From: Sporosarcina koreensis
GTDB taxonomy: Bacteria > Bacillota > Bacilli > Bacillales_A > Planococcaceae
Length of the DNA: 64,000 nt
Direction of reading: 5' to 3'
Assembly (NCBI RefSeq): GCF_000826145.2
Contig: NZ_LN651337.1
Coordinates: 1,665,714 to 1,729,713 of the forward strand
Each line of letters opens with the position of its first letter. Positions within the stretch are counted from its first letter, which is position 1. The position numbers and the translations under genes are program-made. Under the pieces are notes generated by a model. The model was not told the DNA's origin, searched no databases, and saw only the letters and a list, made by a program, of their open reading frames with translations. Shown in pieces: positions 1 through 64,000 of this stretch.

Positions 1-295
1 CCCAGCGCCGGTATGCTGTATTGTTTTCAAGCTGCGCATACGTTTTCCCTTCAAATTCCCCGAAATTGCATTCGCGGAACCGGCTGTCCGGCACGTAGCG
101 GGCTCCGGGATACAGCAGTTCCGCCGTCTGCCGCGCACGCAGCAGATCGCTGCCGTACACGGTCTGCAGCTGTTCGTCCGCCGGGCCGGTTACCGCCGGG
201 CGGATCGGTTCGTCGGACCAGCCGACGTAGGCCTTCCGTCCATTGCCGTCCGTCGGCAGATGCCGGATCAGGACAAGCTCAACACCGTGATCCAC
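1..295 (-). CDS. cobC: Histidine phosphatase, probable alpha-ribazole phosphatase (3' part cut off by window edge)
   Basis: Partial gene: a GTG start at 295 and about 98 codons are visible before the window ends. The N-terminus reads VELVLIRHLPT, the histidine phosphatase motif with the nucleophilic His; Leu replaces the usual Gly after RH, a variant I associate with CobC-like proteins of Bacillales. A second family signature, SDLLRARQTAELL, and then FRECNFGEFEG follow. The start overlaps the end of cobS by 28 bases, and it is the last visible gene of the cobalamin operon. The inferred role is dephosphorylation of alpha-ribazole phosphate or adenosylcobalamin phosphate at the end of nucleotide loop assembly. 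A general phosphatase is possible, but the context supports CobC. Confidence 0.82.
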   Translation of the reverse strand, partial: MDHGVELVLIRHLPTDGNGRKAYVGWSDEPIRPAVTGPADEQLQTVYGSDLLRARQTAELLYPGARYVPDSRFRECNFGEFEGKTYAQLENNTAYRRW

Positions 296-1029
296 AACAG
301 CACCTCCATCCCTTCGATGAATGCCCCGCACAAGTCACCCGTGACACCGCCGAAGTGCCGCCGGCTCCAAAAACGGAACAGCAGGACTGCTCCGGCGATG
401 ACCGCGGCCAGGGCGAGGGGCAGCATGACGGTCCCCGTGTACCGCCCGCACAGCACGACAGCCGCTCCCAGGCAGCCTGCCGTCCAGCCGGCCAGCACAC
501 TGCTGTTCAGCCGGCTCCGGAAGAAATGGGCGATGCCCGTCTCCTTGGCCGGTTCCGTGATGACGAAATAGACAGCCATGGCACTTCTGGACAAAAACGG
601 GATGATGATGACCCAGCCCCAGCTGTCCGCATGGGCCGCTGCCCATTCGTACAGGACCGCGAACTTCAGCAGTACGAGCACCAGCAGGCCGAGCACCCCG
701 AACGCGCCGATCCGCGGATCGCCGAGGATCTCATGACGTCGTTTTCGATCTTGATATGAAAAGAACGCATCACACGTATCCGCAACGCCGTCGAGATGGA
801 GCCCTCCTGTCAGGATGACGCCCGCCGCAAGCATGAGTGCAGCGGTCAGGAGCGGGCTGAACCCCGCATATGCTCCAGCCGCATGGATCCCGAGCATCAG
901 GATTCCGATCAGCGCGCCGACCCACGGAAGGGCGCCGTACATGACGGTGACCGTCCGCCGGTCCATCGGGAGTTCACGGCGCACCGGCAGGCTCGTGAAG
1001 AACTGCAGGGCGAGCAGGAGACCGGTCAT
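268..1029 (-). CDS. cobS: Adenosylcobinamide-GDP ribazoletransferase (cobalamin synthase)
   Basis: An integral membrane enzyme that joins adenosylcobinamide-GDP to alpha-ribazole (phosphate) to complete the lower ligand of cobalamin. The 253 residues are the usual family length and contain several hydrophobic helices. The signature GGLHLDGVADTCDAFFS followed by DPRIGAFGV is present in the first half and contains the Asp residues thought to bind metal and substrate. The ATG overlaps the stop of the upstream cobQ-like gene by four bases (ATGA), and its own end overlaps cobC, so translation is probably coupled along the operon. Confidence 0.95.
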   Translation of the reverse strand: MTGLLLALQFFTSLPVRRELPMDRRTVTVMYGALPWVGALIGILMLGIHAAGAYAGFSPLLTAALMLAAGVILTGGLHLDGVADTCDAFFSYQDRKRRHEILGDPRIGAFGVLGLLVLVLLKFAVLYEWAAAHADSWGWVIIIPFLSRSAMAVYFVITEPAKETGIAHFFRSRLNSSVLAGWTAGCLGAAVVLCGRYTGTVMLPLALAAVIAGAVLLFRFWSRRHFGGVTGDLCGAFIEGMEVLLWITVLSLS

Positions 1030-1862
1030 GGCCGTCCCTCCCCGCCATCAATGAGCGAGCGGATGAATGGCCAGTCGACCGCCTTCCGGACGTGCGCCGC
1101 CCAGCCGTCATACTTGTCGCCGCCCGCTGTATAAGCGGCGATCTCTCTGTCGGCGTCCTCCTCGGCGATGCCATGAGCCGGCAGATGCGGGATGATTCCC
1201 GCAACAGGTATCCCGGTGTAGGATTCAAGCCACTCGACACCGTCCCGGAACGATGCCGGATCGCCTTTGAATTGATTGATGACAATCGCTTTGACACGGG
1301 CCCGCTCATTGGGGCGCAGGAGTGCGAGTGTCCCTGCGATGGATGCGAACACGCCGCCCCGGTCGATGTCTGCCACGAGGATCACGGGGACGTCAGCCAT
1401 CTCCGCGATGCGCATGTTGGTGATGTCACGGTCGCGGAGATTCATCTCCACCGGGCTGCCTGCCCCTTCGATGACGAGGGCGTCGTATGCCGCTGCCAGC
1501 GTATCGAGTGACGAGCGGATCGTCCGGAGCGCTTCCTCGAAATACTGCTCACGGTACGCCAGACCGTCTGTCGGCATAAGCGGGCGTCCGCAGAATGTTC
1601 CCGTCAGTATGCCGTCCGGCCCCGGCTGCAGGATAATCGGATTCATGGCGGAGACGGCTTCCGTACGGGCGGCCTCCGCCTGGATCGCCTGCGCCCGGCT
1701 GATCGGGATGCCGTCCGATGCCGGGACGCTGTATGGCGACAGGTTCTGCGACTTGAACGGCGCCGTCCGGATTCCCTCTTCTGCGAGCAGCCGGCAGAAT
1801 GCCGTGCAGACGAGACTCTTTCCCACGTCGGATGCGGTGCCCATCACCATGATACCTTTCAT
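1026..1862 (-). CDS. cobQ: Cobyric acid synthase-like protein lacking the glutaminase domain
   Basis: The 278-residue protein starts at the ATG that overlaps the upstream stop. Residues 1-230 match the dethiobiotin-synthetase-like ATPase half of CobQ: P-loop MGTASDVGKS (7-16), FKSQNLSPYS, QAEAARTEAVSAMNPIILQP, EGAGSPVEMNLRDRDITNM and VADIDRGGVFASI. Full-length CobQ is about 480-500 residues and carries a class I glutamine amidotransferase domain next. Here that whole domain is missing. After IPHLPAHGIAEEDA the sequence goes straight to YDGWAAHVRKAVDW, which resembles the extreme C-terminus of normal CobQ. No residual amidotransferase sequence remains, because cobS follows immediately. It may use free ammonia, have another amide donor, or have changed role. 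In an operon centred on CbiZ salvage its substrate is unclear. Confidence 0.8.
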   Translation of the reverse strand: MKGIMVMGTASDVGKSLVCTAFCRLLAEEGIRTAPFKSQNLSPYSVPASDGIPISRAQAIQAEAARTEAVSAMNPIILQPGPDGILTGTFCGRPLMPTDGLAYREQYFEEALRTIRSSLDTLAAAYDALVIEGAGSPVEMNLRDRDITNMRIAEMADVPVILVADIDRGGVFASIAGTLALLRPNERARVKAIVINQFKGDPASFRDGVEWLESYTGIPVAGIIPHLPAHGIAEEDADREIAAYTAGGDKYDGWAAHVRKAVDWPFIRSLIDGGEGRP

Positions 1863-3508
1863 CGGGCGCCGCCCCCTTTGTGGAACACCGGAATGCCGCT
1901 GTCCATTTCGACTGCGATATCTGCCCGCAGAGCGAGCTGCTGGTGGAGACGACCGAGCCATTCCGTGTAGCTGCGGGTCGTTTCGTCGTCTTTCAGCGGT
2001 TCATCGAACACTTCATTGGACACGATGGCGAGCACGCCGGCGGTTTCCAGTATTTCATCGAGCGTCGTGAGCAGACGCTCCATTTTGCGCTCCAGGCAGC
2101 CGGGTTCCAGGATGCAAGGCGTGCCCGTCTCCCAGCCCGTGAATGCCTCATTTGCAAGCCAGGTCGTCGCACAGTCCCACAGCACATGGTCGCCGGGCTG
2201 CAGCTGCGGTACCGCGTCCCCGAGATCGACCGGCTGCTCGATGGTGACCCAGCCGTCGCCAGCCCGGCCGGCTTTGTGCCGTTCGATCCGAGCTTTCATC
2301 TCGGCATCATCCGGCCGGCCGGAGGCGATGTAGACGAGCCGGCCGCCGGTCTTTGCAGCCCTCTCTTTGACGAATGACTCCGCAAAGGCGCTTTTGCCGC
2401 TGCGCACTCCCCCGCAGATGAAGGCGAGCGTCCCCCTGCTGAATAGTTCATCAAGCGCTTTCCGCAGCCGCTCCATATCGCGGGCGGTCTTCATGCCGAT
2501 CCGGAGCCAGCGTCCGTCGAGCCCTCGGAAATTCTCCGTATGCCGCACGACCAGCCCCTGTTCGAGCAGGCCTTTCAGGACAGAATCTGCGGACCGGGAT
2601 GCCGGCGGCTTGAACAGCAGGAAATTTGCAGCAGACGGCAGCACCGTACAGCCATGCGACCTGAGGAACTCCGTCATCTTCACACGCTCGGCTGCGGCCC
2701 GGCTGACCGCTTTCTGGCGGTAGTCCTCCTGCTTCAGACAGAGCGCGCCGATCTGCGCGGCGACTGCATTGACATTCCAATGCGGGGCCATGGTGCGCAG
2801 ACGGCCGATCCGTTCAGGATGCGCGACTGCATACCCGAGCCGGATGCCAGGGACCGCATACAGCTTCGTCATCGACCGGACGACGGTGAGGTGATCGAAT
2901 TCCCCGATGTCCGGGATGAAGGAATGGGCTTCGTCCGCCCAGTCGATGAAGGCTTCATCCAGAATGACATCACAGTGTGCCTGCCCGGCTTCTTCGATCA
3001 GCCCCCGGAGTATCCGGCGGTCCGGCAGCAGGCCTGTCGGATTGTTCGGCGTGCACAGATAGAGCACATCGGCACCGGCCAGCTGTTCCCGGATTTCATC
3101 TGCAGGCAGGGCGAATCCGCCGGTTTCCTGTGCCTGGATCCGGATGATGTGCGCACCGGCAGCCGTCAGTGTCGCTTCGTACTCGGAGAATGCCGGATCG
3201 ATGAGGATCGCCCGCTTTCCGGCATACTGCTGCGCAAGGAGTGACAGCAGTTCCGCAGCGCCGTTCCCCGGCAGGATCCGCTCCGCCGCGACTCCGTGAT
3301 ACGCCGCTGCAGCGGACAGGAACGGCTCGCCGGATGGGTCCGGATACCGGACGATCGCCGGATAGAGCGATTCCCAGTGCCGGAACACAGCAGCCGGCGG
3401 TCCGGCGGGGTTGCAGTTTTCGCTGAAATCGGTGACGGCGGGCGGCACCGGGATATTGAGCTGTCTATAGAGCATATGCGGATTCGCGCCGTGTTCAGGC
3501 AAGTGCAT
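1859..3508 (-). CDS. Fused threonine-phosphate decarboxylase (CobD) and adenosylcobinamide kinase/guanylyltransferase (CobU)
   Basis: One uninterrupted 549-residue frame carries two enzymes of nucleotide loop assembly. Residues 1 to about 358 are a class I PLP-dependent enzyme of the CobD type, with TPNNPTG (153-159), DEAF and Lys215 in SMTKLYAVPGIRLGY as the expected Schiff-base lysine; it makes aminopropanol phosphate from threonine phosphate. Residues from about 359 are CobU: P-loop GGVRSGKS (366-373), ERHKAGR containing the candidate guanylylated His, LWDCATTWLANE and VSNEV. The join reads FSRGTLAFICGG without an internal Met, so I see no independent start for CobU. These are normally separate proteins. 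The gene overlaps cbiB by 14 bases and the cobQ-like gene by four. Confidence 0.9.
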   Translation of the reverse strand: MHLPEHGANPHMLYRQLNIPVPPAVTDFSENCNPAGPPAAVFRHWESLYPAIVRYPDPSGEPFLSAAAAYHGVAAERILPGNGAAELLSLLAQQYAGKRAILIDPAFSEYEATLTAAGAHIIRIQAQETGGFALPADEIREQLAGADVLYLCTPNNPTGLLPDRRILRGLIEEAGQAHCDVILDEAFIDWADEAHSFIPDIGEFDHLTVVRSMTKLYAVPGIRLGYAVAHPERIGRLRTMAPHWNVNAVAAQIGALCLKQEDYRQKAVSRAAAERVKMTEFLRSHGCTVLPSAANFLLFKPPASRSADSVLKGLLEQGLVVRHTENFRGLDGRWLRIGMKTARDMERLRKALDELFSRGTLAFICGGVRSGKSAFAESFVKERAAKTGGRLVYIASGRPDDAEMKARIERHKAGRAGDGWVTIEQPVDLGDAVPQLQPGDHVLWDCATTWLANEAFTGWETGTPCILEPGCLERKMERLLTTLDEILETAGVLAIVSNEVFDEPLKDDETTRSYTEWLGRLHQQLALRADIAVEMDSGIPVFHKGGGAR

Positions 3509-4463
3509 AACAGATTCCTCCTATCAGGATGCCGATGAGCCAGATGATCCATGAGGTGCGGGTGAGCTGTACGATGGTCTCGTCGATGTCGTTCGCGGAC
3601 AGCCGCCGCAGCCCCGGTCCAAACTGCGGCCGGTGCGACGGCACGCCGCGGTATGTATTTGTTCCGCCGAGCCGGACGCCGAGTTGCCAGGCGGTGGCGG
3701 CTTCGAGATAGCCGCTGTTCGGACTGGGATGTTTGCGGGCGTCCGTCCGCCAGCCGGCCAGCCGGTCCATCAGCGGGATGCCGCTCGGGTTCGGGGAGAC
3801 GAGCAGGATCACAAGTCCCGAAATCCTGGCGGAGATGAAGTTCAGAATGTCGTCCAGGCGTGCGGAAGCGGTGCCGAACTGCAAGTACCGATCATCTTTA
3901 TACCCGACCATCGAGTCGAGCGTGTTGACGGCTTTGTACAGCCAGATGCCGGGCGCCCCGCCTAGGAATGCGAAGAACAGAGGGGCGGTGACGCCGTCCG
4001 AAATGTTTTCGGAGACGGTTTCGACGACTCCTCGTGTAATCTCCGGTTCATCGAGCATTTCCGTGTCGCGTCCGACAATCCAGGACAGCTTGCGCCGCGC
4101 TTCCGTCACATCACCCGCAGCAAGGGGATGCGCCACGCCGCGCGCCGCATCCGCCAGACTCTTTTGTGCGAGTGCGACGGCGATGAGAATGCTCTCCGCA
4201 ATCACACCGGCGGCCGGATGGAGCCAATAGCCGCCGGCCGTTATCACGCCGGCCGCAAGTATCGCAGGCAGCACGGTGAGAAGCAGCAGGAGCACACCCT
4301 TCGCTGACCGGTATCCGCCCCGGTTCAGGTTCTTTGTCAGGAAGGCGATCCACGCGCCGAGCCAACGTACGGGATGGGGCCAATGCGGCGGATCGCCGAG
4401 CAGCCGGTCGAGGAGGAAGCCGATCGTTACCGCCAGCAGATGCAGTGCAATCAGCGTGTCCAT
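3495..4463 (-). CDS. cbiB: Adenosylcobinamide-phosphate synthase
   Basis: A membrane enzyme that attaches aminopropanol (phosphate) to adenosylcobyric acid. The start chosen is the ATG at 4463 (MDTLIALHLLAV), preceded by a good ribosome binding site and overlapping the cbiZ end by 13 bases; a longer frame upstream is only a shadow of cbiZ. The 322 residues have the family length. Recognisable segments are DRLLGDPPHWPHPVRW near the start, WIVGRDTEMLD, VETVSENISDGVTAPL, the AVNTLDSMVGY segment and the C-terminal GGTNTYRG. With CbiZ upstream, it completes the salvage step that rebuilds cobinamide from cobyric acid. Confidence 0.95.
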   Translation of the reverse strand: MDTLIALHLLAVTIGFLLDRLLGDPPHWPHPVRWLGAWIAFLTKNLNRGGYRSAKGVLLLLLTVLPAILAAGVITAGGYWLHPAAGVIAESILIAVALAQKSLADAARGVAHPLAAGDVTEARRKLSWIVGRDTEMLDEPEITRGVVETVSENISDGVTAPLFFAFLGGAPGIWLYKAVNTLDSMVGYKDDRYLQFGTASARLDDILNFISARISGLVILLVSPNPSGIPLMDRLAGWRTDARKHPSPNSGYLEAATAWQLGVRLGGTNTYRGVPSHRPQFGPGLRRLSANDIDETIVQLTRTSWIIWLIGILIGGICYALA

Positions 4464-5920
4464 CCTTTCGCCTCCTTGTAGGTCCGGATTGCGCAGACCG
4501 TGCATTCGAACACACCGGTCCCGATTAGTTTGCCGAGCGACGCGACCGGCCCTGCATACGGAAGTTCCGCCCCCTGCTGGACCGCCGCGACCAGGATGCT
4601 GTCCGTCGACGTTCCGGTCGCCTGTGTGCCTGTGAGCGGGTCGAGGACATTCTCTGCCTGCAGGGCGCGTGTTTTCGCTTCGGTCGCCGTGATCATCGCC
4701 TGAATGAATGCTTCGTCCGTCAGGCGGCCATTGACGAACACCCATGTATTGATGGTGCCGGCGGCCGTTTCGCGCATGGCGGCGCAGGACGCATCGACGG
4801 CATTTCCGACACCGGCCGTGACGGCGATGACGACCGAGAACCCGTCCTCTTCATAGCGGCGGATTTCCGCATCCTTCGTATGGACGGCGGTCATCATGCC
4901 GACTGTGCCGGTCAGCGGGTGCCCGGCCGCCTGCAGATAGGCGGCCATCTCTTTGCTGACGTCATCCGTATTGTAGGCGGCATCCACCCGCCGGTTGACG
5001 AAGGTCCGGTACCAGCCCGTGCCCGGGTTATGGACAGCCGACGAAACCGTTTTCAAGGCGATCGGCGTCTTGAGCACGACGGCATCGGACGTGACGGTGA
5101 ACTGGGCTTCATCCACCTCGAACGGTATGGGACTCTGCACAGCGGACGGCAGCAGGGTCATCTGCGGTTTCGGCAGCGACGGATGCGCCTGCGTCCTGAC
5201 GTCCGCCCCGTAGACCTCGCGGATGACCGCTTCCCGGACGATCTCCTGCGGTTCGCCGATCTTGGCGATGCGGCCATCCTGCATGAGCAGCAGGCGGTCG
5301 CAGTACAGAGCCGCCAGGTTGACGTCGTGGAAAACGGAGACGACGGTCTTGCCTTCGTCTGCAGCCAGGCTCCTGACCGTGTCGAGGAGCTGCTGCTGGT
5401 AGGCGATGTCGAGATGGTTCGTCGGTTCGTCGAGCAGCAGGAGCGGCGCCTGCTGGGCGAGCGCCTGGGCGACGAACACGCGCTGCTGTTCGCCGCCGGA
5501 CAGTGATTCGATGAATGCCTCCGCATAGCGTGTTACACCTGTCCGCTCCATCGCGCGGCAGACGGCCTCCTCATCCGCTGCCGTCCAGCTTGCGAACAGG
5601 CCCGACTGGTACGGATAGCGCCCGAGCTCCACGGTCGACCGCACCGTGTTCGAGAAGGCATGGGCATGCAGCTGGGGCAGGACGGCGACGCGGCGGGCGA
5701 ATTCTTTCGCAGTATAGCTGTCTGACGGCCGGCCGCCGATTTCGACGGTGCCTCCCTGTTTCGGCAGGATGCCCGAGATGATCTTGAGCAGCGTCGATTT
5801 GCCGCTGCCATTCGGCCCGAGGATGCCGAGCACTTCACCCGGACGTACATCGAAGGAGACGCCATCCACGATGAGCCCTTTTCCATAGCCGCCTGAGACG
5901 TTTTCCACGTGCAGCATCAT
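4451..5920 (-). CDS. Corrinoid ABC transporter ATPase fused to adenosylcobinamide amidohydrolase (BtuD-CbiZ)
   Basis: A 489-residue fusion. Residues 1-250 are an ABC ATPase of the BtuD/FepC type: Walker A GPNGSGKS (35-42), signature LSGGEQQR, Walker B LLLLDEPTNHLD and a switch histidine in SVFHDVNL. Residues from about 275 are CbiZ, with HNPGTGWYRTFVNRRVD, TAGVGNAVD and GTSTDSILVA. CbiZ cleaves the amide bond of adenosylcobinamide to give cobyric acid, which lets the cell rebuild incomplete corrinoids. Fusion would place the enzyme at the importer. A similar arrangement is, as I recall, found in YvrA of B. subtilis. The start overlaps the btuC stop by four bases. Confidence 0.93.
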   Translation of the reverse strand: MMLHVENVSGGYGKGLIVDGVSFDVRPGEVLGILGPNGSGKSTLLKIISGILPKQGGTVEIGGRPSDSYTAKEFARRVAVLPQLHAHAFSNTVRSTVELGRYPYQSGLFASWTAADEEAVCRAMERTGVTRYAEAFIESLSGGEQQRVFVAQALAQQAPLLLLDEPTNHLDIAYQQQLLDTVRSLAADEGKTVVSVFHDVNLAALYCDRLLLMQDGRIAKIGEPQEIVREAVIREVYGADVRTQAHPSLPKPQMTLLPSAVQSPIPFEVDEAQFTVTSDAVVLKTPIALKTVSSAVHNPGTGWYRTFVNRRVDAAYNTDDVSKEMAAYLQAAGHPLTGTVGMMTAVHTKDAEIRRYEEDGFSVVIAVTAGVGNAVDASCAAMRETAAGTINTWVFVNGRLTDEAFIQAMITATEAKTRALQAENVLDPLTGTQATGTSTDSILVAAVQQGAELPYAGPVASLGKLIGTGVFECTVCAIRTYKEAKGWTR

Positions 5921-6912
5921 GCAGTCCCCCCTTTCCTCTGCCTGTAGAAGATGAATGCGAACACCGGCGCGCCGATGAATGCGGTGATGACGCCGACTGG
6001 CAGTTCGGTCGGCGCGATGATCGTGCGGGCGAGCAGGTCACAGATGATGAGCAGCGAGGCTCCGTTCAGGAATGACAGCGTCAGCAAGTGCCGGTGGTCG
6101 GACCCGAACAGCAGGCGTGTCATGTGCGGGACGACGAGGCCGACGAAGCCGATCGTGCCCGAGACGGACACCGCGGCGCCTGTCAGGATGGAGCCGCCGA
6201 TCAGGATGGTGAGCTTGCGGCGGGCGACGTCGACGCCGAGGTGCTTCGCCCGTTCCTCCCCGAACAGCATCGCGTTCAGCTCCCTCCGGTTCATCCAGAG
6301 AAGGAATGCGCCGATCACAGTGAACGGCAGGATCATCCAGACGTACTTCCAGCCGCGCATCGACACGCTGCCGAGCAGCCAGCCGATGATCTGGCGCAGC
6401 TCCTCGCCGGTGAGTGCGATCATGAGTGACAGCACCGAGCCGAGGAACGAGCCGAAGATGATGCCGGTCAGGATGATCGTCTCCATATTGAGTCCGCGGT
6501 CGACGAGTTTCGCGAATGCGAGCACAGTGAACATCGTGGCGGCGGCACCGAGCATGCTGAAGACGGGCAGGGTGTACAGCCCGAACATCGGAATGCTGAT
6601 ACCGAAAAAGAGTGTCATCACAGCGCCGACTGAGGCGCCGGATGACACTCCGAGCGTGTATGGATCCGCAAGCGGGTTTTTCAGCAGGCCCTGGAAGGCA
6701 GCGCCGGCGATCGCAAGCGATGCGCCGACAAGCCCTGCCAGCAGGACGCGCGGCATCCGGATCTTCCAGAGGATGGTGGATGCTGTCTGATCCGCTCCGT
6801 TGTTCCACAGCGTGCTCAGCGGGAGGTGCACCGCCCCGATCGATACACCGAGCCAGACAGCCGTTACAAGGACGGCCGCTGAGACGGTATAGGCGATCAG
6901 CGGGCGTCTCAC
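5917..6912 (-). CDS. btuC: Corrinoid ABC transporter permease (FecCD family)
   Basis: The 331-residue polytopic permease is typical of the FecCD family (about ten helices). It contains RMPRVLLAGLVGASLAIAGA and LADPYTLGVSSGAS near the N-terminus, and the cytoplasmic GTIGFVGLVVPHM loop that contacts the ATPase. Residues 1-25 are a hydrophobic first helix. It lies between the binding protein and the fused ATPase and overlaps both by four bases, so the three make one importer. The riboswitch upstream and the cobalamin genes downstream make corrinoids the likely substrate rather than siderophores, which use the same permease family. Confidence 0.93.
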   Translation of the reverse strand: MRRPLIAYTVSAAVLVTAVWLGVSIGAVHLPLSTLWNNGADQTASTILWKIRMPRVLLAGLVGASLAIAGAAFQGLLKNPLADPYTLGVSSGASVGAVMTLFFGISIPMFGLYTLPVFSMLGAAATMFTVLAFAKLVDRGLNMETIILTGIIFGSFLGSVLSLMIALTGEELRQIIGWLLGSVSMRGWKYVWMILPFTVIGAFLLWMNRRELNAMLFGEERAKHLGVDVARRKLTILIGGSILTGAAVSVSGTIGFVGLVVPHMTRLLFGSDHRHLLTLSFLNGASLLIICDLLARTIIAPTELPVGVITAFIGAPVFAFIFYRQRKGGTA

Positions 6913-7916
6913 TGGAACGCCTCCGGATAGACCGCTTTCGCGACTTCCTCCAGTCCGTCCGCGAGACGCGGGCCTGTCCGGCTCGTCAGGTTGGCGTCGA
7001 CCTGGACGACGCGGTCTTCCTTGACGGCCGTGATGTCCGCAAAGCCTTCACGCTTCTTGACGCTGTTGACGACGTCCGGCGTGTAGTCATGCATGACGAC
7101 GATGACATCCGGATCCTGTTTGACGATCTCTTCCGGGCTGATCATGATCCAGCCGTCTTCCGTCACGACGTTCTCGGCGCCGATCTTATCGAGGATCTCC
7201 TGCATGAACGTATTCTTGCCGGGTGCGTAGATTTCAGGCACATCGGATGTTTCGACGAATACGCGTTTCTTGTCTTTGACATCTTTTGTTTTCTCTGCGA
7301 CTTCATCGACTTTCGTTTTCATGTCTTCGATGACTTGTGCCGCTTCTGCCTTCTTGCCTGTTGCTTCGCCGATCGCCTCGATCGTTCCGTACGTTTCATC
7401 GAAGTTCATGGCGTTCTTGACGACGTACAGGTTGATGCCGGCGTCGCGGATCTGCTGGAAGCCTTCTTCCGCACCAGGCAGCGACATTTCATGGGCGAAG
7501 ACGATATCCGGGTTGAGGGAGATGATCTTTTCGATGTTGAGGTTCATGTCCCCGATCTTATCCTTGCTTTGTGCGGCTTCCGGATAATCGGAATAATCAT
7601 CGACCGCGATGATTTCGTCATCCAGACCGAGGGCGAACAGGATTTCCGTGTTGCTCGGCAATGTGGAGATGATGGTTTCCGGTGCTTTGTCGAGGGTGAT
7701 TTCCTCACCGGTCGCATCAGTGACGGTCAATGGATAGGCGACGGCATCCGCCTGGCCGTCCGATTCGCTGCTTGCATCCTTGCTGCTGTCCGACTGTTCG
7801 GTCGTCGAAGTGCTGTTGTCCGATCCGCTGTCTTTTGCGTTATCGGCGCTGCCGCATGCTGTCAGAAGCAGGACGGCGAGGATGGCTGTGAGCCAAAACT
7901 GCCAAAGTTTCTTCAT
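6909..7916 (-). CDS. btuF: Corrinoid-binding lipoprotein of the ABC importer
   Basis: The true start is the ATG at 7916. The 335-residue product begins with a lipoprotein signal peptide ending in the lipobox LLTAC (Cys21), then a Ser/Asp-rich linker (residues about 24-58) that would span the wall. The rest is a periplasmic-binding-protein fold of the helical-backbone class: APETIISTLPSNTEILFALGLDDEIIAVDDYSDYP, then VPEIYAPGKNTFMQEIL and a C-terminal RTGPRLADGLEEVAKAV. It captures corrinoids outside the membrane and delivers them to BtuC. It is the first gene after the cobalamin riboswitch. Confidence 0.93.
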   Translation of the reverse strand: MKKLWQFWLTAILAVLLLTACGSADNAKDSGSDNSTSTTEQSDSSKDASSESDGQADAVAYPLTVTDATGEEITLDKAPETIISTLPSNTEILFALGLDDEIIAVDDYSDYPEAAQSKDKIGDMNLNIEKIISLNPDIVFAHEMSLPGAEEGFQQIRDAGINLYVVKNAMNFDETYGTIEAIGEATGKKAEAAQVIEDMKTKVDEVAEKTKDVKDKKRVFVETSDVPEIYAPGKNTFMQEILDKIGAENVVTEDGWIMISPEEIVKQDPDVIVVMHDYTPDVVNSVKKREGFADITAVKEDRVVQVDANLTSRTGPRLADGLEEVAKAVYPEAFQ

Positions 7917-7943
7917 GGTCGTTCCTCCTGTTTTCTCGCCAAA

Positions 7944-7973
7944 CAAAAATCCCCCGTTCGGACACGAGGGATG
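7944..7973 (-). terminator. Rho-independent terminator, expression platform of the cobalamin riboswitch
   Basis: On the minus strand ATCCCTCGT and ACGGGGGAT can pair across a six-base loop and are followed by TTTTTG. The hairpin lies between the aptamer and the btuF ribosome binding site, as expected for ligand-controlled premature termination. The pairing was found by eye. Confidence 0.75.
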
Positions 7974-7999
7974 AGCGCAGTCGAAATAAGGCGGAGAAC

Positions 8000-8215
8000 C
8001 GCCGCATTTCACCGTGCCTATCCGCGTAGGGTCCGGGTGATCAGCAAAGAAGGCAGGTCTCCTGGCTTGTGCGTCAGACACCCGATCCGCGCCTTCCCGG
8101 GGTTCAGCCGGTGGCGGTTGCGGACGAGCTCGGCACTTACAGTGGCGGGACCGCGCCGGATTTGAACCGGCTTCCCTTTTACCCCCGTCGGGACGGGGCA
8201 CCTTTTTGCGAGTTT
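8000..8215 (-). ncRNA. Adenosylcobalamin riboswitch
   Basis: On the minus strand the leader contains the canonical B12 box (AGCCAGGAGACCTGCC, at 8053-8068), the GCCACTG element (near 8138) and the long P3-P6 region with GGGAAGCCGGT upstream. These are the hallmark segments of the cobalamin aptamer. It sits between a strong promoter (8245-8272) and btuF and should reduce transport and salvage gene expression when adenosylcobalamin is plentiful. Outer boundaries are approximate. Confidence 0.95.
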
Positions 8216-8244
8216 GGTATGTAGTTTGATAGTGTTCCGCTCTT

Positions 8245-8272
8245 ATTATACAGAACTGTCTGGATTTGTCGA
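8245..8272 (-). promoter_or_regulatory. Sigma-A type promoter of the cobalamin operon
   Basis: On the minus strand TCGACA, 16 bases, then TATAAT preceded by TG. The expected transcript start lies about 20 bases before the riboswitch. Confidence 0.75.
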
Positions 8273-8317
8273 GTGCCGTGTGGAGGGAACGCCCTGGGAG
8301 GACGCTTCCCGCAGGCA

Positions 8318-8423
8318 TATCGGACAGTTGGCTGGGGTTATCGGACATTTGGCGCGTGGTATCGGACACTTGGGCGGAAGTATCGGACACACCGCCGAAT
8401 TTATCGGCATCCAGACACAATTC
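8318..8423 (+). repeat. Family 1 array, copy a (five 21-bp units)
   Basis: TATCGG cores begin at 8318, 8339, 8360, 8381 and 8402, all exactly 21 bp apart. The unit is TATCGGACA plus about 12 variable bases. The last unit is the conserved boundary form with CATCC then GACACAATTC. It is followed by a GTGCTCGCTCCCGCTCG-type flank also seen after copy d. The stretch 8273-8732 holds no credible gene, only this array, copy b and the argS terminator. Confidence 0.95.
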
Positions 8424-8552
8424 ACGAGCCTGGCTTGTGCTCGCTCCCGCTCGTTTGCTGCCGGAGCCGTCTTGGACGCGGCAGCTCTCCAGAACCATGA
8501 CGGCTTGTGCGGCGCGCAGAAAAAGACAAGCCATCCCTTGCACTGCCGGGCG

Positions 8553-8679
8553 TATCGGACAGTTGCTGAGAGATATCGGACACTTGGCGTGTGGTATCGG
8601 ACAGTTGGCGAGATGTATCGGACACTTGGGCGGAAGTATCGGACACTTCGCCGAATTCATCGGCATCCGGACACAATTC
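8553..8679 (+). repeat. Family 1 array, copy b (six 21-bp units)
   Basis: Unit starts at 8553, 8574, 8595, 8616, 8637 and 8658; every interval is 21 bp. It ends in the conserved boundary CATCCGGACACAATTC and abuts the argS terminator. The spacer of about 130 bp between copies a and b has the same layout as the spacer between copies d and e. Confidence 0.95.
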
Positions 8680-8698
8680 TCACCGATTCCGCGCATGC

Positions 8699-8729
8699 AA
8701 AAAGCCCGGCGCGTTCGGCGCCGGGCTTT
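8699..8729 (-). terminator. argS terminator
   Basis: GCCCGGCGC and GCGCCGGGC form a GC-rich hairpin; on the minus strand it is followed by a T-run. It lies four bases after the argS stop. Confidence 0.9.
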
Positions 8730-8732
8730 CGG

Positions 8733-10400
8733 TTACATGCGGTCGGGTGCTGCGACACCGACCAGTTTCAGTGCGTTGGCGATTGTTGTGCGGGTCGCGG
8801 TGACCAGTGCGATACGGGCTTCCGTCAGCTCACGGTTGTCCGGGTCGAGCACTTTTTCCGCATTGTAGAAGCTGTGGAACGTCGCCGCCAGCTCCTGGAT
8901 GTATGTCGTGATGCGGTGCGGCGCACGGAGGCGCGCCGCATCGCCGACGATTTGCGGGAAGTCGCCGATCTTCTTCAGCAGCTCGATCTCCTTCTCGGCC
9001 TTCAGCAGATCGACGTGCTCCATGGATGCTGCGAACCCTTGCTCCGCTGCTGCACGCAGGATCGACGAGATGCGGGCATGCGCATATTGTGCATAGTATA
9101 CCGGGTTTTCATTCGACTTGGACACAGCGAGGTCGAGGTCGAAGTCCATCTGCGAATCGCCGGAGCGCATCGCGAAGAAGTAGCGCGCTGCATCCAGACC
9201 GACGAGTTCCACGAGCTCACGCAACGTGACCGCCTTGCCCGTCCGTTTGCTCATCTTGAACTTCTCGCCGTCCTTATACAGCTGCACCATCTGCGCGACT
9301 TCCACTTCCAGCGTGTCGCGATCGTAGCCGAGCGCCTGGATGGCCGCTTTCATGCGTGGAATGTAGCCGTGGTGATCGGCACCCCAGATGTTGATGAGTG
9401 TGTCGAACCCGCGGCGCAGCTTGTCTTCGTGATACGCGATATCCGGCGTCAAGTATGTGTATGTGCCATCTTTTTTGATGAGGACACGGTCTTTATCATC
9501 GCCGAATTCGGTCGAACGGAACCACGTAGCGCCGTCCTCCTCATAGACATGACCGTTTTCACGGAGCTTGTTCAGGGCTACATCAATCTTGCCGTCCTTA
9601 TAGAGGGAGGTCTCGGAGAACCAGACGTCGAACGGCACGCGGAAATCGGCGAGGTCCTGCTTCAGCTTGCCGAGCTCGATGTCCAGGCCGTATTTGCGGA
9701 AGAACTGATAGCGTTCTTCATCCGGCACAGATACGAATTTGTCGCCGTATTCCGCGACGAGCTGCTTGGCGATATCAATGATGTCCGCGCCCTGGTAGCC
9801 GTCCGCAGGCATGTCCTTGTCGAGGCCGAGTTCCTGGAAATACCGGGCTTCGACGGAGCGTGCAAGGTTTTCGACCTGGTTGCCGGCGTCGTTGATGTAA
9901 TATTCGCGGGAGACATCATAGCCTGCGAAGTCGAGGATGCTGGAGAGCGCGTCGCCGAGCGATGCGCCGCGGGCATGGCCGAGGTGCAGGTCGCCGGTCG
10001 GGTTCGCCGAGACGAACTCGACCTGGATCTTTTCGTGCTGCCCGGACTCTGTGCGGCCGTAAGATTCTCCCTGGCTGAGCACCGTCTTGACGACGTCGCT
10101 CAAGTAATCCTTCTTGAGGATGATGTTCATGAATCCCGGACCTGCGATATCGACGGACTCGATCGATGTGCCGGATGTATCGAGCTTCTCGAGGATCGCT
10201 TCCGCAATCGAGCGCGGCGGCTTCTTCGCAATTTTCGTCAGCTGCATGGCGATGTTGGTCGCATAGTCGCCGTTGTCCTTGTTCTTCGGTGTTTCGAGCA
10301 TGATGTCCGGCAGGCTGGTCTCATCCGCCAGGCCGGTTCTCAGCACTGCTGTATGCAGGGCGTCTTTCACTTCGTTCTGGATCTGTTCAACTGCATTCAT
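8733..10400 (-). CDS. argS: Arginyl-tRNA synthetase
   Basis: A cytoplasmic class I aminoacyl-tRNA synthetase that charges tRNA-Arg. The 555 residues match the family length. The N-terminal Add1 domain (about 1-115) is followed by the catalytic domain with the HIGH-type motif HLGH at 139-142 inside [15 protein letters not shown], the KMSKS-type motif KMSKRTGK near residue 388, and the C-terminal anticodon-binding DALR domain ending in LKLVGV. It follows ywiB with an ATGA overlap, as in B. subtilis, and ends at a clear terminator. Confidence 0.98.
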
Positions 10401-10834
10401 CGTGTTCCCTCCGCGTAAGTAATAGTCAGTTCATAGTGTCCGAGCAATCCGTCTTCAGCGTGCATATCGTAGCTGACGCGGAATTCGCCGCGGTCGTGAT
10501 CTTCCGTCAGCAGGAGCTCATTCGTGACCACGTGCAGATCGAGCGCCAGCGGGCCGTTTGCATACGTGCCGGGCCGGGTCCCGCCGGGTGCGAATGGCAG
10601 CCGCATCCGGATTGCGCCGGTCCGCATGATGACCGCGTCTTCCGGATCGAGCTTGATCGTCGTCCGGACGGTTTCCGCGTTCTGCTTCTCTTCGTAGCGC
10701 AAGTACCGTCTGCCGCCTTTTTCCGTGATCGTCCCTGCCAGTTCGAGTTCCATGAAATCCGTGTCCTGTCCGGGATGCCGGATCTCCGATTTCAAGTTGA
10801 TCGTCACCGGTACGATTGGGGGCTGCGTTCCCAT
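10397..10834 (-). CDS. ywiB: DUF1934 beta-barrel protein YwiB
   Basis: A 145-residue protein of the DUF1934/YwiB family, predicted to fold as a small calycin-like beta-barrel; its function is not known. No signal peptide or membrane segment is visible. Alternating strand-like sequence runs throughout ([47 protein letters not shown]). It is the first gene of a two-gene operon with argS, the same pairing as in B. subtilis, and has a good promoter just upstream. Confidence 0.85.
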
Positions 10835-10868
10835 CCGTCCACCGCCTTTTCGAGTCTATATTCTATCT

Positions 10869-10898
10869 ATTATAGCGGCTGCCGCACGTTTTTTTCAA
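10869..10898 (-). promoter_or_regulatory. Sigma-A type promoter of ywiB-argS
   Basis: On the minus strand TTGAAA, 18 bases, then TATAAT, about 35 bases before the ywiB start. Confidence 0.65.
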
Positions 10899-10995
10899 TC
10901 CCGGCCTGTCCGTTGCCCTTTTTTGGAGAGTTCCGTTTAATTCACCTCCGCCATTCCCATACTGACCGCAAACGTTTTGGAAAGGACAGGATGCT

Positions 10996-13053
10996 ATGCG
11001 GCGGACGGATTTTGTGAAGAAGACCAGACGGAAAGCCCGGTACCGTTTCGCAGGGCTGCTGACGATCACGGGGTTCACGGCGGTGCTGACGGTTCTCATC
11101 TGCCTGCGGGTGTATGCGCAGATCGCAGGCCCGCCGTCGCTCAGTGTGCCCGAGGCGACGGTGTTCATCGACCGGAATGACCATCAGATCGGCGACCGGT
11201 TCTCCGGGGAGCGCCGCTACTGGGTCGGCTTGGATGAGATGTCTCCGTTCCTCGTCGATGCGTTCGTCGCGGTGGAGGATAAGAATTTCTACAAGCACGG
11301 CGGGTTCGATTATAAGCGGATTGCGGGCGCTGTCCTGAAGGATGTGAAGGCGGGCCGGAAAGCGGAAGGGGCCAGCACGATCACCCAGCAGTACGCACGG
11401 AACCTCTATCTGACGAACGAAAAATCATGGACCCGGAAAGCGAACGAAGCGCTCTATGCATACCGGATGGAGCTTTTTTACGATAAAGAACGCATCCTCG
11501 AAGGCTATCTGAACACTGTCTATTTCGGTCATGGTATGTACGGCGTCGAAGCCGCGAGCCGGTACTTCTTCGCGAAGCCGGCGGGGGAGCTGACGCTTGA
11601 GGAGGCGGCGGCCATCGCCGCCATCCCGAAAGGGCCGTCGATCTACTCCCCTGCCGCCAACAAGGAGAAAGCGGAAAACCGCCGCCAGATCGTGCTGCGG
11701 CTGATGGCGGAACAGGGGTTCATCTCCCCCGACCAGAGGGAACGGGCAGGCGGCCAGCAGCTTGTGCTGAAAACGGAAGAGTGGTCGGATCAGAAGGACA
11801 TCGCTCCCTACTTCCTGAACGAAGTGTGGCAGGACGCAGAAAAGATCCTGGTCGGCAAAGGGAGGTATCCTGCGGAAGGCGGCTGGACCATCAAGACGAC
11901 GCTCGATCTGGCGCATCAGCAGAAGGCGGAGGAGATCATCGCGGACCGGATGCCGGACAATGACCTGCAGATCGGGTTCGTCTCCATGAAACCGGATACC
12001 GGTGAAGTGACGGCGATGGTCGGCGGCCGGAGCTTTGCGGACAGTCCGTTCAACCGGGTCACACAGGCGAAGCGGCAGCCGGGCTCCGCCATGAAGCCGA
12101 TCCTGTATGCGGCGGCGCTTGAAGACGGGTTCAATCCGCTGACGTTCATCTCGACGGAAAAGACGATTTTCACGTATGACGACGGGCGTTCGTCGTACGA
12201 ACCGAGCAATGTCAACGGAAAATTCGGCGATCACCCGATTTCACTGGCACAGGCGCTCGCGGTGTCCGACAATATCTATGCCGTGAAGACGCTCGAGGAG
12301 ATCGGCTACCGGAAATACAATTCAATGGCCGAGAAGCTCGGCATCCAAGTGAAGTTCCCCGAGTCCCCCGCTGTCGCTCTCGGTACGTCCGCAGTGACAC
12401 TGTTCGAGATGACAGGCGCCTACAACCGGGTGGCGTCGGGCGGCCGGAAGATCGATCCTGTCCTGATCCTCTCCATCGAGGACTCCCGCGGGAAACTGGT
12501 GTATGAGCACCCTGAACAGACGAAGAAGCGGGCGATGACCGAGGAGAATGCGTTCGTCCTGACCCATCTGATGACGGGGATGTTCGACCCGGTGTTCAAT
12601 GACTATCTGACCGCGACCGGCGTATCGATGCGCGCTTCGCAGACGCGGCCGTATGCCGCAAAGTCCGGGACGACGCTGTCCGACCAATACTTGATCGGCT
12701 ACTCCCCGACACTGACGGCAGGCATCTGGACCGGCTACGACGTCGGCAGGCAGATCGAGGAAGCCGAGGACAAGGCGGCCTCGAAACGGATCTGGATCGA
12801 CTTCATGGAAAGTGCGCATTCCGGTCTACGGCCTGAGCCGTTCCTGCCGCCGCACGGAGTCAAAGGGGTCACCGTCGATATCGAGACAGGCGGCATCGCG
12901 GTGGAAGGCTGTGCGAAGCAGCGGCTCGTCTATCTGAAAGAACGCGATGTGCCGAAGCAGCTCTGTACGGATAAGACGCTGCGGGAGACCCGGCTGCAGG
13001 GGACGAAGGAGAAAAAAGGGTTCGATCTGTTCCCATTTTCGTTCTTTGAGTGA
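10996..13053 (+). CDS. Bifunctional class A penicillin-binding protein (PbpG-like)
   Basis: Polymerises and crosslinks peptidoglycan. The 685-residue protein has a short cytoplasmic tail and a membrane anchor at about residues 15-37. The glycosyltransferase 51 domain follows (EDKNFYKHGG with the catalytic Glu, then GASTITQQYARN). The transpeptidase domain has SAMK in PGSAMKP as the SxxK motif, SDN as SxN and KSGTT as KTG. The start at 10996 is preceded by GGAAAGGACAGG. The position beside ywiB-argS and ywhD corresponds to pbpG (ywhE) of B. subtilis, which acts in spore cortex formation; that role here is inferred from position. The speE-speB genes found between them in B. subtilis are absent. 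Confidence 0.93.
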   Translation: MRRTDFVKKTRRKARYRFAGLLTITGFTAVLTVLICLRVYAQIAGPPSLSVPEATVFIDRNDHQIGDRFSGERRYWVGLDEMSPFLVDAFVAVEDKNFYKHGGFDYKRIAGAVLKDVKAGRKAEGASTITQQYARNLYLTNEKSWTRKANEALYAYRMELFYDKERILEGYLNTVYFGHGMYGVEAASRYFFAKPAGELTLEEAAAIAAIPKGPSIYSPAANKEKAENRRQIVLRLMAEQGFISPDQRERAGGQQLVLKTEEWSDQKDIAPYFLNEVWQDAEKILVGKGRYPAEGGWTIKTTLDLAHQQKAEEIIADRMPDNDLQIGFVSMKPDTGEVTAMVGGRSFADSPFNRVTQAKRQPGSAMKPILYAAALEDGFNPLTFISTEKTIFTYDDGRSSYEPSNVNGKFGDHPISLAQALAVSDNIYAVKTLEEIGYRKYNSMAEKLGIQVKFPESPAVALGTSAVTLFEMTGAYNRVASGGRKIDPVLILSIEDSRGKLVYEHPEQTKKRAMTEENAFVLTHLMTGMFDPVFNDYLTATGVSMRASQTRPYAAKSGTTLSDQYLIGYSPTLTAGIWTGYDVGRQIEEAEDKAASKRIWIDFMESAHSGLRPEPFLPPHGVKGVTVDIETGGIAVEGCAKQRLVYLKERDVPKQLCTDKTLRETRLQGTKEKKGFDLFPFSFFE

Positions 13054-13179
13054 TACAGGGGCGGAGGACAGCCTGCTGCACCATTTGCGTCCTTCCGCAA
13101 ATTGGGCGGCAGCCTGTCCTCCTTTGAATGGGGCAGCCTCCATACAGCCGGATAGCCCGCATACATGCTTCTGTGGTGT

Positions 13180-13365
13180 TGCTTGAGCGGGGGACGGCTT
13201 TGCTTGAGCGCAGAGGCAACTTGCTTGAGCGCGGGATGACTCTGCTTGAGCGCGGGATGACTCTGCTTGAGCGCGGGATGATTTACTTGAGCGCGGGATG
13301 ACCCTGCTTGAGCGCAAGACGACTTACTTGAGCGCGGGACAACCTGCTTGAGCGCGGTGCTTCGA
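13180..13365 (+). repeat. Family 3 tandem array (CTTGAGCG units)
   Basis: Nine units with CTTGAGCG at 13182, 13203, 13224, 13245, 13266, 13286, 13307, 13327 and 13347; intervals are 20 or 21 bp. Consensus is roughly TGCTTGAGCGCGGGATGAC. It lies between the convergent pbp and ywhD genes. The sequence is unrelated to families 1 and 2 but the pitch is the same. Confidence 0.93.
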
Positions 13366-13370
13366 GCTGC

Positions 13371-13495
13371 CGCGTGAATGGAGCGGTTTGCGGGCGGAAT
13401 GGATCGCTTAGGCAGCGGAATGGAGCGGTTCAGCCTGTTGAAATACCGTGCAGCATTATGGATCGGGTCGCCGCGTGAATGGAGCGGTCCGCCGC
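13371..13495 (+). repeat. Family 3b degenerate array (GAATGGAGCGG units)
   Basis: Directly follows the CTTGAGCG array. GAATGGA-type units start at about 13376, 13397, 13418, 13456 and 13477; 21-bp steps are visible with one 38-bp gap. The rest of the intergenic stretch 13559-13675 shows nothing recognisable. Confidence 0.75.
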
Positions 13496-13515
13496 CCGCA
13501 CTATGCACAACCACG

Positions 13516-13558
13516 AAAAAAGCTTCCTGCCGTTGGGTCGAACGGCGGGAAGCTTTTT
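13516..13558. terminator. Bidirectional terminator between pbp and ywhD
   Basis: AAAAAGCTTCCTGCCGTT pairs with AACGGCGGGAAGCTTTTT around a short loop; there is an A-run on one side and a T-run on the other. Confidence 0.9.
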
Positions 13559-13675
13559 ATGCGGCGGGCGAGCCCGCGTGTCCTAGCCTACAATAGCAAG
13601 CTATCTTTTAGTTTACTGTGTTTCCGTGTGACATTCAACTACATGTTACCGGTTTTTCCCGTTGTCACAAAGCCT

Positions 13676-14206
13676 TCATAAATGAGGGGACGATTCGCTG
13701 AGTGCGATGTGGAGCTTCGGCTCGCTGTTGTTCCACATTTCTTCATTATGCTCTTTCAGGAAATCTGCGAGGATCTCCTTCGAAGTTTCATCCATATTGT
13801 CAACGAGGATCTGGCGTTTCATCGACTTGTCCATCCGGTTCACATGATCGGCCAGGATCTTATAGCCGCGTCGCTTCTCCCGGTTGACGATCATTTCACA
13901 GGATGTCACGCCCGCGTAATAGGGTCCGTTTTCATTGAAATCGATCGTCACCCAGATGAGCCAGTACAGCTTGCCGCCCTCCGAGTCTTCGCGGTTCGTT
14001 GTGAACTTGATGCCCCGCTCGATATCGCTTTTCGCATGCATGGCGCCCACTTCGATGGAGGCCGTGCCTTCTTCTGTATCGATCATGACGGGTGTCACGT
14101 TCTCAAGCGACAGCGATCCGATGCCGAACCCTTTGTGTCCGTCAGTCGGATCGTTCTTGATGATCGTGAAGCCCAGCTTCTGTTTCGGTTTCTGCTCGTC
14201 TGCCAT
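13676..14206 (-). CDS. ywhD: YwhD family protein
   Basis: A 176-residue cytoplasmic protein of the YwhD family, function unknown. The start at 14206 (MADEQKPKQKLGF) follows a GAAGGGG ribosome binding site; an apparent N-terminal extension is only upstream non-coding frame. It is soluble and mixed alpha/beta, with YWLIWVTIDFNENGPYYAGVTSCEM in the middle and an acidic helix near the end (DETSKEILADFLKEHNEEM). Divergent from ywhB, 68 bases apart, in the same neighbourhood as in B. subtilis. Confidence 0.88.
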   Translation of the reverse strand: MADEQKPKQKLGFTIIKNDPTDGHKGFGIGSLSLENVTPVMIDTEEGTASIEVGAMHAKSDIERGIKFTTNREDSEGGKLYWLIWVTIDFNENGPYYAGVTSCEMIVNREKRRGYKILADHVNRMDKSMKRQILVDNMDETSKEILADFLKEHNEEMWNNSEPKLHIALSESSPHL

Positions 14207-14274
14207 TTCCGCAAGCCCCTTCCTTTCTGGTAGTATATCTACTATACCCAATTTACCGGAAAGGTGGAACCAGG

Positions 14275-14460
14275 ATGCCGTATGTAACTGTGAAGATGCT
14301 GGAAGGGCGGACGGATGAGCAGAAGCGCGAATTGTGTGAGAAAGTGACAGCCGTCGTTGCCGAGACTGTGAATGCACCGAAGGAAAAAGTCGTCGTGTTC
14401 ATTGAAGAAATGCCGAAATCGCATTACGCGGTCGCCGGCAAGCGCCTCAGCGACAATTGA
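14275..14460 (+). CDS. ywhB: 4-oxalocrotonate tautomerase family protein
   Basis: A 61-residue enzyme of the tautomerase superfamily. The mature protein would start with the catalytic Pro (MPYVTVKMLEGR); Arg12 and Arg39-type positions are partly represented by GRTDEQKREL. A normal short 4-OT subunit that assembles as a hexamer. Its physiological substrate in Bacillales is not established. Ends at a convergent terminator shared with ywgA. Confidence 0.9.
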   Translation: MPYVTVKMLEGRTDEQKRELCEKVTAVVAETVNAPKEKVVVFIEEMPKSHYAVAGKRLSDN

Positions 14461-14462
14461 GT

Positions 14463-14507
14463 AAAAGCCGGATGGCAGCCAGGTCACCCCTGTGCCATCC
14501 GGCTTTC
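14463..14507. terminator. Bidirectional terminator between ywhB and ywgA
   Basis: AAAAGCCGGATGGCA pairs with TGCCATCCGGCTTT across a 15-base loop; it lies between two convergent stop codons. Confidence 0.85.
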
Positions 14508-14513
14508 TTCGTT

Positions 14514-15017
14514 TCACGCCACGCACGCTGACATTTCAGCGATGAAGGCGAACGCGGTGTCCATCTCCTCATCGGAGAAGTTGAGCTTGTTCTTGACGAT
14601 CCGCACTTTCGCAATCTGGTCCGCACGGTCGAGATGGTCGAAATACAGCAGTGTCGACACGAGTTCCAGGAAACGGGAACTCTGCGTATTGAGCCGGCTG
14701 ATGCACGGGCCGAGCTCGTCCGCAGGGAAATCCGCCGTCTCGGAAAACTTCACGCCGTCCTCCGTCGCCTTGTACGTGTACTGCACATAAGAGCCTTTGT
14801 CGGTGCAGGTTTCATGCAGGAATCCCATCTCGCACAATTCCTCGATCCGCAATGTCAGTTCCTCCGAATAAGGGCCGTACATGTGCAGCTCGTATTTCTC
14901 CGCAAAATCGAACTGCAGTTTCTTCAGTATGTATACCATCTTCTGTAATTTCTTCCGCCCGTTCACTTCCTCCGCGAGGGAGATCATCTGGACGATCTTC
15001 GCGTGTTCCGCAAGCAT
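14514..15017 (-). CDS. ywgA: YwgA family protein
   Basis: A 167-residue soluble protein of the YwgA family, function unknown. It resembles a winged-helix arrangement: helices around GRKKLQKMVYILKKLQFDFAEKYELHMYGPYSEELTLRIEELCEMGFL, then a beta-wing with YTYKATEDGVKFSE. That fold is seen in antitoxin- and regulator-like proteins, but DNA binding is only inferred. It lies 15 bases downstream of ywfO on the same strand, so it is probably cotranscribed with it. Confidence 0.85.
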   Translation of the reverse strand: MLAEHAKIVQMISLAEEVNGRKKLQKMVYILKKLQFDFAEKYELHMYGPYSEELTLRIEELCEMGFLHETCTDKGSYVQYTYKATEDGVKFSETADFPADELGPCISRLNTQSSRFLELVSTLLYFDHLDRADQIAKVRIVKNKLNFSDEEMDTAFAFIAEMSACVA

Positions 15018-15032
15018 TGCGCACGCTCCTTT

Positions 15033-16331
15033 CTAGCTTCTCAGCAGCTGCAGTATTTCGTTGTACAGCGGGTTGTCCCCCTGCTGTGCTTCCAAGACGT
15101 CTTCCGGGAAATAGATTTTGTGGTCCGTGCGCCGCTTGCCGGAGATCGCATCGACGATGTCCGAGGAGCGCGACAGTTCGCTCAGCTCCCCGTTCGGCAG
15201 CTGCAGGTAGATCGGGACGCGCTCGTTCTCTTCACCGGGCCGATAGAAGTCGTATGGCAGATCGGAGGATGAGTCGGTCACCAGATAATATTCCGGATCG
15301 AGTCCTGCCTGCCGGAACAGGCCGTCGAGCCGCAGCAGTTTGCGGTATTCCTTCGCAGGATCGAATTCCGCGTACTGGAACAGTTTCCGGTTGATGAACC
15401 GGCCGCACAGGTCGGACAGGATCGGATCCTGTTCCTTCATCCACAATTGGAAATAGGTGAACAGCACGCCTTCGTCGAGCGAGATGTAGTCTTCCAATGT
15501 AATGGTTTTATCGAAAAAAGCACGGAAGGCGATGGGGTCCTGTTGAAACGTATACCCTGTTTTGTACAATTCTTTCGCCCGGTGCAAAATTTTGATGAGA
15601 ATGACTTCAGCGCTCCGGGAAACCGGGTGGAAGTACACCTGCCAGTACATCTGGTAGCGGCTCATGATGTAGTCCTCGACGGCATGCATGCCGCTCGACT
15701 TGATGACGACCTGCTCTTCCGCCGGGCGCATGACGCGGAGGATCCGCTCCATGTCGAAGTGGCCGTACTGGACGCCTGTGTAATAGGCGTCGCGCTGCAG
15801 GTAGTCCATCCGGTCAGCATCGATCTGGCTGGAGATCAGACTGATGACGAGCTTGTCCGCATACGTCTTGCCGACGACATCCGCGACGCGCTGCGGAAAT
15901 TCCGGACTGACCCGCTTCAGGACGGCATTCACTTCCGTATCGCCGAGCAGGATGGCCTGCGTGAACTTCTCGTGATCGAGGTCGAACACTTTTTCGAATG
16001 CATGGGAGAACGGGCCGTGGCCGAGGTCGTGGAGCAGTGCTGCGCAAAGCGCGACGAGGCGTTCACCCTCATTCCATTCGGGTCTGCCGCCGAAGCCGCT
16101 GTCGATGATGCGGCGGACAATTTCGTAGACACCGAGGGAATGCTGGAACCGGCTGTGTTCCGCGCCGTGGAAGACGAGATAGGTCGTGCCGAGCTGCCGG
16201 ATCCGGCGCAGGCGCTGGAACTCCCGCGTGCCGATAACATCCCAGATCACCCGGTCGCGTACGTGGATATAGCGGTGCACCGGGTCTTTGAACACCTTCT
16301 CTTCCGCCAGTTTTTCATGCTCGTAGGACAT
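15033..16331 (-). CDS. ywfO: HD-domain phosphohydrolase YwfO
   Basis: A 432-residue metal-dependent phosphohydrolase of the HD superfamily. The start chosen is ATG 16331 (MSYEHEKLAEEKVFKDPVH); the longer open frame upstream is the promoter region. Metal-binding motif residues are visible: H in EHSRFQHSLGV, then HDLGHGPFSHAFE and the later D in SSQIDADRMDYLQRD. The sequence is close in pattern to dNTPase-like HD proteins such as YwfO of B. subtilis. A role in nucleotide metabolism is likely but the substrate is not shown. Divergent from rsfA with about 180 bases between. Confidence 0.92.
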   Translation of the reverse strand: MSYEHEKLAEEKVFKDPVHRYIHVRDRVIWDVIGTREFQRLRRIRQLGTTYLVFHGAEHSRFQHSLGVYEIVRRIIDSGFGGRPEWNEGERLVALCAALLHDLGHGPFSHAFEKVFDLDHEKFTQAILLGDTEVNAVLKRVSPEFPQRVADVVGKTYADKLVISLISSQIDADRMDYLQRDAYYTGVQYGHFDMERILRVMRPAEEQVVIKSSGMHAVEDYIMSRYQMYWQVYFHPVSRSAEVILIKILHRAKELYKTGYTFQQDPIAFRAFFDKTITLEDYISLDEGVLFTYFQLWMKEQDPILSDLCGRFINRKLFQYAEFDPAKEYRKLLRLDGLFRQAGLDPEYYLVTDSSSDLPYDFYRPGEENERVPIYLQLPNGELSELSRSSDIVDAISGKRRTDHKIYFPEDVLEAQQGDNPLYNEILQLLRS

Positions 16332-16508
16332 GCCGCACCTCCGTTCATCGTTTCCTTCCAGTATACCAAATGACAGGGATTTGGACAGCGCAAATCGGCC
16401 CATCCGGAAGAAGTTGAAAGTATTAATCTTTTGTTCTGTATAAACATCGCGCAAGCTGACCATGCTGTCGGTAGAAAGCGAGAACGTTATTACTAGGAGG
16501 CATTGGAG

Positions 16509-17144
16509 ATGGTGAAAATCAGACAGGATGCATGGCTTGAAGAAAACGATAAGTTGTTGGCGGACACGGTATTGCGGCATGTACGTGAAGGGAGCACCCA
16601 GCTGAGCGCCTTCGAAGAAGTCGGGGATGTCCTGAACCGGACGGCTGCCGCGTGCGGCTTCCGCTGGAATGCGGTCGTACGCCAGGATTACGAAAAGGAG
16701 CTCGCACAGGCGAAGAAAGAACGGAAGCAGGCACTCCGCGTGCTCGGCAGCGATTTCAAACGCCGCTCCGTTCCGCTCTACCAGCCACAGGAAACGGGTG
16801 ACGATCCCCGCGGGGCAGCCGTTCCGCTGTCAGCATTGACGATGGATACCGTGATTGCCTATCTGCTCCGGGTGCAGCACACAGGCGGGGCAAACCAGGA
16901 TGCGCTGCGCTGGGAACAGACCGCCAAGGCGGCGCAGAAACGCGCGGAAGAGCTTGAAAAGACGATCGAGCTGCTGAAGAAGGAGAACCGGTCGATCCGG
17001 GATGATTATGAGCAGTTCGTCGAAATCATGAACCGCGCACGGCGCCTGGTCGCGCTCGACGAAGACAGCGAGCACACTGCCCCGTCCTTCCAGATGGAAC
17101 CGAACGGCAATCTCGTATCAAAAGAACCGCCTATGACTCACTAA
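16509..17144 (+). CDS. rsfA: RsfA-type prespore transcription regulator
   Basis: A 211-residue regulator. The N-terminal 60 residues form a Myb/SANT-like DNA-binding domain (RQDAWLEENDKLLADTVLRHVREGSTQLSAFEEVG). The C-terminal part is a coiled coil (about 135-185, KAAQKRAEELEKTIELLKKENRSI). The start is the ATG at 16509, eight bases after AGGAGG at 16495-16500; a TTG at 16503 is too close. In B. subtilis RsfA tunes sigma-F-dependent genes in the forespore, so its presence supports a spore-forming organism. The stop lies inside the stem of the terminator. Confidence 0.88.
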   Translation: MVKIRQDAWLEENDKLLADTVLRHVREGSTQLSAFEEVGDVLNRTAAACGFRWNAVVRQDYEKELAQAKKERKQALRVLGSDFKRRSVPLYQPQETGDDPRGAAVPLSALTMDTVIAYLLRVQHTGGANQDALRWEQTAKAAQKRAEELEKTIELLKKENRSIRDDYEQFVEIMNRARRLVALDEDSEHTAPSFQMEPNGNLVSKEPPMTH

Positions 17145-17156
17145 TAGGCGGTTCTT
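17122..17156. terminator. Terminator overlapping the 3' end of rsfA
   Basis: AGAACCGCCTAT pairs with ATAGGCGGTTCT, then TTCC. It contains the rsfA stop codon and lies 18 bases before the lipL stop on the other strand. Confidence 0.85.
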
Positions 17157-17173
17157 TCCTGCCGGCGGACGCA

Positions 17174-18016
17174 TCAGCCGCGGGCGATCATTTTGGCGTT
17201 CCGGTCGACGACGCGCTGCAGATAGAACGCATACAGATCCATCTCCTCTTCACGGAAGCCCCCGGTCTGCAGACTGCCGGCAAGCGCTTGAAGGAGCTGC
17301 TGGACACGGATATTGACGTCCGCGACGGTGAGCGGCATGCCGAGCAGCTCCGACAGCGACGCCATCGTCTCCGGACGGATACGCGGATAGGCGAACTTCG
17401 TCTCCTCCCCTGCGAGACCCTTGTCGTACAAGTCACGGACGAGCGCAGCCCGTCCGCTGCCGCTGCCCTCGACACAGAGATAGACTTGGACGGCGACGCC
17501 CTGCCGGAGGCGGCGCTGTGAAATGCCCGCAAACTTCCGGCCGCCGATGCTCAAGTCATAGCTGCCCGGGCAGTAGGAACCGGTGATTTCATAGGCTTCG
17601 ATCGCCGTCCCAGCTTCCGGGAACAACATCCGGACGAATTCGAGCATGACCTCATAACCGGCGGGGATATCGATCGACCCCGTCTGTTCGGACAGCACGA
17701 TGGAAATATTGAGGACACCCTGGTCGAGGACGACGGCCAGTCCCCCTGAATTCCGGACGATCGTGCGGTAGCCTGCAGCGTGGATGGCGGGAAGCGCGTC
17801 TTCAAGGTGGGGCAGCCGGTGGTCCTGGATGCCGAGCACGATCGTATTGTCGTGCACCCAGGTGCGGACTGCCGGCGGGCTCTGCTGCTGGCCGACGAGA
17901 TGGCAGAGGGTGTCGTCTGCTGCGAACGATTCGAGGGCGGATCGGGTGCGCGCGGATAGGGATTCATCCATAAAACGCCATATCGGCACGTGCAGATAAG
18001 AGTCTGTCAGTTTCAT
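17174..18016 (-). CDS. lipL: Octanoyl-[GcvH]:protein N-octanoyltransferase
   Basis: A 280-residue biotin/lipoate protein ligase-fold enzyme that moves octanoyl groups from GcvH to the E2 subunits of dehydrogenase complexes. Key segments are VRNSGGLAVVLDQGVLNIS, the candidate catalytic Cys149 in GSYCPGSYDLSIGGRKFAGISQRR with the following conserved Lys. The Cys in that position distinguishes LipL-type amidotransferases from lipoate ligases. Convergent with rsfA and divergent from hemQ, the same vicinity as ywfL in B. subtilis. Confidence 0.9.
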   Translation of the reverse strand: MKLTDSYLHVPIWRFMDESLSARTRSALESFAADDTLCHLVGQQQSPPAVRTWVHDNTIVLGIQDHRLPHLEDALPAIHAAGYRTIVRNSGGLAVVLDQGVLNISIVLSEQTGSIDIPAGYEVMLEFVRMLFPEAGTAIEAYEITGSYCPGSYDLSIGGRKFAGISQRRLRQGVAVQVYLCVEGSGSGRAALVRDLYDKGLAGEETKFAYPRIRPETMASLSELLGMPLTVADVNIRVQQLLQALAGSLQTGGFREEEMDLYAFYLQRVVDRNAKMIARG

Positions 18017-18229
18017 GATAGGCTTAGCTCCTGTTAAGTGATGTCGTTTCTCCAGTTTACACTACTGCAGCCGCCCCATCCACCGGCTGATGGGTGGCGA
18101 ATTGGTGACATCGAGGGCTGCCGCCCGATACGCTTGCAGTGATATGGTACACTGAAAACAGAACGGCGGCTGTGGGTGCGATCGCCCGCTGATCCGTCCG
18201 CATCCCATTTCAAAGGAGTTCGATTTCTC

Positions 18230-18982
18230 ATGATTGAAGCAGCACAAACGCTTGACGGCTGGTATGTTTTGCACGATTTCCGTTCGATGGACTGGACTTC
18301 CTGGAAACTCATCTCGAAGGAAGAACGGCAGCATGCTGTCGACGAATTCGTGGCGTTTCTCGACAAGCTGAACAAGGCGGATGAAAACAAGACCGGTGCG
18401 CACGCGTTCTATACGATTGTCGGCCAGAAAGCCGACTTCATGCTGATGACGATGCGTCCGACAATGGATGAACTGCAGCAGCTCGAAGCGGAGTTCAACA
18501 AGCTGTCGATTGCAGACTTCACCCTTCCTGCGTATTCGTACGTCTCGGTTGTGGAACTGTCGAACTATCTGGCAGGCGGCGACTCGGATGAAGATCCGTA
18601 TCAGAATCCGTATGTCCGCGGGCGCCTGTACCCGGAACTGCCGCGCAGCCAGTACGTCTGCTTCTACCCGATGGACAAGAAGCGCGAAGGTGACGTCAAC
18701 TGGTACATGCTCGACATGGATGTCCGGAAAGAGATGATGCGCAGCCACGGTCTCATCGGCCGCAGCTATGCCGGCAAAGTGAAGCAGATCATCTCCGGCT
18801 CCGTCGGTTTCGACGACCACGAGTGGGGCGTCACGCTGTTCGCGGATGACGTGCTCCAGTTCAAGAAACTGATCTATGAAATGCGCTTTGACGAAGTGAG
18901 CGCCCGCTACAGCGAGTTTGGCGAGTTCTTCGTCGGTACGATTTTGCAGGACGACAAGCGCGCTGATTTCTTCACCGTGTGA
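18230..18982 (+). CDS. hemQ: Coproheme decarboxylase
   Basis: A 250-residue member of the chlorite dismutase-like family that converts coproheme III to haem b, the last step of the coproporphyrin-dependent pathway of Gram-positive bacteria. The start is ATG 18230 after AAAGGAG; an upstream in-frame extension lacks a ribosome binding site. Conserved elements include [13 protein letters not shown] at the N-terminus, [20 protein letters not shown] (containing the Tyr region used in catalysis) and [25 protein letters not shown], with the axial His. The pta gene that follows in B. subtilis is not here. Confidence 0.95.
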
Positions 18983-18995
18983 ATGGACGTATGAG

Positions 18996-19032
18996 AACCG
19001 CCGCGGCCTTTTTGGGGCCGGGCGGTTTTTTT
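18996..19032 (+). terminator. hemQ terminator
   Basis: AACCGCCGCGGCC pairs with GGCCGGGCGGTT, followed by a run of seven or more T. Confidence 0.88.
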
Positions 19033-19059
19033 GTGGGTTGAGGGGCTCGCGGCCGGGGC

Positions 19060-19220
19060 TGGGGGGGTTATGAGCAGTTCTGGATGGTTTATGATCACTT
19101 TCTGGGGTTTATGATCACTTTGGGAGATTTATGAGCGGAATCACATGTTTATGATCACTTTGGGAGTTTTATGATCACTTTTGCCGGTTTATGAGCGGAA
19201 CGGCGCTGTTTATGATCAGT
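19060..19220 (+). repeat. Family 2 array, copy a
   Basis: Eight TTATGA cores at 19068, 19089, 19109, 19129, 19149, 19169, 19189 and 19210 (intervals 21, five of 20, then 21). Units are of two kinds: TTATGATCACTTT and TTATGAGCGGAA. Lies between the convergent hemQ and NERD genes; nothing else is seen in 19033-19307. Confidence 0.95.
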
Positions 19221-19307
19221 TCAGTTTGCGGCAGCTCCCCCCTTCTGCACTGCTGCCCGAAACAGAAAACGCTTCGCAAGGCGAAGCGCAGCAAGTCAAT
19301 CTCGGTT

Positions 19308-20261
19308 TCAGTCGGCGAACATATAGACGGCGGCTTTCCGGGTGCCGGTCTGCCGCAGGAGCGGATGCTGGAGCGCCCGCTTTGCCGTATGGCGGCATGT
19401 GACGCCGGTGAACTCACAAAATGCCCGGTTGGTCAGCGCGCCGCCGGCAAGCATGAAAAACTCCTCGATCGCCTGGACATACGGCGTCCGCGCAGTCTCC
19501 CCGCACTGCAGGCACTTCCACTTCTTCCCTGCCCTTATCATAATCCTGTCAGATGAACAGTCACCGCACAGAAGTCCGGCCTTCAAGTCACCCGGCGCAA
19601 TGCCATACCGTTCCGTCAGCGGGAACGGGCTGTACGGGCAGTCACACGTGATCAGTTCATCCGCCAGCAGCCGGATCTCCCCCTCGGACAGCCGTTCCTG
19701 CTCCACTCGCAGATTCCGGAACCAGGAAGGCGCTTCGTAATTCGGGACGATCGGTATTGTCGGTTCCTCTTCGAATACGAGCTCATTGTGGTGCGCAAAC
19801 GTGATCAGCCCTGTGACAGGGACATCAATGCCCCGGTCGCGGAGCCAGCCGGTCAGAAAGTGGATTTTCCGATCAAGTTCGGCCGCCGGACTGCGGAACA
19901 CGGTGCGGGTGCCGCCGGGCGTCTCTTTCAAGAACTGCAGCGGGTTCGCTTTGACAACAATCCGGTCTGCCACGTTTTTCACTTCCGTGACGACGATACG
20001 GTCGGGTGCGATGAAAACGGAATCGAGCTGGAACCGGACCCCGTCATGCCGCAGACTGAGATCATGCAGGATGGCGTGGGCATACTCTGTCCTCACTTCC
20101 TGCATGCAGCGGTCATACTCCTGCTCCCCTCCATAGCCGGCGCGCTGTTTGTAGAGCTCTTCCTGGATGAACCGGTATTTTTCATGTGCTATTGGCAGCC
20201 GTCTCGCCAATGCCTGTAACCCTTTCAATTGTTCAGGTGCCGTTCGCTGTTTCATGAGCAT
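19308..20261 (-). CDS. NERD-domain protein with zinc-ribbon-like C-terminus
   Basis: About 317 residues. The start is uncertain; the ATG at 20261 has the best spacing to AGGGGG at 20271-20276, while ATGs at 20270 and 20255 are alternatives. The central part is a nuclease-related (NERD) domain: GEQEYDR, HDLSLRHDGVRFQLDSVFIAPDRIVVTEVKN, where D, E and K fit a PD-(D/E)XK-like core. A CDC...CGDC...CLQCG cysteine set follows (about 210-260), suggesting metal binding. The C-terminal FCEFTGVTCRHTAKRAL helix could bind nucleic acid. The function of such proteins is unknown; DNA processing is an inference. Confidence 0.8.
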   Translation of the reverse strand: MLMKQRTAPEQLKGLQALARRLPIAHEKYRFIQEELYKQRAGYGGEQEYDRCMQEVRTEYAHAILHDLSLRHDGVRFQLDSVFIAPDRIVVTEVKNVADRIVVKANPLQFLKETPGGTRTVFRSPAAELDRKIHFLTGWLRDRGIDVPVTGLITFAHHNELVFEEEPTIPIVPNYEAPSWFRNLRVEQERLSEGEIRLLADELITCDCPYSPFPLTERYGIAPGDLKAGLLCGDCSSDRIMIRAGKKWKCLQCGETARTPYVQAIEEFFMLAGGALTNRAFCEFTGVTCRHTAKRALQHPLLRQTGTRKAAVYMFAD

Positions 20262-20467
20262 CGCTGACATCCCCCTTGTTTTCATCGAGTGTATCCTGTT
20301 TCCCCGCAAAAGGGAATGGCTTTTGCGAAAGCCGCATTTTGACCCCTTTTCAACGGCCAAACTTGAAGTTTGGCGATGAAAACAGGGCAAAATGGAGTTG
20401 TGCGGAGCTGGATTTTTCTGTAATTCCAACTTATATTCACATGTTCTTTTTTTGACACACCGGTGTT

Positions 20468-20645
20468 TGTGAAGTTATGAGCGGTTTAGTGCAGTTTATG
20501 ATCGCTTTCCGGAGTTTATGATCACTTTGCCAGGTTTATGATCGGAACCGCAGATTTATGATCACTTTCTCAATTTTATGAGCGGAATCGCGAGTTTATA
20601 ATCACTTTGCCAGGTTTATGAGCATTCCCCGGCTTTATGTGGGTC
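20468..20645 (+). repeat. Family 2 array, copy b
   Basis: Starts with the conserved edge TGTGAAGTTATGAGC. Cores at 20475, 20496, 20516, 20536, 20556, 20576, 20596, 20616 and about 20635 (first interval 21, then 20). This copy is unusual in lying between divergent genes (NERD protein and cwlJ). Apart from it, 20262-20738 shows no gene. Confidence 0.95.
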
Positions 20646-20738
20646 CTCCTGCCGCAGGGCGCTCCCTGAATATCCAGCGGGGACAAATGGAATACTTGTG
20701 CGCTAGATACAATAGGATAGATGTGAGGGGGTGATCGC

Positions 20739-21158
20739 ATGGCGGTGATCAAAGCGACGAATAAGCATATCGATCTGCTCGCACGCCTGATGCGTGCGGA
20801 GGCGGAGGGCGAGGGCAATCTCGGGATGCTGATGGTCGGGAATGTCGGCGTGAACCGGGTGCGGTCGGGCTGCCTCGACTTCAATGACATCCGCAACCTG
20901 GAGGACATGGTGTTCCAGCGGCCGGGCGGATTCGAGGCGACGACGAAAGGCTACTTCTACCAGCGGGCCCGTGAGCAGGACCGCAAACTCGCGCGGCGGG
21001 CGGTGAATGGCGAACGTTTCCACCCGGCAGAGCGGTCGCTCTGGTTCTTCATGCCGGCCGGGGATTGTCCGTCACAATGGTACGGCCAGTACAACACCGG
21101 GCGCTACAAGTCACACTGCTTCTTCTCGCCGACGGAGCAGGACTGCCCGAACATCTAA
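20739..21158 (+). CDS. cwlJ: Spore cortex-lytic cell wall hydrolase CwlJ
   Basis: A 139-residue hydrolase of the SleB/CwlJ family that degrades spore cortex during germination. The N-terminus has the catalytic Glu region (LARLMRAEAEGEGNLGMLMVGNVGVNRV), and the middle has the FEATTKGYFYQRA and LWFFMPAGDCPSQWYGQYNTGRYKSHCFF motifs of this family. No signal peptide is visible, as for CwlJ of Bacillus, which is placed on the spore coat side. It is followed 18 bases later by gerQ, which is needed for CwlJ localisation, so the pair forms a germination operon. Confidence 0.95.
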   Translation: MAVIKATNKHIDLLARLMRAEAEGEGNLGMLMVGNVGVNRVRSGCLDFNDIRNLEDMVFQRPGGFEATTKGYFYQRAREQDRKLARRAVNGERFHPAERSLWFFMPAGDCPSQWYGQYNTGRYKSHCFFSPTEQDCPNI

Positions 21159-21176
21159 TTTTGAAAGGATGACAGT

Positions 21177-21587
21177 TTGGTTCAGTATCAGGGAACACCT
21201 ACTTATCCGCAGGGCCAGTACGGCTATCCTATGCACAATCAGCAGGGGCAGTACGGGTATCCTTCACAAGGCCAGCCGCAGACAGTGCCGCCGGCCGTCA
21301 CCATTCCGAGCGGGCGGCCGCCTGCAGGACCGTTCCGCGAAGAATCGTACATCGAGAACATTCTGCGGCTCAACCGCGGGAAAGTCGGCACGTTCCATTT
21401 TTCATTCGAGAATGCCATGGAAGCGGGCACAAACGTCAAGGCCGTCACCGGTATGGTGGAAGCGGCCGGCCGTGACCACGTCATCCTGAGCGAACAGCGC
21501 ACCGGCAAGCGGTTCCTGTTCCCGATGATCTACTTCGACTACGCGGAGTTCAATGAAGAGCTCAATTACTTCCCGCAGCGCCCATGA
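21177..21587 (+). CDS. gerQ: Spore coat protein GerQ
   Basis: A 136-residue coat protein starting at TTG 21177, eight bases after AAAGGA; ATG in another frame is not usable. Residues 1-55 are a Pro/Gln/Gly/Tyr-rich repeat region (QGQYGYP twice), typical of the GerQ N-terminus. The conserved domain follows (SYIENILRLNRGKVGTFHFSFENA to KRFLFPMIYFDYAEFNEE). In B. subtilis it is required for CwlJ to assemble in the coat and is crosslinked by transglutaminase. Its place directly after cwlJ supports the same function here. Confidence 0.95.
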   Translation: MVQYQGTPTYPQGQYGYPMHNQQGQYGYPSQGQPQTVPPAVTIPSGRPPAGPFREESYIENILRLNRGKVGTFHFSFENAMEAGTNVKAVTGMVEAAGRDHVILSEQRTGKRFLFPMIYFDYAEFNEELNYFPQRP

Positions 21588-21632
21588 AAAAACACCGGAC
21601 CCCTTTGCAGTGAAGGGAGTTCCGGTGTTTTT
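21586..21632. terminator. Bidirectional terminator between gerQ and ywdK
   Basis: AAAAAACACCGGA pairs with TCCGGTGTTTTT across about 20 bases; it lies between two convergent stops. Confidence 0.9.
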
Positions 21633-21636
21633 GCAA

Positions 21637-22017
21637 TCAGTGGCTGAACTTCACAGCGGCGATGATCAGCATGATCCACCCGGCGATGAACGCCATACCG
21701 CCGATCGGCGTGATGGCACCGAGGATACCGATTCCCGACAGGCTCAAAATGTACAGACTGCCGGAAAAGATGATGATTCCGACGAGCAGAAGCCAGCCGG
21801 CCCATGTCAGCGATGCCGACGGGCCGAACAGTGACGGGCTCATCAGGATGCCGACCGCAAGCAAAGCGATGGCATGAAACATCTGATAGTGGACCGCCTT
21901 CTCCCAGACGTCCAGATAGTGGGCAGACAGCCTGTCCGCAAGCGCATGGGCGCCAAATGCGCCAAGGGCGACGGAAATCGCTCCATTGACCGCCCCTGCG
22001 ATGATGAAAAATGGCAT
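21637..22017 (-). CDS. ywdK: DUF423 membrane protein YwdK
   Basis: A 126-residue protein with four hydrophobic helices (about 4-24, 45-62, 70-90 and 96-120), matching the DUF423 family. The N-terminal GAVNGAISVALGAFGAHAL and the later FHAIALLAVG are family signatures. Function is not known. It is the last gene of a run ung - small Cys protein - ywdI - ywdK on the minus strand, conserved in B. subtilis order apart from missing members. Confidence 0.9.
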   Translation of the reverse strand: MPFFIIAGAVNGAISVALGAFGAHALADRLSAHYLDVWEKAVHYQMFHAIALLAVGILMSPSLFGPSASLTWAGWLLLVGIIIFSGSLYILSLSGIGILGAITPIGGMAFIAGWIMLIIAAVKFSH

Positions 22018-22053
22018 ATGCAGTTCCTACTTTCCTCTATATGATGAATTCAA

Positions 22054-22326
22054 TCAAAAATCGAACAGCGACCCGCCGTTGGCATCGTCTTCTTCAAGCA
22101 CCCGGCCTTCGAGCGGCTGGCTCACCGGCATGGATGAAGCGGCCGGCATGGCAGCAGGCGAGGAGGGCTCAACCTGCCTCCCGCTTGCCCGCTCCCTGTC
22201 CAGGATGAGGCCGCATAGCGATTCCATGACCGCCACCGACTCCCGGATTGCGGCTTCATCCCCCGATGTCCTGGCTTTTGTCAGCTGTGTCTGCAGTTCG
22301 TCCAGCACACGGTTCACTGAGATCAT
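22054..22326 (-). CDS. ywdI: YwdI/DUF5327 family small protein
   Basis: A 90-residue soluble protein starting at ATG 22326 (MISVNRVLDELQTQLTKARTS) after GGGAGCGGGGG. The N-terminal 55 residues are helical; then comes a Ser/Pro/Ala-rich linker and an acidic end (LEEDDANGGSLFDF). It resembles YwdI of B. subtilis; function unknown. The ATG overlaps the stop of the 58-residue gene upstream, so the two are translationally coupled. Confidence 0.75.
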   Translation of the reverse strand: MISVNRVLDELQTQLTKARTSGDEAAIRESVAVMESLCGLILDRERASGRQVEPSSPAAMPAASSMPVSQPLEGRVLEEDDANGGSLFDF

Positions 22327-22499
22327 CGTCCCCCGCTCCCTTTCTTCGGTTCGAATTTCATGCATTCCAACCCTGACGACCGCAGAACGACCGCAGACGG
22401 CAGCTCGCGCGATTTGAATCCGTACGCCTTACAGCCCCGCGGATGTCTCGGCTCCCAGGTGACATAGAAGTTGCGGCATTCAAAACAATTGACGGCCAT
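22323..22499 (-). CDS. Small cysteine-rich protein between ung and ywdI
   Basis: A 58-residue gene. ATG 22499 is preceded by AAAGGAGG. The peptide has CFECRNFYVTW near the start, GCKAYGFKSRELPS in the middle and GLECMKFEPKK near the end, so four Cys in a C-x2-C, C, C arrangement that could bind zinc or an iron-sulfur cluster. I recall similar small proteins next to uracil-DNA glycosylase or as unnamed families in Firmicutes, but I cannot name a function. Its stop overlaps the ywdI start by ATGA. Confidence 0.78.
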   Translation of the reverse strand: MAVNCFECRNFYVTWEPRHPRGCKAYGFKSRELPSAVVLRSSGLECMKFEPKKGSGGR

Positions 22500-22523
22500 G
22501 ACGGCAGCGCCCTCCTTTACGAT

Positions 22524-23201
22524 TCAGCTGTCGGTCCTGCACCAGTCGATCGGCAGCTCGCCCCATTTCCCAAGCTGCTCGTTCGTCCTGGAAAACGGCT
22601 TGGATCCGAAAAACCCCCGGCTTGCGCTTAGCGGGCTCGGATGCACTGATTCAATCGTAACATGCTTTGTCAAATCGATGAGCCGCTTCTTCTCCTGGGC
22701 AGGCCTTCCCCAGAGGATGAAGACAATCGGTTCTTCGCGGCCGGACAGCTTGCGGATGACTGCATCGGTGAACTGCTCCCAGCCATGCTTGCGGTGGGAA
22801 TGGGCCTTCCCTTCCCGCACGGTGAGGACCGTGTTCAGCAGCAGCACCCCCTGCGCCGTCCAGCCTGTCAGCGAGCCGGATTCAGGCTTGGCACAGCCGA
22901 TATCCGACTCGAGCTCCTTGAAGATGTTGCGGAGGCTCGGCGGCGTCCGGACACCATGCTGGACGGAGAAACTGAGTCCGTGCGCCTGCCCGGCACCATG
23001 GTACGGATCTTGGCCGAGAATGACGACTTTCACGTTTTCATAGGGGGTCTGCCGGAATGCGTTCCAGATGTCGTGCATGTCCGGGAAAACTGCGCCTGCT
23101 GCATACTCGGTCTTCAGGAAGCCGCGCAGCTCCTGATAGAACGGCGCGCTGAATACATCGTCCAGGACGTCATCCCATCCGTTGTTGAATTCCGGTTTCA
23201 T
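22524..23201 (-). CDS. ung: Uracil-DNA glycosylase
   Basis: A family 1 uracil-DNA glycosylase of 225 residues that removes uracil from DNA at the start of base excision repair. The water-activating loop GQDPYHG (with catalytic Asp), the LLLNTVLTV segment and the HPSPLSA loop are all intact. The start is ATG 23201, eight bases after AAGGAG; GTG 23210 upstream overlaps the site itself. It follows the DUF4230 gene by about 5 bases and is part of the ywd-like cluster. Confidence 0.97.
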   Translation of the reverse strand: MKPEFNNGWDDVLDDVFSAPFYQELRGFLKTEYAAGAVFPDMHDIWNAFRQTPYENVKVVILGQDPYHGAGQAHGLSFSVQHGVRTPPSLRNIFKELESDIGCAKPESGSLTGWTAQGVLLLNTVLTVREGKAHSHRKHGWEQFTDAVIRKLSGREEPIVFILWGRPAQEKKRLIDLTKHVTIESVHPSPLSASRGFFGSKPFSRTNEQLGKWGELPIDWCRTDS

Positions 23202-23206
23202 AGCGA

Positions 23207-23989
23207 TCACTCCTTGAATGAAATCGTGACATCATAGCCGGCGAATGAAAACATTTCACGCAGGGTCTGCTCGGCGTTCTGCCCGGCCGTAGTGAGCACG
23301 CCCTGCCCCGCACTCTCCTCCCGGATCATTTTCTTCGCTTCCTCGGCAAGGTCGTATGCTTCTTCAATATCCGCTTTCTGGCGGAACACCCCTTCGTAGG
23401 AGTACACTTCCACTTGGTCGAAGAAGATTTCCGCGCCTCCGAGGAATTCAGGTTTCGGCAGTGTCAGCTCTGCAGTCTTCGCTTCTTCATTTATCGTAAT
23501 ATCCTTCTGTCCGACTGCGGAGAAATCGACGCCCGCTTTGATGGCGCCCGGGATGACGACGAGCAGCTGCCGTTTCGTACCGGGCAGGTCGAGCCCGATA
23601 CTCTGGCCGAACAGTTCGTTGTCCTGCCGCTCGATGATCACCTTCGTAAAGGATTCCGCTGTCGCCAGCTCGTTCAGGTCCTGGATCTGCTCCAGGAACG
23701 ATGTCTTCTGTTCGGTCGCCGTGCTTCCCTGCTTCAGCATGTAGAATGCGATGAATGGCAGGGAGACGACGAGCAGGAGGACGAGCAGCCCGATCAGCAG
23801 GAATGATTTCCGCCACAGGGAAAAGAACACGCCGAGCAGCTGCCAGACATTTCTGCGGTCTTTCCTCGGCCGCCCCATCGTCTCCTCGACGGTGACGGCA
23901 TGCTCTTCATCGGACGCTTTCAATTCCTTCAGCAGCCGTTCGACTTCTTTCAGTTTCCGTTCGTCATCCGTCGGCGGTTTTTGTGCCAT
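23207..23989 (-). CDS. DUF4230 membrane-anchored protein
   Basis: A 260-residue protein. The N-terminal 45 residues are charged and cytoplasmic, and a single transmembrane helix is seen at about 52-73 (FLLIGLLVLLLVVSLPFIAFYML). The outside domain (75-260) matches the DUF4230 pattern, with VIPGAIKAGVDFSAV and TAELTLPKPEFLGGAEIFFDQVEVYSYEGVF. Function unknown. ATG 23989 follows GAGGA. It sits directly before ung and is probably cotranscribed. Confidence 0.8.
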   Translation of the reverse strand: MAQKPPTDDERKLKEVERLLKELKASDEEHAVTVEETMGRPRKDRRNVWQLLGVFFSLWRKSFLLIGLLVLLLVVSLPFIAFYMLKQGSTATEQKTSFLEQIQDLNELATAESFTKVIIERQDNELFGQSIGLDLPGTKRQLLVVIPGAIKAGVDFSAVGQKDITINEEAKTAELTLPKPEFLGGAEIFFDQVEVYSYEGVFRQKADIEEAYDLAEEAKKMIREESAGQGVLTTAGQNAEQTLREMFSFAGYDVTISFKE

Positions 23990-24107
23990 GATCGTCCTCC
24001 TCTGCATGATGCTGTCTTTGTTCCATCTATAACCGTTTCCTGTGTTCCTATAACGTGCGGCTTCCGTTTTGTCCTGCATGGTATACTGTCACCAGGGAGG
24101 GGATCGT

Positions 24108-24356
24108 ATGGCAAACGTGCCGATACGTGAGAAGGTGAAACGCATCATGTCTTCTGCCGCTGATGGCAGCCAGTATTCCGAAACGTCGAAACGGGCCGGC
24201 CTGTATATCCTCTATGCGCTGTTCGGAGCGGCCGTCCTGCTCCTATTTGCGCTTGCTGCCGGACTTGTCCAGACAGGGCATTATATAGGAAGTACAGTGT
24301 TATTGCTTGCCGGAGCCGCCATTGGCTACATACTCGTGCAGCTCATCCGTGCGTAG
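24108..24356 (+). CDS. Small two-helix membrane protein
   Basis: An 82-residue protein from ATG 24108 after GGGAGGGG. Residues 1-28 are charged; two hydrophobic helices follow (about 30-52 and 57-80). I do not recognise the family. It is divergent from the DUF4230 gene with about 120 bases between, and upstream of pdxK. A membrane accessory role is only a guess. Confidence 0.7.
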   Translation: MANVPIREKVKRIMSSAADGSQYSETSKRAGLYILYALFGAAVLLLFALAAGLVQTGHYIGSTVLLLAGAAIGYILVQLIRA

Positions 24357-24430
24357 TCCTCACAATTTGTAATTGCAATTTCACTTCAGTACACTAGATT
24401 ATACCTTATTCGTAAAGGAGTCCTCTACAA

Positions 24431-25264
24431 ATGACTTTGAAGAAAACGTTAACGATTGCCGGCTCGGATACGTCCGGGGGCGCAGGCATCCAGGCAGACC
24501 TCAAGACATTCCAGGAACTCGGCACATACGGCATGACCGCATTGACCGTCATCGTCACGATGGATCCGGACAACCACTGGAGCCATGACGTCCATTCCCT
24601 GCCGATCGATGTCGTCAAAGCGCAGATCAAGACCGCGCTTTCCACTGGGATCGACGCAGTGAAGACAGGCATGCTGAGCACGGAGGAAGTCATCCAGACC
24701 GCTGGCGAGGCGATCAGCGAGTCCGGTGCAGAACACGTCGTCATCGATCCGGTCATGGTGTGCAAAGGGGAAGACGAAGTGCTGAACCCCGGCACGGTCG
24801 ATGCAATGATCGAATACTTGCTGCCGCGTGCAGAAATTGTCACGCCGAATCTGTTCGAAGCCGGGCAGCTCGCAGGCATGAAGACGCCGGCTACGGTCGA
24901 GCAGATGAAAACTGTGGCCGAGAAGATCCATTCCCTAGGTGCGAAGAACGTCGTCATCAAAGGCGGGAAGCAGCTGCAGCACGACAAAGCGGCGGACCTG
25001 TTCTACGACGGATCGACACACCTGCTGCTCGAGTCCGAGAAGACGGACACCCATTACAACCATGGGGCGGGCTGCACGTTCGCAGCGGCCATCACAGCGA
25101 ACCTTGCAAATGGCTCGGACATGAAGAGCGCAGTCATCGACGCCAAGGCGTTCGTTGCAGCCGCTATCGCAAACGGCTGGAAGTTGAACGACTATGTCGG
25201 ACCTGTCATGCATGGCGCAAAAAGTCGATTCGGCGGACCAGAGATTACAACAACTGAAGTATGA
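24431..25264 (+). CDS. pdxK: Pyridoxine/pyridoxal/HMP kinase (PdxK/ThiD type)
   Basis: A ribokinase-family kinase of 277 residues that phosphorylates B6 vitamers, with possible activity on the thiamine pyrimidine. Signatures are TIAGSDTSGGAGIQADLKTFQ at the N-terminus, DAVKTGML, VIDPVMV and the C-terminal anion hole NHGAGCTFAAAI. Comparable to PdxK (YwdB) of B. subtilis, which lies in the same cluster. Ends at a hairpin terminator. Confidence 0.92.
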   Translation: MTLKKTLTIAGSDTSGGAGIQADLKTFQELGTYGMTALTVIVTMDPDNHWSHDVHSLPIDVVKAQIKTALSTGIDAVKTGMLSTEEVIQTAGEAISESGAEHVVIDPVMVCKGEDEVLNPGTVDAMIEYLLPRAEIVTPNLFEAGQLAGMKTPATVEQMKTVAEKIHSLGAKNVVIKGGKQLQHDKAADLFYDGSTHLLLESEKTDTHYNHGAGCTFAAAITANLANGSDMKSAVIDAKAFVAAAIANGWKLNDYVGPVMHGAKSRFGGPEITTTEV

Positions 25265-25271
25265 CAGACCA

Positions 25272-25303
25272 CAGGCACTGGAGGACCGTATCCAGTGCTT
25301 TTC
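25272..25303 (+). terminator. pdxK terminator
   Basis: GGCACTGGA pairs with TCCAGTGC across eight bases and is followed by TTTT. Confidence 0.75.
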
Positions 25304-25390
25304 CCATGCCGGAACCGCAAAACTGCAATTCGTTTCGCAACCCGATATACTTATCTATAGTGTACAAAGTCAGCCGGAGGAGGAACAACC

Positions 25391-25741
25391 ATGGAACCAG
25401 TAAAACAAGAAGAGCTGCAGAAGCTCATCGATTCCTTTGCAGGCAAAGATGTCTACATCCATCTGGAAACGACGAACGGCGCCTACGCGGCCCACTTCCA
25501 GGAAGGATTCTTCAACGCAGGGGCATTCATCCGCAATATTGTCGTCAATTACGAACTCGGGAAAGTCGCAGGGCAGTCCCCGCACCGTATCGGCCTGAAA
25601 CTGCCGTCGGGCTGGATCTACGCCCAGGGCATCACCCATTACGAGCTCGACGAATACGGCCGCCTGCTCATGGCAGGACTCGGGCCGGACGGCAAACTGG
25701 CCGTTGCGCTCCAGATCAGTGAAACACCGTTCACGTATTAA
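25391..25741 (+). CDS. yojF: YojF/DUF1806 family protein
   Basis: A 116-residue soluble protein of the YojF (DUF1806) family, a small beta-barrel-like fold of unknown function. Clear AGGAGGA ribosome binding site. Conserved parts include HLETTNGAYAAHFQEGFFNAGAFIRN and GLKLPSGWIYAQGITHYELDEYGRLLMAGL. It is followed 25 bases later by bshB2; yojF is coupled to bshB2 (yojG) in B. subtilis too, so a role linked to bacillithiol is possible. Confidence 0.9.
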   Translation: MEPVKQEELQKLIDSFAGKDVYIHLETTNGAYAAHFQEGFFNAGAFIRNIVVNYELGKVAGQSPHRIGLKLPSGWIYAQGITHYELDEYGRLLMAGLGPDGKLAVALQISETPFTY

Positions 25742-25766
25742 TGAAGATGAAGGAGGAACTTGAACA

Positions 25767-26435
25767 ATGGAACAAGAAAGACATGTACTCGTCGTTTTCC
25801 CGCATCCCGATGATGAAGCATTCGGCGTGTCGGGCACGATCGCGACCTATATTGAAATGGGCGTCCCTGTGACATACGCCTGCCTGACACTCGGCGAAAT
25901 GGGCCGCAACCTCGGCAACCCGCCGTTCGCAACACGCGAAACGCTGCCCGGCATCCGCAAGAAGGAACTGCAGGCCTCTGCTGACGCGATGGGGCTCACC
26001 GATCTCCGGATGATGGGCTTGCGTGACAAAACGGTTGAATTCGAAGACGATGAAAAGATGGTGAAGATGATCCAGGGGCTGATCGACGATACGAACCCGT
26101 CACTCGTCATCACGTTCTACCCAGGGCTGTCGGTACATCCTGACCACGAAGCGACTGCGCGCGCGGTCGTAGAAACGATCCGCCGCATGGACGCCGCCGA
26201 CCGGCCGAAAGCGTATACGATCGCCTTCGACAATGACACGGTCAACCAGATCGGCCAGCCGGATATCCATCATGATGTATCCGGGGTCAATGAGAAAAAA
26301 CTCGGCGCCATGAACGCCCACGCCTCGCAGACAGTCTGGATGATGGAAGATATGCAAAAACGTCTGGACGAGCAGGATCCGGATGCGCTAAAATGGTTGA
26401 ATACAGAACATTTCTACACATATGATTTTTCGTAA
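25767..26435 (+). CDS. bshB2: Bacillithiol biosynthesis deacetylase BshB2
   Basis: A 222-residue zinc-dependent LmbE-family deacetylase. It removes the acetyl group from GlcNAc-malate to give GlcN-malate in bacillithiol synthesis. The metal-binding HPDDE motif is at 13-17 in VVFPHPDDEAFGVSG, and the second metal His is in SVHPDHEATAR. The partner genes bshA and bshC are not in the window. The presence of the gene supports assignment to Bacillales. Confidence 0.93.
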   Translation: MEQERHVLVVFPHPDDEAFGVSGTIATYIEMGVPVTYACLTLGEMGRNLGNPPFATRETLPGIRKKELQASADAMGLTDLRMMGLRDKTVEFEDDEKMVKMIQGLIDDTNPSLVITFYPGLSVHPDHEATARAVVETIRRMDAADRPKAYTIAFDNDTVNQIGQPDIHHDVSGVNEKKLGAMNAHASQTVWMMEDMQKRLDEQDPDALKWLNTEHFYTYDFS

Positions 26436-26449
26436 GGTAAACGCTTCCA
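26435..26449 (+). promoter_or_regulatory. Candidate cre (CcpA) site
   Basis: AGGTAAACGCTTCCA matches the cre consensus WTGNAANCGNWNNCW at all but one position. It lies at the end of bshB2, about 100 bases upstream of the yjiH promoter. Weak evidence. Confidence 0.35.
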
Positions 26450-26527
26450 CTTAGAAAGCTGCCGGAATTGCCCGTTTACCGGGCATCTCTCCGGGTATAC
26501 ATACAGAGCTTTGGACGAAATTTGTTG

Positions 26528-26556
26528 TTTACTTTTCGATGTTCATTCACTAATAT
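26528..26556 (+). promoter_or_regulatory. Sigma-A type promoter of the yjiH-like gene
   Basis: TTTACT, 17 bases, TAATAT. The -10 box overlaps the ARG-box-like palindrome. Confidence 0.55.
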
Positions 26557-26571
26557 GAATAAATATACATA
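26554..26571. promoter_or_regulatory. ARG-box-like operator (candidate ArgR site)
   Basis: TATGAATAAATATACATA fits the ArgR consensus wnTGAATwwwwATTCAnw with one mismatch and overlaps the -10 box of the promoter of the downstream permease. A second TTCAT...ATGAA dyad lies just upstream (26543-26560). Confidence 0.5.
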
Positions 26572-26605
26572 GTATGCAAGACTACTTAATAAGGAGCCTT
26601 CATGT

Positions 26606-27961
26606 ATGAAAAAAGCGTCCCTCTCGACTTGGTTATTGTTCTTACTCCCCTCTTTAGCGGGAGTCCTGCTGTTCATGGTGCCGATGAAATTCGGCGGAGA
26701 ATGGCTCGTGCCGGTTGCTGTATTGGCGGACTGGCTCTCCGGTCTCGTGGAACCGATCATGCCGTTTGCGGCGATGGTTCTTATCATCATCTCAGCGGTC
26801 GGTTCAGTGATTTACCTCTTCATCCCATTCAAGGATAAGGAGAATCCGACGTTCCCTGAAAAACTCTTCAAGATGACAATTTTCTGGACACTGACCCGCG
26901 TGGTCGGGGCAGTCTTCGCTGTCATGGTGACGTTCAAGCTCGGACCGGAGGCCGTCTGGAGCGAAAATACAGGCGGCATGCTGTTATCACCGGACGGCCT
27001 GGTGTCGTTCCTGTATACAATCTTCCTGTTCGCCGGTCTGTTCCTGCCCTTGCTGCTGAATTTCGGTCTGCTCGATTTTTTCGGAACAATGATGATGAAA
27101 ATCATGCGTCCGCTGTTCAAGCTTCCCGGCCGTTCATCGATTGATGCGCTGACATCCTGGGTGGGCGACGGGACGATCGGTGTGCTGCTGACAAGCCAGC
27201 AATATGAGGAAGGCCATTACACCAAGCGGGAAGCTGCCGTCATTGCGACGACGTTTTCGATCGTTTCGATCACCTTCTCGCTGGTCATCATCCGCGAAGT
27301 CAATTTGGAACAATACTTTGTGCCTTTTTACGCGACGGTTGCATTGGTCGGCGTTGTGCTCGGCCTGATCATGCCCCGGATCTATCCGCTTTCCCGGAAA
27401 CCTGACGAACATATAGACGGTTCTCCGCAGGACGACTCGGAAAAAAAGATTCCTGAGGGGTACAATGTGGTAACCCACGGTCTGAAAAGTGCGCTTGAGA
27501 CAGCCGATAAGAACCGTTCCCTTGGCAAAATGGCCGGCGATGGTTTCCGCAACGTCCTCGATATGTGGCTCGGTGTCGCGCCGATCGTCATGGCGTTCGG
27601 TACGATCGCGACGATGCTCGCAGAGTACACGAGCCTCTTCACGATTCTCGGGAAACCGTTCGTACCGCTGCTGAACGTGCTCGGCATTCCGGAGGCAGCG
27701 GAAGCGGGCTCCCTGATGATTGTCGGGATTACCGACATGTTCCTGCCGGCTTTGCTTGCGAACGGTCTGCTTACGGAGCCGATCACGCTCTTTACAGTGG
27801 CCACCATTTCCGTCGTGCAGCTCATTTACTTATCTGAAGTCGGCGGACTGATCTTAGGGACGAAAATCCCAGTCAATCTGTGGGATCTCATCGTCATCTT
27901 CCTGATTCGTACACTGATCGCGCTGCCGATTGTGGCAGGCGTCGCCCACTTGATTTTTTAA
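26606..27961 (+). CDS. YjiH-family membrane permease
   Basis: A 451-residue polytopic protein of the YjiH / nucleoside-recognition (Gate) family, with about ten hydrophobic helices and a hydrophilic loop near residues 262-310. Segments TSWVGDGTIGVLLTSQQYEEGHYTKREAAVIATTFSIVSITFSLVI and GDGFRNVLDMWLGVAPIVMAFGTIATMLAEYT are the two Gate-like halves. The substrate is unknown. The promoter carries an ARG-box-like site, so a link to arginine or peptide metabolism is possible. Monocistronic, with a strong terminator. Confidence 0.85.
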   Translation: MKKASLSTWLLFLLPSLAGVLLFMVPMKFGGEWLVPVAVLADWLSGLVEPIMPFAAMVLIIISAVGSVIYLFIPFKDKENPTFPEKLFKMTIFWTLTRVVGAVFAVMVTFKLGPEAVWSENTGGMLLSPDGLVSFLYTIFLFAGLFLPLLLNFGLLDFFGTMMMKIMRPLFKLPGRSSIDALTSWVGDGTIGVLLTSQQYEEGHYTKREAAVIATTFSIVSITFSLVIIREVNLEQYFVPFYATVALVGVVLGLIMPRIYPLSRKPDEHIDGSPQDDSEKKIPEGYNVVTHGLKSALETADKNRSLGKMAGDGFRNVLDMWLGVAPIVMAFGTIATMLAEYTSLFTILGKPFVPLLNVLGIPEAAEAGSLMIVGITDMFLPALLANGLLTEPITLFTVATISVVQLIYLSEVGGLILGTKIPVNLWDLIVIFLIRTLIALPIVAGVAHLIF

Positions 27962-27963
27962 TG

Positions 27964-28004
27964 AAACCCCCCTCTTTCCGCTTCTGCGGAAGAGGGGTTT
28001 TTTG
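27964..28004 (+). terminator. Terminator of the yjiH-like gene
   Basis: AAACCCCCCTCTTCCGC-type stem closed by GCGGAAGAGGGGTTT and followed by TTTT. Confidence 0.92.
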
Positions 28005-28064
28005 TGTGATGATATGCGGCGGATGGGTTTAATTGGGGAAAATGCAGTGCGTGGGTGCGGCAAT

Positions 28065-28208
28065 TGTGAAGTTATGAGCACTTTGGAGTGGGTTATGAGC
28101 GGAAATCTGGGTTTATGATCACTTCCGAGGGTTTATGAGCAGACACTGGGTTTTATGATCACTTTGGCGAGTTTATGAGCGGAACGGCCGGGTTTATGAT
28201 CACTTTGC
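28065..28208 (+). repeat. Family 2 array, copy c
   Basis: Begins with CAATTGTGAAGTTATGAGC. Cores at 28072, 28093, 28113, 28133, 28153, 28173 and 28194 (21, four of 20, 21). The first 70 or so bases are almost identical to the start of copy d. Confidence 0.95.
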
Positions 28209-28349
28209 TTTCACCAGCGCCCCCTTGCCCCGACGGCACTACGAAAAGGGCGGAGCCGCAGGCGGAGCTGACAAGCCAATCTTTGATTTGTCTGTTTTCT
28301 GCGCGGCTCAGCGATTTGCAGACGTTATTGATTTGCCGCGGACCCGGCA

Positions 28350-28515
28350 ATTGTGAAGTTATGAGCACTTTGGAGTGGGTTATGAGCGGAAATCTGGGTT
28401 TATGATCACTTCCGCGGGTTTATGAGCGAAAACCGGGATTTATGATCACTTTCACGGGTTTATGAGCGGAATGGCGATGTTTATGATCACTTTCCCTGTT
28501 TTATGAGCAAAACGC
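28350..28515 (+). repeat. Family 2 array, copy d
   Basis: Cores at 28359, 28380, 28400, 28420, 28440, 28460, 28481 and 28501. Near-identity with copy c over the leading 70 or so bases points to a recent local duplication. Copies c and d lie between the convergent yjiH-like and tdh genes. The 28209-28349 spacer holds no gene. Confidence 0.95.
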
Positions 28516-28538
28516 CCCGCGCGGCGGGGCGTTCATCA

Positions 28539-29483
28539 TCAGGCGTTCACTTTTTTACGGATCTTCTCGAGCATGTCCGCGACCATCGTGTCCATGTCGT
28601 AGGTTGCTGCAAAGCCCCATTCGGCTTCCGCCGCAGAGCAGTCGAGGGAATTCGGCCAGCTGTCGGCGATCGACTGGCGGACCGGGTCGACGTCATACGC
28701 CAATTCGAATGACGGGATGTGCTTTCGGATGGCTGTGGCCAGCTCTTCCGGATCGAAACTCATCGCCGTCACGTTGAACGCATTCCGGTGGATGAGGTTC
28801 GAGGCGTCCGTCTCCATCAGGTCGACGATCGCCTGCAGGGCATCCGGCATGTACATCATATCCATGTACGTGCCTTCTGCGATGAAGGACGTATACTTCC
28901 CGTCCTCGACCGCTTTGTAGAAGATATCCACTGCGTAGTCGGTCGTGCCGCCGCCGGGCTGTGCGACATACGAAATGAGGCCCGGGAACCGGACGCCGCG
29001 CGTATCGACGCCGAACTTCTCAAAGTAATAGTCACAGAGCAGTTCACCGGAGACTTTGTTGACGCCGTACATCGTCGTCGGCCGCTGGAATGTGTCCTGC
29101 GGCGTATTGTCTTTCGGCGTCGATGGGCCGAATGAGCCGATCGAACTCGGCGTGAAGAACTGCAGATCGAGTGCGCGCGCCGTTTCAAGCGCATTCACCA
29201 GGCCGCCCATATTGAGGTTCCATGCAAGCAGCGGGTTCTCCTCCGCCTTCGCAGACAGCAGTGCTGCCATGTGCATCAGTGTGTCGGCGCCGAATTCTTT
29301 CGCGAGTTCCGTCATCTTCACACCGTCAGTCACGTCAAGAATCGCAAACGGTCCGTCCATCTCCGTCTGAGGCTCCCGGATATCAGTTGCCAGCACATTT
29401 TCCGTTCCATATTCGTTACGCAGTTTGACGATCAGTTCCGAGCCGATCTGACCGAGTGCTCCGGTCACCATGATTTTTTTCAT
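28539..29483 (-). CDS. tdh: L-threonine 3-dehydrogenase, short-chain (epimerase-like) type
   Basis: A 314-residue NAD-dependent enzyme of the extended SDR family. The Rossmann motif GALGQIG (8-14) and the YGVNK catalytic Tyr-Lys pair are present, and the SSIGSFG and RFPGLISY segments fit this form of threonine dehydrogenase rather than sugar epimerases. It oxidises threonine to 2-amino-3-ketobutyrate. The next enzyme of the pathway, Kbl, lies 1.2 kb further on, which supports the call. Two genes of opposite strand lie between them. Confidence 0.88.
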
Positions 29484-29670
29484 CTGTCTGCCTCCTATGA
29501 CTGTTTGTATTTATGGAGAGGACACATTTTATCAATAAAATAAAAGATCCTTTGTTTCTCGATGAAATCGATTATAAACTGTTCTGCTCATAAAAACAAT
29601 ATTTCATACAGTGATGCAGGTAATTATCTGAAAACTATGCTACAATAAAAGCAATTGGAGGGTGTGTCTC

Positions 29671-30339
29671 TTGAAGAATAATCCATTTATCGTGCGGGGC
29701 ATTGCCCGCTGGCTGATGCTGTTCGCGGGCGGTGTGCTGCTGACAGTCGTCCTGCTGTTCGCGGACATCCCGTTCTGGGCGGTGTTCGCCATCATCATGA
29801 TGCTCTTATTGCTGGTCACCATGGGCTGGCCCCTGTACATCATCTACCTGTCCAGGAACGTGAAGAAAATTGATGCGTTCCTAGCGAAGAACCGGTCGAA
29901 TGCCATCTTCGGCTACGCCTATGCAGTCGGTCATGAACCGGCGGATCGAGTGATCGGCGCGCTGGAAACCATTTTGCAGACGTTCAAGCAGCCGAAACTG
30001 CAGGCGGTGTACGCTGCCAATCTCGCGGTCTGGCAGCGGGATGCCGAAGCGCTGCATCGTCTCGCCATCCACCTGCCGTCTGCGGATTACGTCAATTACT
30101 ACACGGCCTGTGCTGTCCTGATGGAAGGAAATACGGAACGCGCCGAAACAATCCGCCAATCCATCCGGAAGGCCTGGATGTCGCACGCCCTTCAAGCCGG
30201 GATTGCCGGGCAGGCCGGTGACCGGACCGCTTACCGCAGGGAAGCGGAACTGGCGGCAGCCCATTCTCGCGGTGTCCAGCATTACATTATCGTTTCTCTG
30301 TTTGAACGGGAAGACAGCCTTTTCCCGATACCTTCATAG
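29671..30339 (+). CDS. Membrane protein of unknown function
   Basis: A 222-residue protein starting at TTG 29671, nine bases after GGAGGG; GTG 29662 is less well placed. Two hydrophobic helices lie at about 14-33 and 36-58, then a 160-residue cytoplasmic helical region (MKNNPFIVRGIARWLML, AVWQRDAEALHRLAIHLPSADYVNYYTACAVLMEGNTERAETI) resembling a TPR-like solenoid. I do not recognise the family. A TGC-TACAAT extended -10 box lies about 20 bases upstream. Confidence 0.75.
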   Translation: MKNNPFIVRGIARWLMLFAGGVLLTVVLLFADIPFWAVFAIIMMLLLLVTMGWPLYIIYLSRNVKKIDAFLAKNRSNAIFGYAYAVGHEPADRVIGALETILQTFKQPKLQAVYAANLAVWQRDAEALHRLAIHLPSADYVNYYTACAVLMEGNTERAETIRQSIRKAWMSHALQAGIAGQAGDRTAYRREAELAAAHSRGVQHYIIVSLFEREDSLFPIPS

Positions 30340-30350
30340 GAGGGATAGCA

Positions 30351-30521
30351 ATGGAGTACACCGAAGACACAGCCGTTGAACTGAAAGACGGGCGCAGGGG
30401 GGTCATCCTCCTCGTGCGCGCGGACGAGCCGACCCGGTATGACATCGAGCTGACGGACGGTGAGATCACGACCGTCTTCCACGATGAGATTGCGGCCAAA
30501 GACGATTTTCCGGTCAAATGA
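30351..30521 (+). CDS. Small acidic protein of unknown function
   Basis: A 56-residue gene with a strong TAGGAGGGATAGCA site before ATG 30351. The peptide is acidic and strand-rich (AVELKDGRRGVILLVRAD, YDIELTDGEITTVFHDE). It lies 11 bases after the membrane protein gene, probably the same transcript, and is followed by a terminator. Family not recognised; the ribosome binding site and terminator make it a credible gene. Confidence 0.65.
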   Translation: MEYTEDTAVELKDGRRGVILLVRADEPTRYDIELTDGEITTVFHDEIAAKDDFPVK

Positions 30522-30560
30522 AAACAGCCTGGACAGAATTTCTTGTCCAGGCTGTTTTTC
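30521..30560 (+). terminator. Terminator after the small acidic protein gene
   Basis: AAAACAGCCTGGACA pairs with TGTCCAGGCTGTTTTT. Confidence 0.92.
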
Positions 30561-30642
30561 ACGGGTTTGAGCGGTCCCTTCTGTAATCAGTATAGCTGCA
30601 TATCAGCTGACGGCTGCATAATGAGCAGGACTGCCTCCTTTG

Positions 30643-30690
30643 GAAAAGGCTGTTTCCGTTCCCGGGAAAGGGATCGGAAACAGCCTTCTT
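30643..30690 (-). terminator. kbl terminator
   Basis: On the minus strand CGGAAACAGCC-type arms pair and are followed by a T-run; it starts right at the kbl stop. Confidence 0.88.
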
Positions 30691-31881
30691 TTATTGGATG
30701 ACGCCGAGCTCTTTGCCGACTTTTTCATAGATAGCAAGCGCATCATCGAGCATCGCTTTCGTATGGGCAGCGGTCGGCATGTTGCGCACGCGGCCGGTGC
30801 CTTTCGGGACGGTCGGGAAGACGATCGATTTTGCGTAGACGCCTTCTTCCGCCAGCCGTTTGGAGAACTGCTGGGTCAGCTTCTCTTCGCCGATGATGCA
30901 CGGCGTGATCGGTGTTTCGGAATTGCCGATATCGAAGCCGAGCTTCTTCAGGCCGTCTTTCAAGTAGTTGCCGTTCTCCCACAGCTTGTCGTGCAGTTCG
31001 GTGGATGCGCTGATCTTATCGAGCGCCCCCATGATCGCTGCCACGTCGCCCGGCGGTACAGCCGTCGAGAACAGGAACGGACGGGAGCGGACTTTCAGCC
31101 AGTCGATCAGCTTCTGTGTGCCGGCCACATAACCGCCGACAACACCGACTGCCTTCGAGAGCGTTCCCATCTGCATGTCGATCTCCTTTTCAAGGCCGAA
31201 GTGCTTGACGGTCCCCTTCCCTTTTCCGGTGACGCCTGAACCGTGTGCATCGTCAACGTAGGTGATGAGGTCGAATTCCTTTGCAACTTCGACCGCACCC
31301 GGCAGGTTCGCGATGTCGCCGTCCATCGAGAAGACGCCGTCCGTGATGTACATCACTTTGCCGTACTGGCCCGATTCCGTCGCTTCCTTCGCTTTCGCGC
31401 GCAAGTCATCCATATCCTGGTGTTTCACCCGGATGATCTTCGCACCGGAGAGGCGGCAGCCGTCGATGATGGACGCGTGGTTCAGTTCATCGGACAGGAT
31501 CGCGTCGTTTTTGTTCATGACCGCGGAGATGGCCGCCATGTTGCAATTGAAGCCGGACTGGAACGAAATCGCCGCTTCGGTGCCTTTGAACTCGGCGAGT
31601 TTCTTCTCGAGTTCGATATGAATGTCGAGCGTTCCGTTGATGGTGCGGACGGCACCTGCACCGACCCCGTATTTCTTGACCGCTTCGATGTTGAGCTGTT
31701 TCAGGTCTTCATCTGTCGCAAGACCGAGATAGTTGTTGGAGGACAGATTGATGAGTTCTTTGCCTTTGATTTTGATGATCGGGCCGTTCGGGCCTTCGAC
31801 AGGTTCAATTTCGTTATACAGTCCCTGGTCTTTCAGTTCCTGCAGGTTTTCGTCTAGAAATTGGTTGAGTATGTGTGACAA
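30691..31881 (-). CDS. kbl: Glycine C-acetyltransferase (2-amino-3-ketobutyrate CoA ligase)
   Basis: A PLP-dependent alpha-oxoamine synthase of 396 residues that cleaves 2-amino-3-ketobutyrate with CoA to glycine and acetyl-CoA. The start is TTG 31881 ([12 protein letters not shown]) after AAGGGAG; the longer open frame upstream has no support. Signatures are [32 protein letters not shown] and the Schiff-base Lys in [13 protein letters not shown]. With tdh it completes threonine degradation to glycine. It could also be annotated as an 8-amino-7-oxononanoate synthase-like enzyme, but no biotin genes are near. Confidence 0.93.
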
Positions 31882-31952
31882 ACTGATCTCCCTTTCGACA
31901 CGTGATGCTTTAAGTGTAGCATAATCGGACCGGTTCCCGGTACCGTTGCGTG

Positions 31953-33029
31953 TCAGACCGGCAGCAGGGTGAGCAGTGTCTTCGATTTTTCCGAGAATGC
32001 CTGCTGATCGAGCGCGCTGTCCATTGCGGCATCGATTCTGCCTGTCAATCCGGCATATCGGTGCATCGCTTCCGCCGCTTCGCCTATCGCAGCCTTGTAG
32101 CGGAGACGGATGGCATCGATTTTCCGTTCGGCCAGTTCGTCTTTCGCGCAAAGGCCTGCAAGGTTCAGGATTTCATCGCCTTCCCGCTCGATGTCGTAGA
32201 CGTGCGGTTCCGTAGCATCGATCAGACAGACTGACAGCTCCGGGAATTGGATGACGTCAATGCTTCCGGCGTCCAATCCGCACCAGCCGTATTCGGTATC
32301 GATGCCCCGTTTCTCCGCTTCCGCAGCGAGCGCTTTCATCATCGTCGACTTCCCCGTGCCCGGGAGTGATTTGATGAGGATCCGCCGTTTCGCCGTCTTC
32401 GTGATGGAGGGGATGAAGTCATGCGCACCTGATGCGGACAGCGAGCCGATGATACGGTGGGTGACAACGGCTTCCTTGTTCAGCCGCAAGGTCCCCAACA
32501 GGTCCGCTGCAAGTTTCGCGGTGATGGCCGTATGCTCGGCCCAGTCCATCCGTGCGATGTTGACCGCCTCCCATTCGTCGTGGATGGCCTTCGCTTCCGA
32601 GAGGGACTGCAGCGCTTTTCCTAATACCGCTTCCGCTTCCTCCGTATGCTGGACGATCGACGGATTGACCGCCCGCAGTTTGTCTTCATCATAGACATCA
32701 TAGAAGCTGACAACACGGTGCCGGCCGCCGAGGTCTGCCGGTTCCAGAGAGACCGGCGCGGAGGCGGAGATGTAGAGGATGCCGGCGTCCTTGACGTAGA
32801 TGCCGTCGGTCTTCTCCAGATGCAGCGGGCTGCGGAACCGCTCAATTTCGCAGCCCCGGCTAGCGTAGAGTGCTGCCAGTTCGTTGAGCAGGCCGGACAG
32901 GGCGAATGCCGGCGGTGTTTTGATGAATACCGTGACCGCCGCCTGCCGGATGAGATGATCATACTTATGGATGATGCCGTCTCCTGTATAGGCTGTTCCC
33001 ATAGATTCCGTGATGCTTCCTGTCATCAT
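31953..33029 (-). CDS. Tandem P-loop ATPase of PRK06851 type
   Basis: About 358 residues; ATG 33029 follows AAAGGG. It looks like two copies of one P-loop domain. The C-terminal copy has an intact P-loop, [16 protein letters not shown] (about 215-230), followed by [44 protein letters not shown]. The N-terminal copy has the same layout ([17 protein letters not shown] ... [29 protein letters not shown]), but its P-loop has lost the GxGK residues. This family is common in Firmicutes and its function is unknown. The degenerate first site suggests one catalytic and one structural half. Confidence 0.75.
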
Positions 33030-33113
33030 GACCACCCTTTCTGAACACGTCTCTTACAAGATATGAGGAAGGGGACGAAAAAAGCACAGCCGCTGGGGGC
33101 TGTGCCGGGAGAC

Positions 33114-33752
33114 TCATAGAAGGGCTTCGATATTGGGCTCGCCCGCCGCGCGCAGCAGCAGCCGCTGGCACTGGGGCATGGCGATATGGACGACCTGCCC
33201 GATCAGCAGGGCGATGAGAACCGTGCCGATGCCGACGGGTCCGCCGAGCGCCCAGCCGAGCAGCGCGACGATCACTTCGATCGAGGTCCGGACGACTTTT
33301 ACGCTTATATTGAATTTATGGACGATGAGCAGCATGAGGCTGTCCCGCGGGCCTGCTCCCATATTCGGCGAAACATAGAGCCCGATGCCGTACGACATGA
33401 TCACGACCCCGGCGATGAACATGCCGATGGCGCCCGGGATGGTGTGAATGTCAGGCAGCAGCCAGTTGAACAGGTCGATGAACGACCCGAGCAGCAGCAT
33501 GTTGAGCCATGTGCCGTATTTCGGCCATTTCCTCTGGAAGGCGGCCGTCGTCAGGACGATGGCGAGCCCCGTGATGATGCTCCAGGAACCGATTGTCAGG
33601 CCGACCTTCTGGTACAGGCCGACATGCAGGACGTCCCACGGTCCGATGCCAATGAGCTGCCCTTTGATGGTCATCGCGATTCCGAGCGCCAAGATCATCT
33701 GTCCCACTATGAAAAAAATCCATCTCCATTTCCGTAATGTCATCATATGCAT
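33114..33752 (-). CDS. YczE/YyaS/YitT-like integral membrane protein
   Basis: A 212-residue protein with five or six hydrophobic helices. The pattern GIAMTIKGQLIGIGPWDVLHVGLYQKVGLTIGSWSIITG and GLYVSPNMGAGPRDSLMLLIVHKFNISVKVVRT is typical of the YczE family, in which the GxGPxD motif occurs twice as an internal repeat. Its role is unclear; YczE of B. subtilis affects antibiotic production. The ribosome binding site is weak, so the start may be a few codons later. Confidence 0.82.
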   Translation of the reverse strand: MHMMTLRKWRWIFFIVGQMILALGIAMTIKGQLIGIGPWDVLHVGLYQKVGLTIGSWSIITGLAIVLTTAAFQRKWPKYGTWLNMLLLGSFIDLFNWLLPDIHTIPGAIGMFIAGVVIMSYGIGLYVSPNMGAGPRDSLMLLIVHKFNISVKVVRTSIEVIVALLGWALGGPVGIGTVLIALLIGQVVHIAMPQCQRLLLRAAGEPNIEALL

Positions 33753-33883
33753 TCTTCTTTCTGAAGCCGTCGCTGGATGGACGGCGAAATGTCACTGTCC
33801 ATTGTAGCATATGCCTGAGATCGTGGTTTGGCGCGATGGAAGGGTTTTTGTCTGCCGGGTTTTTATGAGGCGGGATGCCGAAG

Positions 33884-34028
33884 GTGTGAAGTTATGAGCG
33901 GTTTCGGCTTGTTTATGAGCACTTTCCTGGGTTTATGATCACTTTCCGTGATTTGTGAGCGAAATACAGTTTTTATGATCACTTTCACGAGTTTATGAGC
34001 GGTTCGACGCTGTTTATGATCACTTTGC
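33884..34028 (+). repeat. Family 2 array, copy e
   Basis: Begins with GGTGTGAAGTTATGAGCGG. Cores at 33892, 33913, 33933, 33953 (TTGTGA variant), 33973, 33993 and 34014 (21, four of 20, 21). Lies between two genes of the same strand (YczE-like upstream, ybaK end). The rest of 33753-34062 shows nothing. Confidence 0.95.
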
Positions 34029-34062
34029 TCTCAGCGAGGCTCCCCGTTCCCGCACAGCCACT

Positions 34063-34536
34063 TTATTTACACAACTCCACAAAGGGCGCTCCTGTCGCCC
34101 GGGCGTAGTCTTCCGGCTTGAGTTTCATCTGGAAGCCAGGTTTACCCGCACTTGCGTAAATGGCAGGTTTGGCTGCCGCCGATTCGTCGAGGAAGACGGG
34201 TAGCTGCTTTTTCATGCCGATGGCGGAACAGCCGCCGCGCACGTAGCCGGTGACAGCGGTGAGCTGCTTCAGCGGAAGCATCTCGATCTTCTTCTCCCCT
34301 GCTGCCCGTGCCGCCTTCTTCAGATCGAGTTCACGGATGACGGGGATGACGAAAACATAATACCGGTCCGTGCCGGCTGTTGCAACGAGCGTTTTAAAGA
34401 CGTCCGCTTCGTCTCCCCCATCCGCCGCTGCATTGGCGTCCTCTGACAGGTCACGTTCCAGCAGCTCATGCGGGATGCCCTCGGCTTCGAGTATGCGGAT
34501 GGCATTCGTTTTGATGTGCTTGTTCTTTTTCGCCAT
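34063..34536 (-). CDS. YbaK/EbsC family Cys-tRNA(Pro) deacylase
   Basis: A 157-residue editing-domain protein that hydrolyses mischarged Cys-tRNA(Pro) in characterised relatives. Family features seen: MAKKNKHIKTNAIRILE at the N-terminus, FKTLVATAGTDRYYVFVIPVIRELDLKKAARAAGEKKIEM with the catalytic Lys region, and GYVRGGCSAIGMKKQLPVFLDE. A typical free-standing YbaK. ATG 34536 follows GGGGAG. Confidence 0.92.
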   Translation of the reverse strand: MAKKNKHIKTNAIRILEAEGIPHELLERDLSEDANAAADGGDEADVFKTLVATAGTDRYYVFVIPVIRELDLKKAARAAGEKKIEMLPLKQLTAVTGYVRGGCSAIGMKKQLPVFLDESAAAKPAIYASAGKPGFQMKLKPEDYARATGAPFVELCK

Positions 34537-34563
34537 AATGCATCTCCCCTTTCTACGTCATTT

Positions 34564-34591
34564 AAAAAACCCGCCACTGGATGGGCGGGTT
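34564..34591 (-). terminator. Terminator downstream of the Ala-rich protein gene
   Basis: AAAAAACCCGCC pairs with GGCGGGT; on the minus strand it ends in a T-run, 18 bases after the stop at 34609. Confidence 0.85.
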
Positions 34592-34608
34592 CGAAGGCTG
34601 TGCGTCAT

Positions 34609-35169
34609 TCAGGCTGTCAGGAAGAAGGCGGGTGCCGCGACTTCATAGCCGCGCGCACGTGCCTCCGTCTGTACAGCATAGGCGGATGCTGCCTGTTCGT
34701 AAAGTTCGCGCATCACATCGGTTACGGATTGCTCTGCCGATACCGTGCCTTCCGATCGTTCTTCGAGAGCCGCCTCGGCAAGCTGAGCGGACCGGAGACG
34801 GTCTTCGAGTGCGAGCTGCGCTTCGGCTTCCATAATTTTAGCGGACGCAGCCGCAGCGAGCTGATGGTCCACTTCGGCGGGATCCGATGCGGACAGCGCT
34901 TCGCGGCGGACATTCCGCCAGCTGTCGATCGTCTCTTCCAGCGTTTCACCGAGCGGCAGGGCCACCTGCTTGAGCTGGCCGGCTCCGAGTTTACGGAACG
35001 GCTCCGCTGCCGGCAGTTCCTGGGCCGCCTGCAGATTGCGGGCCGCCTCTTCGCGTCTGGCCGCGTTGCCGCGCACATAGGCGTCATCCCGGCTGTAGGC
35101 CGCTTCGGCTTTCAGTCTGCCGGCTCGCACTTGCTGGGACACTGCCGGGCTCATCGATATGGAAACCAT
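34609..35169 (-). CDS. Alanine-rich helical protein of unknown function
   Basis: A 186-residue protein from ATG 35169 after GGAGGTGAGC. It is rich in Ala, Glu and Arg and predicted all-helical, with charged helices (RREEAARNLQAAQELPAAEP, HQLAAAASAKIMEAEAQLALEDRLRSAQLAEAALEERS). There is no signal peptide or transmembrane segment. A coiled-coil structural or DNA-associated protein is possible. I do not recognise the family. Upstream of ybaK on the same strand but separated by a terminator. Confidence 0.7.
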   Translation of the reverse strand: MVSISMSPAVSQQVRAGRLKAEAAYSRDDAYVRGNAARREEAARNLQAAQELPAAEPFRKLGAGQLKQVALPLGETLEETIDSWRNVRREALSASDPAEVDHQLAAAASAKIMEAEAQLALEDRLRSAQLAEAALEERSEGTVSAEQSVTDVMRELYEQAASAYAVQTEARARGYEVAAPAFFLTA

Positions 35170-35250
35170 CCTGCTCACCTCCGTCCAAAACTTGTGTATT
35201 CAGTATACAGCAAGGCTTTTTGAGGTTCATGAGGCCAAGGAAACTTTTTC

Positions 35251-37422
35251 TTACTTGTCAAATAGTTTCTTCAGCGCATCCGCCATTGCTGTGTTTTCCG
35301 GTTCTTCGTGCTCCTGCTTCTTAAGATACTTCTGGACGTCGCGCTTATCGGCCTTTTTGCCTGAACTTTGGGCCCGCCGTTTTTCGAACGCCGCCAGCTT
35401 TTCCCTGTAGCCGCATTTGCAGACGAAGATCTTGCCGTCGCCGTGCCCGCGCAGTTCTAATTTCTTCTTGCAGTTCGGGCAGCGGGCATTCGTCAATGTG
35501 GAGACGGTCTGGCGATGACCGCATTCACGGTCCTGGCAGACGAGCATCTTGCCGCGTTTGCCGTTCACTTCAAGCATCGGTTTTCCGCAGTCCGGACACA
35601 GTTTGCCGGTGACGTTATCGTGCTTGAACTTCTTGTCATCGGCTTTGATGTCCCGGATCGTTTTCTTCGAGAAGTCGATCATGCCTTGGATGAACTGGTC
35701 TTTCTTCAGTTTGCCGGCGGCGATCTTGGACAGGTCATTCTCCCATTCCGCCGTCAGTGCGGGCGATTTCAAGTCTTCAGGGACCAGTTCAAGCAGCTGC
35801 CGGCCCTTGGATGTAGTGTAAATGTCATTCCCTCTTTTTTCGATGACAAACATACCGAACAGCCGCTCGATGACGTCCGCCCGCGTCGCCACGGTTCCAA
35901 GTCCGCCGGTTTCACCAATTGTCTTGATGAGTTCTTTCGATTCCCCTGCCATGAACTGCGCTGGGTTCTCCATCGCAGCGAGCAGTGTCCCTTCATTGAA
36001 CCGTGCGGGCGGCTTCGTTTTGCCTTCCGTGCGGTTGAACGCGCGGATCTGCAGGGTCTCGCCTTTCTTCAGTGCAGGCAGAGCATCGGTGTCCGCTTCT
36101 TCTTCATCGGATGAATAGACGGCTTTCCAGCCTTCATCGGTGATCGTCCGGCCTTTCAATGTGAACGTCTCGCCGCCCGCGGTCAGTTCTGCTGTCAGCT
36201 GCTCATACCGGAACGGCGGGTAGAAGACAGCGAGGAACCGCTTGACGATCAGGTCGTAGAGCCGGTTCTCCTTATCGGAGAGCGCATGCAGCGACGGACT
36301 TTCCTCTGTCGGGATGATCGCATGGTGATCGGACACTTTACTGTCGTTGATGACGCCTTTCTGCGGCTTGAGTGCACCTTTGCGCAGCAGTGCGTTCACC
36401 GCTTTCCGGTATGGCCCGATTTCGACCGCTTTCACACGGTCTTTCAATGTGTTTTCCATATCGCCCGTCAAGTGTTTCGAGTCCGTCCGCGGGTACGTCA
36501 CCGCTTTGTGGCGCTCATACAGGTTCTGCAAGGTCGACAGTGTTTCCTTCGCGGACCATGACCAGCGGCGGTGCGCTTCTTTCTGTAGCTCGGTCAGGTC
36601 GAACAGCGGCGGTGCCGGCTGCGATTTCGGCGCCGCGTTGACATCTGTGATCCTGCCTTCCGTAACCGAGTCGAGCTTATTGAGTTTCTCGTTCATGACC
36701 GCTTCGTCGAAGGCCTGCGTCTGCCCCTTGGCGTCACGCCACGTGAAGCGCCCTGCTTCGGTCAGCGCCTGCATGCCCCAATACGGCTTCGGCTGGAACT
36801 GCTGGATCTGCTTTTCGCGTTCAGCAATCATCGCGAGGGTTGGTGTCTGCACGCGGCCTGTCGACAATTGGGCATTGTGCTTCACGGTCAGCGCCCGGGT
36901 TGCGTTAATGCCGACGACCCAGTCGGCTTCTGCCCGTGCAGCCGCCGCCTCGTACAGGTTGTCATACGCTTTGCCGTCTTTCAGATGGGCGAAACCGTCT
37001 TTGATGGCCTTATCCGTGACGGATGAAATCCAGAGCCGTTTGATCGGCTTACGGTTTTTCGCGAGTTCGAGGATCCAGCGGGCCACGAGTTCCCCTTCAC
37101 GTCCGGCATCGGTCGCGATAATGACTTCTTTCACGTCGTCGCGGCGAAGCAGCGCTTTCACAGCGTTATATTGTTTGGTTGTCTGTTTGATGGGTGTCAG
37201 CTTGAAGGGCTCCGGAATGATCGGCAGGTGCTCCATCTTCCACTCTTTGTATTCATTGCCATAGCCTTCGGGATCCGCATGTGTCACGAGGTGGCCGAGC
37301 GCCCATGTGACGATGTACTTGTCCCCTTCCAGAGAGCCGTTCCCTTTTTTATGACAGCCGAGCACACGTGCGATATCACGCGCGACGGATGGTTTTTCTG
37401 CGAGTACTACTGATTTTGACAT
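35251..37422 (-). CDS. topB: DNA topoisomerase III
   Basis: A type IA topoisomerase of 723 residues that relaxes and decatenates DNA through a transient 5'-phosphotyrosine link. The TOPRIM domain is at the start (MSKSVVLAEKPSVARDIARVL, then IIATDAGREGELVAR), the catalytic Tyr is in AVTYPRTDSKHL, and the C-terminus has zinc-ribbon-like Cys clusters (LCPDCGKPML, CQDRECGHRQ, ARCPNCKKKL, CKCGYRE). ATG 37422 follows AGGGGACTG. Confidence 0.96.
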   Translation of the reverse strand: MSKSVVLAEKPSVARDIARVLGCHKKGNGSLEGDKYIVTWALGHLVTHADPEGYGNEYKEWKMEHLPIIPEPFKLTPIKQTTKQYNAVKALLRRDDVKEVIIATDAGREGELVARWILELAKNRKPIKRLWISSVTDKAIKDGFAHLKDGKAYDNLYEAAAARAEADWVVGINATRALTVKHNAQLSTGRVQTPTLAMIAEREKQIQQFQPKPYWGMQALTEAGRFTWRDAKGQTQAFDEAVMNEKLNKLDSVTEGRITDVNAAPKSQPAPPLFDLTELQKEAHRRWSWSAKETLSTLQNLYERHKAVTYPRTDSKHLTGDMENTLKDRVKAVEIGPYRKAVNALLRKGALKPQKGVINDSKVSDHHAIIPTEESPSLHALSDKENRLYDLIVKRFLAVFYPPFRYEQLTAELTAGGETFTLKGRTITDEGWKAVYSSDEEEADTDALPALKKGETLQIRAFNRTEGKTKPPARFNEGTLLAAMENPAQFMAGESKELIKTIGETGGLGTVATRADVIERLFGMFVIEKRGNDIYTTSKGRQLLELVPEDLKSPALTAEWENDLSKIAAGKLKKDQFIQGMIDFSKKTIRDIKADDKKFKHDNVTGKLCPDCGKPMLEVNGKRGKMLVCQDRECGHRQTVSTLTNARCPNCKKKLELRGHGDGKIFVCKCGYREKLAAFEKRRAQSSGKKADKRDVQKYLKKQEHEEPENTAMADALKKLFDK

Positions 37423-37486
37423 GGTCAGTCCCCTTTCACTTAAGTCCATTATACGGAATCGGCGCTAGCTTTTCAGTGTTCATCCG

Positions 37487-37529
37487 TTAAAAAAGCCCGC
37501 CCTCCGGAATTCCGGTGCGGGACGGGCGG
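37487..37529 (-). terminator. Terminator of the FMN reductase gene
   Basis: GCCCGCCC pairs with GGGCGGT-type arm around an internal CCGGAATTCCGG; a T-run follows on the minus strand. Confidence 0.8.
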
Positions 37530-37535
37530 TTGTTC

Positions 37536-38099
37536 TTATTGTTCGTCAATCATACCGGTTGTCAGCTCTTTGCCCATCTCCGTATATTTCACGAAGACCC
37601 GGGCGAGCTCCTTCAGCCGGTCATGCACGTTGTCATCGATGATCTTGCCGGTTTCATCAAAGTGATCTCGGTGCGTGTAGACGTAGTTCGGTGTCACGAG
37701 GCACCGGAAGTAGTCGAGGATCGGTTTCATCTGGTTCTCGACGACGAGGTGGTGCTGGTACGTGCCGCCGTTCGCGACGATCGATACCGGTTTGTAGCGC
37801 ATCGTGCGCGGCGGCAGCATATCGAACGCATTTTTCAGCACACCGGGGATCGAGCCCTGGAAGACCGGCGTTGCAATGACGTATCCATCCGCTTCCTCGA
37901 ACTTGCGGATGAGCTGTTTCATATCGTCGTTATAGTCGTCAGCGGGGCGCCCGTCGACGAATTGGTGATCGTAATCTGCGAAACTGAGCCGCTCCATGTC
38001 GAACCCGCAGCCCGTTTCCTTAATGTATTCCTCGACAGTATCGAGCACAATGCCCGTTTTGCTGCCGATAATGGTCCCGTCCACAAACAAAACTTTCAC
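37536..38099 (-). CDS. NADPH-dependent FMN reductase family protein
   Basis: A 187-residue flavodoxin-fold reductase. The start is GTG 38099 (VKVLFVDGTIIGSKTG), 10 bases after AGGAGG. Expected flavin-binding segments are VDGTIIGSKTG at the start and ATPVFQGSIPGVLKNAFDMLP in the middle, which matches the TPxYxxxxPGxLKNxxD pattern of this family. It probably reduces FMN or acts as an azoreductase- or quinone reductase-like enzyme. The substrate is not shown by the sequence. Confidence 0.88.
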   Translation of the reverse strand: MKVLFVDGTIIGSKTGIVLDTVEEYIKETGCGFDMERLSFADYDHQFVDGRPADDYNDDMKQLIRKFEEADGYVIATPVFQGSIPGVLKNAFDMLPPRTMRYKPVSIVANGGTYQHHLVVENQMKPILDYFRCLVTPNYVYTHRDHFDETGKIIDDNVHDRLKELARVFVKYTEMGKELTTGMIDEQ

Positions 38100-38167
38100 A
38101 ATGACCGTACCTCCTAGCGATTTTCTCACTCTTCATGGTATCAGAAAGAATGGGAATTGACTTGCAA

Positions 38168-40108
38168 TCAGCTTGACGGCCCTGGCTGGATCGGCGGCGG
38201 GGCATCGCCGGGCAATGCCGGCTTCCCTTTGCCCGCCTCTTCGGTGAACCGCTTTTCCACTTGGACCTGGTCGGCGCCGTCTTCCCCTTTTTCGACGGCC
38301 ACCCGCTCTTTCGCCCGCTCGATCTGCTTCACAGGGTGCGACAGGGCGACGACCGTATCCCCCGCAGACGCCTGCAGCTCCTCGTCCGGTGTGTAGAACT
38401 CGACACTGCCGTCTTCCCGCAGGATATACAGCAGGACGGACCGGTCGTCCCGCTCCCGTAAGTACTGTGTATAGCTGTACTGTTTGGAGAGGACCGTCTT
38501 CCGGAAGACATGCCCGAGGTTCATCCGTTCCTCCAGGTCGTAGATCGACAGGCCCGGTGTGAATAAAGTCCTTCCGCCCGTGACGTTGAAGGAGTCGACC
38601 CCTTTGCCAACATGGAAGGCCGTCTGATACAGGTGCTCGCGCCCGAAATCGTGCAGGAAGTCGGCACAGATATGGGCGTTGTAGGTGTCCGCTTTCGTCA
38701 TGGCGAGCATATACCGGTACGGTGTCATGTCGAGATTGTACTCGGTCTGTTCGGACAGGATGTCGCCGACGCGGCTCGGCAGTCCGAGCTTGCGGGCATG
38801 GGACAGACCCGCCCAGGAGTTGTCGATCATCAGCACGGCATTGCCGGTCTCTTCGATGGACCTCGCCAGTTCGGCACCGAACTTCGTACCGCCGACAATG
38901 AGGACGCCTGATTCGTCTGTCGTCGTCAAGTTCAGGCGGCGGGCGAACGGTCCGATCGTGAACCCGTGCAGGACGACTGTCGACAGGACGAGCGCAAAGG
39001 TGAGCGCCGTCAGCAGATCCGCGTCTTTGTAGCCGTTTTCCAGCAGAATCGATGCGAAGTAGCCGGACACGGTCAGGGCCACGATTCCCCGCGGGGCGAT
39101 CCAGCCGATCAGGTTACGCTCCCGGTAGGAGAGATCGGTGCCGATTGTGGAGATCCAGATGGACAGCGGCCGGACGATGAACAGCATCGCCAGCACGTAG
39201 AAGATGATATGCCAGTCCGCAATCTCGATGAGGACGTGCGGATCGAGCGACGCCGTCAGCATGACAAAAATTCCGGAAATGAGCAGGACGGAAATGTTTT
39301 CCTTGAACTGGCGGATATCATGGATGGATGTCAGGTGCATGTTCGCCATGACGATCCCCATGGCCGTGACGGCTAGCAGTCCGGTTTCGTGCATGATTTC
39401 ATCCGATACGACAAATGCAAACAGCACGACTGCGAACAGGACGGGGGCTTTCAGGAATTCCGGGACGGCCCCTTTCTCGAACGCTGCGCCGAGGACACGG
39501 GCGGATGCCCAGCCGATGAAGACCGCGAACAGCGAGGCGGCCGCAAACAGGCCGAGCGCGCCGAGCGTCACCTGGGCGTTGATGAATTTGATGAACTCGA
39601 AGGCGAAGACGGCGAGCAGTGCACCGAACGGGTCCACGATGATGCCTTCCCATTTCAGGAGTGCCGCCGGCCGCGGTTTCAGTTTCGCCTGCCGCAGCAT
39701 CGGCAGGATGACGGTCGGTCCCGTGACGATGAACAGCCCGCCGATTACGAAGGCGACCGCCCAGGACAGGCCGGCGACATAGTGTGCCGCGAGCGACCCC
39801 GCAATCCAGGCGATGAACGCGCCGGCCGTGACGATGCGTGTGAGCGGCCGGCTGAATCCTTTGATCTCCCGGAAGTCGAGGTTCAGGCTCCCTTCGAACA
39901 GGATGATCGCTACGGCAAACGAGATGATCGGGCTGAACAGGTCCCCCATCGATTCTTTCGGGTTGATGAAGCCGAAGACCGGCCCCACGACCAGCCCGGC
40001 CAGCGCCATGACGACGATGGCAGGCAGCCGGAAGCGCCAGGCGACCCACTGGGACAGGATGCCGATCAGCACGACAAGCATGAGATCCGCAGCTAGTGAT
40101 CCAAACAT
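38168..40108 (-). CDS. Cation:proton antiporter with C-terminal TrkA-type domain
   Basis: A 646-residue protein from ATG 40108 preceded by TAGGAGTG. Residues 1-400 form about 12 helices of a CPA-family Na+/H+ or K+/H+ antiporter (GPTVILPMLRQAKLKPRPAALLKWEGIIVDPFGA with acidic residues in the expected transport helix). Residues 405-530 resemble an RCK/TrkA-N domain (SGVLIVGGTKFGAELARSIEETGNAVLMID) that may sense nucleotide or cation; a TrkA-C-like part follows. The end is Pro/Lys-rich and variable. Ion specificity cannot be told from sequence. Confidence 0.92.
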   Translation of the reverse strand: MFGSLAADLMLVVLIGILSQWVAWRFRLPAIVVMALAGLVVGPVFGFINPKESMGDLFSPIISFAVAIILFEGSLNLDFREIKGFSRPLTRIVTAGAFIAWIAGSLAAHYVAGLSWAVAFVIGGLFIVTGPTVILPMLRQAKLKPRPAALLKWEGIIVDPFGALLAVFAFEFIKFINAQVTLGALGLFAAASLFAVFIGWASARVLGAAFEKGAVPEFLKAPVLFAVVLFAFVVSDEIMHETGLLAVTAMGIVMANMHLTSIHDIRQFKENISVLLISGIFVMLTASLDPHVLIEIADWHIIFYVLAMLFIVRPLSIWISTIGTDLSYRERNLIGWIAPRGIVALTVSGYFASILLENGYKDADLLTALTFALVLSTVVLHGFTIGPFARRLNLTTTDESGVLIVGGTKFGAELARSIEETGNAVLMIDNSWAGLSHARKLGLPSRVGDILSEQTEYNLDMTPYRYMLAMTKADTYNAHICADFLHDFGREHLYQTAFHVGKGVDSFNVTGGRTLFTPGLSIYDLEERMNLGHVFRKTVLSKQYSYTQYLRERDDRSVLLYILREDGSVEFYTPDEELQASAGDTVVALSHPVKQIERAKERVAVEKGEDGADQVQVEKRFTEEAGKGKPALPGDAPPPIQPGPSS

Positions 40109-40214
40109 TCGGTTTTTGACACTCCTAACGCGTTGAAATTTCGTTTTAGTGTACCACAATCAGACTCGGAAACAACTTTTTCACCCAGATTGCGAGAGTG
40201 CCCGGCATCCGGCC

Positions 40215-40341
40215 GAATTGTGTCAGGATGCCGATAAATTCGATGAAGTGTCCGATACTTCGCGCAATCTGTCCGATATGGCCGGCCATCTGTCCGATAC
40301 TTCGCGCCAACTGTCCGATACACCACCCCAACTGTCCGATA
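40215..40341 (-). repeat. Family 1 array, copy c
   Basis: Reverse orientation. CCGATA cores at 40231, 40252, 40273, 40294, 40315 and 40336, each 21 bp apart. The boundary form GAATTGTGTC...GATGCCGATAAATTC is at the left end. It lies between divergent genes and covers most of the 323-base intergenic stretch. Confidence 0.95.
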
Positions 40342-40431
40342 TCATCCAATCCCCCGCTGCTCCGCCGGCCGCAATGTTCATAATCTCGTCCCGCTGCTCA
40401 TAGAGTGGACAGCAAGAGATTGCAGGAAAGG

Positions 40432-41481
40432 ATGATTCCTATACTTACACAACCGACGAAGCTGATTGCATTCGATCTATCATCGGCTGACGAAAAGAAC
40501 GGATACCCCGTGCGCCGTGCGCTCCGGATTGCAGAAGAACTCGCAGCGGAGGCTGACACGGTCTTCATCACCAGCCAGGACCTGGCCCTGCCCGACACAT
40601 GCCGCCGCATTCAGGCCGCCACCCAGCGCGACCTGCTGAGCACACTCGCCTTTCTGAAACCGGATGTTCTGGTCCGCGATTGCGGCAACACCGCCAAAGA
40701 GGAATCGGAAGCCGTGCGGAATCTCGTGCCCGCCGTCCTCCATTTCGACGATTTCGGCGAAGGCGGACAGGCTGCCGATCTCGTCATCCAGACATTATAT
40801 GGAGACTCGGAATTCAATGTGACAGAAACCTATAAGACCGGCATCGGGACATTCCTGCCGGATCCGCGCGCCGACGAGCTGCGCAGACAGCGGGACGGGC
40901 AGACTGCCGGTGATCCGCCCCGGCTGCTCATCGCATTCGGCGAGAGCGATCCGGGCAATCTGACATTCCGGGCATTCCGGCATGTCATGAACCTCCAGAT
41001 CCCGCTCAATGTCACGATCCTGCTCGGCCCGTCCTACGCACATGATGACAGCTCCCTCCGGATGATGGCGCTCAGCCGGCGCAACACGGCCATCAAGAAA
41101 GCGCCGCACGACTTCCTGAGCCTGGCGGCGGCATCGGATATCGTCCTCTGCGGCGGTGGCTACATGCCGTACGACGCGGCGAGTCTCGGTGTTCCGTGCA
41201 TCGTCCTGGCCCAGAGCTCCTTCGAAACCGAGCTGCAATTTCCGTCTGACCGAGACGGTTTCACGCATCTCGGCCTCGGCCGCAAAGTGAAGCAGTCGAA
41301 CCTTTTGAACGCCATCATGGAACCGCTCCTCCACGACTCCCTCCGGCAGCGCGATATCGACCGCCAGCTGTCCCTGCCGCTCGGCAAAGAGGCGGACAGC
41401 GTATTCGAAGCCGTCCGTTACCTGCTTGAGCATCCGAAACGGGCTGTCCCCGGCAAGCCGGTCCCTGATGTGGTAAACTGA
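40432..41481 (+). CDS. SpsG/PseG-like UDP-sugar hydrolase or glycosyltransferase
   Basis: About 349 residues. The start is uncertain: ATG 40432 sits close to AGGAAAGG, while GTG 40405 gives 358 residues. The fold pattern is that of GT-B proteins like SpsG and PseG: LIAFDLSSADEKNGYPVRRALRIAEELAAEADTVFIT at the N-terminus and FLSLAAASDIVLCGGGYMPYDAASLGVPCIVLAQSSFE in the C-terminal half. The C-terminal GGG...Y..A..GVP motif binds nucleotide-sugar in relatives. A role in surface or spore coat polysaccharide is possible. There are no other polysaccharide genes nearby. Confidence 0.75.
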   Translation: MIPILTQPTKLIAFDLSSADEKNGYPVRRALRIAEELAAEADTVFITSQDLALPDTCRRIQAATQRDLLSTLAFLKPDVLVRDCGNTAKEESEAVRNLVPAVLHFDDFGEGGQAADLVIQTLYGDSEFNVTETYKTGIGTFLPDPRADELRRQRDGQTAGDPPRLLIAFGESDPGNLTFRAFRHVMNLQIPLNVTILLGPSYAHDDSSLRMMALSRRNTAIKKAPHDFLSLAAASDIVLCGGGYMPYDAASLGVPCIVLAQSSFETELQFPSDRDGFTHLGLGRKVKQSNLLNAIMEPLLHDSLRQRDIDRQLSLPLGKEADSVFEAVRYLLEHPKRAVPGKPVPDVVN

Positions 41482-41507
41482 TGAAAACACATCAGGAGGT
41501 CCAATTT

Positions 41508-41693
41508 ATGACCAAATCACAGATCGAATCGGAAATTGCAGAACTGAAGATGGAGTACATCAGCCTGCAGGGGGATATCGAAAAACTCGAATCGACTGGG
41601 CACGGAGACTCCGTACAGAAGGCGGAAAGCCGCCTGGCACGGATGGAAGAGCGTCTTGCAGACCTCAACCGGCAGCTTGCCGAACTGGGATGA
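41508..41693 (+). CDS. SE1832 family coiled-coil protein
   Basis: A 61-residue all-helical protein, ATG 41508 after CAGGAGG. It consists of two heptad-rich helices (ESEIAELKMEYISLQGDIEKLES and AESRLARMEERLADLNRQLAEL) and matches the SE1832 family of Bacillales. Function unknown. It lies 26 bases after the SpsG-like gene and is probably cotranscribed. Confidence 0.85.
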   Translation: MTKSQIESEIAELKMEYISLQGDIEKLESTGHGDSVQKAESRLARMEERLADLNRQLAELG

Positions 41694-41726
41694 CCTAAAC
41701 TTATCTAAGTTGAATTGAACCGAACC

Positions 41727-41768
41727 ATAAAAAAGGCCTCCCTTCCTGATCTGGTTGGGAGGTCTTTT
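41727..41768. terminator. Bidirectional terminator
   Basis: AAAAAAGGCCTCCC pairs with GGGAGGTCTTTT; it lies between convergent genes. Confidence 0.85.
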
Positions 41769-41773
41769 CCGGT

Positions 41774-43255
41774 TCAATAAGAGGTCAGCTTAAGCCACTC
41801 CTGCAGCGCGTAGATAATCCGCTGCGGCCGGGTCAGCTTGCTCTGGTATTCATCGATATCCAGTGTGTACATGGCATCCTCGTTGTCCCACAGCCGGGTG
41901 AAGTACGCATCCAGCTCATCGGACAGCCCGCTGTCTGCCGGCGCGGTGATGTACAGATCGTTTTCCAAATTATAATTATCGAGCGTCCGTTCCGTCAGGT
42001 TGGAGGAACCGTTCAGGACATGCACGTTCCCCGCACGCTCGATCATGACGAGTTTCGTATGGAACTGGCCGACGACCGTGTTATACCACCGCACCTCGAT
42101 CCGGCCCCCGCTGTCTTCCACGAGTTTCTGGACGACCGGCCGGTTCGGCAGGCCGGATTTCTCGTTGCCGAACGAGTTCTGGTTCGGGTCGAGGATCAGC
42201 TTGACTTCCACCCCTCGGTCCGCCGCCTCCGTCACGGCCTTCACAACATCCGGCTCCGCAATGAAAAACATGCCCATGCGGATACGGTCGCCTTCCTTCG
42301 CGGCAGCCAGCTGCTCCATCAGGACGTCCTTGACCTTCTTCTCGGTCAGATACTGGATGGCATACTCTCCGTCCTCCGGTTCGTCCGCTTCCACCCGGGG
42401 AAGCGTCTGACCGGACTCCTCTTTCGTATAATTCACGACAGCCTCTTCCGCTTCGACCATGTCGTTGATGATCGGGCCGCTCACCTTGAACGCGACATTA
42501 CCGTGAAATCCGCTCGCATTATGCGGATTTCCCGATGTCACGAGTCCGGCTTTGTCAGTCGCGATCATCTTCCGGTGGTTCGATTTCACGTTGAGCAGTT
42601 CGACGTAGGACGCGAGCCGGAACTTCGGCGCTTCCGACGACATGGCGTTCGGAATCCAGCCTTTTCCGCCGATATCACCCCATCGGAAGATCGTCCGGTA
42701 CAGACCCGAATACAGCGGCATCGAATCCCGAAGCGGCTCGAGGTCCGTATAGACGACTTCCACGCCGGCGTCCGCCAGCTTCGAAAACCACTTCGATTCG
42801 TACGATCCATAGCCCATATTGAGGGGATCGGTGATGAAAACGATCGGCATGTCCGGATGCGCCGTCTTCTTCTGCACCAGCTTATGCGTCAGTGTCTCCG
42901 CGATTTTCGGGAAATCATATGGTTCGTCGGTGTAGTGATCCATGAGGAACATATCCAGGATGATGAACTCGTCCGCATCATCGATCATGGAATAGACTTC
43001 ATCGAATATATAGAGTTCATGGCGCATGCCGTCCCCTTTCTGGTTCTGTGCATAGGTCAGGTCCGTCAACATCTTTACGTCGTCGGTCTTGTGCACGGCG
43101 CCCGCGTAATCGACGCCTTCCGGCAGCGGCTTGTATGTATGGTAGATGATTTCTGCTACATAGACCATCAGGTAGATCACAAGGACGGCCAACAATATAT
43201 GTTTCTGTGTGCGGCTCAGCCACTTCCGTTTGGTCTTATCCTTTTTCTTCGCCAT
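41774..43255 (-). CDS. Membrane-anchored phospholipase D family protein (cardiolipin synthase-like)
   Basis: A 493-residue protein. An N-terminal charged tail is followed by one transmembrane helix (about 22-42). The two HKD motifs are NHRKMIATD (first) and FHTKLVMIE (second), the latter with Glu replacing the usual Asp, so the second motif is slightly degenerate. The large outer domain could transfer phosphatidyl groups or hydrolyse phosphodiesters. A classic cardiolipin synthase has two N-terminal helices, so this is a related PLD protein rather than a certain Cls. Confidence 0.85.
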   Translation of the reverse strand: MAKKKDKTKRKWLSRTQKHILLAVLVIYLMVYVAEIIYHTYKPLPEGVDYAGAVHKTDDVKMLTDLTYAQNQKGDGMRHELYIFDEVYSMIDDADEFIILDMFLMDHYTDEPYDFPKIAETLTHKLVQKKTAHPDMPIVFITDPLNMGYGSYESKWFSKLADAGVEVVYTDLEPLRDSMPLYSGLYRTIFRWGDIGGKGWIPNAMSSEAPKFRLASYVELLNVKSNHRKMIATDKAGLVTSGNPHNASGFHGNVAFKVSGPIINDMVEAEEAVVNYTKEESGQTLPRVEADEPEDGEYAIQYLTEKKVKDVLMEQLAAAKEGDRIRMGMFFIAEPDVVKAVTEAADRGVEVKLILDPNQNSFGNEKSGLPNRPVVQKLVEDSGGRIEVRWYNTVVGQFHTKLVMIERAGNVHVLNGSSNLTERTLDNYNLENDLYITAPADSGLSDELDAYFTRLWDNEDAMYTLDIDEYQSKLTRPQRIIYALQEWLKLTSY

Positions 43256-43315
43256 CAGCTGCCTCCTCAATGAACGTCCATCACTGACACATTCCCTGTC
43301 GGACCGGCCGGCAAA

Positions 43316-43353
43316 CTAAAAAAGGCTTCCCCGGCTGATGTCGGGAAAGCCTC
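43316..43353 (-). terminator. Terminator of the sigma factor gene
   Basis: AAAAAAGGCTTCCCCGG pairs with CGGGAAAGCCT; a T-run is on the minus strand, 14 bases after the stop. Confidence 0.85.
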
Positions 43354-43366
43354 TCCGGCTGCTTAT

Positions 43367-43912
43367 TCAGGCAATGACGAGCTCGCTGACGGATTGGTCC
43401 TGGGTCAGCAGTTCTTTCAAATACTTCTTTGCACGGAACAGGCGCGATTTCACGGTTCCGATTGAGACCTGCATCATTTCCGCAATCTCGATGAGTGAAT
43501 ACTGGTTGACGTAAAAGTATTCGATCGTCGTCTTGTAGATGCCGTCGAGCTGTTCGATTTTGCTGCGGACAGCGGCCCGCAGATCCTGCTGTTCCACGAT
43601 GTCGCCCGGCAGCGGACTTCCGCTCGGCACGAGATCGAGCAGCGGGATATCGAGCGTGTCCGGCTGGTTCATGACATACTTGCTGCGGCGCACGTCTTTC
43701 CGGTACCGGTCCCTGAACGTGTTCATGCAGATCGTCGTCAGCCAGGCTTTCATGCGGTCGACACCTTCCATGCGTCCGCTTGAGCGGACGACCTTCACCC
43801 ATACATCCTGCATGAGGTCTTCCGCTTCTTCTTTGTTGCGTGTCAGTTTCAGGCATAAATGATATAGGTAACGACCATATTGTTCGTGTAATTCATCCAA
43901 TGTTGGGTTCAT
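43367..43912 (-). CDS. ECF-type RNA polymerase sigma factor
   Basis: A 181-residue sigma-70 factor with only regions 2 and 4. Region 2: LCLKLTRNKEEAEDLMQDVWVKVVRSSG and the -10 recognition helix in MKAWLTTICMNTFRDRYRK. Region 4: SLIEIAEMMQVSIGTVKSRLFRAKKYLKELL. No anti-sigma gene follows: the next gene is the PLD protein behind a terminator, and upstream lies the CBS protein. How it is held inactive is therefore unclear. A perfect inverted repeat lies upstream at 43996-44011. Confidence 0.92.
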   Translation of the reverse strand: MNPTLDELHEQYGRYLYHLCLKLTRNKEEAEDLMQDVWVKVVRSSGRMEGVDRMKAWLTTICMNTFRDRYRKDVRRSKYVMNQPDTLDIPLLDLVPSGSPLPGDIVEQQDLRAAVRSKIEQLDGIYKTTIEYFYVNQYSLIEIAEMMQVSIGTVKSRLFRAKKYLKELLTQDQSVSELVIA

Positions 43913-43995
43913 GCGTAAACGCCTCCGTGTTCTAGCTGTTACATACAGTATGCACCAGAACCCGGGGACGAACTATCGGTCTTTCTTTCAGCTAT

Positions 43996-44011
43996 CTTAC
44001 AAACGTGTAAG
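43996..44011. promoter_or_regulatory. Perfect inverted repeat upstream of the sigma factor gene
   Basis: CTTACAAACGTGTAAG: arms CTTACA and TGTAAG with a four-base spacer. It lies between the CBS-protein stop and the sigma factor start and could be an operator. No known regulator is assigned. Confidence 0.4.
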
Positions 44012-44021
44012 GTTGCGCAAT

Positions 44022-45272
44022 TTACGTTTCATCTTCCACGACTTCGTCAGGACGCCGTGTGATTTTCAGGCGGACGATCCGGTTGCGGTCCATCTCCTCG
44101 ATCTCGAACAGCAGCGGCCCATAGGTGAACCGCTCGCCCGGATCGGGCACATGGTCCAGCTCCTGGAAGGCGAAGCCGCCGATCGTTTCATTCTCTGTCG
44201 GCAGGTCGATGCCGAGCAGGGCAACGGCTTCCTCGATTTCAAGCCGGCCCTGGCAGACGAGCGTATCTTCCGTATGCTCATAGACCATGGCGTCTTCCGC
44301 CTCGTCGGTCTCATCTTCGATCTCCTGGCCGATCATCTCCTCGATGATGTCTTCATGTGTGACAACGCCGAGAGTGCCGCCGTATTCATCCAGCACGATC
44401 GCCATATGCTTTTTGTGGGCCAGCATCATCTTGAACACTTTCTCGACACTTGCCGTCTGGACGACGAACAGCGGATCGCGGTCGATCATTTCATCAAACG
44501 GCAAGTCAGGATCCATGGACCATTCGATCAGCCGCTTGGAATAGAACACACCGATGATCTTGTCGATGCTCTCCTCATAGATCGGGTAGCGGGTGTAGAA
44601 GTATTCGAGCACCGTGCCGCGCACTTCTTCATACGTCGATTCGAGCGGCAGCGCAACGACGTCGGTCCGGTGCGTGCCCATGACATCCAGCACATCCTTC
44701 TCCGGGAAATCGAGCACTCCTTTGAGCCGCTCGGATTCCTCGTGCTGGAACGTCCCTTCCGTCGACGCGATGTCGACCATTGAACGCAAGTCCTCTTTTG
44801 TCAGCGTCGCTTCCTTCACTTTCCCTTTCGAAAGGATGCGGATGAAAAGGTTCGTGAACAGCGCAAGCAAGTATGTGAGCGGTGTCAGCAGCTTGACGAG
44901 CAGCCGGATGACGGGAGCCACTGTGTAGGCGAGCGTTTCCGCGAATGTGGCGGCAATCGTCTTCGGCAGCACTTCACCGAAAATGATGAGGACGACTGTC
45001 AGAGTCCCTGTCAAAAGTCCGAGCGGCCACCCTTTGTCAATGGCGATCTTCGTGACGATAGTCGGCATCATGATATTGGCGATATTATTGCCGATCAGGA
45101 TGGCGGTGATCATCCGGTCCGGCTTCGAAATGAGTGCGCGGAGACGGATGGCTTTCGGATCCCCTTGCTCTGCCCGCATCTGGATTCTCATCCGGTTGAC
45201 AGCTGTAAGTGCAGTTTCACTTCCTGATAAGAAAAATGACATCACTAAAAAGAAGGCAAGTGCGATGAACAA
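44022..45272 (-). CDS. CNNM/CBS-domain membrane protein (hemolysin C/CorC family)
   Basis: A 416-residue protein from TTG 45272, seven bases after GGGAGGA. The CNNM transmembrane domain comes first (about 1-190; GSETALTAVNRMRIQMRAEQGDP, IANIMMPTIVTK), then a CBS pair (about 205-330; DVMGTHRTDVVALPLESTYEEVRG, HMAIVLDEYGGTLGVVTHEDIIEEMIGQ) and the C-terminal CorC_HlyC domain ending in EMDRNRIVRLKITRR. Family members are linked to Mg2+ or other ion export, the old name haemolysin being historical. Confidence 0.92.
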   Translation of the reverse strand: MFIALAFFLVMSFFLSGSETALTAVNRMRIQMRAEQGDPKAIRLRALISKPDRMITAILIGNNIANIMMPTIVTKIAIDKGWPLGLLTGTLTVVLIIFGEVLPKTIAATFAETLAYTVAPVIRLLVKLLTPLTYLLALFTNLFIRILSKGKVKEATLTKEDLRSMVDIASTEGTFQHEESERLKGVLDFPEKDVLDVMGTHRTDVVALPLESTYEEVRGTVLEYFYTRYPIYEESIDKIIGVFYSKRLIEWSMDPDLPFDEMIDRDPLFVVQTASVEKVFKMMLAHKKHMAIVLDEYGGTLGVVTHEDIIEEMIGQEIEDETDEAEDAMVYEHTEDTLVCQGRLEIEEAVALLGIDLPTENETIGGFAFQELDHVPDPGERFTYGPLLFEIEEMDRNRIVRLKITRRPDEVVEDET

Positions 45273-45385
45273 GAGCGATTCCTCCCGGTAAGTTTCCTGG
45301 TTTGTTTTGGGATACAGTACTGACGTGCATTCCGGCCGCCAGGTTGCATAGCCGCAAAACGCTTTCCTGCTTATGTATGAAGGTT

Positions 45386-45401
45386 TTCCAAGCTGTTGGA
45401 A
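45386..45401. promoter_or_regulatory. Inverted repeat in the divergent intergenic region
   Basis: TTCCAAGCTGTTGGAA, perfect six-base arms with a four-base spacer. It lies between the CBS protein and M20 peptidase genes. The role is unknown. The rest of this 348-base stretch contains the promoter and leader listed next. Confidence 0.35.
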
Positions 45402-45448
45402 CAGTATAGCATATGAGGGGTGTCCGGGCGGTGCCGGAAGTCTGCTCT

Positions 45449-45478
45449 TTTTAGAATTCCCTGAAACTCTGCTATACT
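45449..45478 (+). promoter_or_regulatory. Candidate promoter of the M20 peptidase gene
   Basis: TTTAGA, about 17 bases, TATACT. The expected transcript start is inside the left arm of the stem described next. Confidence 0.5.
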
Positions 45479-45480
45479 TA

Positions 45481-45574
45481 AGAAATAAGTTCCGCTTCAC
45501 ACATACTGCCCCGGCTGACCGGGAAAGCTGTGCGAGTGCGGCAGCAGACCGGGCCAGTCGCGGAAGTTATTTCT
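45481..45574 (+). ncRNA. Candidate structured leader closed by a 15-bp stem
   Basis: AGAAATAAGTTCCGC (45481-45495) pairs with GCGGAAGTTATTTCT (45560-45574) with one mismatch, enclosing about 64 bases that can form CCCGG/CCGGG and GCTG/CAGC hairpins. It lies in the leader of the M20 peptidase gene, about 46 bases before the start. It matches no riboswitch family that I recognise. Found by eye; no covariation evidence. Confidence 0.45.
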
Positions 45575-45620
45575 GTTCTTCCCGCTTAGCGGTGAATTTA
45601 ATCGAAATGAGGGGATTTCC

Positions 45621-47018
45621 ATGGCAACTATGGATCAATTGAATGAGTACTTCGAAAAGAACCGGGACACACACCTGAACCAGCTGAAGGAATTTCTGAG
45701 CATCCCGAGCATCAGCGCCCTGTCCGAACATCAGGGGGACATGAAAAAAGCCGCTGAGTGGCTGGCGGAATCGCTGAAGCAGGCCGGCCTCGAGAACGTC
45801 TCGATCGAACCGACCGGCGGGCACCCTGCCGTATATGCGGACTGGCTGCATGCGGAAGGCAAGCCGACGATCCTCGTCTATGGTCACTATGATGTACAGC
45901 CGGTCGATCCGCTGAATTTATGGGACAGCGAACCGTTCGCACCTGAAGAACGTGACGGCAAGCTCTATGCACGCGGCGCGACGGATGACAAAGGGCAGGC
46001 CTTCATGCACGTGAAGGCGGCCGAGGCGCTCATGCAGCTCGACGGGGAACTCCCTGTCAACTTGAAATTCATCATCGAAGGGGAAGAGGAAGTCGGCAGT
46101 CCGAACCTCGTGTCCTTCATCAAAGACCACCAGGACAAGCTCGCAGCGGACGCAATCGTCATTTCCGATACGGCGCTCTATGCACCCGGCCAGCCGGCGA
46201 TCTGTTACGCACTCCGCGGTCTGAGCGGTATCCAGATCGATGTCAAAGGCGCGAAAAGCGACCTGCACTCCGGCACGTTCGGCGGCGGCGTGGCGAACCC
46301 GATCCATGCCATCGCGGAAATCATTGCCTCCTTCCACGACAAGGAAGGCACAATCACGGTCGACGGCTTCTATGAGAATGTGCGCCCGCTGAGCGATGAA
46401 GAGCGGCAGGCTTACAAGGATCTGAATTTCGATGAAGACGAACAGCGCAAGGAACTCGATGTCCCCGAGCTGTTCGGCGAACCGGGGTACTCGTTCCTCG
46501 AGCGCACATCGGCCCGGCCGACACTCGAAGTGAACGGTGTCTTCGGCGGATTCAGCGGGGAAGGCATCAAAACCGTGCTGCCGTCCGAAGCCGGCGCGAA
46601 GATCACATGCCGTCTCGTACCGGACCAGACGCCGGGTGAGATCGTCAATAAGCTGAAGGCCCACATCGAAGCACATAAGCCGGAGGGCGTGACTGTCACG
46701 GTAACTCCGTTCGACCAGGGACTTCCATACATCACACCGTTCGATCACCCGGCACTCGAAGCAGCGAGCCGGTCGTACGAAAAGGTGTACAATGTCCCGA
46801 CAGTCTACACACGCGGCGGCGGATCGATTCCGATCGTAGCTGATTTCGATGAAATCCTCGGGCTCCCCGTTGTCCTCATGGGCTTCGGTCTTGAAACCGA
46901 GAATCTGCACGGACCGAACGAACATCTGACGCTCGAAAACTTCGACAAAGGATTGCGTGTCCTCGGCAATTATTACGGGGAACTGTCAGGCCTGACGAAG
47001 GATCAGCTGAAGATCTGA
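45621..47018 (+). CDS. M20 family dipeptidase
   Basis: A 465-residue zinc-dependent peptidase of the M20 family (CNDP/dipeptidase type). Metal-binding positions are H and D in ILVYGHYDVQPVD, D in GATDDKGQ and the Glu pair in IEGEEEVGSPN, then the later D in VISDTALYAPG and the C-terminal His in GPNEHL. A dimerisation domain lies about 195-330. It is cytosolic, with no signal peptide. It probably hydrolyses dipeptides from peptide uptake or turnover. The leader upstream may regulate it. Confidence 0.92.
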   Translation: MATMDQLNEYFEKNRDTHLNQLKEFLSIPSISALSEHQGDMKKAAEWLAESLKQAGLENVSIEPTGGHPAVYADWLHAEGKPTILVYGHYDVQPVDPLNLWDSEPFAPEERDGKLYARGATDDKGQAFMHVKAAEALMQLDGELPVNLKFIIEGEEEVGSPNLVSFIKDHQDKLAADAIVISDTALYAPGQPAICYALRGLSGIQIDVKGAKSDLHSGTFGGGVANPIHAIAEIIASFHDKEGTITVDGFYENVRPLSDEERQAYKDLNFDEDEQRKELDVPELFGEPGYSFLERTSARPTLEVNGVFGGFSGEGIKTVLPSEAGAKITCRLVPDQTPGEIVNKLKAHIEAHKPEGVTVTVTPFDQGLPYITPFDHPALEAASRSYEKVYNVPTVYTRGGGSIPIVADFDEILGLPVVLMGFGLETENLHGPNEHLTLENFDKGLRVLGNYYGELSGLTKDQLKI

Positions 47019-47029
47019 ATCTGATGAGA

Positions 47030-47064
47030 CAGCCCCCCGGCATACTGTGTGCCGGGGGTTTTTC
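47030..47064 (+). terminator. Terminator of the M20 peptidase gene
   Basis: AGCCCCCCGGCA pairs with TGTGCCGGGGGTT-type arm, then TTTT. Confidence 0.9.
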
Positions 47065-47097
47065 GTGTGGCAGGGAGCGTTTGGGGGGCGGGGGCGG

Positions 47098-47224
47098 TAT
47101 CGGACAGTTCGGGCGATGTATCGGACAGTTGGCGGGAGATATCGGACAAATCGCGGAAAGTATCGGACACTTCATCGCAAGTATCGGACACTTCGCCGAA
47201 TTTATCGGCATCCGGGCACAATTC
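47098..47224 (+). repeat. Family 1 array, copy d
   Basis: TATCGG cores at 47098, 47119, 47140, 47161, 47182 and 47203, all 21 bp apart. Ends in CATCCGGGCACAATTC, followed by a flank with GGTGTTCGCTCCGCTC, as after copy a. Copies d and e fill most of the intergenic stretch 47019-47541 between convergent genes. Confidence 0.95.
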
Positions 47225-47350
47225 AAGAGCATGGCTGGTGTTCGCTCCGCTCATTTCCTGTCAGCCCCGTCGCGGGCGCGGTGGCTCTCAAAAGTCCCGG
47301 ACGGCTTCATGGCGCGAAGAAACGCACAAGTCAGCCCTCCTCCAGAGCGG

Positions 47351-47477
47351 TATCGGACAGTTCGGGCGATGTATCGGACAGTTGGCGTGGGGTATCGGAC
47401 AGATCGCGGAAAGTATCGGACACTTCATCGCAAGTATCGGACACTCCGCCGAATTTATCGGCATCCGGACACATTTC
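47351..47477 (+). repeat. Family 1 array, copy e
   Basis: TATCGG cores at 47351, 47372, 47393, 47414, 47435 and 47456, each 21 bp apart. Very similar to copy d, unit by unit, which suggests a duplication including the 120-base spacer. Confidence 0.95.
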
Positions 47478-47501
47478 AAGGACAGCCGCTAAAATTTTTC
47501 G

Positions 47502-47540
47502 CAAAAAAAGCCCCGTTCTCCGAGAAGAAAGGGGCTTTTG
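47502..47540 (-). terminator. Nitroreductase gene terminator
   Basis: AAAAAAAGCCCC pairs with GGGGCTTTT; it lies just after the nitroreductase stop. Confidence 0.88.
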
Positions 47541-47541
47541 A

Positions 47542-48126
47542 TCATTCTGCTGTGTTTTCCTGCCAATAGGTGACCAGGTCTTCCACCGGCGTACGCGGTT
47601 TCGCTTTCGGCAGCTCGTCGAAATGGCCGAACTGCAGCATGCTGATGATCCGCTCCCCCCGCTGTACGCCGAGGCGCTCACGGAATTTCGGGTCATCCAG
47701 GAAGCCCGGCGTTTTCCAGCAGGTGCCGATGCCTTTGTCCCACGCCAGCAATTGGACGTTCTGAATCAGCGTGCTTGCGGCTGCGAAGTCTTCGTGCCGC
47801 TGTTTCTGACGCGCGTCTTCCGGTACGATGACGAACAGCGCTGCGCTCGCCTTCGAAAATTTGCTCATCTGTTTATCCAGCGTTTCGTCGTCCAGCTCTT
47901 TCCACTTAGGTACACCGAATTCACGAAGGACGTCAAGAAATCGTTCGTATGTGTCTTCTGCAGCGAGGACAAATCGCCATGGATTTCGGTTTCCATGATT
48001 GGGCGCCCAGACGGCATCTTCCAGAATGTCCGTAATCTCGCTCTGTTCCACCGGCTGCCCATTGAAGTTCTTGATGGAGCGGCGGGATGTGATTGCGTCT
48101 CTTACAGATAATGCTTGTTCGTCCAT
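47542..48126 (-). CDS. Nitroreductase family protein
   Basis: A 194-residue FMN-dependent oxidoreductase from ATG 48126 (MDEQALSVRDAITSRRSIKNF). SRRSIKNF binds FMN phosphate in relatives, AVWAPNHGNRNPWRFVL is a cofactor segment, and GIGTCWKTPGFLDDP and ISMLQFGHFDELPKAKPRTPVEDLVTYW match the C-terminal half. A YdgI/YodC-like enzyme that may reduce nitro compounds or quinones; the natural substrate is unknown. Confidence 0.9.
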   Translation of the reverse strand: MDEQALSVRDAITSRRSIKNFNGQPVEQSEITDILEDAVWAPNHGNRNPWRFVLAAEDTYERFLDVLREFGVPKWKELDDETLDKQMSKFSKASAALFVIVPEDARQKQRHEDFAAASTLIQNVQLLAWDKGIGTCWKTPGFLDDPKFRERLGVQRGERIISMLQFGHFDELPKAKPRTPVEDLVTYWQENTAE

Positions 48127-48209
48127 GAATGTATCTCCTTTTGCAGTTGATACATTCCAGTATACAACATAATGGTGTTCAATACTTGCCAACCGTCGAA
48201 TTCAGCATC

Positions 48210-48695
48210 TCATGAAAACTCGTCGTTGATGTGAAAGAAGATGTATTTCGCTTCCGGACGGTATGCATAGGAGTCTTTGTAATCCCAGCTGCGGTGCTTA
48301 GCGTTGTACGTATGGGCATTCACAAGAGGGGAAGCCCCGTCTTTCGCAGTGACGATCGTCGAGTGATCGAACCTGCCGTCCCCCTGGAAATCATACAAAA
48401 TGACATCACCGAGCTGCAGCTCTTCAGCGGACCCGACCTGCCTTGCCGTCAGTCCCCGTTTCGATCCGGCCAGATACCAGCGCAGTGAGTGTGCGACAGA
48501 CCAGCTGAAACTCCAGTTCCCGCCGGTCATCCACCAGCCGCGGTCCCGCGCCGGACTGCCGTGCATCGGTGCCCCGCCTGCCCGCAGGCACTGTGAAGTA
48601 TAATTCGTGCAATCATCATCGAACGACGGATATGCAGGATTGCGTGAATTCCACCAGCGATCTGCATACCGGACGGCCGCTTCACGGTCATACAT
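48210..48695 (-). CDS. Amidase-domain protein (Amidase_6 type)
   Basis: A 161-residue protein made of one Amidase_6 domain, an NlpC/P60-like fold. The catalytic Cys is in [18 protein letters not shown] and the His in [27 protein letters not shown] is the usual connecting segment. Relatives are often linked to an N-terminal domain and a signal peptide. Here neither is present, so it may work inside the cell or in the spore. Function is not established. Confidence 0.85.
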
Positions 48696-48789
48696 CGTTT
48701 CGCCTCCTCGGAAGAGACTATGCCGGTCACGGGCAGTTCATGCCGCAAAAAAACGCCCGCACAATGCGGACGCTTTCCCCTAATTCGTA

Positions 48790-48861
48790 TGGAGCATACC
48801 GGATTCGAACCGGTGACCCCTTCGCTGCCAGCGAAGTATTCTCCCGCTGAACTAATGCCCC
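48790..48861 (-). tRNA. tRNA-Ala (anticodon GGC)
   Basis: 72 bases on the minus strand. The acceptor stem GGGGCAU/AUGCUCC contains the G3-U70 pair that identifies tRNA-Ala. The anticodon loop is CUGGCAG in a CUUCG/CGAAG stem, giving anticodon GGC. The T-arm is GUUCGAAUC in CCGG stems. The 3' CCA is not encoded. It stands alone between two protein genes. A 9-bp direct repeat CGTATGGAG flanks it (48786 and 48861). Confidence 0.93.
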
Positions 48862-48972
48862 GTATGGAGTTGGTGACGGACACGTTTCATTGACGATAAT
48901 TCCGTACCAATCTGCTACAATTGAAAGTATACCAAGAACTGTGCGAAAAGACAACTGTCAGGAGGACGGCTT

Positions 48973-49992
48973 ATGCAGCATGCAGAACGAGAATTGACAT
49001 CACCGGTCCTGCTTTGTGACACGAAAGGGCTGCTGAACCCCGAAGCGATCGGGTATGCATCGCAGCCGATCGTCCGGAGCAATCTGAGGGGGCAGTTCCC
49101 CAATAAGAAAAAATGGAATACGTGGACAGTCTATGGGGAGGAAGTGCTCTTCACAGCGACGGTGGCCCACTTCGATATCGGCGCCGTCTGCCTCATCTAC
49201 TTCCTGGACTACGAGACGGAGCGCTTCTTCGAAAAGCGGGTCGCCCTGCCATTCGCCCGCCACGTCAAGATGCCGGAAGATGTTCTGTCGAGCATGAAGT
49301 TCGAAGACAGCCGCCTGTCGCTCCATGTCATCCAGGAAAACCGGAAAAGCCATCTGTCCGTTTCCATTTCCGATTTTGACAATGAACCCCTGCATGCAGA
49401 CTTCCATATCAGCCATCCGGCGGACGATGAGTCTGTCAATGTGGTCGTTCCGAAAAACCGCAGTGTGTTCCAATTCACCGCAAAGCACCATATTCTGCCG
49501 ACTTCCGGAATCCTCCAGATCGGTGATAAACGATACGAATTCAATCCCGATTACAGCTTCACGGTGTATAACTGTACGCGAGGTATCTGGCCGAAGAGTA
49601 CGGACTGGCAATGGGGGATGGCGTCACAGCGGTCCGGCGGGCGCCGTATCGGCCTCAACCTCGGCGGCCAATGGTCCGATGGAACGGGGCTGACAGAGAA
49701 TGCGGTCATCGTGGATGGCAGCATGACCAAAATCCACGAAGATGTCATTTTTTCCTGGAATCCGGAACGCATGAAAGACCGGTGGACAATCCACACTAAA
49801 TTCACCGATTGTGTCGACCTGACCTTCACCCCGTTTTTCGAACGCACAGCAGAAGCACGAAGACGGAGCATCCGGGCGGACTTTACGCAAGTGTTCGGCT
49901 ACTTCAACGGGTCTGTCAAGCTGGACTCCGGAGAACGCCTCCCGATCCGCCGGCTGCTCGGCTCTTGTGAGGCGTTCACAGCCAAGTGGTGA
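48973..49992 (+). CDS. DUF2804 domain protein
   Basis: A 339-residue soluble protein of the DUF2804 family, function unknown. The N-terminus reads ERELTSPVLLCDTKGLLNPEAIGYASQPIVRSNL. The middle part has IRPADDES-like strands, and the end has the family's WGMASQRSGGRRIGLNLGGQWSDGTGLTENAVIVDG segment. Mostly beta-strand, like a two-domain beta-sandwich of lipocalin-like proteins. ATG 48973 follows CAGGAGGACGG. No signal peptide. Confidence 0.88.
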   Translation: MQHAERELTSPVLLCDTKGLLNPEAIGYASQPIVRSNLRGQFPNKKKWNTWTVYGEEVLFTATVAHFDIGAVCLIYFLDYETERFFEKRVALPFARHVKMPEDVLSSMKFEDSRLSLHVIQENRKSHLSVSISDFDNEPLHADFHISHPADDESVNVVVPKNRSVFQFTAKHHILPTSGILQIGDKRYEFNPDYSFTVYNCTRGIWPKSTDWQWGMASQRSGGRRIGLNLGGQWSDGTGLTENAVIVDGSMTKIHEDVIFSWNPERMKDRWTIHTKFTDCVDLTFTPFFERTAEARRRSIRADFTQVFGYFNGSVKLDSGERLPIRRLLGSCEAFTAKW

Positions 49993-50079
49993 GTTCGGTC
50001 CTGACTGTTTAAATTCGATGGAAAACAGGTAGAGTAGTACAAACAGACAATCGAGCTTATCCGGAAAGGACGTGAGACG

Positions 50080-50550
50080 GTGAAGAAAATGATGACAGTC
50101 GGAACAGCCCTGTTCGCGGGTGTTCTCTTTACCGGCGGATGCGGGAATTTCAGCAAGGACGCCGACAAGGACAACCGGGATGAAGCGGACATCGTGACGA
50201 CAGATGAAAAAGAAGGCGGCGACCGGGACACCGGCGACGGTTACGGTTTCAATGTCTTTGATCTTGAAATCGACGTGAATGGTGAAGATGCGGTCGACGC
50301 GGAATACAAGGTGGAAAAAGATTTCGATCCCGAATATCAGAATGAGCAGAACAACATCGACCTGAAGGGCCAAGAAGCCATGGATGAGCTCGATAAGCTG
50401 TTCATCGATACGAACCTGGAGAGCAACATGTCCGGTGAAGAAGCGCGCGACAAGATCCTCGACTACTACCAGATCGATGAGTACTCCAAGTTCGACTTGA
50501 ATGTCGAGTTTGACGACGGCAAGAAATTGAATTTCCAGGATGAAAAATAA
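50080..50550 (+). CDS. YusW-like lipoprotein
   Basis: A 156-residue protein from GTG 50080 (MKKMMTVGTALFAGVLFTGGCGNF) after GGAAAGGACGTG. A lipobox GGC at about residue 21 marks a lipoprotein. The mature part has an acidic linker (DADKDNRDEADIVTTDEKEG), then the YusW-like domain FNVFDLEIDVNGEDAVDAEYKVEKDFDPEYQNEQNNIDLKGQEAMDELDKL. Family function is unknown. Confidence 0.82.
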   Translation: MKKMMTVGTALFAGVLFTGGCGNFSKDADKDNRDEADIVTTDEKEGGDRDTGDGYGFNVFDLEIDVNGEDAVDAEYKVEKDFDPEYQNEQNNIDLKGQEAMDELDKLFIDTNLESNMSGEEARDKILDYYQIDEYSKFDLNVEFDDGKKLNFQDEK

Positions 50551-50560
50551 TTCCCTGCTG

Positions 50561-50587
50561 AAAACCACCGGAGCCGGTGGTTTTTAG
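50561..50587 (+). terminator. Terminator of the lipoprotein gene
   Basis: AAAACCACCGG pairs with CCGGTGGTTTTT. Confidence 0.9.
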
Positions 50588-50614
50588 TTTGCCCTGCGGT
50601 CCATCCCATGGGCC

Positions 50615-50795
50615 GCGTTCATAAATCTTTGGAAGTGATCATAAGAATGGATTTCCGCTCATAAATCTGCAAATGTGATCATAAAATCCAGTTTCCGCTC
50701 ATAAACCCGCAAAAGTGATCATAAACTCCGGTTTTCTGCTCACAAATCTCCCGAAGTGATCATAACCGTCCCGAGAGCGCTCATAACTTCACACA
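50615..50795 (-). repeat. Family 2 array, copy f
   Basis: Reverse orientation. TCATAA cores at 50619, 50639, 50659, 50679, 50699, 50719, 50740, 50760 and 50781; the conserved edge GCTCATAACTTCACA is at the right end. Reading from that edge the first interval is 21, then 20 and 21, then 20s. It covers most of the 331 bases between the convergent yusW-like and ABC genes. Confidence 0.95.
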
Positions 50796-50850
50796 TCCCC
50801 TGTCACCCATGCAAGATCCGCACCCAACGTGAGCTCTGCGCGCAAATATA

Positions 50851-50874
50851 AAAGGGACGGCAGCTGCCGTCCCT
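50851..50874 (-). terminator. Terminator of the ABC exporter operon
   Basis: AGGGACGGCAG pairs with CTGCCGTCCCT; the T-run on the minus strand is short, so it may be weak. Confidence 0.6.
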
Positions 50875-50882
50875 CCACTATG

Positions 50883-52712
50883 CTATAACTTCGACTGCAT
50901 AAGCATGTTATAGTACACACCTTCTTGCGCGATCAGCTCCTGCTGGCTGCCTGATTCAATGAGCCTGCCCTGATCAAGCACGTAGATTGTGTCCGCTTTC
51001 TTCACCGTGTTCAGACGGTGTGCAATGACGAAGCTGGTACGTCCTTCCATGAGCGTCTCGAGCGCCGCCTGGATTTCGAGCTCGGTGACGGTGTCGATGC
51101 TGCTTGTCGCTTCGTCGAGCAGCAGAATGACAGGATCCGCGACGAATGCCCGGGCGATTGACAGCAGCTGTTTCTGCCCTTGGGAAATCTCGCTTCCGTC
51201 CGCTGTCAGCAGCGTGTCATACCCTTCTTCCAGCCGCTCGATGAACTCGTGCGCATTCGCCTTCTTCGCGGCCGCTTCGATCTCTTCATCCGTGGCGTCG
51301 AGCCGGCCATAGCGGATGTTCTCCCGGACCGTCGCCTCGAACAGGAATGGATCCTGGAGCACGAATGCCGTCTGGCTGCGGAGGACAGTCCGCGGCAGCT
51401 CATCGATCGGAATGCCGTCGATGCGGATCGTCCCTTTGTTCGTTTCATAGAAACGGGCGATCAGCTGGACGATCGTCGTCTTGCCGGCGCCTGTCGCACC
51501 GAGCAGCGCCGCAGTCTCCCCTTCCCGGACGTGCAGCGAGACGTCATCGATCGTATAGCCGTCCGTTTCCGATGCATAGCCGAACGACACATGATCGAAC
51601 TCCACGTCCCCCTTCAGCCGGATGTCCCCGTTCCCTTCCGCCGCGTCCTGCTCCGGTGCTTCGTTCATGATCGAAAAGACGCGCTCCGCCCCCGCGATCG
51701 CCGACAGGACCGTATTGAACTGGTTCGCGAGATCATTGAGCGGGCGTGTGAACTGACGGGCATACTCCGCGAAGATCACAATTGTCCCGACGGTCACGAT
51801 ACCGTCCCCGCGCAATGCGAGGAGACCGCCGATCCCCGCGACAATGGCGAAGCCCAGGTTGTTCAGCATGTTCATCACTTTGGGAATGAACCCCGAATAC
51901 GTCAGTGCCCAGAACGCGGTGTTCCGGAGCTTGCCGCTCTTCTCGGCGAATTCCTCTTTCATGCGCTCTTCCTGGGAGAATGCCTTGACGATCCGCTGTC
52001 CGGAAATCGTTTCTTCGATCATGCCGTTCATCTCCCCGATCGCCCGCTGCTGCTGCTTGAACAGGATGCCGGTACGGCGGGTGATCCAGCGCATGGCGAT
52101 GAACATGATCGGTACGATGATCATCGTCATCAGTGTCAGGAACGGACTCAGGTACAGCATGACCGCGAGTGTCCCGCCGAGTGTCAGGATACTCGAGAAC
52201 ACTTGTATGAACGATGAGTTCAGCGTCTGGCTGATGTTTTCGATATCATTCGTCATCCGGCTCATCAGTTCTCCGTGCTGGCGTCTGTCGAAAAACGAGA
52301 CGGGCAGCTGCTGCAGATGATTGAACAACCCGGCCCGCAGCTTGTAGACGGTGTTCTGGGCGATGCCGACCATCCAGAAGTTCTGGAAATACATGGACAG
52401 GGATGCCCCTGCATAGATCGCGAGCAACAGACCGATCTGCTTACTGAGGCCTGCGGTTTTCATCGGGATGATGAAGTTATCGATCGTCTTTCCGATCAGG
52501 AACGGTCCGAGCAGTGTCAGCCCCGAACTGACGAGGACGAGTGCGAGCACCGTGATCAGCAGTCCGCGCTGCTCGTCGACAATCCGCCAGATGTTGAGAA
52601 GCGCTTTCTTCCAGTCACCGACTTCCTCACGCGGCCGTTTCGCCCCTTTCTTCAAGTCATCCTTCTCAAGAATCGGTTCGTAACCGAAGGGTTTCTTTAT
52701 GCTTTTGACCAC
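50883..52712 (-). CDS. Heterodimeric ABC exporter, subunit with catalytic Glu (YheH-like)
   Basis: A 609-residue half-transporter: six-helix membrane domain (about 60-370) and an ATPase domain (about 385-609). The start chosen is GTG 52712 with GGAGG close upstream; ATG 52730 lies inside that site. Walker A is GATGAGKTT, Walker B is ILLLDEATSS with the catalytic Glu, and the signature is ISQGQ instead of LSGGQ. The altered signature is the hallmark of one partner in a BmrCD/YheHI-type heterodimer. It overlaps the other subunit gene by 47 bases. Confidence 0.92.
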   Translation of the reverse strand: MVKSIKKPFGYEPILEKDDLKKGAKRPREEVGDWKKALLNIWRIVDEQRGLLITVLALVLVSSGLTLLGPFLIGKTIDNFIIPMKTAGLSKQIGLLLAIYAGASLSMYFQNFWMVGIAQNTVYKLRAGLFNHLQQLPVSFFDRRQHGELMSRMTNDIENISQTLNSSFIQVFSSILTLGGTLAVMLYLSPFLTLMTMIIVPIMFIAMRWITRRTGILFKQQQRAIGEMNGMIEETISGQRIVKAFSQEERMKEEFAEKSGKLRNTAFWALTYSGFIPKVMNMLNNLGFAIVAGIGGLLALRGDGIVTVGTIVIFAEYARQFTRPLNDLANQFNTVLSAIAGAERVFSIMNEAPEQDAAEGNGDIRLKGDVEFDHVSFGYASETDGYTIDDVSLHVREGETAALLGATGAGKTTIVQLIARFYETNKGTIRIDGIPIDELPRTVLRSQTAFVLQDPFLFEATVRENIRYGRLDATDEEIEAAAKKANAHEFIERLEEGYDTLLTADGSEISQGQKQLLSIARAFVADPVILLLDEATSSIDTVTELEIQAALETLMEGRTSFVIAHRLNTVKKADTIYVLDQGRLIESGSQQELIAQEGVYYNMLMQSKL

Positions 52713-54444
52713 TGTCCTCCACCTCCTCATCCAGTTGGGATCCGGCGATCTTGCGGTAGAGCGCCGACTGCTCCATCAGTTCGTCGTGCGTGCCGTAGGC
52801 CGAGACCTCCCCTTCATCCAGCAGCAGGATCTTATCCGCCCCTTGAGCCGTATGGATCTTCTGGGTGATGACGATCATCGTGGCACGCTCATCTTCGAGC
52901 GCTTCCCAGAGGGCGTTCTCCGTCTTCACATCGAGCGCACTCGTACTGTCATCCAGCAGCAGGACTGCCGGTTTGCGGACGAGCGCCCGTGCAATGGACA
53001 GGCGCTGCTTCTGGCCGCCCGACAGGTTGACCCCCTTCTGCCCGACACGCGTATCGTAATTTGTCGGGAACCGCAGGATCGACGAGTGGATCTGCGCCTT
53101 TTCAGCTGCCGCTTCCAGTTCGTCCGCCCGCGCCTCCGGATCCCCCCACGCCAGATTTTCACGGATTGTTCCCGTGAAGAGGACGGACTGCTGCGGCACG
53201 AGGCCGATCGCATTTCGCAGTTCCTCCAGCGGCCAGTCGCGGATATCCTTTCCGTCGAGCAGGATGCGCCCGGACGTTGCGGTGAAGATCCGGGGAATGA
53301 GGTTGAGCATCGTCGATTTCCCGGAACCGGTCGCCCCCATCACAGCGATCTTCTGGCCCGGCTGGATGTCGAAGGAGACGTCTTTGAGCACGTCCTCCTC
53401 ATGCCCCGGATAATGGAAGGAGACATGGTCGAATGTCAGGGCGCCTTGCTTCACGTCCGCACCGGCCCCCTGCCGGTCAGCCGTCTCTTCTTGATCGTCA
53501 GTGGCCAGAAGGACTTCTTCCATCCGCGTTGAAGACGCTTGCGCGCGTGAAAACGCGATGATCATGAAGGAGAACATCGAGAAGCCGCCGGTGATCCGGA
53601 ATGCGTAGTTGACGATCGCGACAATTTCCCCGACTTGTGCATTGCCGGCGCGCACGGTGCCGACGCCGAACCAGAGGACGAGCATGAGGCTGCCGTTCAT
53701 GATCAGCAGCAGGACCGGCATGATCAGTTCCATCATTCGGAACGCCTTGACGGTATCTTTCCGCAACAGATCGGCCGTTTTCGCGAACCGGCTGCCTTCA
53801 TAGGCACCGCGGAGGTAAGCCTTGATGAGCCGGACTGCCTGCAGGTTCTCCTGGATGACACGGTTGACCCGGTCCAGCCGGCGCTGTACATTCGCGAAAT
53901 AGACGACCCCTTTCCTGGCCATGACGAACAGGAACACGGTGAGGAACGGGACGCCGATCACGAGGAATCCTGCCAGTTTCACATTGACGATCATTGCCAT
54001 GATAAGACTTCCGACTACGAGAAGCGGTGCACGCAGCAGAAACCGCACACCCATGAACAAGATATTCTGCGCCATCGTTACGTCACTCGTCAGCCGTGTG
54101 ATAAGCGAGGACGACGGGAAGCGCAGGAATGTGGCCATGGAGAACGACTGGATCCTGCGGAACAGCGCCTGGCGGATATCGAAGCCGAACGCCTGCGCTG
54201 CGTGTGCGGCGAAGAACGAGTTCGTGATACCTGCGGCGAATGCGAGCAATGCCAATCCGAGCATGAACCCGCCGAACACGATGATCGTCTCCCGGTCCCC
54301 TGCTGTAATGCCGTCATCGATGATTTTCGCGATCAGCAGCGGCTGCACCAGTTCGACGGCCAGTTCCACGAGCATCATGGAGATCGCGATGAGGATCGGC
54401 CATTTATAAGGCCTTGCATAGGAGAATACTGTTTTCACGTCCAT
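52666..54444 (-). CDS. Heterodimeric ABC exporter, subunit with degenerate catalytic site (YheI-like)
   Basis: A 592-residue half-transporter. The six-helix membrane domain is at about 15-320 and the ATPase domain at about 335-575. Walker A is GATGSGKST, the signature is the canonical LSGGQ, but Walker B reads VLLLDDSTS, so the catalytic Glu is replaced by Asp. With the second subunit this gives one normal and one degenerate ATP site, as in BmrCD- and YheHI-type multidrug exporters. The substrate is unknown. A perfect palindrome lies 17 bases before the start. Confidence 0.92.
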   Translation of the reverse strand: MDVKTVFSYARPYKWPILIAISMMLVELAVELVQPLLIAKIIDDGITAGDRETIIVFGGFMLGLALLAFAAGITNSFFAAHAAQAFGFDIRQALFRRIQSFSMATFLRFPSSSLITRLTSDVTMAQNILFMGVRFLLRAPLLVVGSLIMAMIVNVKLAGFLVIGVPFLTVFLFVMARKGVVYFANVQRRLDRVNRVIQENLQAVRLIKAYLRGAYEGSRFAKTADLLRKDTVKAFRMMELIMPVLLLIMNGSLMLVLWFGVGTVRAGNAQVGEIVAIVNYAFRITGGFSMFSFMIIAFSRAQASSTRMEEVLLATDDQEETADRQGAGADVKQGALTFDHVSFHYPGHEEDVLKDVSFDIQPGQKIAVMGATGSGKSTMLNLIPRIFTATSGRILLDGKDIRDWPLEELRNAIGLVPQQSVLFTGTIRENLAWGDPEARADELEAAAEKAQIHSSILRFPTNYDTRVGQKGVNLSGGQKQRLSIARALVRKPAVLLLDDSTSALDVKTENALWEALEDERATMIVITQKIHTAQGADKILLLDEGEVSAYGTHDELMEQSALYRKIAGSQLDEEVEDSGQKHKETLRLRTDS

Positions 54445-54460
54445 CGTCCTTCCTGAATTG

Positions 54461-54473
54461 TTTCGTTAAACGA
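54461..54473. promoter_or_regulatory. Palindrome upstream of the ABC exporter operon
   Basis: TTCGTTAAACGAA is a perfect 13-bp palindrome around a single central base, 17 bases upstream of the exporter start. It resembles MarR/TetR-type operators. No regulator gene is adjacent. Confidence 0.45.
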
Positions 54474-54642
54474 ATTAGTTAGTAGTCCTTAGTATGCCAT
54501 AATGGGAAGTCAGTGTATAGTGAATGAACTGAATTGTCTGATGCACGAATGCTAGACTGCCAGGACGGGATCCCTGGCCGTGTCAATGGAGAGGGCAGAG
54601 CGGAAACCGCTGAGCTGCCTGAGGAACAAAATGAGCATGAAA

Positions 54643-54683
54643 AAACGGGAGACCACTGGCATCCGCCATGGTCTCCCGTGCTT
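54643..54683 (-). terminator. EamA gene terminator
   Basis: ACGGGAGACCA pairs with TGGTCTCCCGT; on the minus strand a T-run follows. It adjoins the stop at 54684. Confidence 0.92.
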
Positions 54684-55592
54684 TCATGCTGTCTCCTCTT
54701 TCGCTTTCCCTCCGGCAATCGAGATACCAGTCACACCGAGCAGCATGATGATAGCACCGCCGAGCTGCCACATACCGAGGACAGCACCGAGCCACGTGAC
54801 CGATACGATCATCGCCGTCAGCGGCTCGAAACTCGAGAGAATGCTCGTTTCAATCGGGGAAATGTACTTCATGCTGCCGAGGAACAGCAGGAAGGCCACT
54901 GTACCGACGATAATGACGCCAAGGAGCATGAGTGCAACTTTCCAATCAAGCAGATAGTGGAACTCCCTGAACAGGCGCAGCGGGTTCATCACAAACAACG
55001 CCGCTCCACCGGCGACCATCGCCCAGCCGATCGACAGCAGAACCCCCCATTCCTGCATGAGACGGACCGGGTACAGCGTATAGAATGTAAAGGCGAACCC
55101 GACGGCAACCCCCCAGAAGACCGCTGCCGGCGTGAGACTGAAGCCAGACAGCGACCCGTTCGTCAGCAGCAGGAACAGTCCCCCGAGCGTGACGAGCATC
55201 CCCGCAATCTGAGCGAGCGGCGGAACGAACCGCTGACGCACCGACACGAAAAGGATGACATAGATCGGCGACAGGAACTGGAACAGCGTCGCAATCACCG
55301 CGTTGCTTTCGCTGATTGCGGATGTGAAGGCGAACTGGACGCCAAGCATTCCGAGCACCCCGAAAATGACCATCTGACGGGCCCATACTTTCTGCCGCCA
55401 AGGTCGCATCACCGGTTTGCCCTTCAGTTTTAAATAGGTAATTAGCAATAGGCCTGCGATCAGCAGCCGGTTCGTTAGCAGGAACGAGACCGACATCCCG
55501 CTGTTCTCCAGTATCCATTCCATCATTGGCCCGGAAAGTCCCCATAAAGCGGCCCCGCTTATAATCATTGCAAGTCCTTTTACCCGTTCCAT
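54684..55592 (-). CDS. EamA/DMT superfamily transporter
   Basis: A 302-residue protein with ten hydrophobic helices arranged as two EamA repeats (about 7-140 and 150-290). The first helix reads GLAMIISGAALWGLSGPMMEWIL and the SPIETSILSSFEPLTAMIVSV stretch in the second repeat is a family signature. The C-terminus is short and charged (GKAKEETA). Members export or import amino acids and other metabolites; substrate not predictable. Confidence 0.9.
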   Translation of the reverse strand: MERVKGLAMIISGAALWGLSGPMMEWILENSGMSVSFLLTNRLLIAGLLLITYLKLKGKPVMRPWRQKVWARQMVIFGVLGMLGVQFAFTSAISESNAVIATLFQFLSPIYVILFVSVRQRFVPPLAQIAGMLVTLGGLFLLLTNGSLSGFSLTPAAVFWGVAVGFAFTFYTLYPVRLMQEWGVLLSIGWAMVAGGAALFVMNPLRLFREFHYLLDWKVALMLLGVIIVGTVAFLLFLGSMKYISPIETSILSSFEPLTAMIVSVTWLGAVLGMWQLGGAIIMLLGVTGISIAGGKAKEETA

Positions 55593-55719
55593 CCATTCAC
55601 CTTCGTTTCCTCGTTGATATGATTCTATCTATGTGCTTGTATAAATTTCATAATATAGGTGAAAAGTTCAAGGTTTTGGTCTATACTGGTCTTATGAACT
55701 AGTTGAAAGGGGAACTTCC

Positions 55720-57375
55720 ATGACCACCTTACACGAACAGCATGATCTGGATATGCCTGACGTCCGGCACAGTCTCGATCATTACTATATGGTAACCCAA
55801 ACAGATGCGGAAGGTCTCGTACTTTCTGTAAATAAAAACTTTCTGAATGTAAGCAATTGGACTCCGAAGCGGGTTCTTGGGAAAACGATCTGGCAGCTGT
55901 TCGATGAAGACGAAAAAGCGCAGAACACGATCCACCACATATGGACACAGCTGCAATCGGGGAAAACCTGGTTCGGCACGGCACAGAAACAGAAACGGAC
56001 CGGCGAACCGTACTTCACGAACATGCTGGCCGTGCCGTCGATGGAGGAGGACGGCAGTCTGGCGCGTGCGCTGTTCCTCGAACTCGACATCACGGAAGAC
56101 ATCCGGCTGAAAGAGCGGCTCGAGCAGATTGCTTTCATCGATATCGAAACCGGTCTCATGAGCCGCCACAAACTGGAATCGCTTGTCAATGACATGATCC
56201 GGGAAGAGAAGAGCTTCTCCTTCGTCTACCTGTCCATCGATCATTATTACACATTGAAAGAGCTGCAGAACGGGACGGATGAAACGGAACTCACACAGGC
56301 ATTCGCAAACCGCATGAAGCGCTATTTCCAGGACAATCCGATCGCACGCATCGGCAGCAGCCAGTTCGTCATACTGACACCGTTCGGGGACTGGTACGTC
56401 CAGGGCTTCCTCGACTTCCTGGAACAGCAGCCGCTCTATATCGGAAGTGAAGCGCTGCCGCTGTCGATCAGCGGGGGCATCGTCCGGTATCCGGAAGACC
56501 AGAAAAGCTACGTCACCCTGCTCGAAGCGGCAGTGATGACGCTCGACGAAGTGCGGAAGCAGGGCGGCGGCAAGATCGTGTCCCTGTCGGCAACGTCGCA
56601 CAAAGTGCTGAACCGCCGGTCGCTCATCAACCGGAAACTGCTGACAGCGCTCGATCACAAGGCGCTCGAAGTCGCGTTCCAGCCCCAGTACGATGTGGCG
56701 TCAAAGCAGGTCAAGGTCTACGAAGCACTTGTCCGCTGGGAGGATGAGGAACTCGGCACTGTCTCGCCGGATGAACTGATCCCGATCGCCGAATCGAATG
56801 GCCTGATCGCCAATATCGGCGAATATGTCCTGTCGGAAGCAGCCCGTCTTGCCGTGAGGCTTGAGGAACAGGAAGGCAGCCCGCATGTGTCTGTCAACAC
56901 GTCGGTGCGCGAATTCTCGAACCATCCTATGAAGGAAAACATGCTCAGCATCCTGCAGACTGAAGGATGCCGGCCGGGCCAGCTGGAACTCGAGATCACC
57001 GAAAAATTCGCCTTCCGGGCCGAAGAGGAACAGTCCATCATCCAGCAGATGAAGGAACTGCAGGATGCCGGTGTGAACTTCATCCTCGATGATTTCGGGA
57101 CCGGCTACGCCTCGTTCCGCTACATGCAGTACTTGCCGATCTCCAAAGTGAAGATCGACAAAGTGTACATGAACAGCCTCGTGAGTCATCCGAAGACGCA
57201 GCAGCTCGTCGAAGGGATGATCCAGTTCAGCAAGACGATGGGCCTGTACACGATTGCGGAAGGCGTCGAGACGCAGGCCCAGTTCGACCTGCTCGTCTCG
57301 ATGGGGATCGATGCGGTCCAGGGATACTATATCGGTGCGCCTGTTCCTGCAGAGAAGCTGCATATCCGCAACTAA
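55720..57375 (+). CDS. PAS-GGDEF(degenerate)-EAL protein, c-di-GMP phosphodiesterase
   Basis: A 551-residue signalling protein with no membrane segment. A PAS domain (about 20-130; YYMVTQTDAEGLVLSVNKNFLNVSNW) is followed by a GGDEF-like domain (about 140-300) in which the active site reads GSSQF, so cyclase activity is not expected. The EAL domain (about 315-551) is intact: YEALVRW, VNTSVREF, ELEITEKF, DDFGTGYAS, SKVKIDK, AEGVET and QGYYIGAP. It should hydrolyse c-di-GMP, possibly in response to a PAS signal. It is convergent with a glycosyltransferase locus that looks c-di-GMP dependent. Confidence 0.93.
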   Translation: MTTLHEQHDLDMPDVRHSLDHYYMVTQTDAEGLVLSVNKNFLNVSNWTPKRVLGKTIWQLFDEDEKAQNTIHHIWTQLQSGKTWFGTAQKQKRTGEPYFTNMLAVPSMEEDGSLARALFLELDITEDIRLKERLEQIAFIDIETGLMSRHKLESLVNDMIREEKSFSFVYLSIDHYYTLKELQNGTDETELTQAFANRMKRYFQDNPIARIGSSQFVILTPFGDWYVQGFLDFLEQQPLYIGSEALPLSISGGIVRYPEDQKSYVTLLEAAVMTLDEVRKQGGGKIVSLSATSHKVLNRRSLINRKLLTALDHKALEVAFQPQYDVASKQVKVYEALVRWEDEELGTVSPDELIPIAESNGLIANIGEYVLSEAARLAVRLEEQEGSPHVSVNTSVREFSNHPMKENMLSILQTEGCRPGQLELEITEKFAFRAEEEQSIIQQMKELQDAGVNFILDDFGTGYASFRYMQYLPISKVKIDKVYMNSLVSHPKTQQLVEGMIQFSKTMGLYTIAEGVETQAQFDLLVSMGIDAVQGYYIGAPVPAEKLHIRN

Positions 57376-57377
57376 GG

Positions 57378-57412
57378 AAAGAGCACTGCCTGCGGGCAGC
57401 GCTCTTTCTTTG
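57378..57412. terminator. Bidirectional terminator
   Basis: AAGAGC and GCTCTT arms enclose a second GCTGCC-type stem; it lies between the EAL and glycosyltransferase genes. Confidence 0.7.
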
Positions 57413-57415
57413 TGT

Positions 57416-58717
57416 TCACTTCTGTTTGAAGCGTTCCGTTTTGTCCCAGCCGATGATCTGCCGGTTCTTTTTGGCCTTGACATACAGAATGAGACTCCGA
57501 ACGAACAGGTACGAAAACAGCTGCGCATACGTGAAATACATGATGACGCTGATGAACACATTGAGCGGTGTGAATGTCCGCTGTGTCGCTTGCGCTGCGA
57601 ACAGCTGCGTCGTGTAGACGATGTACGCCAGATACCAGATGAACAGCAGCGGGTAGGTGTATTCGATGTAGAAAATATCGAGCAGGCCTAGGATGAACCA
57701 GATATACGAGATGACGAGAAACAGCCAAAACACGACATAGACGAGCAGCTGATGGATGGAATGGACGAGCAGCTTGCCTTTGAAATAACCGGGTTCCGTC
57801 AGCGTCTTCTCGACGATGTACAGGTTCCCCTGCAGCCAGCGGGTCCGCTGTTTCAAATAGACGCCGAGCGTTTCCGGTTCCTGTTCCCACGTAATGGAGT
57901 CCGGGACGATCGGCAGGTAGTAGCCCGCTTTCGTGATCCGCAGCGTCAGTTCTGCATCTTCTGCGATCGCATACGGATCATACCCGCCGAGTTCCTCGAT
58001 GACGGACCGCCGGACAAGCATGTTGGTCCCCGTCAGCGAGCCGGTCTTGAACAGCTGCCAGCGGCCCGACTGCATGAGCAGCTGGAACACCTGGAACTCG
58101 ATCGAGATCATCCGTGTCAGCCAGTTCGCCTGCTCGTTGACCGTCCGGACATAGCCGACCGCGCCGGCAGACTTCGGATTGCTTTCGGCTACGGCGACAA
58201 GCTTGACGAGCGCTTCCGGATCCGGCTGATTGTCGGCATCGTATACGCAGTAGTAGGTCCCGCCGGAAATGCTCAATCCATAGTTGAGCACCCTGGACTT
58301 CCCTTTCGGTTCGCCGGGCGGCACGAGTATATGATGGACGTTGGTGAATGTAGCCGCGAAGTCCTCGGCGATGTCTCCGGTTTCATCGGACGAATTGTCG
58401 TTCAGTACGTAGATCTGCAGATTGCCTGGATAGTTCAGCCGGGTCATCGCTTCGATTGTGTCCTGGATGACGACCCCTTCGTTATGCGCAGGAATCAGTA
58501 TATCGACACTTGGATACTCGGCGAGCTCCGGAATCTCCTGCCCCTTCAGCCGGTTGTAGAGACCCGCAATCGTCAGCATGGAGTAATACCCGAGCAGCAG
58601 CAGGAACAGCGCCGTCGTGAAGAACAGCAGCAGCTTTACGTTGAACACAGCCGCGACAACCAGCAAAACGATGAACAGGAAGGCGGTCGTCAGCAGGATG
58701 ATCAGACGTCTGTTCAT
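57416..58717 (-). CDS. Membrane glycosyltransferase family 2 (YdaM-like, exopolysaccharide)
   Basis: A 433-residue processive-type GT2 enzyme. Two N-terminal helices (about 7-50), a catalytic domain (about 65-300) with VDILIPAHNEG, YCVYDADNQPD, AIAEDAELTLR and QRTRWLQG, then three or four C-terminal helices. These are the D, DxD, ED and QxxRW motifs of synthases such as IcaA and YdaM. The ATG overlaps the stop of the upstream gene. With the YdaK-like protein it resembles the ydaJKLMN locus of B. subtilis, which makes a polysaccharide under c-di-GMP control; that similarity is an inference. Confidence 0.9.
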   Translation of the reverse strand: MNRRLIILLTTAFLFIVLLVVAAVFNVKLLLFFTTALFLLLLGYYSMLTIAGLYNRLKGQEIPELAEYPSVDILIPAHNEGVVIQDTIEAMTRLNYPGNLQIYVLNDNSSDETGDIAEDFAATFTNVHHILVPPGEPKGKSRVLNYGLSISGGTYYCVYDADNQPDPEALVKLVAVAESNPKSAGAVGYVRTVNEQANWLTRMISIEFQVFQLLMQSGRWQLFKTGSLTGTNMLVRRSVIEELGGYDPYAIAEDAELTLRITKAGYYLPIVPDSITWEQEPETLGVYLKQRTRWLQGNLYIVEKTLTEPGYFKGKLLVHSIHQLLVYVVFWLFLVISYIWFILGLLDIFYIEYTYPLLFIWYLAYIVYTTQLFAAQATQRTFTPLNVFISVIMYFTYAQLFSYLFVRSLILYVKAKKNRQIIGWDKTERFKQK

Positions 58718-59499
58718 GGAATCACCAGCAGTTCATCGAGTGTCCGCTGCCCTTCTATCTTCCGGGTCTCCCAGCCGATCTGCTTGAACGCGTCTGGTTC
58801 GAGCTGGCGCAGCATCGCTTCTTGCAGCCGCTGTTCGACGACAGCATAGCCCTCGTCACCGATATTCTGCAGCAGGAAGACGATCGTGCTGCCATCCAGC
58901 TGGCCGACGAGATCATAGTGTTTCCGGAGCGTCCCGTAGATGGCGGCACCGCTTGCCGCCATCGCCTGCTTCCGGGCAGCTCTTCGCAGTGCCGACAGAT
59001 CCGCAGTCACGATATAGCCCGGTTCCCGGTGCCGTTCCATGGACGATAACACCAACGATGCCTGTTTCTCGAACTCCCGTTTCGTCAGTACGCCCTGCTC
59101 GGAGATGAATTCCCGGAGTTCCTCCACCCGCTGCTTCAGTTCCCTGTTTTCCAGACGGTACGAATAGACGTATTTCGCCACGCTATAGAGCGCGAACAGG
59201 TGAAGCAGGAACAGGAAATGGAGCCCGATGCCCGCCGCCTGTTCACCGGGTGACCAGCCATCCAGGAAGGCCCGGTACAGGAAATAGAAAACTGTCATGA
59301 GGGTGAACAGAATATAGAAGAAAAAGGCCGTCCTGTCCGTGACCAGGAAGAAAAGCACCGCACAGACCGTCAGCACAATTGCAATGACAGCCTGGTCCGC
59401 CTGCAGCTGGAGCCCGATCAGCAGAGATGCACTACCCAGCCAGATGACTGACGCGAATGGCAGCTGCAGACGCTGCCAGCGTGTTTGTTTCGTTTCCAT
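58714..59499 (-). CDS. Membrane protein with degenerate GGDEF domain (YdaK-like)
   Basis: A 261-residue protein from ATG 59499, eight bases after GGAGG. Four hydrophobic helices lie at about 15-115, then a coiled coil (about 118-145), then a GGDEF-like domain (about 150-250). Where GGDEF is expected the sequence reads QLDGST (YDLVGQLDGSTIVFLL), so no cyclase activity is likely. A Lys-His-Tyr-Asp stretch sits where the RxxD inhibitory site would be, so c-di-GMP binding through that site is possible but altered. The layout resembles YdaK, a c-di-GMP receptor. It overlaps the GT2 gene. Confidence 0.8.
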   Translation of the reverse strand: METKQTRWQRLQLPFASVIWLGSASLLIGLQLQADQAVIAIVLTVCAVLFFLVTDRTAFFFYILFTLMTVFYFLYRAFLDGWSPGEQAAGIGLHFLFLLHLFALYSVAKYVYSYRLENRELKQRVEELREFISEQGVLTKREFEKQASLVLSSMERHREPGYIVTADLSALRRAARKQAMAASGAAIYGTLRKHYDLVGQLDGSTIVFLLQNIGDEGYAVVEQRLQEAMLRQLEPDAFKQIGWETRKIEGQRTLDELLVIP

Positions 59500-59634
59500 C
59501 CGTCCCGCCTCCATCCTGAAATTCTGTCAGTTGTATGTCCTTCTCTTAGTCTATGCAAAACGAGCCAGTGTTTGCAAGGCGGACAGACGGGAATACTCTG
59601 ATTAGATAGAAAATCGGTAAGGAGGATTCAACCT

Positions 59635-60516
59635 ATGTCTGAGAACAAATATGAAAAGATCGATGAACAGGTGAAACCCCAGACGCAGGAACAGCAGCCC
59701 GGTGTCGAAGAAGAGATGTCACCCCAGCCGATCTACGACGATGAAAACTACAAAGGTTCCGGAAAGCTGAAAGGGAAAAAAGCGCTGATCAGCGGCGGTG
59801 ACAGCGGAATCGGACGTGCCGTGGCCGTTGCGTTCGCGAAAGAAGGGGCGGATGTCGCCATCGCCTATCTGAGCGAGGACGAAGACGTCGATGCCGACAA
59901 GACGGTCAAACTGATCGAGCAGTATGGCGGGAAAGCATGGAAGAGGCGCATCGATATCAGTGACGAGGAAAACTGCGAGACGCTTATCGAGGATGTCGTC
60001 AAAGAGTTCGGCGGTCTTGATGTGCTGGTCAACAATGCAGGAAAACAGTTCCCGCAGAAATCGCTGCTCGATATTTCAGGCGACCAGCTCCGGGAAACGT
60101 TCGACACGAACTTCTTCGGACTGTTCTTCTTGACGCGCGCCGCACTCCCTCACTTGAAAGAAGGCGCATCGATCGTGAATACGTCATCCGTGACCGCCTA
60201 TAACGGATCCCCGGGACTGCTCGATTATTCGGCGACCAAAGGGGCGATCACGACATTCACACGCTCCCTCGCGCTCAACCTCGCGGAGAAGAAGATCCGC
60301 GTGAATGCAGTGGCACCGGGCCCGATCTGGACACCGCTCATCCCGTCGACATTCGACGCAAAGACAGTGGAGGCCCACGGCAGCGACACGCCGATGAAAC
60401 GGCGTGGTGAACCGGCCGAAAACGCACCGGCCTACGTGTTCCTCGCCTCCGATGATGCCAGCTACATGACCGGCCAGACGATCCACGTCGACGGCGGCGA
60501 CTACGTCGGCTCATAA
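59635..60516 (+). CDS. Short-chain dehydrogenase/reductase (YhdF/YdaD-like)
   Basis: A 293-residue SDR enzyme with a 45-residue charged N-terminal extension typical of general stress proteins of Bacillales (EQVKPQTQEQQPGVEEEMSPQPIYD). The coenzyme motif is SGGDSGIGRA; NNAG, the catalytic Ser in NTSSVTAYNG and the YSATKGA Tyr-Lys pair are all present, and the C-terminus has HVDGGDYVGS. ATG 59635 follows AAGGAGG. The substrate is unknown; related proteins belong to the sigma-B stress response in B. subtilis. Confidence 0.9.
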   Translation: MSENKYEKIDEQVKPQTQEQQPGVEEEMSPQPIYDDENYKGSGKLKGKKALISGGDSGIGRAVAVAFAKEGADVAIAYLSEDEDVDADKTVKLIEQYGGKAWKRRIDISDEENCETLIEDVVKEFGGLDVLVNNAGKQFPQKSLLDISGDQLRETFDTNFFGLFFLTRAALPHLKEGASIVNTSSVTAYNGSPGLLDYSATKGAITTFTRSLALNLAEKKIRVNAVAPGPIWTPLIPSTFDAKTVEAHGSDTPMKRRGEPAENAPAYVFLASDDASYMTGQTIHVDGGDYVGS

Positions 60517-60526
60517 TCACGGCCCA

Positions 60527-60561
60527 CACGCCCTGCGGAATTGTTCCGCAGGGCATTTTTT
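60527..60561 (+). terminator. SDR gene terminator
   Basis: CGCCCTGCGGAA pairs with TTCCGCAGGGC, followed by ATTTTTT. Confidence 0.9.
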
Positions 60562-60564
60562 CGT

Positions 60565-60790
60565 CGTGCGCGTATTCGCTTCCTGCCCGCGCGTATCTCC
60601 CCTCTTGCCGCGCGTATTTTTCGCCGCGCGCGTATTTGCTTCCCGTCCGCGCGTATCTCCTCTCCTGCCGCGCGTATTTTCCGTCGCACGCGTATTTCGC
60701 CTCTGGCCGCGCGTATCTGGTGCCTGCCCGCGCATATCTCCCCTTCCGTCGCGCGTATTTTTTCGCCGCGCGCGTATCCGCTGCTTCGCC
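60565..60790 (+). repeat. Family 4 array (CGCGCGTAT units, 60-bp superperiod)
   Basis: CGTAT cores at 60571, 60592, 60613, 60631, 60652, 60673, 60691, 60712, 60733 (CATAT variant), 60754 and 60773. Intervals run 21, 21, 18, repeated, so the three-unit block repeats every 60 bp for nearly four blocks. GC-rich and unrelated in sequence to the other families. It is followed after about 60 bases by family 1 copy f. Confidence 0.93.
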
Positions 60791-60848
60791 GCGCATGTGC
60801 GAGCGAAGTCCCACACAAAACGAACGGAGTGAGCACCAATCATCCTTT

Positions 60849-60975
60849 GAATTGTGCCCAGATGCCGATAAATTCGGCGAAACGTCCGATACTTCACAGG
60901 TTCTGTCCGATATCACCCGTGAAATGGCGGATATCCTCCGCAAACTGTCCGATACACCGCAGGTTCTGTCCAATA
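60849..60975 (-). repeat. Family 1 array, copy f
   Basis: Reverse orientation. Cores at 60865, 60886, 60907, 60928 (CGGATA variant), 60949 and 60970 (CCAATA variant), all exactly 21 bp apart. The boundary (GAATTGTGCCC) is at the left, and the reverse complement of a GTGCTCACTCCGTTCG flank precedes it. Confidence 0.93.
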
Positions 60976-61058
60976 GTGCTTGCCAGCGTATGCTATCTCT
61001 TAAACCTTAAAGGAATGTGATAATGAAGGGCTTTAAAGCGATCAAGATCTACTTGTTA

Positions 61059-61208
61059 TGTGGATAACTAAAGTTACACCCGATTTCGGTGGATATCTTT
61101 TCCTCATTCCGGTGATAACTTCTGCAAAACTTCTGAATAACTCGTATGCTATCCACAAAAATACCGGCAGACGCAATGTGCGCTGCCGGTATTTCATATT
61201 TATCCACA
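61059..61208. promoter_or_regulatory. DnaA-box cluster
   Basis: TGTGGATAA at 61059-61067 is a perfect DnaA box on the minus strand; TTATCCACA at 61200-61208 is perfect on the plus strand; CTATCCACA at 61149-61157 has one mismatch. All three lie within 150 bp in an AT-richer stretch at the 3' end of yhgE, so this may be a DnaA-binding locus. Confidence 0.6.
61158..61196 (-). terminator. yhgE terminator
   Basis: AAATACCGGCAG pairs with CTGCCGGTATTT across 11 bases, between two of the DnaA boxes. The A-rich side gives a T-run on the minus strand. Confidence 0.85.
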
Positions 61209-63413
61209 TCAGGCTTCCGCAATTTCCTGTTTCGAATACCGTTTGCTGAACAGCAGGGCGAAATAGCCGGCTGTCAGTGCGAGGCATACGGCCATGAAGC
61301 CGAGGAGCACGCCGTTCGAGGCCCACAGATGAGCCATATCCCCAGTTGAGATCGATGCTTTGAACGCCTGCACCGAATACGTCATCGGCAGGAATTTATT
61401 GAACACCTGCAACGGCTCCGGAATCAGCTCCAGCGGGAATGTCCCGGCACTTGTCACGAGCTGCATGATGAGCACGAGGATCGCGAGGAACCGTCCGGCA
61501 TCACTGAATACCGAAACGAACAGCTGCACCAGTGCGATGAACGTGTAGCTCGTAATGACTGCGGTCAGAACGAACATCGGCGTATCGACCGTTTCCATGC
61601 CGAGCCCGTATTTGATGATCCCTACGGCAATCAATGCCTGGATGAGACCGACCGTCGCGAGCACCGTCACTTTACTCGTGAACCAGCGGAACGGGCCGGT
61701 CGGCGGGATTGCCGGTTCGACGAGCGGGAAAACGATTGACAGCAGGAGGGCGCCGACGAACAGGCCGAGTGACAGGAAGTACGGCGCAAAGCCGGTTCCG
61801 TAGTTCGGCACTTCATTGACCGCATCTTTTTCGACATCAACCGGCGCGGCCGCCATTTCGTATGTCTTGTCTGTCGGCTTGACTTCAGAGGCCGTCTCGT
61901 TCGCTTCTGTAAGCTTTTCCTGCAGTGTGCCGGTTCCTTCGTTCAGTTCCTTGGCACCATCGGCAAGTGCTGCCGATCCATCCGCAAGATCACGTGATTT
62001 GGACGCAAGGGTTCCCGTGCCGTCCGTCAGTGTCTTCGTCCCTTCGGTCAGCGCCGTCAGACCGTTGACGAGCTGACCGGATCCTTCCTTGGCGGAAGCC
62101 GCGCCATCCGCAAGTCTGCCTGCCCCGGCGCTCAATGCATTGTTGCCGTCTGCAAGCGATGAAGCCCCCGCAAGAAGCTGGCCGGATTTACTGTTCAGTT
62201 CGTTCACACCTGCCAGTGCCTGCGCGTGCGCCCCTGCGAGCTGCCCGGCTGCTCCGTTCAGTTCCCTGGCGCCGGACCGCAGCGCGGCTGTCCCCGAAGA
62301 TAATTCCCCAAGTCCGCCTGCCACTTGCGCGCTGCCCGCCTGGAGCTGGCCGAGCGCACCGTTCAGCGCGGCCTGCTGCTCTTCAGGAAGCTGCGCGAGA
62401 ATCGGTGCGAGCTGATCGGACAGCTGGGAGATGCCGGCGTTCACCTGCTGGGCACCCCCTGTCAGCTGACCGGCTGCTGCGTTCAGCGACCCGGATTTCT
62501 CCGCAAGGTTCGCGACGCCTGCCCCGAACTCCTTCTCTTTTGCACCGATCTGCTGATAGCTGCCGGCAAGTTTTTCGACACCCTGCGTATACTGGGCGAT
62601 TCCGCTCTTCAGATCGTTCGCGCCTGCGGCTGCTTTCTGTGAACCGCTCTGCAGTTCACCGACACCAGAAACGAGGGTTCCGAGTCCGGCATTCAGTGAA
62701 GAAGCACCGTTTGCAGCTTCCGCGACGCCTTTCTTCAGCCGGTCGGAACCGTCCGCCAAGGTTACCGTGCTCGATGCGAGCTGTTCCAGGTACCCTTTCA
62801 GATCATCCGTCCCGGACACGAGCTTGCCGGACCCATCATGCAGTTTGCCGGCACCGTCCGCCGCTTCGCCGAATCCGTCGCCCATCTCCTTGATGGAGTC
62901 GAACAGCTGCTCCGCATACGTGGATGACACTTTCTCGTTCACTTCCGCTTTGATACGATCCATGGCGGTCTCACCGATCTGGGCGGATAAGAAGTTGAAC
63001 CCTTCGTTCGGTTTGTAGATGAGTGCCAATTTCTCCGGTGTGTCATCCAGGAGCGTTGTTGCGTGCTCCGAGAAGTTATCCGGGATTTCGATCGTCATAT
63101 AGTAGTCCTGGTCGTTCAATCCTTTACGGGCTTCCGCTTCCGAAATTCCTTTGAAATCGAACTGTTTGCTGTCCGTCAGCTTGTCGACGAGATCATCACC
63201 GAGTGCGAGATGCGTCCCCTCGAAGTCCGCGCCCTCATCCATGTTGACGACTGCAACCGGCAGTGCGTCCATATTCGCATAGGGGTCCCAGAACGCCCAT
63301 AAAAACATCCCTGCATAGAGCACCGGGATGAACAGGATTGCGATCATCGGGACGAGCATCTTGCGGGTGCGGAGAAGCTGTTTCCACTCGGCCCCTGTCA
63401 TTGTCTTTTTCAT
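61209..63413 (-). CDS. yhgE: YhgE/Pip family membrane protein
   Basis: A 734-residue protein. A first transmembrane helix is at about 20-40, and a large extracellular region (about 45-500) follows; its middle (about 170-480) is made of Gly-rich heptads, with LxxG steps of about seven residues (ADGSDRLKKGV, SSLNAGLGTLVSGVGELQSG), so an extended helical rod is likely. Six helices make up the C-terminal part (about 530-725), of ABC-2 type. Relatives include the phage receptor Pip of lactococci and proteins linked to type VII secretion. The function here is unknown. ATG 63413 follows AAGGAGG. Confidence 0.92.
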   Translation of the reverse strand: MKKTMTGAEWKQLLRTRKMLVPMIAILFIPVLYAGMFLWAFWDPYANMDALPVAVVNMDEGADFEGTHLALGDDLVDKLTDSKQFDFKGISEAEARKGLNDQDYYMTIEIPDNFSEHATTLLDDTPEKLALIYKPNEGFNFLSAQIGETAMDRIKAEVNEKVSSTYAEQLFDSIKEMGDGFGEAADGAGKLHDGSGKLVSGTDDLKGYLEQLASSTVTLADGSDRLKKGVAEAANGASSLNAGLGTLVSGVGELQSGSQKAAAGANDLKSGIAQYTQGVEKLAGSYQQIGAKEKEFGAGVANLAEKSGSLNAAAGQLTGGAQQVNAGISQLSDQLAPILAQLPEEQQAALNGALGQLQAGSAQVAGGLGELSSGTAALRSGARELNGAAGQLAGAHAQALAGVNELNSKSGQLLAGASSLADGNNALSAGAGRLADGAASAKEGSGQLVNGLTALTEGTKTLTDGTGTLASKSRDLADGSAALADGAKELNEGTGTLQEKLTEANETASEVKPTDKTYEMAAAPVDVEKDAVNEVPNYGTGFAPYFLSLGLFVGALLLSIVFPLVEPAIPPTGPFRWFTSKVTVLATVGLIQALIAVGIIKYGLGMETVDTPMFVLTAVITSYTFIALVQLFVSVFSDAGRFLAILVLIMQLVTSAGTFPLELIPEPLQVFNKFLPMTYSVQAFKASISTGDMAHLWASNGVLLGFMAVCLALTAGYFALLFSKRYSKQEIAEA

Positions 63414-63434
63414 AACCGTTTCCTCCTTGACTGT

Positions 63435-63459
63435 ATGACCATTTTAGGATTCCGGTCAT
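63435..63459. promoter_or_regulatory. TetR-type operator candidate upstream of yhgE
   Basis: ATGACC and GGTCAT form an inverted repeat with 13 bases between, in the 67-base gap between tetR and yhgE. Confidence 0.5.
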
Positions 63460-63480
63460 TCAATGATGAAAAAAGAAGTC

Positions 63481-64000
63481 TCAGCGTATGAGACTTTTAA
63501 AAATGGTGCTGCTCAGCAGATCGGTGATTTCCGACTCGGCCAATTCACGATCATGGGTCCTTTCCCAATCAACGACGAGCGTCATGTACGATTTGAACAG
63601 CAAATACGCAACCAGTTCCGTATTGCATGGCTTGACTTCGCCGCGTACAATGCCCTTCTCGATCTTTTCGGCAATGAACTGGATGATCTGTGTTTCGATA
63701 TCGGCGAGCACTTCCTGTACAGCAGGCGTCCGGATCTCTTTCCCTTCGTCGATCAGCTTGGCATACAGCCGGTGTGTCGTCCGGAATTTCAGGATGGACA
63801 TGAGACGGGCGTGCGCATTCTCTTCGAATGAAGCGTCCGGGACCGCTGCCGCTTCCGCTTCGCACCGCATTTCATCGATCATGCCGACAACAATGGCATT
63901 GAACAGTTCTTCCTTATTGGCGAAGAACGTATAGATCGTCCCTTTGCCGACATTTGCGATTTTCGCGACCTGATCCATCGTTGTCGCTTTGTAGCCGAAC
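63481..64000 (-). CDS. yhgD: TetR family regulator (5' end beyond window)
   Basis: About 173 codons are visible. The N-terminal helix-turn-helix (FGYKATTMDQVAKIANVGKGTIYTFFANKEEL) is at the window edge and the ligand-binding domain follows to the stop at 63481. The gene lies directly before yhgE, the same pair as yhgD-yhgE in B. subtilis, so it probably represses yhgE through the inverted repeat between them. The start codon lies outside the window. Confidence 0.9.
   Translation of the reverse strand, partial: FGYKATTMDQVAKIANVGKGTIYTFFANKEELFNAIVVGMIDEMRCEAEAAAVPDASFEENAHARLMSILKFRTTHRLYAKLIDEGKEIRTPAVQEVLADIETQIIQFIAEKIEKGIVRGEVKPCNTELVAYLLFKSYMTLVVDWERTHDRELAESEITDLLSSTIFKSLIR

Follow-up and report, generated by a model that had tools for sequence, protein, structure and literature searches.

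Phased direct-repeat arrays between genes of Sporosarcina koreensis, candidate docking sites for a sequence-specific DNA-binding protein

INTRODUCTION

What holds short direct repeats exactly 21 bp apart between the genes of Sporosarcina koreensis when the bases separating them differ? The question is raised by a 64,000-nucleotide stretch of contig NZ_LN651337.1 (here called the window), in which a sequence-only reading had noticed six intergenic arrays of one family (F1) and had suggested selection on their spacing, either for a binding surface at two helical turns or for seven codons in an open frame. That reading knew of no described element of this form, and our search of the open-access literature likewise found no description of such arrays among the matches listed.

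RESULTS

F1 arrays keep a 21-bp register

All six F1 arrays were located in the window search at the positions first given for them (Table 1), and a recount gave the same figures as before, with six units, including the end unit, in five of the arrays, five units in the array at 8318-8423, and 29 intervals of 21 bp each. The boundary unit proposed to be common to the arrays was found as well: an end unit, TATCGGCAT...CACAATTC or a close variant, closes them. Every exact TATCGGACA of the window falls within the six arrays. The array at 60849-60975 is degenerate, with two mismatches in one of its five cores and one mismatch in each of two others.

The intervals did not vary freely across the genome: core pairs with 2 to 32 bases between them (spacing, 11 to 41 bp) numbered 205, and 203 were spaced at exactly 21 bp, while the reversed-pattern control gave none genome-wide. 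We then catalogued 69 F1 arrays in 353 kb of the genome, a sample mostly picked around array end units. Neighboring cores were 21 bp apart in 265 of 269 cases; over this sample, three scrambled 9-mers pooled yielded 2 pairs, against 269 for the true core. Exactly five cores were present in 51 of the 69 arrays. Exact cores in the 353 kb numbered 290 within arrays and 4 in isolation, the latter against 2.8 expected from base composition; since isolated cores are not above chance, several copies seem to be needed. The end unit ATCGGCATCCGGACACAATTC, with up to 3 mismatches allowed, occurred 71 times in the genome (control, 0). The cores are 97% identical, and fillers of the same ordinal in different arrays, which share a consensus for each position in the array, are 53% identical. 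Direct pairs of arrays are common, mostly 250 to 259 bp apart and enclosing a conserved spacer, and local clusters share one orientation. When 12 stretches picked without regard to known arrays went through a generic period search, 1 held a periodic array.

The seven-codon idea fell on three observations: the period of a sister family is 20 bp, none of the frames stays open across all the arrays, and the best frames differ by species group. The plus-strand frames were open in 46, 42, and 43 of 64 cases in genome G000 and in 2, 6, and 22 of 27 in AT-rich genera; the corresponding minus-strand figures were 62, 6, and 60 of 64 and 2, 1, and 13 of 27.

Table 1 Repeat arrays and associated blocks in the window
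Feature	Coordinates	Strand	Basis
F1 array, 4 cores plus end unit, 21-bp period	8318..8423	+	Sequence search
Conserved spacer between paired F1 arrays, inverted ends GGCTTGT / ACAAGCC	8424..8552	+	
F1 array, second of pair, 5 cores plus end unit	8553..8679	+	
Family 3 array, GCTTGAGCGCGGGA units, 21-bp period	13179..13357	+	
Family 5 array, GAATGGAGCGGTT units; degenerate copies by eye to about 13490	13376..13435	+	
Family 2 array, TTTATGATCA/TTTATGAGCG, 20-bp period	19066..19227	+	
Family 2 array; matching G226 array holds IS110-family element	20473..20633	+	
Family 2 array, first of pair with spacer	28070..28211	+	
Family 2 array, second of pair	28357..28518	+	
Family 2 array	33890..34031	+	
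F1 array, 5 cores plus end unit; divergent flanking genes (Na+/H+ exchanger-like, unknown protein)	40215..40341	-	
F1 array, 5 cores plus end unit; G226 counterpart interrupted by transposon in first unit	47098..47224	+	
Conserved spacer between paired F1 arrays	47225..47350	+	
F1 array, second of pair, 5 cores plus end unit	47351..47477	+	
Family 2 array	50607..50788	-	
Family 4 array, GCGCGTATT units, period about 20-21	60557..60777	+	
Block like start of conserved spacer, between F1 array and GCGCGTATT-type array	60797..60848	-	By eye
F1 array, 5 cores (3 imperfect) plus end unit	60849..60975	-	

Arrays lie between genes of no common function

None of the 69 F1 arrays overlaps a gene called by our home-made gene caller, which extends beyond the window the earlier observation that they lie between genes. 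The 46 array-bearing gaps were codirectional (22), divergent (12), or convergent (12), and the arrays occurred in either orientation relative to their neighbors, a mixture that favors DNA over RNA. The 5' gene ran in the direction of the array in 18 of the 46 regions, and the figure for the 3' gene was identical. A scan of the neighbor proteins revealed no shared function, no replication initiator was present among the 16 scanned, and the low-copy arrays of Ureibacillus had ordinary neighbors and no mobile gene beside them.

In strain G226, 41 of the 48 F1 places on a partial list (made by scoring 40 of 72 candidates) lie within 0.63 of 3.06 Mb, on one arm and near the skew-inferred origin; in a member of the genus whose core differs, all 26 pairs fall in 0.55 of 4.67 Mb, in a single orientation. 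Skew places the array-dense zone inside one arm. A replication-polar (KOPS-like) site was rejected, as both orientations occur inside that one negative-skew arm and the arrays do not follow the leading strand. A Bacillus dif sequence, used as a terminus query, gave no match.

Cores are spared at matched loci

We compared the arrays with those of sister strain G226; in the G226 DNA covered, 29 of the 69 F1 arrays had a spanning match. Changed positions amounted to 17 of 1,198 in the cores (1.4%), 148 of 1,595 in the fillers (9.3%), and 649 of 13,947 in the flanks, so that core change was 6.5 times below filler change (Fisher P = 6e-21), a contrast that anchoring of the alignment on cores may inflate in the 6 most diverged of the 29. 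Hand counting in the 23 arrays with identity over 89% gave 5 core versus 43 filler changes. For family 2, represented by six arrays in the window, the changed positions were 6 of 294 (core), 46 of 423 (filler), and 101 of 1,765 (flank).

Net insertions or deletions between the strains inside the closest array pairs were of 21 or 42 bp, i.e., whole units, whereas the flanks of these pairs carried 11 one-base gaps. Together with the constancy of the intervals between such divergent fillers, this bears out the suggestion of selection on spacing, and with the sparing of the core it suggests that selection acts in place on both core and register. Single arrays, on the other hand, are dispensable, since of the matched loci one holds a decayed array in the sister strain and a second no recognizable array. 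In G226 the first unit of the 47098-47224 array is occupied by a transposon carrying rve (DDE) and HTH_Tnp_1 genes; two of the large strain differences in the window lie at arrays and are transposon insertions, and a third does not lie at an array.

Other families and lineages carry similar arrays with other cores

The window holds several further array families with periods of 20 to 21, and sister arrays with other cores and other periods occur in the genus. The period is family specific, being 21, 20, or 21 with a minority of 19. Families 2 and 6 were present in 10 and 9 of 68 genus genomes, respectively, with no overlap, although chance can give such a pattern.

F1 core pairs turned out to be patchy, occurring in 5 of 261 family genomes (the order-level search covered the same 261). 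Bacillaceae and Caryophanaceae also have arrays with the F1 core and period. Both features are found in Fredinandcohnia, Bacillus sp. REN16, and Ureibacillus, mostly with 4 to 6 units and with unrelated fillers, while the interval was 21 bp in 25 of 39 cases in Bacillus sp. SJS and 82 of 99 in Ornithinibacillus, whose arrays are long (up to 25 units) and homogeneous, like ordinary tandem repeats. Among eight stretches of viral contigs, none had at least 5 units of divergent filler. Gap-free alignment was possible between TTATCGGACACTT, taken with the flanking Ts of Ureibacillus, TTTATGATCACTT, and TTGTTGGACACTT.

DISCUSSION

We propose that the F1 arrays are phased multi-site docking arrays for a candidate sequence-specific DNA-binding protein, a reading to which we give an even chance. 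Each array would let the protein dock cooperatively on double-stranded DNA, with each 21-bp unit presenting one polar recognition word, TATCGG[A/C]CA-N-[T/A]-T-[C/G], and the roughly five copies, spaced by about two helical turns, would align the bound subunits next to one another along one face of the helix. Selection would retain word and register in place and leave the filler free. The arrays might then act at the level of the genome, by anchoring, bridging, or demarcating DNA, rather than on one regulon. The binding surface of the sequence-only reading fits the sparing of the core, whereas a period of exactly two helical turns is too narrow, the period varying by family and, as in strain SJS, within F1. 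Against the docking reading stand this variation in period, the lack of a common function among neighboring genes, the resemblance of the Ornithinibacillus arrays to ordinary tandem repeats, and the two matched loci with a decayed or absent array.

The arrays could instead be a non-autonomous mobile repeat (REP- or MITE-like) copied by a core-reading enzyme, their conservation reflecting copying and not use by the host. The 71 end units in one genome, the common end unit and spacer, the patchy spread, the same-orientation clusters, and the loss or decay at two matched loci would all suit such an element. We nevertheless consider it unlikely: copying or conversion would move filler with core, whereas matched loci keep the core and lose the filler, and there is no hairpin-compatible pairing covariation. 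Y1 transposase genes (PF01797, IS200 type and RAYT type) do not track the arrays: within the genus they are present in 14 of the 19 members that carry an exact pair of F1, F2, or family 6 and in 37 of the 49 that carry none. We inspected 19 Y1 surroundings, mostly of about 10 kb on each side and two of them shorter: 17 had no periodic array, one had a family-2-like array about 6 kb off, and one had an 18-bp periodic stretch of other sequence.

It is less probable still that the arrays work as RNA, each transcribed unit binding an RNA-binding protein, e.g., one of the GGA-reading CsrA type, or acting as a sponge. The core does contain GGA, and real arrays fold more stably than filler-shuffled ones on both strands, but unit-swapped arrays show no difference in energy, and we rejected RNA hairpins on covariation within and between units and on fold energies against the two shuffles, the stability being at the consensus level only. 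Adjacent fillers show no base-pairing diagonal, and within units the pairing excess is strongest between positions 18 and 21, which are too near each other to form a hairpin. Also against an RNA role are the lack of a clear orientation rule toward either neighboring gene, the absence of a constant GGA from family 2, and the absence of Rfam matches at the window arrays, the only Rfam hits in the window being a cobalamin riboswitch and a tRNA, neither over an array.

We think it very doubtful that the arrays are homology handles, persisting because they recombine with one another and so swap gene cassettes. Across 76 kb of array-dense sequence, six differences in gene content between the strains had, by our reading, 9 of 12 breakpoints in array-bearing gaps, with arrays in 19 of 58 gaps; however, one of the six is a transposase-like gene, the large differences of the window are transposon insertions where they coincide with arrays, and the 21-bp register would be left unexplained. 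Functionless tandem repeats grown by slippage would account for the whole-unit gains and losses and the long Ornithinibacillus arrays but hardly for diverged fillers between near-identical, in-place-spared cores at 265 of 269 intact intervals, and we regard them as highly improbable. Equally remote are chromosomal iteron decoys titrating the replication protein of incoming plasmids, which the five direct repeats near 21 bp, resembling iteron sets of the P1 oriR type, would suit, as an F1 query gave two plasmid matches of <40 bp (E of at least 0.1) and no phage match and an F2 query gave no plasmid match, in a search that is weak for diverged fillers, blastn needing 11 identical bases.

Should the docking reading hold, the F1 arrays and their sister families would be an abundant selected DNA element still to be joined to a known protein partner, and a word kept within a species and different between sister species would amount to fast turnover of binding sites in bacteria; a five-unit bait offers a direct route to the binding protein. 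More speculatively, and with little confidence, we suggest that the F1 arrays would form one branch of a superfamily of address arrays on the chromosomes of Bacillales/Caryophanales. Its architecture (polar units at 19 to 21 bp, often paired around a spacer) would persist while the recognition word changes from lineage to lineage, in co-evolution with a candidate DNA-binding protein by which a sector of the chromosome is marked or folded.

Among known systems, CRISPR, which has long near-identical repeats with unique spacers, was rejected on repeat structure, as the F1 core is of 9 bp and the fillers share an ordinal consensus, and so was integron attC, an inverted-repeat site between cassettes, F1 consisting of direct repeats without a hairpin. 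The matS and KOPS sites, and chromosome-domain sites like them, are recognition words laid out on the chromosome by region or with a polarity, occurring as single dispersed sites; F1 words come in arrays, whose orientation does not follow the replication strand. REP/REPIN elements go with RAYT transposases, and REPs are targets of IS621. Like them, the F1 arrays are intergenic, present in tens of copies, and patchy, and their family 2 sisters are targeted by an IS110-family element; unlike them, F1 units are direct, not palindromic, and spared in place, and neither covariation of a hairpin unit nor co-occurrence with RAYT or other Y1 genes was found. Plasmid iterons, e.g., those of P1 oriR, are Rep-binding direct repeats, and the likeness extends to about five polar, non-palindromic repeats near 21 bp, in which the core is conserved and the filler looser. 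F1, however, forms tens of chromosomal arrays in genomes that have several cores each; the scanned neighbors included no rep gene, and the weak blastn search gave no convincing plasmid match.

Another parallel is offered by the TAACTGA direct repeats of Beggiatoaceae, which form 169 intergenic sets in one genome (PMC4679880). Like F1, they have no known ligand and are direct repeats in many sets between genes, with a patchy spread across distant lineages (PMC4679880). They are 7-bp heptamers, the majority of them reported to lie just upstream of start codons (PMC4679880). F1, in contrast, sets cores of 9 bp at a 21-bp period, its filler varies, and its arrays are not tied to one end of genes.

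Spacing and composition of the family 1 arrays

The six family 1 arrays that the sequence-only reading had described in the window were found where it had placed them, with TATCGGACA cores every 21 bp and each array closed by a unit resembling TATCGGCATCCGGACACAATTC. The exactness it had noted for the spacing turned out to hold genome-wide: 203 of the 205 core pairs whose cores were separated by 2 to 32 bases had a spacing of exactly 21 bp, and a reversed-pattern control found none. The end unit occurred at 71 places in the genome (up to 3 mismatches; control, 0). A catalogue of 353 kb was assembled from the surroundings of 68 of these places (three weak ones were omitted), a 60-kb stretch dense in arrays, and the window; since it was built mainly around end-unit places, it is a sample chosen for arrays. 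Delimited by our own chaining rule, under which a few are fragments of one interrupted array, it held 69 family 1 arrays. Exactly five cores were present in 51 of them, and four, three, or six cores in eight, four, and three arrays, respectively; two, seven, and eleven cores were seen once each. Intervals of 21 bp made up 265 of the 269 (cores with at most 1 mismatch, no more than 45 bp apart); searching the 353 kb with three scrambled 9-mers instead yielded 2 pairs. Exact cores outside arrays numbered 4 there, versus 2.8 expected.

Among 284 distinct units, positions 1 to 9 read TATCGGACA at 93 to 100%, with C found as well at position 7. Position 11 was T or A, position 12 mostly T, and position 13 C or G; the remainder was loose, and the consensus fillers (the variable bases between cores) showed a mild alternation of TTCGCC and TTGGCG. 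Units of the same ordinal in different arrays were 97% identical in the core and 53% in the filler.

The stretch G000:C4:1455001-1515000 (contig C4 of the window's genome; fetched as L031-L033) was rich in arrays, with one every 1 to 2 kb in parts and all of them on the plus strand from 1463 kb. Its accessory genes are not alike in the two strains compared, and a ComK gene (L031:2145-2693) adjoins the array-dense stretch.

Placement relative to genes and replication

The arrays had been regarded as lying between genes, and none of the 69 overlapped a called gene by more than 15 bp, the calls coming from a home-made codon-usage script and not from a published gene finder. The 46 array-bearing gaps were codirectional in 22 cases, divergent in 12, and convergent in 12; counting every gap of 120 bp or longer in the stretches concerned gave 67, 45, and 25, respectively. 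The neighbouring proteins scanned (n = 16) were ordinary. NERD-domain genes adjoin family 1 arrays in two different genera (L169:12471-13451 and L064:5372-6349), which may be due to chance.

In G226, the second strain, the GC skew of the sampled stretches turns, with small exceptions, at 0.79-0.93 Mb and 2.29-2.43 Mb, the terminus and the origin as read from skew. A BLAST search with an array pair from the window gave 48 places among the matches listed for this strain, some of them parts of one locus; 41 of the 48 lay at 1.55-2.18 Mb. Orientation runs on contig C4 of the window's genome were longer than by chance (14 over 44 loci versus 20.8 expected, P = 0.016). Both orientations were present inside one replication arm, so array orientation does not follow replication, and that explanation was rejected.

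Core and filler in two strains

G226 is classified as the same species as the window's strain, and 29 of the 69 arrays could be matched to it by their flanks. Changes amounted to 17/1198 in cores, 148/1595 in fillers, and 649/13947 in flanks (core versus filler, P = 6e-21), with position 7 accounting for 9 of the 17 core changes. The 23 matched arrays of more than 89% identity had 5 core changes versus 43 filler changes by hand count. Gaps within them measured 21, 42, 21, and 21 bp, plus a split gap totalling 21; the remaining ones were a +1/-1 pair that cancels out and two one-base gaps at the array edge. In their flanks, 11 gaps were of a single base, and another 4 spanned whole units and were part of the neighbouring array. 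The window's six family 2 arrays (sister arrays with another core and a 20-bp period) showed the same core-sparing behaviour, with 6/294 changes in cores, 46/423 in fillers, and 101/1765 in flanks. Core and register thus appear to be under selection in place. Counting against this, one locus has a decayed array in G226 with the end motif remaining, and at a second matched locus the array was not recognised in that strain. Away from any array, the strains also differ by 4 kb (window 22017-22202 versus G226:C1:2135159-2139167).

Relatives and sister families

An exact family 1 pair was present in 5 of 261 family genomes, namely the two strains and three others in two genera. A scan of named genomes gave at least 84 stretches; the 44 looked at were nearly all from Bacillales, and the others were mostly single pairs from other phyla. 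Family 1 arrays among the 44 belonged to Fredinandcohnia onubensis (NCBI: Ferdinandcohnia; Bacillaceae), Bacillus sp. REN16, Bacillus sp. SJS, Ornithinibacillus caprae, and Ureibacillus acetophenoni and U. manganicus (Caryophanaceae). At three Fredinandcohnia and REN16 loci viewed over their whole length, a terminator-like hairpin lies between arrays, mostly of 5 to 6 units. Intervals of 21 bp made up 146/152 for Fredinandcohnia, REN16, Ureibacillus, and B. timonensis together (28 loci), 82/99 in Ornithinibacillus, and 25/39 in Bacillus sp. SJS. The arrays of O. caprae (L096, L104, L109, L128, L136) reach great length (as many as 25 units) and are almost homogeneous, in contrast to the short divergent arrays of the other genomes, and their core is also present as CATCGGACA.

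Family 2 arrays, with the core TTTATGATCA, were found in 10 of the 261 family genomes, all of the window's genus. Their intervals were 20 bp in 132/144 cases in six stretches chosen for such arrays and in 25/32 within the window. A generic period search detected a third core, TNGTTGSACACT, in stretch L190 of G167, a genome without exact family 1 or family 2 pairs; one match of this search in another genome (L189) overlaps a called gene. The third core was present in 9 of 68 genus members, at intervals of 21, less often 19, and rarely 20 or 22 bp, and in one genome (G185) all 26 exact pairs lay at 3.67-4.23 Mb in a single orientation. In our own alignment, the three cores match without gaps as TTATCGGACACTT, TTTATGATCACTT, and TTGTTGGACACTT; we group the three kinds of array as a superfamily, probably of common descent.

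Direct pairs of family 1 arrays were frequent, mostly 250 to 259 bp apart, with a conserved spacer between them. The 30 distinct spacers of both strains (107 to 132 bp) were alignable and have near-complementary ends, CTGGCTTGT and ACAAGCCAG; RNAalifold on the aligned spacers gave no convincing common fold. By eye, related blocks were seen inside the window's family 2 pairs, and a spacer-type block at 60.8 kb separates a family 1 array from a GCGCGTATT-type array; one array type may thus be able to replace another around a common spacer.

Further features of the window
Feature	Position	Strand	Core or context
Cobalamin riboswitch	8035-8220	-	upstream of periplasmic-binding-protein gene; adjoins first array pair
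Further periodic array region	13179-13490		GCTTGAGCGCGGGA with GAATGGAGCGGTT
Further periodic array region	60557-60777		GCGCGTATT

A candidate mode of action

The features of the arrays appear to fit best with a protein that would assemble at the array along one face of the DNA. This reading is suggested by the polar conserved word, the kept register, and the apparent need for several copies, as well as by the lack of an orientation rule relative to genes and of an excess of isolated sites. No ligand of the arrays was found.

Insertion elements within the arrays

A transposon with rve (286 aa) and HTH_Tnp_1 (97 aa) genes, which we read as IS3-like, is present as a single copy in G226, where it sits in the first unit of a family 1 array (window 47098-47224 versus L206). 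Four copies of another element, roughly 1.77 kb long and bearing transposase domains of the IS110 family, are present in G226 (L208, L209, L210, L211); the window's genome has no copy. All four lie at the identical point of the family 2 unit, TTCCGCTC and then CTCATAAA, and window 20473-20633 is the insert-free counterpart of an IS110-bearing array of G226. Some IS110 elements target REP, and the insertion of this element into family 2 units parallels them.
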